This document shows positions 1 to 64,000 of a stretch of DNA of 64,000 nucleotides, piece after piece (the stretch's first letter is position 1; each line of letters begins with the position of its first letter). The position numbers and the translations under genes were made by a program. The stretch covers positions 4,481,442 to 4,545,441 of the forward strand of contig NC_087379.1 in the NCBI RefSeq assembly GCF_963675165.1, written 5' to 3'. Below the pieces are notes generated by a model. It saw nothing but the letters and a program-made list of their open reading frames with translations. It made no database searches and was not told the DNA's origin. Source of the stretch: Halichondria panicea. Its lineage: Eukaryota > Porifera > Demospongiae > Suberitida > Halichondriidae.

Positions 1-238
1 TCGGAATGATTAAAATTTACTGGCAAAATTTCACATTGGACCTCAAGCGGATGGCTAGTACGTCCAATATCCACAATGAAAGCAGCTTCACTAGCTTGTG
101 TAGCATATGCAATTTTATCAGGAGAGATCCCACTGATAACACCATAGTAACACTGCTCATTGGAATGCTCATTGGAATCCCAGGGAATAATCCAATTTGG
201 TTCACATCCCATAGCGTATATCTTCAGATCATATTCAC
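1..238 (-). CDS. Partial internal exon of an unidentified gene, runs off the window start
   Basis: Read on the minus strand from 238 down to 1, one frame is open for about 79 codons with no stop. It is preceded by a plausible splice acceptor (a tgtgcag directly before the exon). The exon starts in phase 1, as is common between extracellular modules. The translation includes YDLKIYAMGCEPNWIIPWDS near its start and ends around PVNFNHS. It has three cysteines and mixed hydrophobic and polar residues, like an extracellular beta-rich segment. I do not recognise the family. No further exons of this gene are evident at higher coordinates, so the 5' part is either in exons I cannot see or across a long intron. 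Confidence 0.42.
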
Positions 239-484
239 CTGCACATCTGCAAGTGCCCAGCATGTAAGAGAGATTAGACCTAAGTACACTTTACATCTAA
301 TCAAAAAGGCACACATAATTATAAGTAATGTTGTAGACCTTCACAAATAATTATACTGATCATGTTTTATAACATCATAATCATGACAAACGATACAAAC
401 AAATCATTTGACAATGCATGCATGCCAGTACCATGCATGCACTTGCAAACAAACATGTATTGAGTATACTGCATTACTAAAATA

Positions 485-655
485 ATGTTTTGGGAGTGAA
501 AAACCTTTGCAAATAAGCCAAATCAGCAGAATATTAGATATTGTTTTTTGTATTCTGGCAAGGATCATAATGTCATACAAGTACTGGTATAATTACAGGC
601 AATCAACACTAGCTTGCATAATTCACATATTTACATATTTGATGCTCGTAAAATA
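485..655. repeat. Fragment of a dispersed repeat (family M)
   Basis: This stretch shares the run aaaacctttgcaaataagcc and a following 'tttgatgctcg' segment with intron 22 of NCKAP1 (15240-15425 and 38270-38455) and with 30375-30570. It is degenerate and has no coding potential. The rest of 239-1068 shows nothing I can assign, apart from a short 'tagcctcgatcccaggcc' terminus at about 841-860 that matches the hAT-like element at 4806. Confidence 0.5.
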
Positions 656-1068
656 CGAGTAACTGATATGGTAGAGCCAGACATGAGAAATTATTTAGTA
701 GCACATATACATGTACATGCACCAAGTATAAGGCCATTCCAGGTGAAACCAATAATGACATAATGAGAAAAGCCGCTCGCCCACATGCAATTAAGAGAAA
801 CGTTAGGATCAGAAACCAGAGGAGCGGCCTAATTAACGGTAGCCTCGATCCCAGGCCGCACTTCCTCTGAAGATGGGCCTAGTATCGACTGCTCCTATAT
901 TCCTCAGAAACTGGGGACTTTGGATAACATGGAATATGCTCAGTTAAAACAATGACGTCACAATTAACGAACGGAAGTGGATTGAAGGAAGTAGATAGAA
1001 GTTCGACTGTGAAGGATTATAGCCCATCTGACCAATGCTAACCTATAATGAAAGCACCGCGGGTGCTG

Positions 1069-2544
1069 ATGTCTCAGTGCAGGTGCCAAAGCTACATAAC
1101 TAATAGCTTTTATACACATACTTTTTTGCAGACATAATCCAGGGAAACTCAAATAGTGGGTAATGATCGACCATGATTGTTGTTAAAAACGATCATGCCA
1201 AAAGTTCCAAGTCTAAAATTAATGGCAGAGCCTGGCAGCTCTCTTCTCACTCTTGCAGCTACCAGTACCAATAGCTTAGTCTCATGAATTAGCCGCCCTT
1301 CCACGAAGAGTCCATCTGAGCACTTTAGTCCAGAGGTCATTGCACAATGGAATATTACACCAGTGTCAAAACCAATGCATGCAAAGGTCAACCGCGAATG
1401 CTTGACTAGCAGCTATGAATTTTTGTTTGGCTTGCTCCAAGAACGTTGCTAAAGGAACAAAAAAAGAGTTGCACAGGACTAGTGCAGTCAACTTAAAGTT
1501 AGGGTATTGTGATCACTCATGAATATTCATGAGTTTAATTCTGTCAGCTTTTTCTCTTTTGCAGGTTCAAAGAAGTCTGCTGTACTTATATTGTATGATT
1601 ATCAACTCTATTGCTATTGTTTTGTGTAAGAACACCATGATTATGAAGATGCATGAATGAGAAAAGTGGGCATCAAAACCGCAAGTATATAGACTATTTT
1701 TTGCGTCAATTTATAAGAGCAGTAAGTACTTTCAGCAAGCTTTATTGGTATCTATATGTAGCTAAGTACCTTCCAGAGGGGCCAGACGAAGAGATATTCG
1801 TTGTAAAACTTCATACGGGTGAGTAAAAGCTAAGAGTAGACGGTAAGTATCTAAAAATACGCTGATCTTCTGATAAACAGGAGGCTAGCTCCAACCAGAT
1901 TGACTTTTTTCAAAATTTCTCTTCGTCTGGCCCTGCCCCTACCTTTCTTTAATTGGATAGAGTCCTCAGTTGAAGATTCCCGGGTTTATCCATGCTAAAA
2001 ATTGACGCAAGAAAACTCCAGTACAACTTGTCTGATGCTACACTAAAAACATAGCGATAATGATATTCATACTCCATAAATATCGCAGGGGCGAAACACA
2101 ATACCCTACCTTGCATTCTGTACAGTAGGACGGATTTATAGCTATAGCAGAATGCATACGCTTCTTGTCATTCTTTATTTCCTATAATTTTGTCAATCCT
2201 TGATCTGAGGGCGGCTGATTCATGAGACTACCAATATAGCTAGTGTTCTAGTGCAAAGATAACTACTATAATTATAAGTAGAATAGCAACTCTCCATGGA
2301 CAAGTTAATCTACGTACTCTTCTGAAAAGACTGCAATGGAATTCCAAACTAGTAAGCTAAACTAGGCATAACTCGAACGAAGCATTATTCACGAATTAAA
2401 ATCCAAGAAAACATGACTATAGAAGCCTCTTATAATACTTACACTTTGTTGATCCTTGAGCAGCTGTAGCAGTCTACACAGACACGCACACACACAAACA
2501 CATATACTACCGTATACCTCGCTTGCGCATGCGCGCTGAGGCAT
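1069..2544. mobile_element. Long MITE-like element of family A (ATGCCTCgGT termini)
   Basis: The left end reads atgtctcagtgc and the right end gcgcgctgaggcat, which pair as short terminal inverted repeats. The same left end, embedded in 'gggtgctgatgcctcggtgg', and the same right end, 'gcgcatgcgc..gaggcat', recur at least eight times in the window. This copy is about 1.48 kb, longer than the roughly 520-535 bp members at 5886 and 6952, because it has internal sequence at about 1505-2125 shared with 49680-50200. No transposase is readable. The superfamily is not determined. Confidence 0.6.
1505..2125. repeat. Dispersed repeat L, related to 49680-50200
   Basis: Shared blocks include 'tcagctttttctcttttgca', 'taagtaccttccagaggg' and 'ggccctgccc', in the same order at 49680-50200. 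Inside it, an arm beginning ccagacgaagagat at about 1781 is inverted as 'tctcttcgtctgg' near 1917-1932, so it holds a foldback. No open frame is shared between the two copies. Confidence 0.55.
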
Positions 2545-2717
2545 AATTAACCTGCTATGCTAACAAAAGACTCACAGCCTGCAACAGTGCCAATCATTTT
2601 AACTGAGTGAAAGCGCCTATTATGAACAGGCCATACCTACCTAATGCTAACTTGGGTGAAAGTCTATCAGAAAGAAAATAGCTGCTGCAACAAACCTACA
2701 GCTCTGTGTATGACTTT

Positions 2718-2815
2718 ATTACCCGAGGCGCGTGTGGGCGGCCACGGGTATAGTAATACGTAATCGTTGGTTTGTTTGTTTGTTTGTTTGACATCTGAGC
2801 CTGCTTACCTGCATG
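2718..2815. repeat. Dispersed repeat O with (GTTT)n
   Basis: A 'ttacccgagg' start, a (gttt)n run at about 2768-2790 and the tail 'gacatctgagcctgcttac' recur in inverted orientation at about 45260-45340. Between 2545 and 2994 nothing else was recognised. Confidence 0.5.
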
Positions 2816-2994
2816 GATAGTCCGGGAAAACGGCAATATTCAGGTGGCCATACCTCAGAAGCCATACAATAAATAACCCTAAACTCTTATGTGTGTTATT
2901 ACCTCACCATACTCTATGTATGTATGACATTTTGGAGAATTCTGACAAGTCACCCGTTTAGTTAATGTTGAATTCATATGGAATGGCCCACAGG

Positions 2995-3418
2995 CAGAGG
3001 AGGTTGGACATCACTTGAACTTTCACTAATTATAATGACATTCCAGGCCAATTTGCTTTTCGTTTTTGCTGACTCAGCAGTAGAACATGACTGGATCTAG
3101 GCGGATCTTAGCTACGTAGTATGGGTATTATGTGCTGATAGGGTTAGGTCCAGTAACCATCATAGACACCAAACACAACTAGCTGTCAACAGATTCAGCG
3201 ACAGAAACCGTGCAGAAATATTGTCTCATGAATCAGTCACCCTCTATAACACAGACTCGTGATTAGCCGCCCAACTTTTAGAGGGTGGCTAAAATAGAGA
3301 CTAGCATAAGTACAGTAGACGCTACTGCTGAGTCAGCAAAAACGAAAAGTAATTTGGCCTGGAATGTTATTAAAAGGTCATAATTAGTGAAAGTTCAAGT
3401 GATGTCCGACCTCCTCTG
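2995..3418. mobile_element. MULE-like MITE with long TIRs and a perfect 9-bp TSD
   Basis: The 424-bp element begins cagaggaggt and ends acctcctctg. Its inverted arms are about 85-95 bp each and include the inverted pair tgctgactcagcag / ctgctgagtcagca. It is flanked on both sides by gcccacagg (2986-2994 and 3419-3427), a perfect 9-bp duplication. Long TIRs plus a 9-bp TSD are characteristic of Mutator-like elements. There is no coding capacity, so it is non-autonomous. The intact TSD suggests fairly recent insertion. Confidence 0.82.
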
Positions 3419-3427
3419 GCCCACAGG

Positions 3428-4109
3428 CATGTTAATAACTGCACCAACTTGTATTCCAAAGTCCATATCTTCTGATCCCATGAAGATCCTATCACAAAAC
3501 TTATACAAGCCGGGAAATAGTGCCTAGAGACTAGTTTGGTAAAAAAAAAAGATGCCATTTTTGAGTATAATGTTTTATTAAAGGTTACGATAATGACCTT
3601 TGACCCTTTAACGAGTGCCCACCCCCTTTTAAGCACGTCACCTGAAAGGTCATAATTATCATAAGGAGTACGGTGGAATAGTTTTTATCTAATTATGGCA
3701 GAAGTTATGCTCTAAGAGCGTAGGTGGGTCACCGAAATTTGTAAATTTTCAAGGGCTCGTAACTAACATATGGGGTTAAAATTGGGTGTGGTTATATAAC
3801 TTTTGGGTGTGTATAGTTTCGTTGAAATTGGAGGGGGTGCTCATTTTTGTGTGTTGAGTTCAGGGTTTCATACAGAGAGGTTGGAGCCCTGGGATTTCCC
3901 CCACTGGAAATATGAAAAAAATTGATGATGTCGTACCAAATTGTACAGTGAAGTACATCTACATGTAGCTATAATGATTATTCTACGTGTATCAGTCAAA
4001 TCATGCAGGTAAGAGAAAGCCTCTTACATACATCAGGAGCTAATGCAAACATATCCATTTGATCTAGCACGCACATGGTACAGTTTAAAAGTTCAGATAG
4101 GAGATTACA
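3428..4109. other. Gene-free stretch
   Basis: No open frame with splice sites, no inverted repeat and no recognisable repeat was found, apart from a poly-A run near 3540. Confidence 0.4.
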
Positions 4110-4348
4110 TACCGTATAGCGCGAAATTTTCGAGGTATTTATATTTCGTGGATTGACCTCTAAAAGCGTTTCGTTGCACAATGTTCGCAGAATGACTGCT
4201 TACCGGAAGCCACGCCTTTAAATCTTTGCATGTTATAGCAGATAATTCTAATCAAAGAACAATTTTCGTGGAATTAATTTTCATGTAGGTTGCTAACACA
4301 CGAATCTGCAAAAATTAAGCCACTCGAAAATTTCGCGCTTATACGGTA
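4110..4348. mobile_element. MITE family C (taccgtatagcgcgaaa termini)
   Basis: The left end, taccgtatagcgcgaaattt, is inverted at the right end, tttcgcgcttatacggta, giving TIRs of about 25 bp around 239 bp. A second copy lies at 30572-30778, sharing internal 'ttccggaagccacgcctttaaat'-type sequence in shorter form. It is non-coding. Confidence 0.75.
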
Positions 4349-4413
4349 TATCAGATAATTATACACAACATGCACGTATACAATTATGATTTTAAACCTT
4401 ACAACATAAGCAG

Positions 4414-4787
4414 CAGTGGCGTAGCCAGGGGGTGGCAAAGGGGGCAAATGCCCCTCCCTTTTTCTGCTAAGCTCAGGTTAGTGTATCTGATTATCTTGCT
4501 GAGCACTCCCTTTCTTCTGAATATTGCTGCAGTTAGCTAGCTAGTAGGCAAGCAAAACGATTTAGCCTCTAAACTATGATTCTGGTCTAGACAGTTCTTG
4601 TTCTTCGCTAAACTAGCTTCTTCTGCATGTACATGTATGCAAATAAAACATCAGGCCACACCCAACTAAATAGAGAAGTCAATTATGACGTCACAATTAA
4701 GAGGCGTAGCTTCCGGTAAAAATTTCGGCACTGCGCGGCTGATAAGTTTTGCCCTCTCTTCCAAAAAATCCTGCCTCTACACTCCTG
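4414..4787. mobile_element. MITE family E (caggggcgtag-type ends), older copy
   Basis: It starts 'cagtggcgtagcc' and ends 'ctctacactcctg', a diverged inverted terminus. Its interior matches the fresher copy at 61700-62082, sharing an 'agcttccgg...tttcgg' block and a 'cctcaaa/ccaaaaaatcctgcct' end. About 374 bp, non-coding. Confidence 0.6.
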
Positions 4788-4805
4788 AGCAGAGCATGTA
4801 CATAG

Positions 4806-5839
4806 TTAGCCTCGATCCCAGGCCGAGTTTTCACTTTTATAACGGTTAGGCGAACAACAACTAGGCCTGGTACTAGTTGTCTGCACATGCGTCAACCAAT
4901 TAGCCCAATTCTGGCTATTAGTATATTCTCGTTCACTTTTGTGATATTTATATTTATATATTTGTGTACGAACATTTACTAGCCAGTATCCTGTTTATCA
5001 TTATTGGAATGGCTCTTAGCTGAAGCTTTTATTTTCCCTGAAGCTTATTCTGAAGACCAAAGAACAAGTGAAGAGGCTATAAAGCTTTGTCAAGCTTATC
5101 AAGGTCATTTGTGTGGTTCTATCAAGTCATTTTTGTTTGGCAGGATCTAGATCCACCAACGACATGATATATCTTTATATGGTGGATCAAGTGAAGAATG
5201 TGAGCTAGAGGACTTGGCCATCATCAGCTCGAACAGAGGGATCGCCAATGACACTATAACCTGTTTAATACGAGAAATTTAATATGTACACGTTATAGAA
5301 TGTCTACTTCTCTGCACAGGAGCAATGGCTAATATCCAGCTACTATCCCAACAGTGCTCCTCTTGGCTATACTAACGGACGAGACTGGACAGTGTGAGGT
5401 AAGGGTTTAAAGTCTTCGGTTTTTTTTTATCTTGTCTTACTCACAGGACTGGAGTGTATCTATATCTGCTCATCCGAGTGTTGTTTCTGATAGCTCAGAG
5501 GCACCAAGAATCTGAGTTTATACGAATAGGGGCCTAGAATCAGAGAGGTCAGGCAGCCTGCTAAACCTTCTTGAAAAGTAATTCAATCATCCTAAAGTTG
5601 CCCTGGGTCACAATAATTATGCTGCAGCACAACCGGCAACTCTCCTTGTGAAGCAGCTCCCTATGTGCATCTTTTGTATACCCACTCTGTGAATTTTCTA
5701 TGTATAACTTCAAGGATTGGTTAATTTGTCGACCACAAAAATACAATGAAAATATGACGAATGCGCAGACAACTAGTACCAGGCCTAGTTGTTCGCCTAA
5801 CCGTTATAAAAGCGAAAACTCGGCCTGGGATCGAGGCTA
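4806..5839. mobile_element. hAT-like non-autonomous element with ~90-bp TIRs and 8-bp TSD
   Basis: A 1,034-bp element begins ttagcctcgatcccaggcc and ends ggcctgggatcgaggcta. The inverted arms run about 90 bp, including 'aacggttaggcgaacaa' and its complement. A perfect 8-bp duplication, gtacatag, flanks it (4798-4805 and 5840-5847). An 8-bp TSD fits hAT (P elements also make 8 bp). No transposase frame is readable inside. Related single termini occur at about 841 and 53252, and a diverged full-length relative fills NCKAP1 intron 22. Confidence 0.82.
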
Positions 5840-5885
5840 GTACATAGTGGGACCATAGGCTCTGTACACACACTAGAGGTTAATT

Positions 5886-6420
5886 ATGCCTCAGTGCGCA
5901 TGCACAAGCGAGGCATTTGGTAGTGTGTTTGTGTGTCTGCATGTGTGTGTGTGTGTGTAGACTATTTCAGCTGCTCAAGGATCAATGAAGTGCAAGTAAG
6001 AATTTCTATAGGCTTCTAGTCATGTTTTCTTGGCATGCTATTTGTGGATTTGCAAAATAAAGCTTCATTCTCGAGTTACGCCTAGTTTTGCTTACTTGGA
6101 ATACCATTGCAGCCTTTTCAGAAGAGTCCGTAGCAAAACTTGTTCACCGAGTGTTGCTACTCTACTTAGTAGTTAGCTCTGCACTAGAACGCTAGCTATT
6201 GGTAGTTGCAAGAGTGAGAAGAGAGCTGCAAGGCTCTGCTGACTTGCAGCCAGACTTGAACTTTGGCATCGATCGTTTTTAACAACAATCATGGTCGATC
6301 ATTACCCACTATTTGAGTTTCCCTGCAATTGCATGCAGCAAAATTATAATCAATGTGTGTATAAAAGCTAGCTATATAGTAGTTTTATGTTATGTAGCTT
6401 TGGCACCTCCACCGAGGCAT
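5886..6420 (-). mobile_element. Family A MITE, inverted copy
   Basis: Ends are atgcctcagtgcgcatgc (left) and ccaccgaggcat (right), about 535 bp, in the opposite orientation to the 1069 and 6952 copies. Internal 'ctactctacttagtagttag' and 'caatcatggtcgatcatt' blocks are shared with 29790-30100. From 6421 to 6951 I see no gene; the ORFs there lack splice sites and homology. Confidence 0.68.
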
Positions 6421-6951
6421 CAGCACCCGCGGTGCTTTTTATTTGAGTAGCTTTTCTGCTTTGTTTAAAAAAATTTTTTCAGGCGAGGTGAAGGTGTACA
6501 ATGCAGTAAGAACTAGACTAATAGTTTTAAGCACAAAAACCTCCTTAGACAATCATTCCGCCAAATTTTATCCGGGAGCTGCCCCCCGGATCCCCAAAAT
6601 TTCAACGGCCTATGGCCGTCATCATTTCCCCCCTGGCTAAAAATCCTGTATGAAACCCTGACTGTATACCTGTCATGAATATTATTCACATGGCATGTAA
6701 ATGGCGTGGTGACGGATTGACATGCGGCTCTCTCCCGCTTTTCTTGTTTCCACCCAGGCCAACCCTAGCAACTTTCACATTACAAAACCTAACTTTCCAC
6801 AAAGGGAATTGTATGCAGTGCTTCGGTTTTACCTCCCATAAAGGATTGTCAGTCAGAAAAAGCGAACTTTAATAATATTATAATGATTCGAGATCCATAT
6901 ACCTTTATGAATTGTTACACTCATGATCTTAACGAAAGCACGCGGGTGCTG

Positions 6952-7469
6952 ATGCCTCGATGGAGGCGGCAAAGCTTTATGGTAATGAAGTTACAGTGCT
7001 ATAGCAGACTATTATTAACTACACACATGTATACAGTACATTACACAGTGTCACATGTTATGCAGAGAATAGTGAAAAGAGTGGGAAATGATCAACTACA
7101 ATTATTGAGTTAAGCTGCAAGCTAAATACTGAAACAGTGTGGTTTTGCAGCTACCATTATATAGCAAGCGTTCTAATGCAGAGCTATAACTGCAAGTTAA
7201 GTAGAATACATGTAGCTAAGTTATATCCATAGATTTTGCTACGTAAGACTTGAAGAGTCTAAAAAGTCTGCAACAGCCTTCAAATTAGCCTTAAATCGAG
7301 AACGAAGCAATAATTATTAATCCTGCAATTCAAGAAAACGTGACTAGGAGCCTATAGAAACTCTTACTTGCACTTCATTTATCATTGAGCAGCTGTAGCA
7401 GTCTACACAGACACACAGGCACACAGACACACTACCGTATACTTCGCTGTGCATACGCAACCGATGCAT
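6952..7469 (+). mobile_element. Family A MITE abutting duplication copy 1
   Basis: It begins atgcctcgatggagg and ends cgcaaccgatgcat, about 518 bp. It lies only about 20 bp left of the point where homology between the two large duplication copies starts. A related family-A end lies left of the second copy (30170-30335). Confidence 0.65.
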
Positions 7470-7516
7470 AATTACATGTTCCTACATTTTACTGCTTTTC
7501 AGGAACGTACACTCAC

Positions 7517-9229
7517 TTTTTTTCAAGAATTTCAATGTGGGTTTTTTCCTCCCAGCATATCAGGTTGTGATACTTTCTTTTATAGTTTCCTCTTGAAAGC
7601 TTTTCTTGAATGTATCTTTCGTCTAACTCTTCCATAATTCTCTCCTCGAATTTCTCTTTACTTGCAGCATACTCGGCTTCATGTTCTTGATGTGAATAAT
7701 TGGGCTGGCTGGTAATCTGTGGTCTGCTCATCGGCAAGAGGGTATAGTGTGTAAGCCATGTGCAGTACCAGTGCTTTTTAAGTAAGTTGAAGATTATTCA
7801 AAGTTGAATGTTCTCACAATAACAAGCAACTAAACCACAAAGCTGACTAGATCTAGGTGGCTGTCACACCGTTGTGGTTTAGTGGCTTGTTATTGTGAGT
7901 ATCATATTTACTTGATTAAACGCCCTCCTTGAATAAACGGCCATCTCGTTTAAACTCCCAGGGTAAAAGCTCTGTCTTTGTCAATAAACTCCCATCTTAA
8001 ATAATCGCCCATGTATGGGGCATGGCACTGTGGGTGGAACTGAAATAGCACGTGGAACCAGTTGCAAGCGTGGCAGCATAGAATAAAAATACTTTTTTAT
8101 GATGCATCGATGGCAGAGAGAGAGATACCGACACAGAGGGCACTCCTATGACTTAAATTTAAGCTGAGAAATAGATTTAAGCTGAGACAGCAACCCAAGA
8201 AGAGCACAATAACTGCTTCTGTGCAAGAGTTTTGGAGGAGACATAACAATAAACGCCCTCCTGGATTAAACGCCCCCTCTAAAGGCTTCGATCTGAAATA
8301 AACGCCCGGGCGTTTAATCAAGTAAATACGGTACTCATTTCAACATTCAACTTTGAATGACCGTCAACCTACTTGAATGTAGGGAAACCTGGGTTTTCTT
8401 CAGGAAATTGAACACCAGGTGGTTGAACAGTTCCAGGAGGCTGATAATATCCCATACTAGGATAGAAACACTGTAGCTGCAGAGATGATGTGTACAGTGA
8501 TAGGTAAATTCTGAGTAGAGACTCGGTGTAGTGTACACATTAAATGTTATTCATAGGCTTTACTGGGAACAAACAGTTCCAATAAAATCTAGTACATGTA
8601 GTTCATGCATTGGGGCATCCCCAGGGGATTAGTATTAACTCTATAGAATGCAGAGGCTGTTGTCCCACAACAAGTATGAATGCACAGTCAATTTGTCAAC
8701 AGATGTTTCCAGGTACCACTTACTTGGCTTAATGGCTGTTGATAGTGACTGGGCCACTGTTGCCAAGTTGGAACACTTGACTTACTTGTTTGCGGATTCA
8801 GTTGACTTCTATCCGGCTCTATATAAATCAATTACTGAGTCATGTATTATTGTATAAAGGCACAAAGCTATACTCAAACCTACCTTTTCGTAAAGATGTC
8901 AACAAATTATTGAAACGCATATGCTCTTCTCTATTATGAGCATAAGTACACATTTCCAGTCTGCAATTTTTGCCACCGCTACACATTGCAATACCACCCT
9001 TAAGTCTTTGAATGAATTTTGTGCTCTTTATGGGAAACTGACGAATTGAAGGAATGAGTTTCGTTCCATTCCACTGAACATATTCTTTGTGTCCTGTGTC
9101 TGAGAAGCTGTGGCCTTGTTTATCTTCGCATTTGTAACCCAGCAATGCTTGAATACGTTCATTTTTCGCTAGACACTTCTTGCACACAAATCCTTCTTGT
9201 GCTTTATTCATGCCAGCTCTCGTAGCCAT
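7517..9229 (-). pseudogene. HELZ-like CCCH zinc-finger gene, 5' fragment, copy 1 (exon interrupted)
   Basis: Exon 1 (9229 to 8884) opens with MATRAGMNKAQ and carries CxxC (CKKC). It then has a CCCH-type finger, C-x5-C-x4-C-x3-H, in CSGGKNCRLEMCTYAH, followed by REEHMRFN as in HELZ/HELZ2 proteins. It ends at a good donor (AAAAG|gtaggt). The last visible exon ends at 7517 with KLSRGNYKRKYHNLICWEEK, which resembles the conserved segment just before the helicase core of MOV10/HELZ proteins. No helicase motifs follow; the gene is cut at the duplication edge. The middle exon (GYYQPPG, about 8400-8473) is split from the last one by the inserted element at about 7773-8395 and has small indels relative to copy 2. 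The phase between exon 1 and the next exon does not reconcile, so a small exon may be missing. Confidence 0.6.
7773..8395. mobile_element. Nested foldback/MITE insertion, present only in copy 1
   Basis: Copy 2 joins the flanking sequences directly at about 31490-31500. The outer arms are 'attcaaagttgaatgtt' (about 7794) and 'aacattcaactttgaat' (about 8342). Inside is a palindrome, caataacaagcaactaaacc inverted near 7877-7905. Nested within is a third element with 'tttacttgattaaacgccc' at about 7908, inverted as 'gggcgtttaatcaagtaaat' ending near 8330. All of it is non-coding. Confidence 0.75.
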
Positions 9230-9867
9230 TTCTGGTGAGGGTTTTCTTCGGAATTAGACAACCTTCTGTATCATGAAATTAAAATCATATCTATAGAGAT
9301 CTAATTCTACTTGGACGTCTAGATCTAGTCTGAAAATAGATGTCTACATAAACTCACCGTCGACGCCACGTCAGATGACACATTAATCTCAAGGTATTAG
9401 AATGATCTATATAAATCTACTGCCATGCCAGTATAATTATATAGATCTAGATACTGACAGGAGCAAATGAGGCTCCTGATACTGGCTATTAGATCTTTAG
9501 AATAGTCAGATCTGTATACGTTATAATTGTGTCATATGAACTAGAATTTATAGTAGCCACAATAGCCTGAAGGTATGTACGTACGTACGTACGTATATAA
9601 ATAAATAGAGATGTAGATAAATAATTAATAGATCTAGATCTAGCAGATAATACCTTTATACAGTAGATAAAACGTTACCTTATAGAGCTGCTGTGAAGTG
9701 GAAATGGAAAGGTAACATCTGGAACTTAACTATAGCTATAGATATATATATTACCTGTACCTGCACCTGATAATTCACTTACAAGGTCAAGAATTACAAA
9801 TTATATCGTGACGAGTAGAACTGGTAAAGGATCACCCATGTTTAAAACGAGAAGTTGAGCATTCCTT

Positions 9868-10071
9868 TCACCTCCTTGTCTTCTCAGCTCTGTACAGGAG
9901 GTAAATGAAGCCATTTTTTCTACAAAAGACTTGCCTCATGTCTAGCAAAGAAATGGGACCAATCATATCATATAGCTCCACCATGTCTAGGTTATGCTGC
10001 CGCTTGACGTTCTCGCTCCTCCGCTCGGCTATCAATGCATACGTGGTGCAAAATCGAGCCATGGCCATGCC
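9868..10071 (-). CDS. Conserved small ORF/exon of unknown function, copy 1
   Basis: A 67-codon frame runs from an acceptor-like ttgctttag at 10072-10080 to a TGA at 9868. It starts MAMARFCTTYALIAERRSEN if the first ATG is used, contains ELYDMIGPISLL and ends in a basic tail. In copy 2 (32904-33107) the frame is intact with one amino-acid difference, although neighbouring non-coding DNA has indels. I do not recognise the family. It could be an internal exon, since aaggag|gtgaaa near its end could act as a donor. An extra last exon of NCKAP1 is phase-compatible, but a closer and better terminal exon exists at 13266. Confidence 0.4.
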   Translation of the reverse strand, partial: GMAMARFCTTYALIAERRSENVKRQHNLDMVELYDMIGPISLLDMRQVFCRKNGFIYLLYRAEKTRR

Positions 10072-10814
10072 CTAAAGCAACCACCTAATTAGTATGAACT
10101 TGGCCAACTCAGAACTTAATCTCTGTATAATACCCTCAACTTTATTATTTTTTTAACTCTTAGTATTGTCTGGAATTTAATATCGCGTGCATGCATGCTG
10201 CAAAAAGGCTGTTAATATTTTGCAAAAATTAAATCCGCAAAAACTTTTCTAACGAAAGTTTTTATACCCTCGAAATAATTATACCCGCTATATATGAAGT
10301 TAAAAAAGCGATTTGCGGCTGGTGATGCACCCCAATGCTTTTAATATAAAAGTTTTAGCCATGCATATGCCAAGTGTTTGGTCCAGTTTAGAATGGTGAC
10401 GACATGTGTTGTGATGATCCTCTAATCGCTTCCATTGTCACTTTTGTGTGCTCCCAGCGATCCACTCTAAACGATCAGCGACAGTGTTGAAGGCTATAGT
10501 ACATCGTTTGCTATACTAAAGCTTAAGACATTACAGTATATGTGTTGCATCAAACTATATAATAGCCCCTAAAACTAATTGCAGACTTCTCTGACTGGGG
10601 GTTCAGCTTGATATCTTCCAATGGACACAACATGTTTGGGTCGTGCAAGTGATATGTTATATACTGTAAGTGTTGTACCTGATAGAGAACGATCATGATG
10701 CACACCTATTTGACCAGCTCACTCACTGTTGCCACACTGTTTAATATTATTGTGCAAAATGATTTTTCTATATAAATCTAGCTAAAGCAATTGCCAAACC
10801 TATAGCTAGCCATA

Positions 10815-11074
10815 TTATTTTGCAATTTCATAAATCGTAATCCAAGAAAACATGACTAGATCTAGCTAGAATTTAAGGATTGAATCAGTGGACCAAAGTG
10901 GCCAACTTGAATATTTAGAATTTTAGCACTGTGACTGATCCAAAGTGAAGTGATTGACGCTCTAGATGGTTTGGCAATTGCTAATCCATGATCTCTAGAA
11001 CTGAAACCTAGAAACTCCTAGCTTTACACAGACACGCCCTTATCTTGCTGCGCATGCGCACCCAAGGCACAATT
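10815..11074 (+). repeat. Diverged family A right half, next to the TRIM-NHL promoter
   Basis: 'atccaagaaaacatgactag', 'tacacagacac' and the terminus 'gcgcatgcgcacccaaggca' match the right halves of the family A copies at 7310-7469 and 30170-30335. It ends six bases before the TATA box of the TRIM-NHL-like gene. It is also present in copy 2 (about 33840-34098), so it predates the duplication. Confidence 0.55.
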
Positions 11075-11079
11075 AGTGG

Positions 11080-11088
11080 TATAAAAGG
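11080..11088 (+). promoter_or_regulatory. TATA box of TRIM-NHL-like gene, copy 1
   Basis: tataaaagg lies 111 bp upstream of the ATG at 11199, and the same box lies at 34104-34112 in copy 2. It supports transcription starting here and hence a protein that begins with the coiled coil rather than a RING finger. Confidence 0.6.
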
Positions 11089-11198
11089 ACCCAGACTAGA
11101 TACATGAATGCCCAATTTTCTTTTCTCGACTCATCTCTCATGCATGCATTGTGAGTTTAATAGTAGTTTGATGTGCATGACCTGTATCTAACTACTAT

Positions 11199-12814
11199 AT
11201 GAGTATTGCTAATGTGAATTCCTCACAGACGCAATCCATGATGGAGAATCACCACAACTATGACCTGCTTACCAAGCACAGAGAACAGCTTGTCTCTGGT
11301 CTCAAACCAGCTGAGGAGAAGCTGGACAGTATACAACGAGCACTGAAGTACTTTGACACAAGGGCTAAGGAACTTAACGATCAGAGGGCTGCAATTGAAG
11401 TTGATATCCACAAAGAGATAGAAGAACAACATCAGCTGTTAAACGAAGAACAGCAAAACTTGTGGGAGAGCTAGATATGCTGACTCAGCAAAAACTGAAG
11501 GATCTGGTGGCACAGACTCAAGTAAAACTATCCGTATGTTTGGAATATGCTGAGGAGTGTCTCAAAGGCACTGACAGTGGTGAAGTATGCGAGCATATTT
11601 CCACTATTCAACCGGAGCCAGAGATAAACGCTATCATGGAGCTAGTTACTAAAGGAAAAGAACCTCTCCAAGCAGCATGTCGAGATTTCCTAGAAATTGA
11701 GCATGGTGGTTCGTTCAGCTTCGAGAACAGCCTCACGACAGGAGATGGTCTGAAAACTGCTGTAACTGGAGAAATAAAAGTTGTATCCTTCCAAGCAATG
11801 ACCAAGAATAACGAAAAATTCAAAGGTATACTGGACCTCAAAGCTGAACTTGTGCATATCGAGACAAAAAAGAAATTGAGATGTGAAGTGGTTAAGCAGC
11901 AAAATGGTAAACACGAGATCAACTATCACCCTATGAAACGAGGAAAGCATGAACTACATATCACTGTCAATGGGGACGCAGTACGAGGCAGTCCATTCCT
12001 AATATCTGTAACCTTGGGGAAATTAGCTAAGCCTTCCCGAGTTATATACGGTTTGGATGGACCACGAGGCACTGTCTTCAATAATAAGGGACAGTTGATC
12101 GTTATTGAAGGTCATATTACACAAACTGTCTCTGTATTTACACCAGAGGGTGAGAAAATACAAACGTTTGGACAGCTGAATGGTGCATTTGGAGTAACGG
12201 TGGATAAAGACGACAACATCTATGTAGTGGAGAGTACTAATCCTAATCATCGTATAAACAAGTTCTCATCGAATGGAGAGCTTGTGGCAGCAGTTGACAG
12301 TACCACGTGCACTGAATCTATATGCTTGTTTGGTATCTGTTATAACAGAATAGAGAACAACTTGTATGTGCTTAGCTTTCCTACGATACAAGTTCTCTCT
12401 ACTGAACTAAAGTTCATACGATGTTTTGGCATATCTGACAATGGAAACGAATCATTTAATAGTGCAGCATATGGAACCAAATCATTTAATAGTGCAGCAT
12501 TTGATAGCGCCAACAATCTCTATGTGACTAAACGTAATCGAGTACTAGTCTTCAATGCTGAACGTCAATTTTTGAGAGCATTCTCACAAAAGCATGATAG
12601 TCAGGACCAGGATCGAGATCTCTTTGCCATTGCCATCGACAGCAGTGACACAGTGTACGTGAGCAGCAATTGTGTTGTGATTTTGTTCACATCTGAGGGA
12701 GACTACATCACCACTTTTGGTGTAGGTGGGTGGGAAATTTACGGACTCTCTATTGATTGTAATGACGCAGTTGTTGTATCTGATTGTAGCAACGGCCGAC
12801 TGCAGAAATTTTAA
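11199..12814 (+). pseudogene. TRIM-NHL-like (coiled coil-filamin-NHL) gene, copy 1, frameshifted
   Basis: It is a single-exon gene. The N-terminus (MSIANVNSSQ) is followed at once by HHNYDLL, which resembles the end of a B-box. A coiled coil of about 130 residues follows, then a filamin-type Ig repeat ending in RGSPFLISVT, then NHL beta-propeller repeats (GTVFNNKGQLIVIEG, GAFGVTVDKDDNIYVVES and later blades) to the stop at 12814. RING and B-box 1 are absent, so E3 ligase activity is not expected from this locus. A single missing A near 11446-11449, relative to copy 2, shifts the frame: frame one stops at 11474 and the rest continues from 11462 in another frame. The family acts in ubiquitination and RNA regulation; any role here is inference. 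It converges on NCKAP1 copy 1, about 450 bp away. Confidence 0.82.
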
Positions 12815-13265
12815 ACAAGCCTAGAACTGAAAAGTGACTGTTATTGCTGTTATTGCTTATAATTATAGTTTACCCATAATTATAGTTTACCCATGCATGC
12901 ATTTTGTTGTTGTCTCCTATCAGTTACATGTAGCAGCACGAAGAAATTGTATAATGATGAAGTTATTCTCTTAATTATTCAATTACACAAGACCACAGGC
13001 AAATAGAACAAAGTAGCCTCAACTTCCCTAACAGCATAATATACAATTGAATGACATGATGTACTGTGCTCATCACAAAATTCAATGTACAAGGTAGTAT
13101 ACAATACAATGTAGGTGGCTGGCTATTGACTGATTGATTCAGTCACATAATTATATATAGCTGTTATAAATTTTCTAACCTTCTGCACAATTTCAAATGT
13201 ATATGATAGTCATTAGTTCTATGAAACACAACTAATATTATAACATAACTTGACATTCATTAATT

Positions 13266-13315
13266 CTAAAATGGAGTTTCACTGTCTCTTTGCTTTCGAT
13301 TTGTAGTCTAAAGGG

Positions 13316-13369
<54 letters not shown>

Positions 13370-16300
13370 CGTGCGTGCGTGTGAAACATGCAGAGGGAGA
13401 ACTATTGCACCGGTACTGTACGAGGTTTTGCAAAATATTTTCAACATTAAAAAGGAGAGCATTCCCCATTATGTGATTTACCACAGATAATGTTACAGAT
13501 ATGCGGGTACTACAGTAGGTTAAGCGATATAAAAAAACGCTCAACCCCTTCAACACATTTTTTCTGGTGTTGCAAAACCCTATATAGACTAGTAGTAAAT
13601 GCCTTACCGCTGGATTTTTGTAGACGGTGCTGTAGGCATCTCTCAAGAGAGCGTACGGGAAACAAGACTCCAGGAGATCCCTGGTGAGGAAGGGGGACTC
13701 CTCCACAATCTGCAAGAGTATGAGACAAGTAATTTAACATAATAACGCTACACTCAGGAGTAATAACCACTATCACTAAATCTGACCTGACACTGACCTA
13801 CAAAACACACCACAGTTACATCAAAACAGTTGTTATTAATTTTAGTTACAAGCCATGAATTCAATGGAGAAAGATTCTGAAGAGACTGCAACAGCCTTCA
13901 ATGTGGGTCAAACTAGCCATAACTCGAGAAAAAAGCGGAAGATAACAATCTGACATAGAGTCAAACTAAAGTGACTGTGTCTACTTACCAGGTCTAGAAG
14001 AAGGTAAATGGCCTCTCTTGCTTTGGGTGCATCCTTTTCTTTTTCCGTCTCTTTGGCAAGTGTCATGATACGGGAGCTGGTGAACTGGAGGGCGGAACAT
14101 TCAGTTACAAACCAAAACCAAAACCAACAATACAAACATAATATATCAGCAGTGAATGGTCACAATTAAGTTTATGATGCCCAAAAATTGATACAGTTTT
14201 GCGCATGTATATAGAGAGCACATGTACATACACTACAAAAAATGTGATTAACATGAAAATAACTGAACAGCTAGTCAGATTTCATAGTTAGTGTCGCACA
14301 CTTACCACTAAGAACTCCTTCATTCTGTCCTTCTGTTCCTTATCCCCATAGTAAGCAAAGATTGCTCCAGGCAATGACGTGATGGCGACAGCCAGACAGT
14401 GAGCGTTGTTCTCATGTCCCTCAAAAAATGGTAGGTAGGTGGAGTCTGGCTTAAAGGCGAGGTCGGGCAAAGTCACACCCAGGAACACCATGTACAGGCT
14501 CCAAATCATGTGGTCTTCTTTAGACTTGTCTGCATGGGGAGCAATAAATTATTTTGCTAAGCTAGATCTACTGCACGTAATACACACACGTATGATGTTA
14601 AATTGTGTACATGTAGTTTAAGTTGTATTATACATGTGTACACGAGATATTTAAGTGAGAAAATGTGAACTGTGAACTATGTGATGTCCAACTCACCACA
14701 CTGTGATCTGAGCGCACTATAGAGAAGGGGGTCCACATCACAAGGCACACCAGCTGCAATCGCCATTTGATCAGCAACCTAATGGTGAGACAATGAGCAG
14801 CTAATAATAAATACATGTACTTGTATAGGTAGGTACCTCTGTAAGGGCGCAACAAAAGGACTAGCCTCGTCCTGAGGCCAATTCGAAAACGGAATGAGAA
14901 AATAGGCCTGCATGGTTTCCTTTCATTCAGATTCAAATGACTATTATTACTTCTGTGCCATGAACAACTTAGCAGGAACTGTGTTAGGCATGTTTTATCA
15001 TGATGTGCTGCCATGTATCTTATCACAGTAATAATCATGTGTTGATTGTTGTACAGTTCAGATTTTGTCTGACTTACTTCCCACCTTTTGTTCTATGAAC
15101 AACTTAGCAGGAACTGTGTTAGGCATGTTTTATCCTGATGTGCTCTTATCAGTAATAATCATGTGTTGATATTGTACAGTTTAGAATTTTTCACTTTCCA
15201 CCTTTTGTTGTGGATTAGCCCCCTGGGATCTGACTGATTTCTAGAATATTTTGCAGGGTAAAAAACCTTTGGGAATGAGCCAAATCAGCAGAAAATTTGA
15301 CCCAACTATTGCGTTCTGGAAAGGATGTATTTACTAGTTAGGTTTTGCAGATTTAATTGTTACGAATTGATCAACCCTCGCAAAGTTCGCAAATGTTTAA
15401 TGCTCGCAAAACATTCGGTATACATACCTTTGTTATAGTTGAATTCAGTACTAGTAATAGTTGCATTTCATTTTTGAATTAATGTTTGAGTCTGAAACAA
15501 TAGGAACAGCCTACATGTAAATACTTATGGTTGTGAGAAGAATCCAGCAAACTGGGCCTAGTAGCACTTTATATTTGTCTACTAGAAGCTTATAGTAGCC
15601 CAAACATCTGCATGACGATCTACCCTCTGACACTGGAAGCAGCGCTAGCATGCTCCCTGTCTGCAATATCTTTGCTATGATCTAGCTAGTTACATGTATA
15701 GCTCCAGCATGCTCCCTGTCTGCAATATCTTTGCTATGATCTAGCTAGTTACATGTATAGCTCCAGCATGCTCCCTGTCAGCAGTATCTTTGCTTAGCTA
15801 CATGTACAGCTCCAGTAATGGTGGGTATTACATGTACATAAGACAGTTCACGCTCAGACACTTTTCGTTTCTTTAGAGAAAAATAGGCCTGAGGACAAGG
15901 TTACAAGCCCTTGCTCTAAGGAGAAATGGTAACTACACTATGTATCGTCAAACTTGGTTTGGTAAAGATCATCACACACACTTTCAATATACACGTACTG
16001 TATAGACTTACAGTGGAGGTCTTGTCCGGTAGGTTCTGTTTGAAGTCAACAATGGAGCTGAGTATGAAGGGCACTCGTTGGGAGAGCACATTATTGAGGG
16101 CTACCAGGGTCAGTTTACGAAATGCCATGATGATGCCCACAATAACCGTACGGGCCAGTAGATCCTCAGAACCTAGGCTCCGGAAAAGTACGTAAAGGGT
16201 AGGCTGTGCTAACTATTGCTTCAACTTACTCTTGACTTTCTTGATGACTTCATAGTATATCTCGGGTTTGTCTCTATTGCTATGCAGTGCGTGGAGCGAG

Positions 16301-19300
16301 TCCTGGTTGGCAACCACGAGCTTTTTGATCTCTTTCACCTGACCACTCACCTATTAGCATGTGTGGAGAGAGTAGCCATGCATTAGAGCATTTCTACGTA
16401 CATGTACATGTACTCTTGTCACCCTTTGGATTAGTGCCTAGATACTAATTGGCCGCACACAGTGAAGCACGTCATCTTTCAGGTATAATAGTGTGTATGG
16501 TAAGCAATGCAGTACAGTGCAATACCCACTCACCTGATCCATCAACTTCTCTCCTAGGAAGCGAATACCGTACGGACCAATCACAGCAGCTAGAGCCTCA
16601 AGCTCTGTGTGTGTGTGTGTGTGTGGGTGTGTGGGTGGGGGGAGCAAAGAGGGCAGAACTCAACACCTTAAAAAGGACTTAGACACTATTTTTACATGGC
16701 ATGCGCATAGCATAACTATTTCAGGAGCAGGGTTATACATGTACATTAGAGGTCCTACATGTATCATTACTAGCCTACATGTAGGTTCAACATTGCTGAT
16801 TTCCCTAAGGAGCCCGCCTTCTGCATAGTCATCATGCAGTTCTCTTATCAGTAATAATCAACATTGCTGTGCAGTTAAGATTTTGACACATTAATTTTGT
16901 CCAGTTATCATACTTTTCAGGCAATAAATAATTCAGGACCAGGGTTAATTAGAGGTCCTACATGTACATGTATGAAGTATTTCATACAGCACTATAAGTA
17001 TACATGCTTTAGAGTACATGTAGGTTCAACGTCTAGTTGGGAGCAATGCAAATATTCTGAAATGGTATTCACCAAAATACGTACCTCTAAGGTCAGTGAA
17101 TTCCTCGGCTTTGAATGCATGGACACCTTTGCTGACAAAGCACCTCCGGCTCCTGCTGTAGCAAATACCACCAGCTGCCACCCTCTTCAGCAGTGTGTTG
17201 GTGTACCTGTGAGCAATACAGCAAGCACACATTGTATTTATACATGTACATAAAAGATCATTATACTCGTCCTATTATGGGCTGCATAACTATATGAAGC
17301 ATTGTTGTAAATTCATATGTACATATAGAGACATAATTTTTATAATGGTACTTGTTATTGAGATTCAATAAGGGCTCAACGAGCACAAACAGACTATTCA
17401 GTGATACATAATTCAGTGTCCAAAAACAACACAAGTGTTCCTTTAAACACACACGTACCATCCGGTGTATGCTGATGCTATGGTAGACTCCCCCTTGCTG
17501 TCCAGAGGCTGGGTCTCCTGCAGTAGCACTGCCGTCAGCACGCGAGTCATATCTATGTTCACGTAGAGCTCTAGTGTTCGCAGAGACGCCATGTACGACT
17601 CTATACGAGCCAAGACCTCTGACGGACGAGCTATCTCCTGTGTCTCTGAGTTATAGGAGAGCATCGAGACTACGTGCCTGTGTGTGGGGGGGAAGGGGGT
17701 GGTCAGTAAATAGAAGCTGTATATAATATAGTTACACGATTAAGCAACTCCAAAGTGTTGAAACGATCGTCAGAATATTTCTTATGTACGCATCTAGACA
17801 CAATTAAAGCATAGTTGCAAACATTAACCGTTAAGTGAGTATTCATCTAACACAAGAGACTCACTTCATGAAGAGGTCCTCGAGATGTGAGACGAGGTAC
17901 TCCCTCGGTACGAACGTGTGCTCCCAGGCCGTGATGGAGGGGAAGCAGTTGACGGAGAACGATAGGCCCACCAAAGTCTGCAGTACGCTGTCCACTCTAA
18001 GGGGAGAGAAGGAACAGGGTGGGGTGTAGGCATGTACGAGATAGGATATTTTGATCAGTAGTAGGTTTAAGTATTAAAGCTCGTGTATGAATCAATGAAA
18101 TTCCTGCGGGAACACATAAATCTCCACATTTATTCATCATGCATTGTTACCTGACAGTCTCCTCCCTGGTTCTGCGATAGCTCTCTTCTCCCGGCTGTGA
18201 TGGAGTTTGGACGGCCACAGCTTTTTTCTTGGTCAGCTTGTGAGCATGCGTCTGCAATAATTAATCATTACCAGATAAAAGAGGTTTAGAGTGTCCAATG
18301 ACATAGAATATACCATCTCATGATAAAGTATTTCTTTGTGCCGCAGTTTCAATGGGACTATACCAGCCTCGACTCAATTTAATTGTACGATATAAAAAGA
18401 TGCGACACGACAGCTACTCGCATAAATAGCATTGGTTAGTTATCGAGCATGTACATCCAATCAAGAGGGCAGAGTATGTGTAGATAAACGAACAGAATAT
18501 CAATAATTTTAGTACATGTGTTACAACTATATACCCGGGGATTTTCAATGCATGCAACGCCCAAGTACATACTACAGCACTGACTGTGTGTGTCACTCAC
18601 CTGGTTGTAGTAAGAGCTGGCATTGGCTACCTTTAGCTGGTCGTCGAGGTTCATCCTATCTGAGGACAGCTGGCCCAACACCAACTTGACCTCCTTGGCT
18701 ATCAGCTCCAGAAAGTGGTTGACTGAATTCACAGCCCGATCACCAATGTTGATACGCTGTCAGTGTGCATAATTATAAGTGTATTATTAAATTCGAAAAG
18801 GTAAAAATAACAAATAAACTGTCTGAGGAGGCATGCAGGCACTTCCTCTTAAAGGAGGTTCTATGAAGTTACCCAAAATGTAATATCTTCATACACACAA
18901 TACAAAAATGCACATGTACATTGCGAATGCCGCTAACTGCTCACCTCCTCCGGACAAAAGGGGCTGGTTGAGTTGAGGAACTCCCCACGGATGACCGGGA
19001 ACGCTATGATGTAGCGGACTTGAGACAGGTTCTTCATGCAACGATTGAACTCATTCTCAAATTGACGATAGAAAAAGCTGTGGAGGGAATATACGTATTG
19101 TGCATCAATATACATGTACTGACACTACCTGTATAGGGTGGTTAATCAGCTACAGTTAACAATAATGTCTCTCCTTTGCAGTAAGGTTGTCCTTAGACTA
19201 GTGTTTAAAGTACGGTGCCTATACTTTGGAGGTTCCATAAAATTGTACATATACGTTCTATTGTATGCGCATTGTCTGTGAGCTTAGGCAAAAACACGAC

Positions 19301-20529
19301 ACAGTACAACCTACAAGCAACTCCATGCATGCTCACTTTGACACACTATTTTAACAACTGTGGTGAACCCAGAACCTTACCACATGAAGGAGAGGTCCGT
19401 CTGCTCGATGAGCAGCTCCTGAAAGTTGTCCACCATCTTGGAGTGCACCACCACCCCATTCATGGCCGGGGCAAGGCTTCCGTTCTCGTTGTCCTTGAGA
19501 CTGTGTGTCGTACGTGGGGGGGAGGTAGCATGAAAGAGTAGTCACACACAAACACACCAAACTGTATCATGAGCAGCATATGGCTTCCAACTTCAAAAGC
19601 GAGAGCAAACAATTCAGGATGAACAAAATCAAACAAAATTTAAGTGCATGTATGCACTCCATATAAAATGGACCACAATACCTTTTCACTATACCTCAGC
19701 TCACAGAACTAACCACTCCACACACAACACCTCACACTCCATACCTAACACTCACCTGAGGGCAGCTTTGTTGACAGAGGTGAGACACTGAAATCGGAAC
19801 CAGTCTAGTCTGAGAGCCTGGAAGTCAAACTCAGGTCTCTCCGCGTTCTCTTTGCCCTGGAGGCGTGCCAGAGTGTCCACGAACGAGGTCATCAAGAGGG
19901 ACTCCTCCTCTGGACACACTTGGATACCCTATAGATATATATACAAGTATAAAAAAGCCGTAAGTGGACATATTATGTTCTAGACAAATAAAAAAAAAAT
20001 AGCAGTACACATGCACATGTACATAGCCAACAAATGTATGCATGACATGCTTGCTCACCATGACAACATTCCTCATAAGCTGTGCGTCAAAGCCTGACAT
20101 GTACCTCAGGTAGTAGTTGAGTATAACGCGATGGTGCTTGTTAACCAGAGCTAAAGTGAGGGTTTAACAAATAGTAACTCTAGTTTTGAGTCATTTTAAT
20201 CTAGAAACGTATTGCGTCTTGGTACTACATACATGTACTGTAAAAGAAGCCTTTGAGGGTAATATCTTAGAACTACGTATGTTCTACTGATAAAATAGCA
20301 TATAATGCACAATTTAAATTTCTGGTCGTAGTTCCGGAAGTACATAAAAAACCATTAAATGGGTACTTTTCAGTTGTGCAATGTTGAAGAGCAGCTCTGG
20401 GAGTGCCGAGTCACTGTAGTCGTCCGGATTGGGTCTGTGTTTGCTCTTAGGGGGTGCCATGTTGTTGTGCTTGAACAGCCAGAACACCTCGTCTCTGGCC
20501 AGCGTCAGTGCAGTAATCACCGTCACTGC
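13266..20529 (-). CDS. NCKAP1: NCKAP1 (Nap1/HEM), 5'-truncated duplicate with exons 10-27
   Basis: Exons by homology and GT-AG sites (minus strand): 20367-20529, 20059-20150, 19756-19928, 19381-19500, 18945-19077, 18601-18756, 18151-18251, 17865-17996, 17459-17677, 17085-17206, 16534-16604, 16230-16350, 16012-16172, 14697-14778, 14306-14529, 13989-14084, 13608-13709 and 13266-13307 (stop). All are open and in phase. They correspond to about residue 373 to the C-terminus of a protein of about 1,141 residues. Diagnostic blocks are [34 protein letters not shown] and [20 protein letters not shown]. Exons 1-9 are absent upstream, where only the duplicated part of intron 9 and spacer occur. Differences from the full gene are few (Gln/Leu at the end of exon 10, Ser/Asn in exon 13, Arg/Cys in exon 14, Asn/Lys in exon 26). 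With no obvious promoter or start, it may be untranscribed or make an N-terminally truncated protein. Confidence 0.9.
13319..13383. repeat. (GT)n/(GCGT)n microsatellite in the last NCKAP1 intron, copy 1
   Basis: On the gene strand this is a (CA)n tract running into ccctccctttag, the acceptor of the last exon. It is shorter than in copy 2 (36350-36418). Frames reading VCVCVC or HTHTHT here are artefacts. Confidence 0.95.
14862..15892. mobile_element. hAT-like element relic filling NCKAP1 intron 22 (copy 1)
   Basis: The left end, tagcctcgtcctgaggcc, pairs with the right end, ggcctgaggacaagg. An 'aaaataggcct' motif repeats near both ends. It resembles the element at 4806-5839. It occupies about 1.03 kb of a 1.23-kb intron. 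Inside are a near-perfect tandem duplication (about 14960-15090 and 15097-15215, sharing 'aacttagcaggaactgtgtt'), a family M repeat (15240-15425) and a 59-bp minisatellite. The identical insertion at 37892-38922 predates the duplication. Confidence 0.6.
15648..15812 (+). repeat. 59-bp minisatellite, ~2.8 units, copy 1
   Basis: Units start at gcatgctccctg at 15648, 15707 and 15766, giving an exact 59-bp period. The first two units are nearly identical and the third is degenerate. The array lies within NCKAP1 intron 22. Confidence 0.92.
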
Positions 20530-23500
20530 CTGTGTGTGTGTATGTGTAGTATTATTCGGATAAAGTTTATTCCACCATAAAATTGTGTCACTCCTTTGTA
20601 CCATACTATTTCGTGCATGGCTAAAGCTGTAACATCCGGAATTCACAGTTGTAATGACACATACAGACACTTGTCTATTGTGTAAGCTTCTGAGGTAATT
20701 TCAATAGTCAAATCAAACACACCATACACATTACCATGCCCGATTCACCTGACCACCGTATCACTATGACTATAAATGGGCTCATTTGTGCCACAGCGAT
20801 AAATAAACTTCAAGGGGCAAAGCTCATCTTATTAAATACACTAATTCACTCGCTAGGTTGGTATCTTTTGCCATAAACACAAATTGCTAAATGAATGGTA
20901 TACGATGTGAGTGTGTGTGATGTGCTTTGAAATAATAATTATTAGTCCCCACTATCAAAAGTAAAAATTCCCAAAAACGGGTGTGACTATAATGTTGACA
21001 ATTAGTATTTGACACCAAAATAGGAAGTCCCAAAAATTGGCATACATGTATGCATGAGCTTTAGACCCAACAAAAACACATTCCTAATGCAATCCCACGA
21101 CCTCAGTATAATTATGTGACATTAAAGTACTTACTAGTAAAGTAGGCCCATCAAACAATTCACAAATGACACTACTATAATGAACACTGTCACACATTAG
21201 TTGACACCCATGCATGCACGGTATAAGGAGTTACTACTATTGCACCAAACCTATAATTTTATCAGTCTAGTACTCGAACGTGCATGCTGCAATCCTGCAC
21301 GATTGGTGGCAATGAAACAATGAACAATTGTTACAAACTTAAGGTACAAACCAGAGGAGGTTGAACGCACATCATCATGACGCACCTATTCTACACTGTA
21401 TGTGATATAACAGGAGGATAATTATGAGGAGATGGAGCGTCTTACTACACGGATTCCGACACGGATTCCGTATCGTCCTGCTATATACAAACATTGCCAT
21501 AATTAGTGTCAAACCGCTAAGTGCTGTTAAGATTATTCATTGTACTATTATTAGATCAAACGTTAAAGAATTCATTTGGGGTCAAAGGTATTGCGGTAAC
21601 TGAAAACACAACAATACTATAGCTAGCTGCACATTACTGTAAGCATCATGATGATATTCACAGGCAAGTATGGTTGTTGCGGACAATATCGGTCCAAGAA
21701 ATTCCTGGACCAATTAGACAAGTTCTACATTGGAACTTGACCAGGCGTTCTTTCAGATAACGAAGGGCTGGTCTCGAGGCTAACCAGCCGAGGGTTTGCA
21801 CTTCAGTGCTCTAGTGTTATGTAGCTTTGGCACCTCCACCGAGGCATCAGCACCGTCTGCTTTAGACTTTGTACTTTTGGCATCCTTTTTAGCATCAATC
21901 ATGGTCGGTCATTTCTCATTTCCCTGCGATTACAGATTAGCCTGTGTGTATTATAGCTAGTACGCGTAGCTCTATGTTAACGAGTGTTGCAAGCTGTGCT
22001 GTGCTAATGCCTCTCGCCATGTTATGCTTTCGCTCAAGAGTGTTATAGTAGGGAGAATAAGCTTTTTTCTATAATGAATTTTACATTAAAATGAGCAGAA
22101 GTGATTATATCTATAGGTGTACATGAATCTATGGTATCCTTGTAGTGTTTTGTAGCGATTTTGCCAGGATTGTGGATGAGTGCGCATGCGCATTAGAATA
22201 AGGGATGTGTCTGCAATAGGTCAAGTTCACAAAGTTAATGGCTACTAAATAGCTAGCTGCTTTAGCAGCTCTTTGCTGACTCTTGTAGCTAATAAAAAGC
22301 TAGCGCTTTAGTGCAAGGCTAACTCATAAGTTGAATAGAAACTTGTGCAAACAAATAATGCTACGAAAGATTCTGAAGAGACTGCAACAGCCTTCAATGT
22401 GAGTGAGTCAAACTAGCCATAACTCGAGAAAGAAGCTTTAGTTTGCTAATCCACGATTCAAAATCCAAGAGAACGTGGTTAGAAGCCTATAGAAGCTGTT
22501 AGTTTTCGTCTCATTGCAATCGTTGAACAGTTACAGCTGGAACAGACAGACACACACACAGTCAGCTTTACCGTATCCCTCGTGCGGCTACGCCTCGAGG
22601 CATAATTATTATGTAGCTTTGACATATCCACCGAGGCATCGGCATCAGCCATTATGGAAGTTATAGAATGTCGAAGGTGATAATGCAAAAGCTGATAAAT
22701 CATTAACTGGTGTACTGGAGTATACATGTACTATGCATGCACGGTAGTCCAACCTTCTTTACCTTTACATGTCATACTAAAAATATGTCGAAAAGTTTAT
22801 TCATTATGTAACATTCGTTTTGGAATCCTTTTAGCAGTAGGAAGGTGGGACTACTACTAGACCGCCTCTGGCTATACCTGCTACGTCTCTTGCACGTACT
22901 TCCTGCAGCAATAAACAGTGAACATCGAGGTGCCTATTCAATTGGATTCTTATAATTAAGAGCAAACGTGATAAAGCTGGCATGATGGTGGACGCCTGTC
23001 GTCGTAAAAACATTATCATCACTAGAACACAAGTACAAATTGCACTATGGTACTAATTACCCTACATTTCCCAAACAACACCAAGAGCAACACTCACTAC
23101 AGAACACACACATAAGCCGAAAGTCCCAATAATTGTTGATTATACAAACATGTATTCTTAAATAGCTAGAATTTCACCAGTAGTCAAGTAGGCACTACTG
23201 AAAATTCCCAAATGTTTTTCATAATTATACCATTGACAACTAAGAAGTGGCAAGCATGAGCTATCAATTCCTATAATGAAATCCCATGGCCCCAGTAGCT
23301 GGCATTAGTGTACAGTAATGTACTAGTCAATTAGTAGACACAATTAAAACATTCACAAGCAAACATTATTACGATCACATTCTTTCAAAATGAGTCAAGC
23401 TGTTTATATATAACTACATATAGATATACACACAGAACACTGCCATATTGACTCGACACACACTGGTAACAAAATAATCGGTACACATTATATATAATTG

Positions 23501-23801
23501 TTGCATTAAAACTTAATTGCAAACTTAATAACAAACTAACAAACGCGTAGACAACTATAGGCAGTAGATAAGAGGGCTTCATGTGCAACACACCTTTCAC
23601 AGTGTAAGGAGAAGAGAAAAAAGTGTGGTGTCACACTACACAGTGATATCATAATTATGGGGCAATGAACACAAGTAAAGATCGGAGTCTATTTGCATAG
23701 AGATATAATCCCAAACAGGAAGTACACCCACCCACATGCATACAATCCCACCTTTGACCTGATAAAAGGAATGCACTCACACTACATGTATAAGTCAAGG
23801 C
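20530..23801. other. Gene-free part of copy 1 (duplicated piece of NCKAP1 intron 9)
   Basis: It corresponds to 43587-46069 in copy 2. Apart from the composite element near 21810-22670 I see no gene. About 21590-22733 is not homologous to the equivalent interval of copy 2 (about 44675-45374). The segment 23233-23758 is missing from copy 2. Confidence 0.6.
21810..22670. mobile_element. Composite of rearranged family A ends, copy 1 only
   Basis: It holds 'ctttggcacctccaccgagg' at about 21825, an internal family A block with 'atcatggtcggtcat', then 'agaagcctatagaagctgtt' and a right terminus 'cctcgaggcataatta', followed at once by another end, 'catatccaccgaggcat'. The copies are nested and out of order. 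The block is absent from copy 2. Confidence 0.55.
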
Positions 23802-23809
23802 TATAAATA
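23802..23809 (+). promoter_or_regulatory. TATA box of cysteine-rich gene 1
   Basis: tataaata lies 68 bp upstream of the ATG. Equivalent boxes occur at matching distances in genes 2 (46070) and 3 (51383). Confidence 0.6.
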
Positions 23810-23876
23810 TGGCATGGGTGCACTCAAGCTGTATACACACAACTGAAGACCGCTTATCAGTACTAAAACTCAAGCA

Positions 23877-25022
23877 ATGCAATTCATCGTTCTTTCCTCA
23901 TTTCTGTTTATGCTGGGCATTGCCCACGCAGAGATTGTCATGTCTCCAACAGATACGGCTATCTCCACAATCAACAAGGCTGCAAAACTAGCATCAACCA
24001 TGACAACTACCGGCACTCGAGCCAGGAGATCCGTAAATCTCAGACGACTATCCACTGAAGACTTCAATCAATGTCAAACAATAGCTAATAGGGTTGTCTG
24101 TGAGACTGGCCTTCAGGAGGACCTTTACACTCTGGCACTGGAATGCCAGCAGCAAGACACCGCTACCGTAGCTCAGTTTGCTTGTGGAATCAATAATGAG
24201 AATGGTCTATACTGCGGTCAGGGATTGGAGATAAGCCAACAGTTTGAAGAAGAAGCATCGTCCAATTGCCGATCGCTTTCATCTTGCTCATCCAGCTGTC
24301 GAAACTCGATCACCCGTATTCGAGACCAACTAGGCTGTTGTTCTAGTCACTGGACAAATTTGTTAGCTGGCAGCCGAACAAACCTTGATGGGGCATTCTG
24401 GTCAGTTTGTGGTGTGAGCACAGGTGAACTGTGCCCTATCCCAACATACAACTCCACCGTTACATCCCGATTTTGTACACTAGCCGAAACCAGTCGAATC
24501 CTCTTCTCTCGCCGATGCATGCAGAATACATCAGGAATAACAGTTGAAACGCTTGCTAACACTACTGGCTGTGGAGGAGTAGCCAAGATCCATGTCGAAG
24601 TATGCAGTGTCGATTCCGATGGAAGTTTCTGCAGTCTAAAAACTAATCAAAGGACTTTAACAAACATGGCCGAAAACTGTGCACAAAATGTAGTCTCTGG
24701 AAGTGGTTGTTCTTTTGCATGCAGATCTTCCATGATAGCATTTCGTAACGAGTTTGGATGCTGTATCAACAGTCTTTTCAATGGTACTACCATTCGAGTT
24801 GCTCCTATATCAGGCGCAAATCAAGTACTTCGATTCTTCACCAACAGTTTCTGGTCGAGATGCAATGTTTCTCCTCCTGGTACATGTGAGAGCCTTCTGT
24901 TGTCTCCCAATATTAGGGACAATGGAGGAGTCAATATTAGGGACAATGGAGGAGTCAAGACCAGTGGTGTGATCAGTGTTACATTGGTGCTGATAGTTGC
25001 ACTAGCTGCTTTGTTCCTTTGA
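23877..25022 (+). CDS. Secreted cysteine-rich two-repeat protein with C-terminal anchor, gene 1 (381 aa)
   Basis: Intronless. Residues 1-18 form a signal peptide ([18 protein letters not shown]). RARR at 48-51 is a likely furin site. Two homologous cysteine-rich repeats follow, roughly residues 63-195 and 200-350. Each has an early cysteine pair, a C-x3-C helix leading into LGCC or FGCC (C154-C155 in repeat 1), and an FWS-x-C closing segment ([26 protein letters not shown]). Several N-x-S/T sites are present. The tail after KTSG is hydrophobic to the last residue, as in GPI-anchored proteins, although a single membrane span is possible. The stalk holds a tandem 8-residue duplication (NIRDNGGV twice) not found in genes 2 and 3. 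The start is fixed by the TATA box and signal peptide. I do not recognise the family; a surface or defence role is only a guess. It lies outside any complete NCKAP1 gene, unlike genes 2 and 3. Confidence 0.85.
   Translation: MQFIVLSSFLFMLGIAHAEIVMSPTDTAISTINKAAKLASTMTTTGTRARRSVNLRRLSTEDFNQCQTIANRVVCETGLQEDLYTLALECQQQDTATVAQFACGINNENGLYCGQGLEISQQFEEEASSNCRSLSSCSSSCRNSITRIRDQLGCCSSHWTNLLAGSRTNLDGAFWSVCGVSTGELCPIPTYNSTVTSRFCTLAETSRILFSRRCMQNTSGITVETLANTTGCGGVAKIHVEVCSVDSDGSFCSLKTNQRTLTNMAENCAQNVVSGSGCSFACRSSMIAFRNEFGCCINSLFNGTTIRVAPISGANQVLRFFTNSFWSRCNVSPPGTCESLLLSPNIRDNGGVNIRDNGGVKTSGVISVTLVLIVALAALFL
24909..24956 (+). repeat. Perfect 24-bp tandem duplication in gene 1 stalk
   Basis: Two identical 24-bp units (24909-24932 and 24933-24956) encode NIRDNGGV. 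Genes 2 and 3 have one unit. Confidence 0.97.
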
Positions 25023-25290
25023 GACACGAAAACAAAAGCTATAATTGTAAGAACTACACACTGTGTGTAAGAAACATTATTACATTACTAAAAATTGGTG
25101 CATAATTTGTATGACTTATTGACTGCATGATATTATCTGTTTTTGAACGGGCATACAAATACACGCTAGTTATTATTCCATGGACTCCATACACGCAGCT
25201 AAAGCAAGTCTCTGAATTTTGATGTTTCTATATTAACGTTTAGCCGTGACCAATAATTATAGGATTGCACATGTGACAAAAAGTATTATT

Positions 25291-25451
25291 TAGAACACAC
25301 CTAGCCAAGATTAAGTGTTTTTATTCTGTGTGCCGAGGATGGATTCGAGGTTAACGTGGTGCAAGACGCACAGCCGAGTGTGCATTACGTATCAAGAGTC
25401 CATTCGAGTGCACCAGCATTAAAATACGCGATTTTGGCTAGGTGTGTTCTA
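25291..25451. mobile_element. Short foldback MITE (tagaacacacctagcca), copy 1
   Basis: The left arm, tagaacacacctagccaa, is inverted at the right as ttggctaggtgtgttcta, about 161 bp. It is present at the equivalent place in copy 2 (47531-47690), so it is older than the duplication. Confidence 0.82.
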
Positions 25452-26174
25452 GTGCTGTCATGTGATCTCTAGCAGCCTGCCATTTGTACAGCTTGACTTG
25501 TTAAACCAGTGTTCTACCTAGCTACATTTGAATCAATTTCTCAATTTACTTGTATTGTTACTTAAAGCACACTTAATTAAGTGTGTGCATTAACAACTTA
25601 AAGCACACTTGTGTTATTTGAACCATGGTCAGATGACTAGGTGGAGATCATGAGATGAGCACTGTCAGTAATATATACTTGTAATATTGTTCTATTCCAG
25701 ATTATTATTATTATAAGCTGGGTTTATTCTGATTCAATAATTATCGTGAATTGGATTGGCTCTGGATGTGATGCAACCATGCAGAGCCGGTACACGGCCA
25801 ACTACCTCAAGATGGTTTATGGAGAGCAAATTAATGTGTGACTAGTCCCCAACTTTATATATGGATTCAAAAACAAAATACGATATTTGTTTATGCTTTA
25901 AATATCGTGATTCGAATGGGACTGCACCAGGCCCCAATTGGGTGATACAAAAATATACACGACATGATAGCTGCACGCATGCTCACATAAATAGCATTGG
26001 TTAGTACGGCAACATAAATTTCCATTAAGAGCAACCAACTATGTATATAACAGTCAGCTATATTCAGGGGGTACAATGCAGGTTTTTTGACTAATGGCGT
26101 GCCTCTAAAAGCCACGTCTTTTAGCTTTTGTTCACTTTTTGCTGCTTTAATGAAGCTTTAATATCAAAATCAAA

Positions 26175-26442
26175 TGAAAGCACTGCGGGTGCTGATGCCT
26201 CGGTGGAGATGCCAAAGCTACGTAACATAAAGCTACTAATAGCTTTTATACACACATTGATTATATCATAATAAATATAATTAATTTTGCTGCAAGCAAA
26301 CTCAAAGTGGGTAATGATCAACCATGATTGTTGTTAAAAACAATCGATGCCAAAAGTTCCAGTCTAAAATTAATGATCGATGCCATCAGCAGAGCTACTA
26401 CTCATAAAAAAGGGACCGAAACTTGCATATCTATAGCAATGA
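26175..26442 (+). repeat. Truncated family A end at the right edge of copy 1
   Basis: 'gggtgctgatgcctcggtgg' with the downstream block 'caaccatgattgttgttaaa' identifies family A. Homology between the duplication copies stops inside this repeat. Confidence 0.6.
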
Positions 26443-27208
26443 CGGGATGGTGTTCCCCTGATAACGGGAAAAAACAAAAAATGTTCATTGAATTTCTTGG
26501 CTAATCATGTTGATACAAAATGAGCTTCTAAGAGCTGTTCCATTTGGAATGCATTTAGAAATGAAGAATAAACTTAAAGGTGCAGAGTTCATTTCTTTAG
26601 GTTACACAGTATTGTCGTTCATATCAGCTAGTGGTACAACAGGTATGGCCCAGACGAGGTTGGCCACGCGTCATAATTTATTATCGAAGTTTTATGGAGG
26701 AATATGTGCACGGGGGAGAATATACAAAAAAAATATCGGCCAAAAACTGTACTCTTATAGCTAAGCTAAAGGACTATACAAACGCTCACAGCACTCCACA
26801 GTAGTTGTAAATCCAAACTATATCTTGTGACAATAGAAAGACAAGAGCGCAGTCATAGTCCAAATAACGACAAGAAACTTACATTGTGAGTGTTGTTGGC
26901 CCTGTCTTAAGGTTACGGTAAACAGTTTGCTCATGAATATTCATGATTTTCTTATAATGATTTTTGTGAAACTATAAGTGCCATAATAAAAGTTTGAAGC
27001 ACATACATGATACATATATTGGTGTAGTGGTAAAGTACTTCTTTCGAAACCATCTGAAAAGGAAATCCCTACAAGCTGCATTGCAAGGGCTCAAAAAAGA
27101 TCAACATTCGATCTGGTATTATGCTTCTTTTTTTTTGTCATTATGATGACATAATTATGTGATAAACATATTCAAGAATTTAATGGACAAAAGTAATAAA
27201 ATAAAAGC

Positions 27209-27277
27209 TATGTGTTGTAGTGTCCCATATCACGAGGGCTTTAGCCCGAGGGATGAGGGACACTATAACACATAGAT
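27209..27277. repeat. Foldback hairpin
   Basis: tatgtgttgtagtgtccc is inverted as gggacactataacacata about 30 bp away, with a second small stem (gggctttagccc) in the loop. Confidence 0.8.
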
Positions 27278-28007
27278 TACAAAAAATATAATTATCTATA
27301 TTAACTATATCTAAGCCGTTCCACGCTTTATTATTTTACGCTTTATTATTTCGTAAGTACATTAATCTTTCCATTGTGCTTTAGAAAGAACCAGAAAGCT
27401 CCTTAGGAACTTTACCCACAATCGCATCGGCGGTCTCCACATTGGGGCGAGCGAATGAGTCCCTATACCTAGTGATCAACATTGCAATTTCGTCTGTCAG
27501 TCTGTCTGTGATGGACTGGCACGATATTTGGTTTTGGTACTTATGATCCTTTACCTACAATTATTGCACAGGCATGTGCTTTATTATATATATATATACA
27601 TCAAGACACAGACACTCCTGTGGCAAGGCATGCCTGCAGCAGCTCACAGCAGTATTCGCATGCATGGATAGATATACATGTTTCTATATGTAATCTTTGG
27701 AATTCTACTTGTGCTTCACATTGTGTTTTAGAGCCATTTCCAAATCAATCTTGCAAGGGCAGCAAGATGAGAATTCAAGCAGCCTAGCTAGTATATTCCT
27801 CAATATTGCTCAAAACATAATTACATGCCCCTCTTCCCCTTACACAAAACTATATCATACTGTATAGTGGAAAATGCCCTTAGAAAAATGTTTCGTGGCT
27901 GTAATATTGCGTTTCAATGCCAAAAAACGAACACCCACCAACAAGCGTTGCATGTGCAAACGTATAAAATATACCAGTGCGCTAATTTTCGCCAAACAAT
28001 TTGTAAT

Positions 28008-28190
28008 ATGAAAGCACTACGGGTGCTGATGCCTCGGTGGAGGCACTAAAGCTTTACAACATGAAGCTATAATACTATATAGATCTAGCTATTAAATTAT
28101 CGCATGATGGTTGCTAAAAAGGATACAAAGTTCAAAGTCCATAAAATTAAATGCTGCTGAATGAAACAGCTATAAGTGCAGCTTTGCAGC
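28008..28190 (+). repeat. Family A left-end fragment
   Basis: 'gggtgctgatgcctcggtgg' and 'gatggttgctaaaaagga' match the left part of family A. A 'caggggcgtatagccggg' family E end follows at about 28198. No right ends were identified. Confidence 0.55.
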
Positions 28191-28369
28191 TACCAATCAG
28201 GGGCGTATAGCCGGGAATTGAGAGAGGGGTGCTGAACAAATTACCAGTGCGTGGATGGTGCGCCCCTAGAACATTTTCGCTGTTACATGTGCTCTGAGGT
28301 TGATTCTAACACAATCAGGCTAAAGAAATGTCTTAGCTAGATATAAGGAAAGTCAAGAGGAGTCAACCA

Positions 28370-28570
28370 AATGTTCAGTGATTCCATATGTGTCGAGGTG
28401 GCGACGAGTAAATTTGTCAATAGCTTCTGGGAATATATCTATGGAGATGCACCAGAGCAAGTCCTGTTCAGTTATAGACCCTCATTTGCCATCCTGCTTC
28501 TATTTTAGTCCACTGAAATATCTCTCAGAGGAACTACTACTTACTGCCATGTGCACAAAAAGTGTTTAGT
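28370..28570 (-). pseudogene. Fossil of hAT transposase C-terminal dimerisation region
   Basis: The minus strand reads SSSSERYFSGLK, an in-frame stop, a few residues, a second stop, then ITEQDLLWCISIDIFPEAID and KFTRRH. The order SER-x-FS-x-LK followed by a 'Q-x-L-x3-L-x-SI' helix is the conserved dimerisation segment of hAT-type transposases (ZMYM1-like group). Two in-frame stops show it is dead. Weak open segments continue upstream to about 29000. Confidence 0.45.
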
Positions 28571-29025
28571 ACTGCAATTAAATCTGCTTAACCTATCAGG
28601 TTCAGCTTGTGAAACAGCAGTATAGGACAGGATGGCAAGCCACTTTTTCAGTTGCAGTGTTAGTGCTGCTCTGTGGATTGCGCTCAACTGAAAAGTACTC
28701 AAACAGTGACATAGTGGTGATAGCTAAACAGTCTGCAACTCTGTAGGGGACCTGGTCTGGCTTTAGCCATGCGGCTTTGCGCATGCATGTGCACTGGATG
28801 CACTGGAATAGATAGTTGGAGGCAGAGAAGGTATGACATCCGCGAGTCGATATAGTAAGTGCATAAAACTGACAGTCCCTGGAAGTGTTTTATGCACCCT
28901 GCACATTCCTTACTATATGGGTCAAAGTTCCATAGCGCATCAAACAAAGTGCTACTCATGGCAACTCCATGCAGCATCCCTCCTAAAGTTGAAACCACAG
29001 GTTGATTAAGCTGATGGCAATTAAT

Positions 29026-29395
29026 AACCTAGATCGAACTGTACACGAATCAGACTCCTGGCAACTATAAACAGCTCACTGCTTGTGCATTGGCAGGTAA
29101 CTCACAATTGAACTTTGACCCACGATAGAAATGTGGTGTATAAACACTTCCTGCGACTCGCAAATGTCGTACCTCCTCTGAATTGGAGGTGGAGCTTACT
29201 GGACTAGATAGTTGGAAATGGAGTTCAAGTTGATAATAGTGTGCTAATTATAATTCTAGTACAATATCCGCAAGTCGCAGGGCACCATAATTATTCTTTG
29301 ATCTGGGTCAAAGTTCAATTGAGTGTTACCTGCCAAACACAAGCACTGAGCTAATTATAGCTGCCAAGAGTGTTTCGTGCAGTTTGATCTAGGTT
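29026..29395. mobile_element. MITE with ~100-bp terminal inverted repeats
   Basis: The left arm, aacctagatcgaactg..., is inverted at the right as ...cagtttgatctaggtt. Arm matches extend through 'ttgaactttgaccca', giving TIRs of about 100 bp in a 370-bp element. No clear target duplication is visible, so the superfamily is open (MULE-like by TIR length). Confidence 0.72.
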
Positions 29396-29789
29396 TTGCT
29401 ATCAGTACTTACTTAATTGGAGTATTAGATATAAAGGAAGAGGGATTGGAAACGCTTACATGACTGCTAGTGAAAACGTTACTTCCGCTAAACCATGCGT
29501 ACTGCCAATATTGTTGAAAGTGAACAGTACACTTCTTAGTGAAACCCTGCTTAGTCGACACAGTAGAGCCATATCAAAAGTCATAGCAAGTAGGAGGTGA
29601 TAGTTACTGGTGATGAAGATGCAGTAAAAGTGAGATTAATAGACAGTATTTTTTTATGTAAAAAATCACTTTGTGTAATTTTCCAGGCTTTCATGAATCT
29701 TTCCTCAGACCAAATTAAGCCAACTCTAGGCCTACTCATTCATATAAATGGCTTAAATAATGTATAAGGTTGTGTTATTGGTTCTTTTC

Positions 29790-30335
29790 AGAATAGTGCG
29801 TAGCAAAACTTGTCCATAGAGTATTGCTACTCTACTTAGTAGTTAGCTCTGCACTAGAACGCCAGATGTTGGTAGCTGCAAGAGTGAGAAGAGAGCTGCA
29901 AGGCTGTATATGCAGCAGCAATTAGACTTTGGACTTTTGGTATTCTTTTTAGCAACAATCATGGTCGATCGTTTCCCAATCTTTGGGTTTCTCTGTGATT
30001 ATGCCAATGCTCATCATGATAATTATCTGTGTACTGGTATTAGCAATAGCTAGTAGTTTTATGTTAGGTAGTTTTGACATATCCACCGAGGCATCAGCTA
30101 ATACTACTTAAGTGACATTCCAAGTTTTAAACAAACCTAACTATATAGAAAATGAAACATTATTTTGCAAACCCACAAATTGCAATCCAAGAAAACGTGA
30201 CTAGAAGCATATAGAAACTCTTGCTTGCACTTTATTTATCATTGAGCAGCTGTAGCAGTCAACGCACACAGACAGACGGACACACCGTAGCACTATACCG
30301 TATACTTTGCTGTGCATGCGCAACCGAGGCATAAT
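29790..30335. mobile_element. Rearranged family A copies left of duplication copy 2
   Basis: 29790-30100 matches the inverted copy at 6110-6420 ('ctactctacttagtagttag', ending 'ccaccgaggcat'). 30170-30335 is a right half in the other orientation, ending 'gcgcaaccgaggcat'. Confidence 0.6.
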
Positions 30336-30374
30336 TAAATTTTCCCAAAAGCGTCTACTTACCGTATACCGTAT

Positions 30375-30570
30375 TACTAGAATATTTTGCTGGTGAAAAA
30401 CCTTTGCAAATGAGCCAAATGAGCAGAAAATGTGACCCTTTGCGATCTAAATATTGTGTTTTGGCAAGGATCGTGTGTATTTACAAGTAATAATTTAGGT
30501 TTTGCGGATTTTATTGTTGCGAATTGATCAACCATCGCAAAGTTCGCAAATGTTTGATGCTCGCAAAAAA
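30375..30570. repeat. Family M repeat
   Basis: 'aaaacctttgcaaatgagcc' and 'atttgatgctcgcaaaa'-type sequence match 15240-15425 and 485-655. Confidence 0.55.
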
Positions 30571-30571
30571 G

Positions 30572-30778
30572 TAGCGCGAAATTTTCGAGGCACTTATATT
30601 TTGTGGATTGGCCTCTAAAAGTATTTCGTTGCACAATGTTCGCGGAATGACTGCTTACCGGAAGCCACGCCTTTAAATGTTTGCACGTAATTCTAATTAA
30701 AGAACAATTTTCGTGGACTTAATTTTCGTGTAGGATTGCTAACCCACGAAATCTGCGAAAATTTTGCGCTATACGGTA
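30572..30778. mobile_element. MITE family C, second copy
   Basis: Starts tagcgcgaaattttcgagg, ends ttttgcgctatacggta. Its interior is collinear with 4110-4348. It directly abuts the next element. Confidence 0.72.
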
Positions 30779-30780
30779 TA

Positions 30781-31199
30781 CAGTAGACTCTCGCTATTCC
30801 GGCTCTCTGAAGTACGGCCACCTCGATATACCGGCCATTTGGCTTGGCACGGAATTCTAGCTATATGTTTACTGCACAAAACTCACCCTGAAGTATGGCC
30901 ACTCGCTATTCCGTTTACCGGCCAGTGCTGGCTGTCCCAAACAAGGTTTTCAATGTAATTTTATACATGCATTACGGCCAGATATGATGTTTTGGGTGTG
31001 GTTTAGCAAATAAAATTGGATTGCACTTAAATAGAGAACAGAATGATTCATTATCCTCGAGACAAGAACCGAAAAATTAGTCATTAGGTTCGAGGTAAGG
31101 TTGTTTTTAAGCCGCGGCTATTTCCCCAAATACAGCCACTTTGCTATTCCGGCCAAGCAGCATGGTCCCAAGGGTGACCGGATTAACGAGAGTCTACTG
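30781..31199. mobile_element. Pogo/Tigger-like MITE (cagtagactctcg termini)
   Basis: cagtagactctcgctattcc at the left is inverted at the right as ...ttaacgagagtctactg. Internal 'accggcca' blocks are repeated. A related element lies at 50539-50880. CAGT-type ends with imperfect internal repeats suggest Tc1/mariner-pogo derivatives. It sits exactly at the left edge of duplication copy 2. Confidence 0.68.
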
Positions 31200-31224
31200 C
31201 ACTACTTTTCAGGAATGTACTCAC

Positions 31225-32327
31225 TTTTTTTCAAGAATTTCAATGTGGGTTTTTTCCTCCCAGCATATCAGGTTGTGATACTTTCTTTTATAGTTTTCTC
31301 TTGAAAGCTTCTCTTGAATGTATCTTTCGTCCAACTCTTCCATAATTCTTTCCTCGAATTTCTTTTTACTTGCAGCATACCCGAATTCATGTTCTTGATG
31401 TGAATACTTGAACTGGCTGGTAATCTGTGGTCTGCTCATGAGGGTTGAATGAGGTGAGGGCAAGAGGGTAGGGTGTAAGCCATGTGCATTACGGCTTTCT
31501 TCAGGAAATTGAACACCAGGTGGTTGATAATATCCCACTCTAGGATTGAAACACTGTAGCGTGCAGAGATGATGTGATTACTTATAGTATACATGTACAG
31601 TGATAGGTAAATTCTGAGTAGACTCAGTGTAGTGTAGTGTACACATTAAATGTTATTCATAGGCTTTACTGGGAACAAACAGTTCCCATAAAATCTAGTA
31701 CATGTAGTTCATGCATTGGGGCATCCCCAGGGGATTAGTTTACTCTATAGAATGCAAGGTTGTTGCCTGGATATCTATACTACACAACAAGTATGAATGC
31801 ACAGTCAATTATTGTCAACAGATGTTTCCAGGTACCACTTACTTGGCTTAATGACTGTTGATAGTGACTGGGCCACTGTTGCCAAGTTGAAACACTTAAA
31901 TTACTTGTTTGCGGATTCAGTTGACTTCTATCCAGCTCTATATACAAATCAAGTCATACAATTATAGGCAAAAAATTCAAACCTACCTTTTCGTAAAGAT
32001 GTCAACAAATTATTGAAACGCATATGCTCTTCTCTATTATGAGCATAAGTACACATTTCCAGTCTGCAATTTGCGCCCTTACACATTGCAACACCAGTAA
32101 GTTTTTGAAGGAATTTTGTGCTCCTGGTGGGAAACGGTCGAATTAAGGAAACGAATTTCGTTCCATTCCACTGAACATATTCTTTGTGTCCTGTGTCTGA
32201 GAATTTGTGGCCTTGTTTATCTTCGCATTTGTAATCCCAGCAATGCTTGAATACGTTCATTTTTCGCTAGACACTTCTTGCACACAAATCCTTCTTGTGC
32301 TTTATTCATGCCAGCTCTCGTAGCCAT
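31225..32327 (-). pseudogene. HELZ-like CCCH zinc-finger gene, 5' fragment, copy 2 (frameshifted)
   Basis: Exon 1 spans 32327 to 31987. Relative to copy 1 it has an extra base near 32233, so the frame from the MATRAGMNKAQ start ends early, and the finger (CKGANCRLEMCTYAH) is read only from a different frame. The next exon (about 31225-31560) is uninterrupted here. It includes GYYQPPGVQFPEE, a proline/histidine-rich linker and KLSRENYKRKYHNLICWEEK, and ends at an AAAAA|gtgagt donor. No helicase core follows. Different lesions in the two copies suggest both are non-functional, or that indel sequencing errors are present. Confidence 0.58.
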
Positions 32328-32903
32328 TTCTGGTGAGGATTTTCTTCGGAATTAGACAACCTTCTGTATCATGAAATTAAAATCATATCTATAGAGATCT
32401 AATTCTACCTAGACGTCTAGATCTAGTCTGAAAATAGATGTCTACATAAACTCACAGTCGACGCCATGTCAAATGACACATTAATCTCGTATATAAACCT
32501 ACTGCCAGTATAATTATATAGATCTAGATACTGACAGGAGCAACTTATGAGGCTCCTGATACTGGCTATTAGATCTTTAGAATAGTCAGATCTGTATACA
32601 TAATTGTGTCATATGAACTAGAATTTATAGTAGCCACAATAGCCTGAAGGTAAGATGTAGATAATAGATCTAGATCTAGCAGATAATACCTTTATACAGT
32701 AGATAAAAGGTTACCTTATAGAGCTGCTGTGAAGTGGAAATGGAAAGGTAACATCTGGAACTTAACTATAGCTATAGATATACATATTACCTGTACCTGC
32801 ACCTGATAATTCACTTACAAGGTCAAGAATTACAAATTATATCGTGACAAGTAGAACTGGTAAAGGATCACCCATGTTTAAAACGAGAAGTTAAGCATTC
32901 CTT

Positions 32904-33107
32904 TCACCTCCTTGTCTTCTCAGCTCCGTACAGGAGGTAAATGAAGCCATTTTTTCTACAAAAGACTTGCCTCATGTCTAGCAAAGAAATGGGACCAATC
33001 ATATCATATAGCTCCACCATGTCTAGGTTATGCTGCCGCTTGACGTTCTCGCTCCTCCGCTCGGCTATCAATGCATACGTGGTGCAAAATCGAGCCATGG
33101 CCATGCC
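32904..33107 (-). CDS. Conserved small ORF/exon of unknown function, copy 2
   Basis: Same frame, acceptor-like start and stop as 9868-10071, with a single Arg-to-Gly change near the end (LLYGAEK). The intact frame against indel-rich flanks is the main argument for coding. No family was recognised. Confidence 0.4.
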   Translation of the reverse strand, partial: GMAMARFCTTYALIAERRSENVKRQHNLDMVELYDMIGPISLLDMRQVFCRKNGFIYLLYGAEKTRR

Positions 33108-34103
33108 CTAAAGCAACCACCTAATTAGTATGAACTTGGCCAACTCAGAACTTAATCTCTGTATAATACCCTCAACTTTATTATTTTTTTAACTCTTAGT
33201 ATTGTCTGGAATTTAATATCGCGTGCATGCATGCTGCAAAAAGGCTGTTAATATTTTGCAAAAATTAAATCCGCAAAAACTTTTCTAACGAAAGTTTTTA
33301 TACCCTCGAAATATACCCGCTATATATGAAGTTAAAAAAGCGATTTGCGGCTGGTGATGCACCCCAATGCTTTTAATATAAAAGTTTTAGCCATGCATAT
33401 GCCAAGTGTTTGGTCCAATTTAGAATGGTGACGACATGTGTTGTGATGATCCTCTAATCGCTTCCATTGTCACTTTTGTGTGCTCCCAGCGATCCACTCT
33501 AAACGATCAGCGACAGTGTTGAAGGCTGTAGTACATCGTTTGCTATACTAAAGCTTAAGACATTACAGTATATGTGTTGCATCAAACTATATAATAGCCC
33601 CTAAAACTAATTGCAGACTTCTCTGACTGGGGGTTCAGCTTGATATCTTCCAATGGACACAACATGTTTGGGTCGTGCAAGTGATATGTTATATACTGTA
33701 AGTGTTGTACCTGATAGAGAACGATCATGATGCACACCTATTTGACCAGCTCACTCACTGTTGCCACACTGTTTTATATTATTGTGCAAAATGATTTTTC
33801 TATATAAATCTAGCTAAAGCAATTGCCAAACCTATAGCTAGCCATATTATTTTGCAATTTCATAAATCGTAATCCAAGAAAACATGACTAGATCTAGCTA
33901 GAATTTAAGGATTGAATCAGTGGACCAAAGTGGCCAACTTGAATATTTAGAATTTTAGCACTGTGACTGATCCAAAGTGAAGTGACTGACGCTCTAGATG
34001 GTTTGGCAATTGCTAATCCATGATCTCTAGAACTGAAACTCCTAGCTTTACACAGACACGCCCTTATCTTGCTGCGCATGCGCACCCAAGGCACAATTAG
34101 TGG

Positions 34104-34112
34104 TATAAAAGG
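34104..34112 (+). promoter_or_regulatory. TATA box of TRIM-NHL-like gene, copy 2
   Basis: tataaaagg lies 110 bp before the ATG at 34222, just downstream of a diverged family A right end (about 33840-34098). Confidence 0.6.
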
Positions 34113-34221
34113 ACTCAGACTGGATACATGAATGCCCAATTTCTGTTCTCGACTCATCTCTCATGCATGCATTGTGAGTTTAATAATAGTTTGATGTGCA
34201 TGACCTGTATCTAACTACTAT

Positions 34222-35845
34222 ATGAGTATTGCTAATGTGAATTCCTCACAGACGCAATCCATGATGGAGAATCACCACAACTATGACCTGCTTACCAAGC
34301 ACAGAGAACAGCTTGTCTCTGGTCTCAAACCAGCTGAGGAGAAGCTGGACAGTATACAACGAGCACTGAAGTACTTTGACACAAGGGCTAAGGAACTTAA
34401 CGATCAGAGGGCTGCAATTGAAGTTGATATCCACAAAGAGATAGAAGAACAACATCAGCTGTTAAACGAAAGAACAGCAAAGCTTGTGGGAGAGCTAGAT
34501 ATGCTGACTCAGCAAAAACTGAAGGATCTGGTGGCACAGACTCAAGTAAAACTATCCGTATGTTTGGAATATGCTGAGGAGTGTCTCAAAGGCACTGACA
34601 GTGGTGAAGTATGCGAGCATATTTCCACTATTCAACCGGAGCCAGAGATAAACGCTATCATGGAGCTTAGTTACTAAAGGAAAAGAACCTCTCCAAGCAG
34701 CATGTCGAGATTTCCTAGAAATTGAGCATGGTGGTTCGTTCAGCTTTGAGAACAGCCTCACGACAGGAGATGGTCTGAAAACTGCTGTAACTGGAGAAAT
34801 AAAAGTTGTATCCTTCCAAGCAATGACCAAGAATAACGAAAAATTCAAAGGTACACTGGACCTCAAAGCTGAACTTGTGCATATCGAGACAAAAAAGAAA
34901 TTGAGATGTGAAGTGGTTAAGCAGCAAAATGGTAAACACGAGATCAACTATCACCCTATGAAACGAGGAAAGCATGAACTACATATCACTGTCAATGGGG
35001 ACGCAGTACGAGGCAGTCCATTCCTAATATCTGTAACATTGGGGAAATTAGCTAAGCCTTCCCGAGTTATATACGGTTTGGATGGACCACGAGGCACTGT
35101 CTTCAATAATAAGGGACAGTTGATCGTTATTGAAGGTCCTTTTACACAAACTGTCTCTGTATTGACACCAGAGGGTGAGAAAATACAAACGTTTGGACAG
35201 CTGAATGGTGCATTTGGAGTAACGGTGGATAAAGACGACAACATCTATGTAGTGGAAAGTACTAATCGTCGTATAAACAAGTTCTCATCGAATGGAGAGC
35301 TTGTGGCAGCAGTTGATAGTCCAGGCAGTACCACGTGCACTGGATGCCTGTTTGGTATCTGTTATAACAGAATAGAGAACAACTTGTATGTGCTTAGCTT
35401 TCCTACGATACAAGTTCTCTCTACTGAACTAAAGTTCGTACGATGTTTTGGCATATCTGACAATGGAAACTAATCATTTAATAGTGCAGCATATGGAACC
35501 AAATCATTTAATAGTGCAGCATTTGATAGCGCCAACAATCTCTATGTGACTAAACGTAATCGAGTACTAGTCTTCAATGCTGAACGTCAATTTTTGAGAG
35601 CATTCTCACAAAAGCATGATAGTCAGGACCAGGATAATCTCTTTGCCATTGCCATCGACAGCAGTGACACAGTGTACGTGAGCAACAATTGTGTTGTGAT
35701 TTTGTTCACATCTGAGGGAGACTACATCACCACTTTTGGTGTAGGTGGGTGGAAAATTTGGTGGGAAATTTACGGACTCTCTATTGATTGTAATGACGCA
35801 GTTGTTGTATCTGATTGTAGCAACGGCCGACTGCAGACATTTTAA
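34222..35845 (+). pseudogene. TRIM-NHL-like gene, copy 2, frameshift plus nonsense
   Basis: Same architecture as copy 1: coiled coil, filamin repeat, NHL propeller, with no RING. The coiled coil is intact across the site that is shifted in copy 1. An extra T at 34667/34668 then shifts the frame (stop at 34675-34677). A G-to-T change makes a TAA at 35471-35473, after which the same frame stays open to the stop at 35845. In-frame indels within the NHL part also distinguish the copies (a missing Pro-Asn, an added Pro-Gly, an added KIWW stretch). Divergence in propeller loops could be neutral or could reflect binding-surface change. Confidence 0.82.
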
Positions 35846-36296
35846 ACAAGCCTACAACTGAAAAGTGACTGTTATTGCTGTTATTGCTTATAATTATAGT
35901 TTACCCATAATTATAGTTTACCCATGCATGCATTTTGTTGTTGTCTCCTATCAGTTACATGTAGCAGCACGAAGAAATTGTATAATGATGAAGTTATTCT
36001 CTTAATTATTCAATTACACAAGACCACAGGCAAATAGAACAAAGTAGCCTCAACTTCCCTAACAGCATAATATACAATTGAATGACATGATGTACTGTGC
36101 TCATCACAAAATTCAATGTACAAGGTAGTATACAATACAATGTAGGTGGCTGGCTATTGACTGATTGATTCAGTCACATAATTATATATAGCTGTTATAA
36201 ATTTTCTAACCTTCTGCACAATTTCAAATGTATATGATAGTCATTAGTTCTATGAAACACAACTAATATTATAACATAACTTGACATTCATTAATT

Positions 36297-36348
36297 CTAA
36301 AATGGAGTTTCACTGTCTCTTTGCTTTCGATTTGTAGTCTAAAGGGAG

Positions 36349-36409
<61 letters not shown>

Positions 36410-39400
36410 CGTGCGTGTGAAACATGCAGAGAAAGAACTATTGCACCGGTACTGTACGAGGTTTTGCAAAATATTTTCAACATTAAAAAGGAGAGCATTC
36501 CCCATTATGTGATTTACCACAGATAATGTTACAGATATGCGGGTACTACAGTAGGTTAAGCGATATAAAAAAACGCTCAACCCCTTCAACACATTTTTTC
36601 TGGTGTTGCAAAACCCTATATAGACTAGTAGTAAATGCCTTACCGCTGGCTTTTTGTAGACGGTGCTGTAGGCATCTCTCAAGAGAGCGTACGGGAAACA
36701 AGATTCCAGGAGATCCCTGGTGAGGAAGGGGGACTCCTCCACAATCTGCAAGAGTATGAGACAAGTAATTTAACATAATAACGCTACACCCAGGAGTAAT
36801 AACCACTATCACTAAATCTGACCTGACACTGACCTACAAAACACACCACAGTTACATCAAAACAGTAAATTTTAGTTACAAGCCATGAATTCAATGGAGA
36901 AAGATTCTGAAGAGACTGCAACAGCCTTCAATGTGGGTCAAACTAGCCATAACTCGAGAAAAAAGCGGAAGATAACAATCTGACATAGAGTCAAACTAAA
37001 GTGACTGTGTCTACTTACCAGGTCTAGAAGAAGGTAAATGGCCTCTCTTGCTTTGGGTGCATCCTTTTCTTTTTCCGTCTCTTTGGCAAGTGTCATGATA
37101 CGGGAGCTGGTGAACTGGAGGGCGGAACATTCAGTTACAAACCAAAACCAAAACCAACAATACAAACATAATATATCAGCAGTGAATGGTCACAATTAAG
37201 TTTATGATGCCCAAAAATTGATACAGTTTTGCGCATGTATATAGAGAGCACATGTACATACACTACAAAAAATGTGATTAACATGAAAATAACTGAACAG
37301 CTAGTCAGATTTCATAGTTAGTGTCGCACACTTACCACTAAGAACTCCTTCATTCTGTCCTTCTGTTCCTTGTCCCCATAGTAAGCAAAGATTGCTCCAG
37401 GCAATGACGTGATGGCGACAGCCAGACAGTGAGCGTTGTTCTCATGTCCCTCAAAAAATGGTAGGTAGGTGGAGTCTGGCTTAAAGGCGAGGTCGGGCAA
37501 AGTCACACCCAGGAACACCATGTACAGGCTCCAAATCATGTGGTCTTCTTTAGACTTGTCTGCATGGGGAGCAATAAATTATTTTGCTAAGCTAGATCTA
37601 CTGCACGTAATACACACACGTATGATGTTAAATTGTGTACATGTAGTTTAAGTTGTATTATACATGTGTACACGAGATATTTAAGTGAGAAAATGTGAAC
37701 TGTGAACTATGTGATGTCCAACTCACCACACTGTGATCTGAGCGCACTATAGAGAAGGGGGTCCACATCACAAGGCACACCAGCTGCAATCGCCATTTGA
37801 TCAGCAACCTAATGGTGAGACAATGAGCAGCTAATAATAAATACATGTACTTGTATAGGTAGGTACCTCTGTAAGGGCGCAACAAAAGGACTAGCCTCGT
37901 CCTGAGGCCAATTCGAAAACGGAATGAGAAAATAGGCCTGCATGGTTTCCTTTCATTCAGATTCAAATGACTATTATTACTTCTGTGCCATGAACAACTT
38001 AGCAGGAACTGTGTTAGGCATGTTTTATCATGATGTGCTGCCATGTATCTTATCACAGTAATAATCATGTGTTGATTGTTGTACAGTTCAGATTTTGTCT
38101 GACTTACTTCCCACCTTTTGTTCTATGAACAACTTAGCAGGAACTGTGTTAGGCATGTTTTATCCTGATGTGCTCTTATCAGTAATAATCATGTGTTGAT
38201 ATTGTACAGTTTAGAATTTTTCACTTTCCACCTTTTGTTGTGGATTAGCCCCCTGGGATCTGACTGATTTCTAGAATATTTTGCAGGGTAAAAAACCTTT
38301 GGGAATGAGCCAAATCAGCAGAAAATTTGACCCAACTATTGCGTTCTGGAAAGGATGTATTTACTAGTTAGGTTTTGCAGATTTAATTGTTACGAATTGA
38401 TCAACCCTCGCAAAGTTCGCAAATGTTTAATGCTCGCAAAACATTCGGTATACATACCTTTGTTATAGTTGAATTCAGTACTAGTAATAGTTGCATTTCA
38501 TTTTTGAATTAATGTTTGAGTCTGAAACAATAGGAACAGCCTACATGTAAATACTTATGGTTGTGAGAAGAATCCAGCAAACTGGGCCTAGTAGCACTTT
38601 ATATTTGTCTACTAGAAGCTTATAGTAGCCCAAACATCTGCATGACGATCTACCCTCTGACACTGGAAGCAGCGCTAGCATGCTCCCTGTCTGCAATATC
38701 TTTGCTATGATCTAGCTAGTTACATGTATAGCTCCAGCATGCTCCCTGTCTGCAATATCTTTGCTATGATCTAGCTAGTTACATGTATAGCTCCAGCATG
38801 CTCCCTGTCAGCAGTATCTTTGCTTAGCTACATGTACAGCTCCAGTAATGGTGGGTATTACATGTACATAAGACAGTTCACGCTCAGACACTTTTCGTTT
38901 CTTTAGAGAAAAATAGGCCTGAGGACAAGGTTACAAGCCCTTGCTCTAAGGAGAAATGGTAACTACACTATGTATCGTCAAACTTGGTTTGGTAAAGATC
39001 ATCACACACACTTTCAATATACACGTACTGTATAGACTTACAGTGGAGGTCTTGTCCGGTAGGTTCTGTTTGAAGTCAACAATGGAGCTGAGTATGAAGG
39101 GCACTCGTTGGGAGAGCACATTATTGAGGGCTACCAGGGTCAGTTTACGAAATGCCATGATGATGCCCACAATAACCGTACGGGCCAGTAGATCCTCAGA
39201 ACCTAGGCTCCGGAAAAGTACGTAAAGGGTAGGCTGTGCTAACTATTGCTTCAACTTACTCTTGACTTTCTTGATGACTTCATAGTATATCTCGGGTTTG
39301 TCTCTATTGCTATGCAGTGCGTGGAGCGAGTCCTGGTTGGCAACCACGAGCTTTTTGATCTCTTTCACCTGACCACTCACCTATTAGCATGTGTGGAGAG

Positions 39401-42400
39401 AGTAGCCATGCATTAGAGCATTTCTACGTACATGTACATGTACTCTTGTCACCCTTTGGATTAGTGCCTAGATACTAATTGGCCGCACACAGTGAAGCAC
39501 GTCATCTTTCAGGTATAATAGTGTGTATGGTAAGCAATGCAGTACAGTGCAATACCCACTCACCTGATCCATCAACTTCTCTCCTAGGAAGCGAATACCG
39601 TACGGACCAATCACAGCAGCTAGAGCCTCAAGCTCTGTGTGTGTGTGTGTGTGTGGGTGTGTGGGTGGGGGGAGCAAAGAGGGCAGAACTCAACACCTTA
39701 AAAAGGACTTAGACACTATTTTTACATGGCATGCGCATAGCATAACTATTTCAGGAGCAGGGTTATACATGTACATTAGAGGTCCTACATGTATCATTAC
39801 TAGCCTACATGTAGGTTCAACATTGCTGATTTCCCTAAGGAGCCCGCCTTCTGCATAGTCATCATGCAGTTCTCTTATCAGTAATAATCAACATTGCTGT
39901 GCAGTTAAGATTTTGACACATTAATTTTGTCCAGTTATCATACTTTTCAGGCAATAAATAATTCAGGACCAGGGTTAATTAGAGGTCCTACATGTACATG
40001 TATGAAGTATTTCATACAGCACTATAAGTATACATGCTTTAGAGTACATGTAGGTTCAACGTCTAGTTGGGAGCAATGCAAATATTCTGAAATGGTATTC
40101 ACCAAAATACGTACCTCTAAGGTCAGTGAATTCCTCGGCTTTGAATGCATGGACACCTTTGCTGACAAAGCACCTCCGGCTCCTGCTGTAGCAAATACCA
40201 CCAGCTGCCACCCTCTTCAGCAGTGTGTTGGTGTACCTGTGAGCAATACAGCAAGCACACATTGTATTTATACATGTACATAAAAGATCATTATACTCGT
40301 CCTATTATGGGCTGCATAACTATATGAAGCATTGTTGTAAATTCATATGTACATATAGAGACATAATTTTTATAATGGTACTTGTTATTGAGATTCAATA
40401 AGGGCTCAACGAGCACAAACAGACTATTCAGTGATACATAATTCAGTGTCCAAAAACAACACAAGTGTTCCTTTAAACACACACGTACCATCCGGTGTAT
40501 GCTGATGCTATGGTAGACTCCCCCTTGCTGTCCAGAGGCTGGGTCTCCTGCAGTAGCACTGCCGTCAGCACGCGAGTCATATCTATGTTCACGTAGAGCT
40601 CTAGTGTTCGCAGAGACGCCATGTACGACTCTATACGAGCCAAGACCTCTGACGGACGAGCTATCTCCTGTGTCTCTGAGTTATAGGAGAGCATCGAGAC
40701 TACGTGCCTGTGTGTGGGGGGGAAGGGGGTGGTCAGTAAATAGAAGCTGTATATAATATAGTTACACGATTAAGCAACTCCAAAGTGTTGAAACGATCGT
40801 CAGAATATTTCTTATGTACGCATCTAGACACAATTAAAGCATAGTTGCAAACATTAACCGTTAAGTGAGTATTCATCTAACACAAGAGACTCACTTCATG
40901 AAGAGGTCCTCGAGATGTGAGACGAGGTACTCCCTCGGTACGAACGTGTGCTCCCAGGCCGTGATGGAGGGGAAGCAGTTGACGGAGAACGATAGGCCCA
41001 CCAAAGTCTGCAGTACGCTGTCCACTCTAAGGGGAGAGAAGGAACAGGGTGGGGTGTAGGCATGTACGAGATAGGATATTTTGATCAGTAGTAGGTTTAA
41101 GTATTAAAGCTCGTGTATGAATCAATGAAATTCCTGCGGGAACACATAAATCTCCACATTTATTCATCATGCATTGTTACCTGACAGTCTCCTCCCTGGT
41201 TCTGCGATAGCTCTCTTCTCCCGGCTGTGATGGAGTTTGGACGGCCACAGCTTTTTTCTTGGTCAGCTTGTGAGCATGCGTCTGCAATAATTAATCATTA
41301 CCAGATAAAAGAGGTTTAGAGTGTCCAATGACATAGAATATACCATCTCATGATAAAGTATTTCTTTGTGCCGCAGTTTCAATGGGACTATACCAGCCTC
41401 GACTCAATTTAATTGTACGATATAAAAAGATGCGACACGACAGCTACTCGCATAAATAGCATTGGTTAGTTATCAAGCATACATTTCTAGCACTAAATGT
41501 ACATTCAATCAAGAGGGCAGAGTATGTGTAGATAAACGAACAGAATATCAATAATTTTAGTACATGTGTTACAACTATATACCCGGAGATTTTCAGTGCA
41601 TGCAACGCCCAGGTACATACTACAGCACTGACTGTGTGTGTCACTCACCTGGTTGTAGTAAGAGCTGGCATTGGCAACCTTTAGCTGGTCGTCGAGGTTC
41701 ATCCTATCTGAGGACAGCTGGCCCAACACCAACTTGACCTCCTTGGCTATCAGCTCCAGAAAGTGGTTGACTGAATTCACAGCCCGATCACCAATGTTGA
41801 TACGCTGTCAGTGTGCATAATTATAAGTGTATTATTAAATTCGAAAAGGTAAAAATAACAAATAAACTGTCTGAGGAGGCATGCAGGCACTTCCTCTTAA
41901 AGGAGGTTCTATGAAGTTACCCAAAATGTAATATCTTCATACACACAATACTTTATCACAAAAAAATGCACATGTACATTGCGAACGCCGCTAACTGCTC
42001 ACCTCCTCCGGACAAAAGGGGCTGGTTGAGTTAAGGAACTCCCCACAGATGACCGGGAACGCTATGATGTAGCGGACTTGAGACAGGTTCTTCATGCAAC
42101 GATTGAACTCATTCTCAAATTGACGATAGAAAAAGCTGTGGAGGGAATATACGTATTGTGCATCAATATACATGTACTGACACTACCTGTATAGGGTGGT
42201 TAATCAGCTACAGTTAACAATAATGTCTCTCCTTTGCAGTAAGGTTGTCCTTAGACTAGTGTTTAAAGTACGGTGCCTATACTTTGGAGGTTCCATAAAA
42301 TTGTACATATACGTTCTATTGTATGCGCATTGTCTGTGAGCTTAGGCAAAAACACGACACAGTACAACCTACAAGCAACTCCATGCATGCTCACTTTGAC

Positions 42401-45400
42401 ACACTATTTTAACAACTGTGGTGAACCCAGAACCTTACCACATGAAGGAGAGGTCCGTCTGCTCGATGAGCAGCTCCTGAAAGTTGTCCACCATCTTGGA
42501 GTGCACCACCACCCCATTCATGGCCGGGGCAAGGTTTCCGTTCTCGTTGTCCTTGAGACTGTGTGTCGTACGTGGGGGGGAGGTAGCATGAAAGAGTAGT
42601 CACACACAAATACACCAAACTGTATCATGAGCAGCATATGGCTTCCAAATTCAAAAGCGAGAGCAAACAATTCAGGATGAACAAAATCAAACAAAATTTA
42701 AGTGCATGTATGCACTCCATATAAAATGGACCACAATACCTTTTCACTATACCTCAGCTCACAGAACTAACCACTCCACACACAACACCTCACACCCCAT
42801 ACCTAACACTCACCTGAGGGCAGCTTTGTTGACAGAGGTGAGACACTGAAATCGAAACCAGTCTAGTCTGAGAGCCTGGAAGTCAAACTCAGGTCTCTCC
42901 GCGTTTTCTTTGCCCTGGAGGCGTGCCAGAGTGTCCACGAACGAGGTCATCAAGAGGGACTCCTCCTCTGGACACACTTGGATACCCTATAGATATATAT
43001 ACAAGTATAAAAAAGCCGTAAGTGGACATATTATGTTCTAGACAAATAAAAAAAAATAGCAGTACACATGCACATGTACATAGCCAACAAATGTATGCAT
43101 GACATGCTTGCTCACCATGACAACATTCCTCATAAGCTGTGCGTCAAAGCCTGACATGTACCTCAGGTAGTAGTTGAGTATAACGCGATGGTGCTTGTTA
43201 ACCAGAGCTAAAGTGAGGGTTTAACAAATAGTAACTCTAGTTTTGAGTCATTTTAATCTAGAAACGTATTGCGTCTTGGTACTACATACATGTACTGTAA
43301 AAGAAGCCTTTGAGGGTAATATCTTAGAACTACGTATGTTCTACTGATAAAATAGCATATAATGCACAATTTAAATTTCTGGTCGTAGTTCCGGAAGTAC
43401 ATAAAAAACCATTAAATGGGTACTTTTCAGTAGTGCAATGTTGAAGAGCAGCTCTGGGAGTGCCGAGTCACTGTAGTCGTCCGGATTGGGTCTGTGTTTG
43501 CTCTTAGGGGGTGCCATGTTGTTGTGCTTGAACAGCCAGAACACCTCGTCTCTGGCCAGCGTCAGTGCAGTAATCACCGTCACTGCCTGTGTGTGTGTAT
43601 GTGTAGTATTATTCGGATAAAGTTTATTCCACCATAAAATTGTGTCACTCCTTTGTACCATACTATTTCGTGCATGGCTAAAGCTATAACATCCGGAATT
43701 CACAGTTGTAATGACACATACAGACACTTGTCTATTGTGTAAGCTTCTGAGGTAATTTCAATAGTCAAATCAAACACACCATACACATTACCATGCCCGA
43801 TTCACCTGACCACCGTATCACTATGACTATAAATGGGCTCATTTGTGCCACAGCGATAAATAAACTTCAAGGGGCAAAGCTCATCTTATTAAATACACTA
43901 ATTCACTCGCTAGGTTGATATCTTTTGCCATAAACACAAATTGCTAAATGAATGGTATACGATGTGAGTGTGTGTGTGATGTGCTTTGAAATAATATTAG
44001 TCCCCACTATCAAAAGTAAAAATTCCCAAAAACGGGTGTGACTATAATGTTGACAATTAGTATTTGACACCAAATAGGAAGTCCCAAAAATTGGCATACA
44101 TGTATGCATGAGCTTTAGACCCAACAAAAACACATTCCTAATGCAATCCCACGACCTCAGTATAATTATGTGACATTAAAGTACTTACTAGTAAAGTAGG
44201 CCCATCAAACGTTTCACAAATGACACTACTATAATGAACACTGTCACACATTAGTTGACACCCATGCATGCACGGTATAAGGAGTTACTACTATTGCACC
44301 AAACCTATAATTTTATCAGTCTAGTACTCGAACGTGCATGCTGCAATCCTGCATGATTGGTGGCAATGAAACAATAAACAATTGTTACAAACTTAAGGTA
44401 CAAACCAGAGGAGGTTGAACGCACATCATCATGGCGCACCCATTCTACACTGTATGTGATAACAGGAGGATAATTATGAGGAGATGGAGCATCATGTGAT
44501 AACAGCAGCATAATTATGAGGAGATGGAGCGTCTTACTACACAGATTCCTTATCGTCCTACTGTATACAAACATTGCCATAATTATAATATGTTAAACCG
44601 CTAAGTGCTGCTAAGATTATTCATTGTACTCACTATTATTAGATCAAACGTTAAAGAATACATTTGGGGTCAAAGGTGAAATGCATAAGCTAGATCAGTG
44701 TAGTACAAAAACTGAACACCAAAAAGAAAGGTAGTCCAACCTCCTTTGCTGAAAGTCATAACTTTTACATGCTCACACAAAAAAGTCTGAAAGTGTTGAA
44801 AACTTTCTTCAGCTATATGTGGCACCTGATAAGTCCTCGTGCCTATTTCATAACAATTTGGCTCTCAATAGTCTCAGTATGTAGCATCCGTCTTGGAAAA
44901 CACACAAACAATTCTCGGTTGTTGGGAAAGAGCTAGAGGTACATAGCGTTTTTTTCGTTTTAGAAGCCTATGTCATAGGCTATGTACTAAGACAGCCTAG
45001 CTAAGTAGTGCTCTGGATCACACATGTCCTCAAGTATGGAAATGAAGTGTAAGTTAATCAGCAGTTTTGTTATACTGACAGTAAGACAATTGTTTGTCTC
45101 CTAAACCGTTTCCAGCCTGGATTTTCTTTCCACGTTGGAGTAGACAGCCTCAAGTAAAACCGGGGCAACACGGATGGTTAGTCGAGGTCACTTCCGTTTC
45201 CAATCTCTCTTTTCCTTTATCTTTGCTATAACGCAACACTATTATGGCATCCAAGTAAGCAGGCTCAGATGTCACTAACAAACAAACCAACAGACTAGTA
45301 TACCCGCTGGCCGCGGCACGGCCTCCCTCGGGTAACTAGACCTAAATCAGTGTAATGAAAAAGCTGGAGTATATGCATGCACGGTAGTCCAACCTTCTTT

Positions 45401-48400
45401 ACCTTTACATGTTATACTAAAAATATGTCGAAAAGTTTATTCATTATGTAACATTTGTTTTGGAATCCTTTTAGCAGGTAATTTAGGAAGGTGCGACTAC
45501 TACTAGACCGCCTCTGGCTATACCTGCTGCGTCTCTTACACGTACCTCTTGCAGCAATAAACAGTGGAAGTTCTAAACATCGAGGTGCCTATTGGATGTA
45601 TTCAATTGGATTCTTAAAATTAAGAGAAAACGTGATAAAGCTTGCATGATGGTGGACGCCTGTCGTCTAGCCTCCTCTGGGTAAAAACATTATCATCACT
45701 AGAACACAAGTACAAATTGCACTATGGTACTAATTACCCTACATTTCCCAAACAACACCAAGAGCAACACTCACTACAGAACACAGACATAAGCCGAAAG
45801 TCCCAATAATTGTTGATTATACAAAAATGTATTCTTAAATAGCTAAAATTTCACCAGTAGTCAAGTAGGCGCTACTGAAAATTCCCAAATGTTTTCAGAA
45901 CACACACATAAGCCGAAAGTCCCAATAATTGTTGATTATACAAAAATGTATTCTTAAATAGCTAGAATTTCACCAGTAGTCAAGTAGGCGCTACTGAAAA
46001 TTCCCAAATGTTTTTCATAATTATACCTGATAAAAGGAATGCACTCACACTACATGTATAAGTGAAGGCTATAAAAATGGCATGGATGCACTCAAGCTGT
46101 ATACACACAACTGAAGACCGCTTATCAGTACTACTACTAAAGCAATGCAATTTGTTGTTCTTTCCTCATTTCTGTTTATGCTGGGCATAGCCCACGCAGA
46201 GATTGCCATGTCTCCAACAGATACGGCTATCTCCACTATCAACAAGGCTGCACAACTAGCATCAACCATGACAACTACCGACACTCGAGCCAGGAGATCC
46301 GTAAATCTCAGACGACTATCCAATAAAGAGTTCAATCAATGTCAAACAATAGCTAATAGGGTTGGCTGTGAGACAGGCCTTCAGGAGGACCTTTACACTC
46401 TGGCACTGGAATGCCAGCAGCAAGACACCGCTACTGTAGCTCAGTTTATTTGTGGAATCAATAATGAGAATGGTCTATACTGCGGTCAAGGATTGGAGAT
46501 AAGCCAACAGTTTGAAGAAGAAACATCGTCCAATTGCCGATCGCTTTCATCTTGCTCATCCAGCTGTCAAAACTCGATCACCCGTATTCGAGACCAACTA
46601 GGCTGTTGTTCTGGTCACTGGACAAATTCGTTAGCTGGCAGCCAAACAAACCTTGATGGGGCATTCTGGTCAGTTTGTGGTGTGAGCACAGGTGAACTGT
46701 GCCCTATCCCAACATACAACTCCACCGTTACATCCCGATTTTGCACACTAGCCGAAACCAATCGAATCCTCTTCTCTCGCCGATGCATGCAGAGTACATC
46801 AGGAATAGCAGTCGAAACACTTGCTAACACTACTGGCTGTGGAGGAGTAGCCAAGATCCATGTTGAAATATGCAGTGTCAATTCTAACGGAGATTTCTGC
46901 AGTCTAAAAACTGATCAAAGTACGGTAACAAACATGATTGAAAACTGTGCACAAAACGTAGTCTCTGGAACTGGTTGTTCTTCCGTATGCAGATCTTCCA
47001 TGATAGCACTTCGTAACGAGTTTGGATGCTGTATCAACAGTCTTTTCAATGGCACTACCATTCGAGTTGCTCCTATATCAGGCGCAAATCAAGTACTTCA
47101 ATTCTTCACCAACAGTTTCTGGTCGAGATGCAATGTTTCTCCTCCTGGTATGTGTGAGAGCCCTCTGTTGTTGCCCGAGATTAGAGACAATGGAGGAGTC
47201 AAGACCAGTGGTGTGATCAGCATAGTGCTGATAGTTGCACTAGCTGCTTTGTTTCTTTGAGACACTAAAACATACAGTGTAATATAACTATGTAAGAACT
47301 ACACACTTTATGTAAGAAAAATTAGTGCTGTGACTTTATAAATATTATTGTGATTAACTGATATCATGATTTGTTCATTCGACCACTAGCATATCTGTTT
47401 CTGAACAGGCACACAAATACACGCAGCTAAAGCAGGTCTCTGAAATTTTGCTCTTTCTATATGCCATGACTAATATAGGAGGATTGCACTACACAGTATA
47501 TGTCACAAGCATGCATAGTATAAGTACTATTAGAACACCTAGCCAAGATTAAGTGCTTTAAACTGTGTGTCGAGGGTGAACTCGAGGTTAACGTGGCGCA
47601 AGAGGCACAGCCGAGTGTGTATTATGTATTGAGAGTCCATTCGAGTGCACCAGCATTTAAAAATACGCGATATTGGCTAAGTGTGTTCTAAGGATTTAGT
47701 GCTGTCATGTGATCTCTAGCAGCCTGCCATTTGTACAGCTTGACCAGTGTTCTGTTCTACCTGGCTACATCTGAATCCATTTCTCAATTTACTTGTAAAG
47801 CACACTTAATTACGTGTGTGCATTAACAACTTAAAGCACACTTAAAGTGTTATTTGAAGCATGGTCAGATGACTAGGTGGAGATCATGAGATGAGCACTG
47901 TCAGTAATATATACTTGTAATAATTATTGTTCCATTCCAATATTACAAGCTAGGTTTATTCTGATTCAATAATTATTGTGAATTGAAAATACTGGATTGG
48001 CTCTGGATGTGATGCAACCATGCAGAGCTGGTACGCGGCCAACTATACCTCAAGATGGTTTATGGAAAGCAAATTAATGTGTGACTAGTCCCCAACCTTA
48101 TAATTTATATAGCTTCAAAAACAAAATATGATATTTGTTTATGCGTTAAATATCGTGATTCGAATGGAAATGCACCAGGTCCCAATTGGGTGATACAAAT
48201 ATACACGACATGATAGCTGCATGCATGCTCACATAAATAGCATTAGTTAGCACGGCAACCTACATTCCATTAAGAGCAACCAACTATGCATATAACAGTA
48301 AGCTATTCAGGGGGTACAATGCAGGTTTTTTGACTAATGGCGTGCTTCTAAAAGCCACGTTTTTTAGCTTTTGTTCACTTTTTGCCGCTTTAATATCAAA

Positions 48401-51400
48401 ATCCTAAAAAATGAAAGCACCGCGGGTGCTGATGCCTTGGTGGAGGTGCCAAAGCTACATAACATACACACATTGATTTATATCATTAATTTTGCTGCAA
48501 GCAACCGAAACTTGCATATCTATAGCAACTAGAGCACTAAAGTGCTAACCTTCGGCTCTTGACAGGATCTACAGCTACAGGTGTATAGCAACCAAAAGAG
48601 TGTTATACAATGCTGGCTAAGCAGCAAGAGGCAACATGTATAGTACATGAATTGTAGACAAGACTGAATATTAGACTCACAGCAAACTTACAAAGGCAGC
48701 AAAGAAGCCTGGAGTCTCTAATTTATAGCTCCTGTGGGGCATGCTCTGGGGCAGAAATAAGTCAGTAAAGAGGTATTTTAGCTTTCTACTTTAGTGACCC
48801 TGTTCCCTTGTTTCTGGTACGGGATCACCTCAGGTGTAAATACGTAGTTTACCTCGAATAAAGGCTGCGTGTAATTAGCTAGCTAGCTGCCAACGTGCAA
48901 GTTCAAGCTTCCATACCAAAACATTTTGTCAAATGTATGTAAAAAATATGTTAAAGTATGTTAAAGTTGTCCTCAAATATTTAATCTACAAGTATACAAA
49001 TGCACTAAAAAGTGAGACAAAAACACACAATTCGTACTTCAAACGCTAAAAAAGAAGGAATTTTACCTAAAAATAATTTTAGTGTGCTCTCTATTGTCTA
49101 ATCTAGCTATTACTCTTTCCAATGATACCCCACATGCCATTTCTACATCAGCTGGATACAGTGTTTTTCAGGCTTGAGTGATGACAGTTTTACCATTGAC
49201 TGCCCCATACTTTACATTATAAATTTTTGTGGGAAGGGTGTTTACCTTTAGTATGGTGCTGTCTAGCCTTGAGACCACGCCGATTAAAATACGGCCTGGT
49301 CCTCTATTGCATGGGTGATAGTGCACATGCACAAACTGAGTTACCCAGAATCTGGGTAACTCGTATACTTTATAGTAAACCTTTGTAAAATTATACCGTA
49401 AACTAGTTTGTTTACTAGTTTCTTTCCGTATTATTTTTAACAAATACTTGTCTCCTGTGAAGCTGTGGCTTATGCTCTCTATTGCGTTGTCAAAAAGGCT
49501 CTGGCCCTCTATGGTGTTGTCGAGAAAGCTTGCACACTAGTCTGAAGCCAGAAGAAGTTCTCGTTTGTACAAAAACCAAGTTTTGTCTACAATAGAAAGA
49601 CAAGAGCGCAGTTATAGTCCAAATAACGAGCAAGAAACTTACATTGTGAGTGTTGTTGGCCCTGTCTTAAGGTATTCATACTCTGTCTCAGCTTTTTCTC
49701 TTTTGCAGATTCAAAGAAGTATAATTATTGTCGATTTGATTGCTATTCTAGGATTACGAAGATGTGAATGACATCAAACATCAAAACCACAAGTATAATA
49801 ATAGAACATTTGTTGCGTTAATTTATAAGAGCTGTAAGTACTTAAAGCAAGCATTCTTGGTATTTATAGGTATTTATATGCACCTAAGTACCTTCCAGAG
49901 GGCCAAATGAAGAGATATCCGTTGTAAAAGTTCATACAAGCTAAGAGTTTAAACGGTGGTATCTAAAAATACACAGAGAGCTATAGCTGCAACTGGCTTG
50001 ACTTTTTCCGCTTCGTTTGGCCCTGCCCTACCTTTCTTTAATTGGATAGAGCCCCCAGTTAAACATTTTCTGGTTTATCCACACACTAAAATTTGACCCA
50101 AGAAAACAACTTGTTTGATGCTCCATAAAACATAGTGATAATGATATTCATACTTTATATCTTTCGCATAGGTGAAACACAATACCCTAACCTTAACATA
50201 GCACCTGTAAGGATTTTTCTAATTATGGTTTTTATTGATAGACCCAACAGGATATGCCTGATAACGCACAGTAAAATAGTGCTGACCGTGCATAAAATGC
50301 TTGCTGAGTCAACACAAATGAGTTGCCTCTATAATGATATTCATGCCTGTCATATGATTTTGTACCACGGACAAACAAAGTACAGTACAACAGGATGCAC
50401 TGTAACATGGCAAGTACAGAGTGCAGCACAACAGATATGAGCTGTACCATGACAAGTACACAGTACAGTACAACAGATATGAGCTGTACCATGACCAGGA
50501 CAAAGTGAAGTACAATAGGTATGTTACCATGACAAGTACAGAAGACTCTCGCTAATTCGGCTCTCCGAATTACGGTCACCTCGATGTAATGGTCGCTTTG
50601 TTTAGCACGATTGCTAGCTTGATAAAAAACTTGCCCTAAATTGCAGCCATCTCACTATTCCATATACTGCTTAGCTCAAACCAGATTTAAAATGTAATTT
50701 AACGGTTGGATATGACGTTTTAGGTGTGGTTCGGCAGATTACACTTCAATAGAGAGCATAATGATTCAGACAGAACCGCTATTTAACGGCGGTTACTTTT
50801 GAAATGCAGCCACCTCTCTATTTACAGATAAACTGCATTGTCCCAAGGGTGACCGAATTAACGAGAGTCTGTCTATACTGTAGTCCAAAGTGCAAGTGTG
50901 CTGAACCAGAGGAGGTACGGCACGAAGTGATGTCAAAATACGTAGAACTTCTATTGCGATATATTTATAACCACATAAAATCTAAATGAAGCCATAATTG
51001 ACCACATAACTTCCGGGGCCGAACTCAACACAAATAAATTAGTACGGAACACAAGTATATAGCAAGGTATAGTTTCTAAATGGCTGAACACAGTGACAAA
51101 AATAAATAGTAGATATCTCGTCAGTTCACTCACTCCGATACCTATCGACTATAAATAGAACCAAATTATTATCATAATTATGGGCAGTAGGAATGAGAGG
51201 GCCTGATGTGCGACACTATAGAATGATATAATGTACAGTTACACATTGATATCATAATTACCTCAGAGAGGGAAGGCCATGAAATCACTACAGCAAGGAA
51301 CACAGTCTAATATTCCATGGAGATAATCTCTAACAGGAAGTACACCCACACACTTAACAACATTCACACCCTTTGACCAGTCTATAAAAGTTGAAAAAAA

Positions 51401-54400
51401 TTTAATGTACTCAACACATCTGAAGATCTCCTATCAGCACTATTAAAACAATGCAATTCGTTGTTCTTTCATCACTTCTGTTTATGCTGGGCATTGCCCA
51501 CGCAGAGATTGCCATGTCTCCAACAGATACGGCTATCTCCACTATCAACAAGGCTGCACAACTAGCATCAACCATGACAACTACCGACACTCGAGCCAGG
51601 AGATCCGTAAATCTCAGACAACTATCCAATGAAGAGTTCAATCAATGTCAAACAATAGCTAATAGGGTTGTCTGTGAGACAGGCCTTCAGGAGGACCTTT
51701 ACACTCTGGCACTGGAATGCCAGCAGCAAGACACCGCTACTGCAGCTCAGTTTATTTGTGGAATCAATAATGAGAATGGTCTATACTGCGGTCAAGGATT
51801 GGAGATAAGCCAACAGTTTGAAGAAGAAACATCGTCCAATTGCCGATCGTTTTCGTCTTGCTCATCCAGCTGTCAAAACTCGATCACCCGTATTCGAGAC
51901 CAACTAGGTTGTTGTTCTAGTCACTGGACAAATTTGTTTGCTGGCAGCCGAAAAAACCTTGATGGGGCACTCTGGTCAGTTTGTGGTGTGAGCACAGGTG
52001 AACTGTGCCCTATCCCAACATACAACTCCACCGTTACATCCCGATTTTGCACACTAGCCGAAACCAATCGAATCCTCTTCTCTCGCCGATGCATGCAGAG
52101 TACATCAGGAATAACAGTCGAAACACTTGCTAACACTACTGGCTGTGGAGGAGTAGCCAAGATCCATGTTGAAACATGCAGTGTCAATTCTAACGGAGAT
52201 TTCTGCAGTCTAAAAACTGATCAAAGGACGGTAACAAACATGATCGAAATCTGTGCACAAAACGTAGTCTCTGGAACTGGTTGTTCTTTTGCATGCAGAT
52301 CTTCTATGATTGCACTTCGTAACGAGTTTGGATGCTGTATCAACAGTCTTTTCAATGGTACTACCATTCGAGTTGTTCAAATACCAGGCGCAAATCAAGT
52401 ACTTCGATTCTTCACCAACAGTTTCTGGTCGAGATGCAATGTTTCTCCTCCTGGTATGTGTGAGAGCCCTCTGTTGTTGCCCGAGATTAGAGACAATGGA
52501 GGAGTCAAGACCAGTGGTGTGATCAGCATAGTGCTGATAGTTGCACTAGCTGCTTTGTTTCTTTGAGACACTAAAACATACAGTGTAGCTATATAACTAT
52601 GTAAGAACTACACACTATATGTAATAAACGTTATTAAAAATTGGTGCATAATTATAGTGTGATGTACTTTATAAATTGATTAACTGATATCACGATTTTG
52701 TTCGTTCTACCACTGGAAATTCTGTGGGCAGACAAATACGCATAATCAATGGACTCTAGCTACATGTAAGGAGAGCTCTGAAGTTTTGTCCTATAATTTA
52801 TAGGCTATACAAAAATAGTTAAAGTCTAAACACAAGTTCTAAACTAGTAATCCCCCCCTCCCCCCCCCCCCCCCTAGGATCTGGTAGATTTATTAATATT
52901 TGAATTGCTATAATTCTAATGACTTGTGAGCTAGAATTGCACTAGAATTGATCTCTAAGGCCATCAAAGATTCCTGGGCCATTAAGCTACGCCCCTGTAG
53001 TGTGCACATACATTTGTATCACAGTGTAAGCAACTAACAACATTCGCACGCTAAAACAATAGTATGGTTTCAAGATGATACTTATGTGCATCTGAAGACC
53101 TCTTGTTAGTATTACAAGCAACGTAATTTTTGCCATACCAGCAATAATAAATTATTATATACAGTGTATGAGGCACACTGATAACTCAATTATGGCTCAC
53201 TCTCAAGTCGGATCTAAAATATAAAGCTATAATAATTATACTGCAAAACAACTAGCCTCGATTCCAGGCCAAGTTGTTTCTAGCTAGGCCTGGTGTTGAT
53301 TGTATTTGGGCGTGGTTAGGAACCAAAAAACAAGAAGCAGACAGATTTACAAGAATAACAGTCGGTTCTAAAATGTATAGAGCTATAATAATTATACTGC
53401 AAAACACATCTAATACTCACATACATGTAGTTCGTTTTATGTACACATGAACTGACCTTTGGCCCTATTAGTCCAGGTGAGTCACCTAGCAGCTGGTTGA
53501 GTTCCGCCAGGGCAGTACGTAGGTACCGTCTCCTCTCTCGATGGAACGGGCCACTGGAGGGGAGGGGTTATCAGGGTGTCAATAACACATTTGTAGTTTT
53601 AAAGTATACAGTACGTGGAACCTCAATTATCCGTACACCTTCTAGAGGCAGGCCGGATAACTGAATAACCACTTAATTGACAAACAGCATGCTACATGGT
53701 TGTCTGCGCATGCGCAGAAGATAAGCAGGCATATCTCCATAGTAACAGCTGTAATATGCATTTAAAGGACACACCCATTTTCTAAAAGAAAATTGCCAAA
53801 CTGAGGTTCCGGATAATGGAGGTTAACCTTTTGCGTAAAGACCGTTTAAAAGGTTTTCGCAGATTTAATTTCCGCAGAATAGCAGTTTGCATGCATGCAA
53901 TATTAAATTCGTGGGTATAAATGTTAACGGTACATGCTTAATCAGCGAAAACCACGATCTTTATACCCTCGAAGTAATACGGTATGTAACCAGGAGTTAT
54001 AAAACGTACCTACCATGGACATTATGATATAATCGTAACAGCTATAACCAAACAGATGAGACTATAGTTGCAAGCGAAATTGTACACTGTGTAAAGTAAA
54101 TGTACAAGCATTACAAAGTATGAAGCAGTCACACAACACTCTTGATTCTTGAGTGTCAGCACAATCAACGTTTCCAGCTATACACAATACACACGATAGG
54201 CAAGCACTAAATGAACTCACGCATTCTGCATTGCTTGTCCCAGTGCGTCAGTTGCTTCTGATGCTCTTTTCCGATCCCTGTAATACAACAAAGTGTAATT
54301 AATAAACACGAGCAAACTAACTATACATAAAAGCCAGTGTACAGGGAGTTATGCTGTGACTGCAAGCATGGGTGTATGTTTCTCGCCTATACATTTACAT

Positions 54401-57400
54401 TGTCATACTTATGTGCATGATATACAGACCTCTCGAAAAAGATTAACTTTTTAGCCTAATTTGTATAGCATGACACTGGACTGAGTGTAAAAAACTGTAA
54501 ACTAGGAACTGTGCCCCTGAAATGCAAGCAGACTCCTTGACTCAATAGGTTGGTACATGTAAGCTATGAGTATCATCATGTACTCCTAATACAGGATGTC
54601 AGCCTGGGTAGGGAAAGAGTAACAATTAATGGCCATAAGGTGAGTGATGTTTAGGGGAGTTTGTTCGTTGCAATCAGAACACCACATTTGTCATGATAAC
54701 AGCAGGTCCCGATATCAGATATTTGTTCTAGAGGGGATTACAAGGTGTCCCCCTGCCTCTGTGTGAAACCCTGACACTAGAATACCATAGAGCAGATCGA
54801 CTCACTCTTTTGCCTTTGATTCTCCCAGTATCTTCTCGTAGACAGAGTGTATGGGGATACTCTCATCCCTGAACAGTGTGAGAGCGTAACCATCTTGTAA
54901 CGCTAGCTTCCAGATGTCACTGGCCCCAGGAGCATTCAGCTGACTATAACACAGTAAGAACCCAACTGTGTGTGTGTGTGGGTGGGGGGGTGTCATCTAA
55001 ATGGTACATAAAGGAATACAATTTGCAACAGAATCCAAAGTGTATTACGCAAAAAATGGTCATGATAACTGAAGAGGAATTAATCTGTAAAAGTATAATT
55101 AAATGATGTACAACATCGCAGTAGTATCACACCAATTTTGTACTGTACTGTACTGTACTGTGTACCCACTAAATAGAGAACAGTACAAGGTGCGTTGTCA
55201 GACCAACGCTCACTCACAGAGGATCCATCGATGTATGGTCTCCAAAGAGAGGAATTCGCAGGGCAGGTTCCCGCTGAGGGTGGGCTGGAGCATCAGCTGT
55301 GGCGCCTGACTGAGTGAGAGGACATTCTGTTTGCGCAGCTGGTCCGCCGGAAGGTTACGGTTCAGGTAGATCTTGGGCAGTGACATCAGTGCTTGGAGAA
55401 CAACCTGAGGGTAGTGGGTTAATTTGTATACAGTATAATGGTCGGTAAAGTCTTTACATGTACATGTAGCTAAAAAGATAATGTACATGCAAGTAGTATT
55501 ACATGTACAAGTACGTCATAGTACTTTGTAATAATTGTAACTGTACACCTAGTTATGCTAGAAGGCCACAAATCCCCATATGTGTACAGTCATATACTTT
55601 ATACATGTATCTCATTCACAATGCAACATTTCTACGAGTATTGTACAATTTACTGCGAGTACAGCAATTCTATTTGACACAGACTCTTATTGTATTCATT
55701 GTTAATGCTTTGCGTTTTAAAGTATCCAGGAAGAGCAACAAAGTCATCACGTACGTATATATATCTGTAATAAAACAGCCACAAATATGAAACAATATTC
55801 TTAACCAGTGATAGTGTAACAGTGTGTGAACTGACCTTTCCAAGCGGTACGAACTCCTCGGTCATCTTTCTGATGGGGTGGTCATAATCGACAATCATCT
55901 GTCCTAGTCGGGGGAAGTGGGAGTCCATCGATCCCCTCGTGTTCTCGTGGGCCACATTGAACAGACCTGTAGCGAGGGAGACAACTATTCATAATAGGTC
56001 TTCGTGGTGCTACAGTCAATAACTGGTTATGTTGAGGCTATCCATGCTGTAAATGCAGTGCTATGGCAGGCAGGTGAGCACTCTCAGAATCACAAACAGA
56101 CAACAACACAAACAAAAACATTTACTGGCTACTATGTACGCGGCTCAAGTTAACATGTACGCACCGACAATGGCCCTCCTGTCATCGACTTGCCCCATGA
56201 GGATCATGATGGAGGCGTACAGTACGACTAGGTCCAATAGGGAGCGGGTCAGGTCATAGTTCAGCGCCTGTGGGGGGCAGTACATGATAAGAGTGAGAGT
56301 AAGAGTGGATCTACGTATCAAATAGGAGGAGTATTTGATTTTAGAATTTACTTTCCTAAAAGAAGCTTTAATAACGTAGGATTTAGGTTTATTCTTGGGA
56401 CTTCCCCTTGGGCTTACCTACAGTGTACTCAACCTCCAGTACATGACACACAATTACAGCTACTTTAGTATACTTTATTCAGAAAAACAAGCCAACACTC
56501 ACAAATTAAGTACGTATCAGTTGAACGTCTATTCCCTTTTAATGGATTACTGCATGAGAGCTAATGGTGTATACTCAACACCCACACAACTCACAATATC
56601 AAAGTGGAACTGTGACGTGGCGAGTGAGGTGATCACTTCATTGGTGACGTCTTTGAACTCCATTACATCTACAAACGTGAAGTAGTAGTTTGGCAGTTGG
56701 GAGAGGATGTCCTTCTGGAAGCTACTAATGGCCGTCAGGTGGCTCTTGTCCTGAGAACAAAGGTACATAAAGCTGTTAGGGGCACAAATAATAGCGGATA
56801 CACAGTTTAGTAAGTGACATGTCGCTTGTACTAGAATCAGCAAGTTGATTGGCTTCTAACTATTCACAGTAGGTAATGACGTGGTGATTAGCGAGGTTTC
56901 TATATCAATGCCCAATACTACTTGTGTGAATCAGGTATTACATGTATGTACATGCATGAATACTGCTGCGCCACATACTGAAAGTAGATTATTGCGGTGA
57001 AGCTAGAAAATATTTCACTTTTCAAAAATTGAACTTCTAAAAATCTAAACTAGGAGATAGCCCACTACAATGTATGTACAACAGAATCCTCTGACTTGTG
57101 TACATATTATACCAACACAATACCTTGACCAGGTGCTATGGCAACCTTACAGCCCTCTAGTGACACATGTCAGAAAGGTAGACTAACAGGGGCTTCAATC
57201 CCATAATACTAAGCCTAAATGACAAATGTTTGTAAAATGTACATGCCTCACAATGACATCATCATCCCATGGACGTTCAACGAGCTCTATAAATTCGTAC
57301 AGTGCTTCAATTGTATGACAATACACTGTATACCTTAAGTTTAACAGGTGCTAGTACAAGCAGAGAAACTAATACACAAGCTCCATGAATATTATGTGAA

Positions 57401-58531
57401 GTTGTGCGCATCATCAACTAAGGTATCACTTACTTTGGTGTCGACATTTGGAAACTTTTTGACAATCTGCTTAGTGGCTGACTCCAGCTGCTTCTCTCCT
57501 AAGCAAGACGGACGAGTGCTACTGTCCGAACATGACTGTGTGTGTGTGGGGGGGGGGGTTAGTAAATAAGTGTGCATGATTCTTTACGCATAACAGGCCT
57601 GAGGGTTGTGTGCAATAGTATAATTATGACATCATACGTATTTACATTACACAATATGTGTGTATTGATCATGGAACTCCCATAGGTAATGAAGAGTATG
57701 TTGCCAAGCAGACCCTCCAAATAAGGAGATGCTGTACAAGAGTCAGAACAACAGTGCTGTTGCTCTAAGCTAATTCTTGCATATGCCACTGGAACTCGTT
57801 TCAGTATAAACGTCAACAACGTAGTGTCAGTACTAGACAATACTCTAGAGCCATCACCGATACTTTCAGACATGTCTACAGCTTAATACAATATGCATAT
57901 GATGGTATACTGATTGATACTGTGCCCCGCCCCCACCAGCAGCAACACACGTGTAGTGTTGGTAATGACACTAGCAGTTGTAAAAATAGTGAGCTCAGCT
58001 CTCGAGAAAATTTGGGAAACGCATAGTCTTAAATAATGTAAGGCAGTATTACGTATACTGAATGGGGGTGTGTGCATGTGATGCGAAGACAACAGACAAT
58101 ACTAGTACAAGAATAAGCAAAGAACAAAGAATAAAGTAAATAGAGATAAATTTGTAATGTTATATTGTCCACTACATCAGAATTTACGGCCTCCGAGGAC
58201 GACGGCAGGCCAAGGATGGTTTTACAATAATGCGTACTATACCAAGATGTCACCATAAAATGTATGTATGACCACACCCATAAACAAAATTGGGTTTACT
58301 CCTATAAATCTTGTAGCTAAATGTCTAGTCTATGGGCTCAGCACTAGGGGTCACTGACTATGAACCAAGTCATCAATTACATTACAGTGTTTAGTTACAG
58401 TGTTTAGACACACTCACCTTCTTAATGTTGTAGACCCTGGTTAGGATCCCCTGTCCTCGCTCCAGAAGGATGGTTAGCTTCTCAGCGAACTTCCTATCCC
58501 CCACAGAGGTGGCAGACTGTGCTCGATGCAT
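36297..58531 (-). CDS. NCKAP1: NCKAP1 (Nap1/HEM), complete gene, 27 exons, WAVE complex subunit
   Basis: The start ATG is at 58531 ([20 protein letters not shown]). Exons: 58418-58531, 57434-57535, 56595-56750, 56165-56267, 55836-55966, 55218-55404, 54806-54965, 54221-54277, 53457-53553, 43424-43586, 43116-43207, 42814-42986, 42439-42558, 42003-42135, 41649-41804, 41181-41281, 40895-41026, 40489-40707, 40115-40236, 39564-39634, 39260-39380, 39042-39202, 37727-37808, 37336-37559, 37019-37114, 36644-36745 and 36297-36338 (stop). All phases agree; total about 1,141 residues, close to animal NCKAP1 (about 1,128). Conserved blocks include [44 protein letters not shown] and [11 protein letters not shown]. 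The product pairs with CYFIP in the WAVE regulatory complex, linking Rac signalling to Arp2/3 actin assembly. Intron 9 (about 9.9 kb) contains two cysteine-rich genes on the other strand. Several acceptors are preceded by (CA)n tracts. Confidence 0.95.
36350..36418. repeat. (GT)n microsatellite in last NCKAP1 intron, copy 2
   Basis: It is longer than in copy 1 and has fewer GCGT units at its end. On the gene strand it is the CA tract before the final acceptor. Confidence 0.95.
37892..38922. mobile_element. hAT-like element relic in NCKAP1 intron 22 (copy 2)
   Basis: Collinear with 14862-15892 at a constant offset of 23,030, with the same ends, internal tandem duplication, family M repeat and minisatellite. 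Confidence 0.6.
38678..38842 (+). repeat. 59-bp minisatellite, copy 2
   Basis: Same three units as 15648-15812; unit number and sequence are unchanged between the copies. Confidence 0.92.
43587..46069. other. Intron 9 of NCKAP1, part without genes
   Basis: It corresponds to 20530-23801. It has a 36-40 bp tandem duplication near 44455-44530 not present in copy 1. About 44675-45374 is not homologous to copy 1 and includes an inverted repeat O copy (about 45260-45340). Confidence 0.55.
45777..46014 (+). repeat. 119-bp tandem duplication, copy 2 only
   Basis: Units begin at cagaacaca at 45777 and 45896 and differ by a few bases. Copy 1 has one unit (about 23100-23220). It lies just upstream of the cysteine-rich gene 2 promoter. 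Confidence 0.9.
46070..46077 (+). promoter_or_regulatory. TATA box of cysteine-rich gene 2
   Basis: tataaaaa lies 68 bp before the intervening 5' leader ends at the ATG (46145). Sequence upstream of about 46028 is not the usual one, because about 526 bp present in gene 1 is missing here. Confidence 0.55.
46145..47260 (+). CDS. Secreted cysteine-rich two-repeat protein, gene 2 (371 aa)
   Basis: Same plan as gene 1: signal peptide, RARR site, two cysteine repeats each with a GCC pair and an FWS-x-C segment, and a hydrophobic C-terminus ([19 protein letters not shown]). It is nested in intron 9 of NCKAP1, on the opposite strand. Substitutions shared with gene 3 but not gene 1 are spread along the whole coding region ([43 protein letters not shown]), although its flanks pair with gene 1. 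It has private changes such as RVGCETG and CSSVCRSS. No introns and no frame breaks. Family unrecognised. Confidence 0.85.
   Translation: MQFVVLSSFLFMLGIAHAEIAMSPTDTAISTINKAAQLASTMTTTDTRARRSVNLRRLSNKEFNQCQTIANRVGCETGLQEDLYTLALECQQQDTATVAQFICGINNENGLYCGQGLEISQQFEEETSSNCRSLSSCSSSCQNSITRIRDQLGCCSGHWTNSLAGSQTNLDGAFWSVCGVSTGELCPIPTYNSTVTSRFCTLAETNRILFSRRCMQSTSGIAVETLANTTGCGGVAKIHVEICSVNSNGDFCSLKTDQSTVTNMIENCAQNVVSGTGCSSVCRSSMIALRNEFGCCINSLFNGTTIRVAPISGANQVLQFFTNSFWSRCNVSPPGMCESPLLLPEIRDNGGVKTSGVISIVLIVALAALFL
47531..47690. mobile_element. Short foldback MITE, copy 2
   Basis: Equivalent of 25291-25451. Ends are tagaacacctagccaa and ttggctaagtgtgttcta, slightly more eroded. Confidence 0.78.
48413..48528 (+). 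repeat. Truncated family A end at right edge of copy 2
   Basis: 'cgcgggtgctgatgccttgg' marks family A. It is shorter than at 26175, and homology with copy 1 ends just beyond it. Confidence 0.58.
49340..49360. repeat. Perfect 21-bp palindrome
   Basis: The arms gttacccaga and tctgggtaac pair around one base. The surrounding 49195-49400 looks like part of an uncharacterised dispersed repeat. Confidence 0.8.
49565..50200. repeat. Repeat block shared with 26815-26925 and 1505-2125
   Basis: The first 110 bp ('agaaagacaagagcgcag', 'gagtgttgttggccctgtct') match 26815-26925. From about 49680 it matches repeat L near the window start. The two were fused or co-inserted. Confidence 0.6.
50375..50538 (+). 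repeat. Degenerate ~51-bp tandem repeat
   Basis: 'agtacaacagatatgagctg' and 'taccatgacaagtaca' recur three times with a period of about 50 bp. Antisense frames here look repetitive for the same reason. Confidence 0.75.
50539..50880. mobile_element. Pogo-like MITE, second copy
   Basis: cagaagactctcgctaattc at the left is inverted at the right (gaattaacgagagtctg). Same family as 30781-31199, with 'aagggtgaccg' shared near the right end. Confidence 0.62.
51383..51390 (+). promoter_or_regulatory. TATA box of cysteine-rich gene 3
   Basis: tataaaag lies 61 bp before the ATG at 51451. Upstream sequence to about 51180 resembles the gene 1 flank at 23560-23800 ('caggaagtacaccca', 'gatatcataatta'), which gene 2 has lost. 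Confidence 0.6.
51451..52566 (+). CDS. Secreted cysteine-rich two-repeat protein, gene 3 (371 aa)
   Basis: Full-length, intronless and collinear with genes 1 and 2: signal peptide, RARR, paired cysteine repeats with GCC and FWS-x-C elements, NNTT-type glycosylation sites and a hydrophobic C-terminal tail identical to that of gene 2. It lies outside the 19-kb duplication but inside NCKAP1 intron 9. Private differences include [14 protein letters not shown] and [10 protein letters not shown] possible polyadenylation signal (aataaa at about 52624) follows the stop. Cysteine positions are conserved in all three genes, which argues for a maintained disulfide fold. Function unknown. Confidence 0.85.
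   Translation: MQFVVLSSLLFMLGIAHAEIAMSPTDTAISTINKAAQLASTMTTTDTRARRSVNLRQLSNEEFNQCQTIANRVVCETGLQEDLYTLALECQQQDTATAAQFICGINNENGLYCGQGLEISQQFEEETSSNCRSFSSCSSSCQNSITRIRDQLGCCSSHWTNLFAGSRKNLDGALWSVCGVSTGELCPIPTYNSTVTSRFCTLAETNRILFSRRCMQSTSGITVETLANTTGCGGVAKIHVETCSVNSNGDFCSLKTDQRTVTNMIEICAQNVVSGTGCSFACRSSMIALRNEFGCCINSLFNGTTIRVVQIPGANQVLRFFTNSFWSRCNVSPPGMCESPLLLPEIRDNGGVKTSGVISIVLIVALAALFL
52852..52875. repeat. Poly-C tract
   Basis: A run of C interrupted by a single T. Its length is prone to sequencing error. Confidence 0.9.
52990..53140 (+). pseudogene. Probable decayed 5' end of a fourth cysteine-rich gene
   Basis: 'taacaacattcgcac' and, about 70 bp on, 'catctgaagacctcttgtta' match the promoter and leader of gene 3 ('taacaacattcacac', 'catctgaagatctcctatca') in the right order. 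The position of the start codon reads acg. The coding region does not follow. Short matches only, so this is tentative. Confidence 0.4.
53252..53300. repeat. Single terminus of the hAT-like family D
   Basis: tagcctcgattccaggcc matches the termini of 4806-5839. No partner end was found nearby. Confidence 0.5.
53609..53826. mobile_element. Pogo-like MITE relic in NCKAP1 intron 8
   Basis: 'gtggaacctcaattatccg' near the left is inverted as 'ctgaggttccggataatgg' near the right. It resembles the 60916 element in its 'gtggaacc' terminus. Confidence 0.55.
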
Positions 58532-59556
58532 TTTCTAGCTTGCTATCTACGCGCACGCACAGACTAGACCCCCGTCTGCTGATCGATTTTTTATAAACAT
58601 TTACAGTGAGATTGAGAATCACGAGGGCTTTGACTAGTGGGCGTGGCCCGAACCTTCAATGAGGTTAGGCTCCACCCAACTACCAGAAGCCATAGATAAA
58701 AGAGTTACAGCTCATCCATGATACTACTATCCATCCTGCACCAGCGCAGCACCATTGCACCAGGTCACCCATAATTACTGTATCTATGTACCCCCATAGA
58801 TACTATAAATTACTAGTATATCTATGTACCACCAGTGCAGTACTAGACTAGTAACTAGTCAATCTAGTAGAGCTCTAGAGTCCAGAGCTCTAGAGTCTAT
58901 ACCTGGTATTCCTTTTTCAGTCTACTACCAGACTGAATAACCTAGTCCTTGCTTAGTAAATGTAGCATAATTTTGAGCATAATTAGAAAACCAAATACCT
59001 AGGCATGTTTTTGGGTGAGAATAAGAGCACCTTTACTGATTAGAATATAATTATAATAGGCAGGCTTTGGAAACACAGGTCATGCAGTATCGGAGTCATG
59101 CAGTACGTATAAACATCTGTAGGCACTAGGTGTTCCGGGTATTTTCTCATATTGAAATAGTGGATACCGTAATAATTATCACCCATGCAGTTGACATACT
59201 ATAGCAATATCCATTAACCTTAATAGAGTATTACGTGTGACCATAATGTTGATATTGGATTCTGTGTAGATTGGATCGACACATGCACTTGTGGTTGTAC
59301 TAGGAACAGATTGTATGGAGAAAAAGCACTAGATGAGCTTCTTACGCCATAATAATTATGCTGTGCTCAATGGAACATCTAGCAGTGTATGGGTTTGTGG
59401 CAAACTATTTCATGGCCTCTGATTCAATCAAAGTGCTTGATGAATCCATATAATTATACCGAGTAATCCATTCCTGAAATGTTGTGTGACATTCCTTCAG
59501 GACTTGTGTACATGCAGTCACTTAGCCACAAGTCTAGACTGATATATGGAAATAGG
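58532..59556. promoter_or_regulatory. Divergent intergenic region between NCKAP1 and the multicopper oxidase gene
   Basis: About 1 kb separates the two start regions. No TATA box is seen near the NCKAP1 ATG. A direct repeat, agagctctagagtc, occurs twice at about 58869-58896. No coding feature was found. Confidence 0.45.
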
Positions 59557-59564
59557 TATAAAAG
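59557..59564 (+). promoter_or_regulatory. TATA box of the multicopper oxidase gene
   Basis: tataaaag lies about 180 bp upstream of the signal-peptide ATG (59745). Confidence 0.5.
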
Positions 59565-59744
59565 AAGAACAAGCTCCAGAAAGCACTGTATATATATAGA
59601 TCTATGTAATTATGCATCAGTGGTGCATGAAATAGTTGCTGGACCAAATGGTTTTTGGATCTACCCCTGGCAACAAGTATAAGCTTATCAGTGACTGTGT
59701 AGCTATTGAAACTAAATCCCTCCGAACTTTTGCAACTGCGAAGT

Positions 59745-62700
59745 ATGATTAAGCTGTGCATTATTGCAACTATTTGTGTTGCTTTTGCCTTTGGAAGACA
59801 CATACCCGGGGCCAAGTCAGGCGAGTCACCCAATGCTCAGACAAGCTCTAAACATGCAACTCACAAACTCCAACCCGTGCAGACAAACCGTTGAGAAGGA
59901 AACTTGATGACATGTTGGTGCGAGACATTAATGCGGCTGCAAATATGCAAGACATGGGAAATACAAGTGAGTCTTTGTGGATTGTTTGCTACCGTTAGGA
60001 AAGCATGTTTGCATGTTTGCATATTTAATTCCTCACGTTAAATTTGTTGCACCTGTCCAGTCAGTGCATGCATGCACATGCGGATGCATGCATTCTATAT
60101 GCATTCATTATAATTACCCCGTGCGTGCGTAGCGCGCAGCAGGGGTAGAGTGATTGGTGTGTGTGTGTGTGTGTGTACACATGTGTGGACACAAAAATGA
60201 GCTGTTTGAGCAAACTATATAGACACTTTCATGGCTTGTTGTAGTTGATAGGCGATTTTCAAAGGCAACAAAAAAACACTGTTTTGTAATCATTAATTGC
60301 TTTATAGATCACAATCATTTCCCATTCACAAGCATCCCCATATAATGATAATAGTCATTACGGTAAAATTAATGTATCCGTTTTTCTACTGTGCGCGTCC
60401 AATGAAACTCAACGCACGGGGTGAATGCTCTATGAGCATCTTGTTTATTATGCACTTTCTATGAATCCCCTGTGCAGTGTCACAGAACACTGTAGATATG
60501 GCATCAACTCAGCAGCAACATGGTGATGCAGAAATTGATCCTCAGAAAATCTTTAAAATGTTGCAGCAATTTGATGTGTTGTTGCAAAACTCAGAAACTG
60601 CTGATCGTCCAGAGAATGACCATTCACCTGGACAAACTGAAAAGCAAAGTACTGGCTCTCAAGACCACAACTATCCCAGTCCGCTTCCTAATCAAAACTC
60701 CGATAATGAACCTCTAGATCCAGAAGTACCTCGAATTGAACAATCCAAAGGTATTAGGGAAAGGGTCAACCATAGGCTCGAGGGTGGCCCCTTAATTGAG
60801 CATACCGTATAGCAGGTAATTTTTGTCGGGTGAAAAGCTTGAAAATGGTGATTTTCGGATTATAATTATTACGATTTCATCACATGCATGCACTAGCTGT
60901 ATTCCATGCATTCTACAGTGGAACCCCTCTATAACGGACACCTTTGGGGAACAATGTTTTGGCCTTTATACAGAGGTGGCCTTTGTTGAGAGGTTATTTT
61001 GTACACAAACTGTTCATTTGAAACCTGGGTGCCTGGCAGTTATATAGCAACTGGCCTTTATTCGGAGGTGGTTGTTAACAGAGGTTCCACTGTAGTAAAC
61101 CACGTCTAAAGGTTTTTGTGGGGAAATGTTTGTCGAGGTCAGCGTGCCCATGAAACTGCAACGAATTTTTACCCAACGAAAATTATCTGCTACCATATAT
61201 ATATAGTGTTGCGGCCAAAAATATTGCTATTATTGATTAAACGCCGTTATTTAAATGAGATTGTACAGGCCTCGAATAACGGCCAATAATTAATTGTGCG
61301 ATACAATGACTGCTCGCATAAATGCAGTACAGAAGCGACTAAGTGCTTGCAAACCGCAGTGCTGTACTGCGTATAACACATGTAACGATTTAACCACTTA
61401 GTGGACTCTGCATAAAATTATGTGGGGAAATGCGGTCATAGCCACTTACAAAACGCGATCCCCATAGTCAGCCACTCCTTCTCTTATTTATGGGCTCCTG
61501 GTTAGTACCACCCATAGATTTCCATTACGTAATGGTATAGCGCCTAAGTTTTGAGGTAAACATTGTATAATAACCCAGTACCGGTTAGATTGACCTCGAA
61601 TTACCTCGAAATGTTTGGTTGCGGAATTTTTTAATTTTGGTAGTAAAGCATTATTATTTTATTCTCTAATTCTTGAACTGTTGTGGTTAATCCTCTAATC
61701 AGGGGCGTAGGGAGGGGGAGGGCTTTGGGGGCTGGAGCCCCCCCTTTCTCTGCAAAAACTACACTAAGAGCCCCACCTTCTCTGATGAGTCTTCAGCCTG
61801 GGAATTACTGGTATAGATTAGTGGCAGATAAACAGCATGTCCAAGAGCTAGCTATACTATACTAGTAACTTTGATTCTTTAGTGCAACTAAGCTAGCTAG
61901 CTACGGCTAGCTAGCTAGCTTTAGCAGTATTATTAATTGAAGCAAGGTGTGGCTATTTCTTGCACATGCGCAATGAGTCATTAATTAGGGGGTGTGGCTT
62001 CCGGTCACCGGAATTTTCGGCGCTCCGCGCCAAGTAGTTTCTGGCGCGCCCCCCCTTCCTCAAATTCCTGCCTACGCCCCTGCTAATGTATTGATCCTAG
62101 CTCTTTTTTGTTTTTCATATAGGGTGTATCTCGACGTTTCTTATAGCTGCTCAATCTGGAAATAAGGACTATGCTGGTTTCTCATCTAAATACATGGGTG
62201 GCCACACACATCTCATCTACCTCACGCTTGGAGACGGACGAGTAGTACCAGGCAACTTACCTAGTCCAGCACACAGAAATACACCTTACAGGCAAAACCT
62301 AAACTTTCGAAGCACTTTTATCAACGAATGTGTTGTCCCTACTGATATTGTTCAAGTGAAACTTGTAGCCGGTGGTAATGATGGTTGGTATATAGCCTTG
62401 ATTTCCATCTCCCTCCTAAATGATAACGGAGTCTTCTCTGAGCTTACAAACGATTCTCGGTTCAGTAAATGGTTGGACAAAAATAAAGCTTTCAACTATC
62501 CCTACGATGCTACACAACATATACTGACACTAGTTCATCCCGCTGCCCCTACTATAGATACACCTCTATGTGGCTACGGTACTGCTATATGCGAGTGTAA
62601 GGAATCTGCTTCTAAGTGTGTGCTTAGTCTTGAGGTTGACGAACTTATGACTTTCACCAGCTATCAAAAATATGGAGTTAGTCCAGAGGATGGACTATTT

Positions 62701-64000
62701 GTTCGTGGAATGCAAGGAGTACTGTACAGCATTGATGAAGACTCGGGCTTACCTGTACCTCAGCCGACGAGTAGACTTTGTGGCGATACGTGGAATTCAA
62801 AAAACTGTACAGAACCTCTCTTTGTTGATGGGAGCATTTATCGGGTGGTATTTGGCGTGAATGGTTTAATTCCTGGACCGACTATCGTTGTGCACGAAAA
62901 TCAAGATGTAGTTATCAATGTGTACAATAATATGTCTTCTGAAGGTGAGTCTAAGATACATTGTGTGTACCACAAATCTATTTATACGGTATAAATTGTC
63001 TAGGCGTATAAATGTAAATAATAGCCCTAATCCAAGCCATGCATGTTTCATTCCCAGGTATTTCGATTCACTGGCATGGAATGAATCAGAGAAACTCACC
63101 GTGGATGGATGGAGTGGGTCAAATAACTCAATGTCAGATAGGACCTTCCTCTAGCTACTCCTATGAGTTCACTGCTAGCCCATCAGGTTCCTTCTGGTAC
63201 CATTCTCACAGTGGAGCACAGCGCACACAGGCCGTGTATGGTGCCTTTATTGTTAGAGAGCGACCTGCCAAGCTAGCCAGAATCAAGAGCCTGTTACTGA
63301 ACTATGAGGTTGGCGACTTTAGAGATTTACCGGGACACTCAATATCCTTTCTTGAATGGCAGCATGAAAGTTCTCTAGATAGCTTTCTTCAACTGAATGC
63401 AGGTCCAATATTCTTTCCAAAGGCGGCTTCCAGCGCATTTCTAGATGATTGTACAAAGCGATATCAACCTACAAGGAGTATGGACCTGGCAGAAGTTGGA
63501 TCAGTTCCTTTTTACTCAGGCCTCCTAAACGGCCGAGGCAGACACATAGATGTTCCGTACAGTCAGACCAGACTCAGTGTTTTCACTGTCGAGAAAGGCA
63601 GTAGCTATCGTTTCCGATTGATTGGCTCACAGGGACTTTTTTCTTTTAAGTTCTGGATTGATGGCCACAAGTTGACGGTTGTAGCTACTGACGGATTTTG
63701 GATCATTCCAAAAAAAAATGTGGACTTCATCATAGTTCATTCAGGAGAACGATACGATTTCATTCTCAATGCCGATCAATCAACAAAGAACTATTGGATA
63801 AGAGCTGAGACTCTCGAAATTAATCCTAAAGGTGGTCCCCCTTATCGATCATTGGGGAATTCTGCTGAGGGAATATTGCAATACATAGAGCCAGGAAACG
63901 TGGCTGATGTTATTAGATCCACAGAATACGAAGAAATCAAACTCAGTTCACCAGAAATTCAGTGTTCTCAAGCAAATAGTTGTATTGCAGTGAATTGTCC
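59745..64000 (+). CDS. Multicopper oxidase (laccase-like) with PLAT-like N-terminal region, partial
   Basis: Exons: 59745-59966, 60478-60750, 62123-62944 and 63058 to the window end; all introns are phase 1. Exon 1 starts with a signal peptide (MIKLCIIATICVAFAFG). Exon 2 is low complexity and Gln-rich. Exon 3 has a PLAT/LH2-like beta region (VQVKLVAGGNDGWYIALISI ... KWLDKN), a cysteine-rich linker (CGYGTAICECKESASKC) and the start of cupredoxin domain 1 (VNGLIPGPTIVV). Exon 4 carries copper motif HWHGM and WYHSHSGAQ, typical of type 2/3 copper ligands, then cupredoxin domain 2 (VEKGSSYRFRLIG). The C-terminal copper motifs lie beyond the window. The signal-peptide frame hits TGA at 59892-59894, while the frame that joins exon 2 (RADKPLRRKLDD...) is another one, so exon 1 has an apparent 1-bp shift or an unseen splice. 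Expected role: secreted oxidation of phenolic or metal substrates. Confidence 0.85.
60116..60423. mobile_element. MITE-like element in multicopper oxidase intron 1
   Basis: accccgtgcgtgcg at the left is inverted as caacgcacggggt at the right (about 11-bp TIR). It contains a (gt)n run. It fills most of the 511-bp intron. Confidence 0.55.
60916..61092. mobile_element. Pogo/Tc1-like MITE with TA target site in intron 2
   Basis: cagtggaacccctctataac at the left is inverted as gttaacagaggttccactg at the right. The 177-bp element is flanked by TA on both sides, as expected for Tc1/mariner-pogo. Confidence 0.8.
61700..62082. mobile_element. MITE family E, fresh copy in intron 2, TSD ctaat
   Basis: caggggcgtagggagg at the left is inverted as cctacgcccctg at the right, flanked by ctaat on both sides (61695-61699 and 62083-62087). 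About 383 bp. It ends 40 bp before the exon 3 acceptor. A (gctag)n run lies inside at about 61892-61920. Confidence 0.78.

Follow-up and report, generated by a model that had tools for sequence, protein, structure and literature searches.

The window analysed here, a stretch of 64,000 nucleotides of Halichondria panicea DNA, contains a long direct repeat, and a filamin-NHL gene, the 3' half of NCKAP1 and a cysteine-rich protein gene lie in each of its two copies (Table 1). In a self-BLAST of the window the dominant match pairs 8,392–21,589 with 31,493–44,677 (13,337 aligned columns, 96.85% identity), and a longest match of this kind excludes chance as the origin of the repeat. It is flanked by weaker collinear matches at 7,491–7,791/31,201–31,513, 22,732–23,231/45,372–46,027 and 23,757–26,229/46,025–48,466. 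Global alignment gave the same picture, with 7,491–26,229 equivalent to 31,201–48,466 in the same orientation and short collinear traces beyond the repeat ends. The first-pass annotation had described a direct repeat with a period of about 23 kb and copy-specific insertions and deletions, and both are borne out: the offsets from copy 1 to copy 2 are 22.3–23.7 kb, order and orientation are alike, and the indels are seen in the alignment of the copies. Its unit of about 19 kb needs correction, as homology extends over 18.7 kb in copy 1 and 17.3 kb in copy 2, and about 1.1 kb within the repeat (21.6–22.7 kb in copy 1) is without alignment. The long, adjacent direct repeat of high identity expected of a true tandem segmental duplication is thus present in the sequence as given. 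A 119-bp tandem duplication at 45,777–46,014, listed in copy 2 only, directly precedes the cysteine-rich gene. The left window edge (1,544–2,112) also matches the right flank of copy 2 (49,688–50,194) over 588 columns at 71% identity, which is possibly the trace of an older unit (a copy 0) or another dispersed repeat. The Rfam search gave 0 matches and ARAGORN, run with the bacterial code, found 0 genes.

Table 1. Features of the 64-kb window; strata are given in copy 1 coordinates with per-segment substitutions.
Feature	Coordinates	Strand	Remarks
Copy 1 of direct repeat	7491..26229	+	self-BLAST and alignment; weak collinear traces to 26,913
Copy 2 of direct repeat	31201..48466	+	self-BLAST and alignment; weak collinear traces to 49,673
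Filamin-NHL (TRIM-NHL-like) gene, copy 1	11181..12814	+	Pfam Filamin and NHL; frameshift near 11,445
Filamin-NHL gene, copy 2	34204..35845	+	Pfam Filamin; frameshift near 34,667, stop at 35,471
5'-truncated NCKAP1 copy, 3' coding segments only	13614..20532	-	open in segments compared
NCKAP1 gene	36650..58522	-	tblastn, Pfam Nckap1, PDB 3p8c_B
Cysteine-rich protein gene, copy 1	23877..25022	+	
Cysteine-rich protein gene, copy 2	46145..47260	+	inside large NCKAP1 intron, opposite strand
Third cysteine-rich protein gene	51451..52566	+	same NCKAP1 intron as copy 2 gene
Spacer	26914..31200	.	1,091- and 1,587-bp runs without match elsewhere in window; remainder dispersed repeats
DNA-transposon-like element	30779..31195	.	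ends TACAGTAGACTCTCG / CGAGAGTCTACTG; adjoins copy 2 start
Low-divergence inner block, copy 1	9641..21405	+	0.81% substitutions outside identical tract
Low-divergence inner block, copy 2	32677..44459	+	per-segment substitutions
4,102-bp identical tract, copy 1 side	14343..18444	+	equals 37,373-41,474
4,102-bp identical tract, copy 2 side	37373..41474	+	equals 14,343-18,444
Stratum, outer	7,491-7,768		8.7%
Stratum, outer	8,392-9,108		9.6%
Stratum, transition	9,109-9,640		2.8%
Stratum, inner block left of exact tract	9,641-14,342		0.81%
Stratum, exact tract	14,343-18,444		0/4,102
Stratum, inner block right of exact tract	18,445-21,405		0.81%
Stratum, transition	21,406-21,587		5.9%
Stratum	21,588-22,731		unalignable
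Stratum, outer	22,732-23,231		4.4%
Stratum, outer	23,757-25,107		6.9%
Stratum, outer	25,189-26,229		9.0%; unalignable again beyond

The NCKAP1 gene was mapped by tblastn (E up to 0.01) with a human NCKAP1 protein sequence as the query. Eight 5' coding segments (query residues 2–368) lie at 58,522–53,454 on the minus strand and have no second match within the 64-kb window at this threshold, while the 3' segments (residues 367–1,122) are found at 43,589–36,650 and again at 20,532–13,614. Since the 5' segments are single and the 3' segments occur in both copies, only copy 2, from whose 3' segments they are separated by a large intron, is continuous with the whole gene. This confirms the earlier view that both copies hold the 3' half of NCKAP1 and that the 5' part lies only beyond copy 2; the suggestion that copy 2 is parental for NCKAP1 fits as well, copy 2 being the one joined to the 5' coding segments. 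The listed segments share 26–73% identity with the human query, and about 26 residues (311–337 of the query) and other short stretches were not located by tblastn. At the level of sequence matching, the segments along the protein, the Pfam Nckap1 match (PF09735, E 1.4e-57) and the match to PDB chain 3p8c_B (E 2.7e-8) confirm the gene as a recognisably animal NCKAP1 (Nck-associated protein 1). The exon 10 acceptor region reads identically in both copies. Compared codon by codon over 16 hand-trimmed segments, the copies differ by 6 synonymous and 4 nonsynonymous changes over 246 and 900 sites, respectively, none of these 10 lies inside the identical tract, and the segments contain no stop and no frameshift. 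With dS near 0.024 (from 6 synonymous changes) and an uncorrected dN/dS of about 0.18, some constraint at least seems to act on the NCKAP1 exons in both copies; as a test of allele against dead copy, this constraint gave no decision on only 10 coding differences.

The filamin-NHL gene of each copy had been called TRIM-NHL. It has Filamin and NHL matches in copy 1 and a Filamin match in copy 2; a Pfam search of 25.3–35.2 kb in its three plus frames brought up neither a RING nor a B-box domain. The reading frame is broken by one frameshift in copy 1 and by one frameshift and one stop in copy 2, and these breaks may be real or base-level errors. Between the copies there are 5 synonymous and 10 nonsynonymous changes, which likewise did not decide between an allele and a dead copy. 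For the ORF at 8,840–9,253 (minus strand), the label HELZ-like found no support. The helicase and CCCH domains of HELZ are not seen there, as the ORF has no Pfam hit at 0.001; when the cut-off was relaxed to E up to 1, the six frames of 1–9,900 yielded DUF7612 (0.027) and a CCCH zinc finger (0.079), both below threshold. Its two copies differ by 27 nonsynonymous and 4 synonymous changes, a pattern that shows no coding constraint. At the right end of the window, an ORF at 62,101–62,994 (plus strand) matches Cu-oxidase_3 (multicopper oxidase; E 1.6e-7).

A cysteine-rich gene had been reported in each copy, which holds, but a third gene at 51.45–52.57 kb had not been mentioned. All three reading frames are intact and 24 of 24 cysteine columns are kept in all of them. 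The comparison was restricted to coding-region counts, since the flanks of the third gene are not homologous and a contrast of coding region with flank would be partly trivial. In a codon alignment, dS is 0.092 between genes 1 and 2 (23 synonymous and 40 nonsynonymous changes, superseding a cruder count of 17 and 47), 0.094 between 1 and 3 and 0.041 between 2 and 3, and dN/dS is 0.53–0.66 across the three pairs. Among 81 two-state differences, 48 group copies 2 and 3, 18 group 1 and 2 and 15 group 1 and 3. Together with dS, this grouping means that copies 1 and 2 parted before 2 and 3, or that 2 and 3 were homogenised. The copy 1 gene has, near the C-terminus of its protein, a 24-bp in-frame tandem duplication (24,908–24,958) that the other two lack. 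Judged by eye from their hydrophobic ends, the proteins are apparently secreted or membrane-anchored. Pfam gave nothing at 0.001 for copy 1 and NCBIfam nothing at 0.1 for copy 2, and among solved structures no relative was credible (best E 0.71); of 24 pattern stretches in the viral contig collection, 0 were confirmed as relatives, and the structure model (mean pLDDT 34.8) is too poor for use.

The two copies are not uniformly similar. Counted as per-segment substitutions, with 7,769–8,391, 23,232–23,756, 25,108–25,188 and 26,230–26,261 omitted as wholly or partly gaps, the repeat falls into three strata, an outer one at 4.4–9.6%, an inner block at 0.81% and a centre without a single difference in 4,102 bp, with transitions of 2.8 and 5.9% in between. 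On the left, divergence changes abruptly at 9,109. If rate variation is ignored, the Poisson chance of such an exact run is about 3e-15 with the core density used initially and about 2e-13 with the inner-block rate of 0.81%. The repeat thus shows what is expected of interlocus gene conversion, a sharply bounded stretch of excess identity within copies that otherwise diverge more; alleles can show the same, and the sign is not specific. No G+C bias between the copies is seen at the differing sites (34 vs 31), which neither helps nor hurts a reading as duplication with conversion. The copies had been said to have separate histories; this stands for the old-looking edges but not for the centre, which was recently shared or homogenised, as is shown by the 4.1-kb exact tract within surroundings that differ uniformly by 0.81%.

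A largely unrelated spacer of about 4.7 kb between the copies, as described before, is indeed present. Beyond 26,913, about 62% of it (2.68 kb) matches nothing in the window and thus neither flank, while 25% matches the left flank and 10% the right flank, and these parts appear to be dispersed repeats. One short repeat family has members at 1,047–1,267, 6,197–6,438, 26,173–26,375, 28,008–28,195, 29,870–30,003 and 48,410–48,480, several of which contain GGTGCTGATGCCTCGGTGGAG or close variants. At the right end of the direct repeat, a member occupies the same place in both copies and so predates their split. An exact 21-base piece of a dispersed repeat gave 0 stretches in the viral contig collection and 1 stretch in genome contigs, in a Bacteroidaceae MAG, which was taken as a chance match. 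Copy 2 begins 6 bp past the dispersed element ending at 31,195, and the homology of copy 1 fades at 26,229–26,913. This element has a relative at 50,537–50,870, from which it was considered as the far end of copy 1; that idea was rejected on account of its terminal inverted repeats, which we take to be of DNA-transposon type.

Taken together, we lean, with somewhat better than even confidence, to a tandem segmental duplication of old date. Interlocus gene conversion would afterwards have homogenised its centre, and copy 1 would be left with a 5'-truncated NCKAP1. The strata that look old, the spacer without a match and the lack of an assembly gap weigh most in this, and we infer that the copies are truly adjacent. 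An older event would have set a second copy of the block with the filamin-NHL gene, the NCKAP1 3' half and the cysteine-rich gene beside the first, after which edges and spacer would have aged by substitutions, indels and small transposon insertions. Interlocus gene conversion would subsequently have overwritten about 11.8 kb in the centre of one copy with the sequence of the other and, in a still later round, at least 4.1 kb inside that block. The NCKAP1 of copy 1 would thereby be 5'-truncated, open in the compared segments and lacking its first exons, and NCKAP1 protein should come from the gene running through copy 2. In favour of this order are the nested strata (8.7, 9.6, 4.4, 6.9 and 9.0% outside, 0.81% on both sides of the tract, 0 of 4,102 in the centre) and the dS of 0.092 for cysteine-rich genes 1 and 2 against about 0.024 for NCKAP1, by which copies 1 and 2 of the former parted well before the 0.81% block. 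For paralogues there is nothing unusual in a synonymous distance near 9%, which between alleles would be extreme. Should the copies be paralogues, the 0.81% block must have been homogenised after the cysteine-rich split and the 4.1-kb tract later again.

Part of this evidence can be read otherwise. The mosaic divergence and the identical tract also fit two haplotypes with ancestral recombination, the apparent partial constraint on the NCKAP1 exons of both copies would suit alleles, the exact tract could be the assembler re-using the same reads, and the origin of the spacer has no explanation under a duplication with conversion either. The caution of the first-pass annotation that stitched haplotypes would give a similar picture was therefore justified, and the letters alone do not remove that reading. 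Haplotype A (1 to about 26–31 kb) and haplotype B (from about 31 kb on) may have been joined end to end, copies 1 and 2 then being alleles, which we regard as a serious possibility of distinctly less than even probability. Two overlapping haplotypes joined in tandem would yield the observed geometry, copy 1 ends before the NCKAP1 5' segments, the NCKAP1 differences lean synonymous, and of the 7 indels in the filamin-NHL coding region 5 leave the reading frame intact, so that for most of the time since they separated both copies were read as coding. Such a join would need an allelic dS of about 0.09 in the cysteine-rich genes beside a 0.81% block, that is, haplotypes about 9% apart at synonymous sites with an adjoining stretch without difference, and a large amount of haplotype-private DNA for the 2.68 kb of spacer that a simple overlap of haplotype contigs does not predict. 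The window has 0 N in 64,000 bases and hence no assembly gap between the copies to mark a false heterotype duplication. This absence is weak evidence, because gapless false duplications are described (Ko et al., PMC9516828) and the window was perhaps chosen for zero N.

A true duplication could also have arisen by unequal crossing-over between already diverged haplotypes, the strata then being an inherited allelic mosaic and later gene conversion unnecessary. This would explain at once the sharp edges, the equal 0.81% on both tract sides and the constrained NCKAP1 differences; however, no clear recombination junction could be made out among the many dispersed repeats of the junction region, and we consider this origin very improbable. 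Also very improbable in our view is a locus of polymorphic-recognition type, at which the copies would be long-lived, deeply diverged haplotypes or duplicates born from such and the cysteine-rich family nested in the NCKAP1 intron would be diversifying.

Both main readings have known counterparts. Human segmental duplications with interlocus gene conversion likewise contain kilobase tracts that are nearly or fully identical although the duplicates around them diverge more, and whole genes can be re-copied, as might be the case here; conversion events are reported with a mean of 6.26 kb, the top 10% being above 14.4 kb (PMC10172114). Unlike those, the present repeat is known from one genome record, in which allelic identity or re-use by the assembler could also account for the tract. 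False duplications are said to betray themselves by half depth, gaps between copies, discordant pairs and one-copy k-mers; the gap is most often but not always present, some duplicates being joined by unsupported sequence instead, and 4–16% falsely duplicated sequence is reported for older assemblies (Ko et al., 2022, PMC9516828). Adjacent haplotype contigs that mimic segmental duplications with the same geometry are also described (Kelley and Salzberg, 2010, PMC2864568). The adjacent direct copies, the allele-like central divergence and the one copy without exons resemble such cases, whereas the absence of N between the copies and the spacer of more than 4 kb, mostly matching neither flank, differ from them (PMC9516828, PMC2864568).

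The repeat is ordinary in kind. If the duplication is false, it would be a textbook haplotype artefact that creates a false truncated NCKAP1 gene. If it is true, the locus would be a compact case of tandem copies that keep a young centre between ageing edges, and an age taken from the core (0.81%) instead of the edges (4.4–9.6%) would be wrong by a factor of five to twelve.
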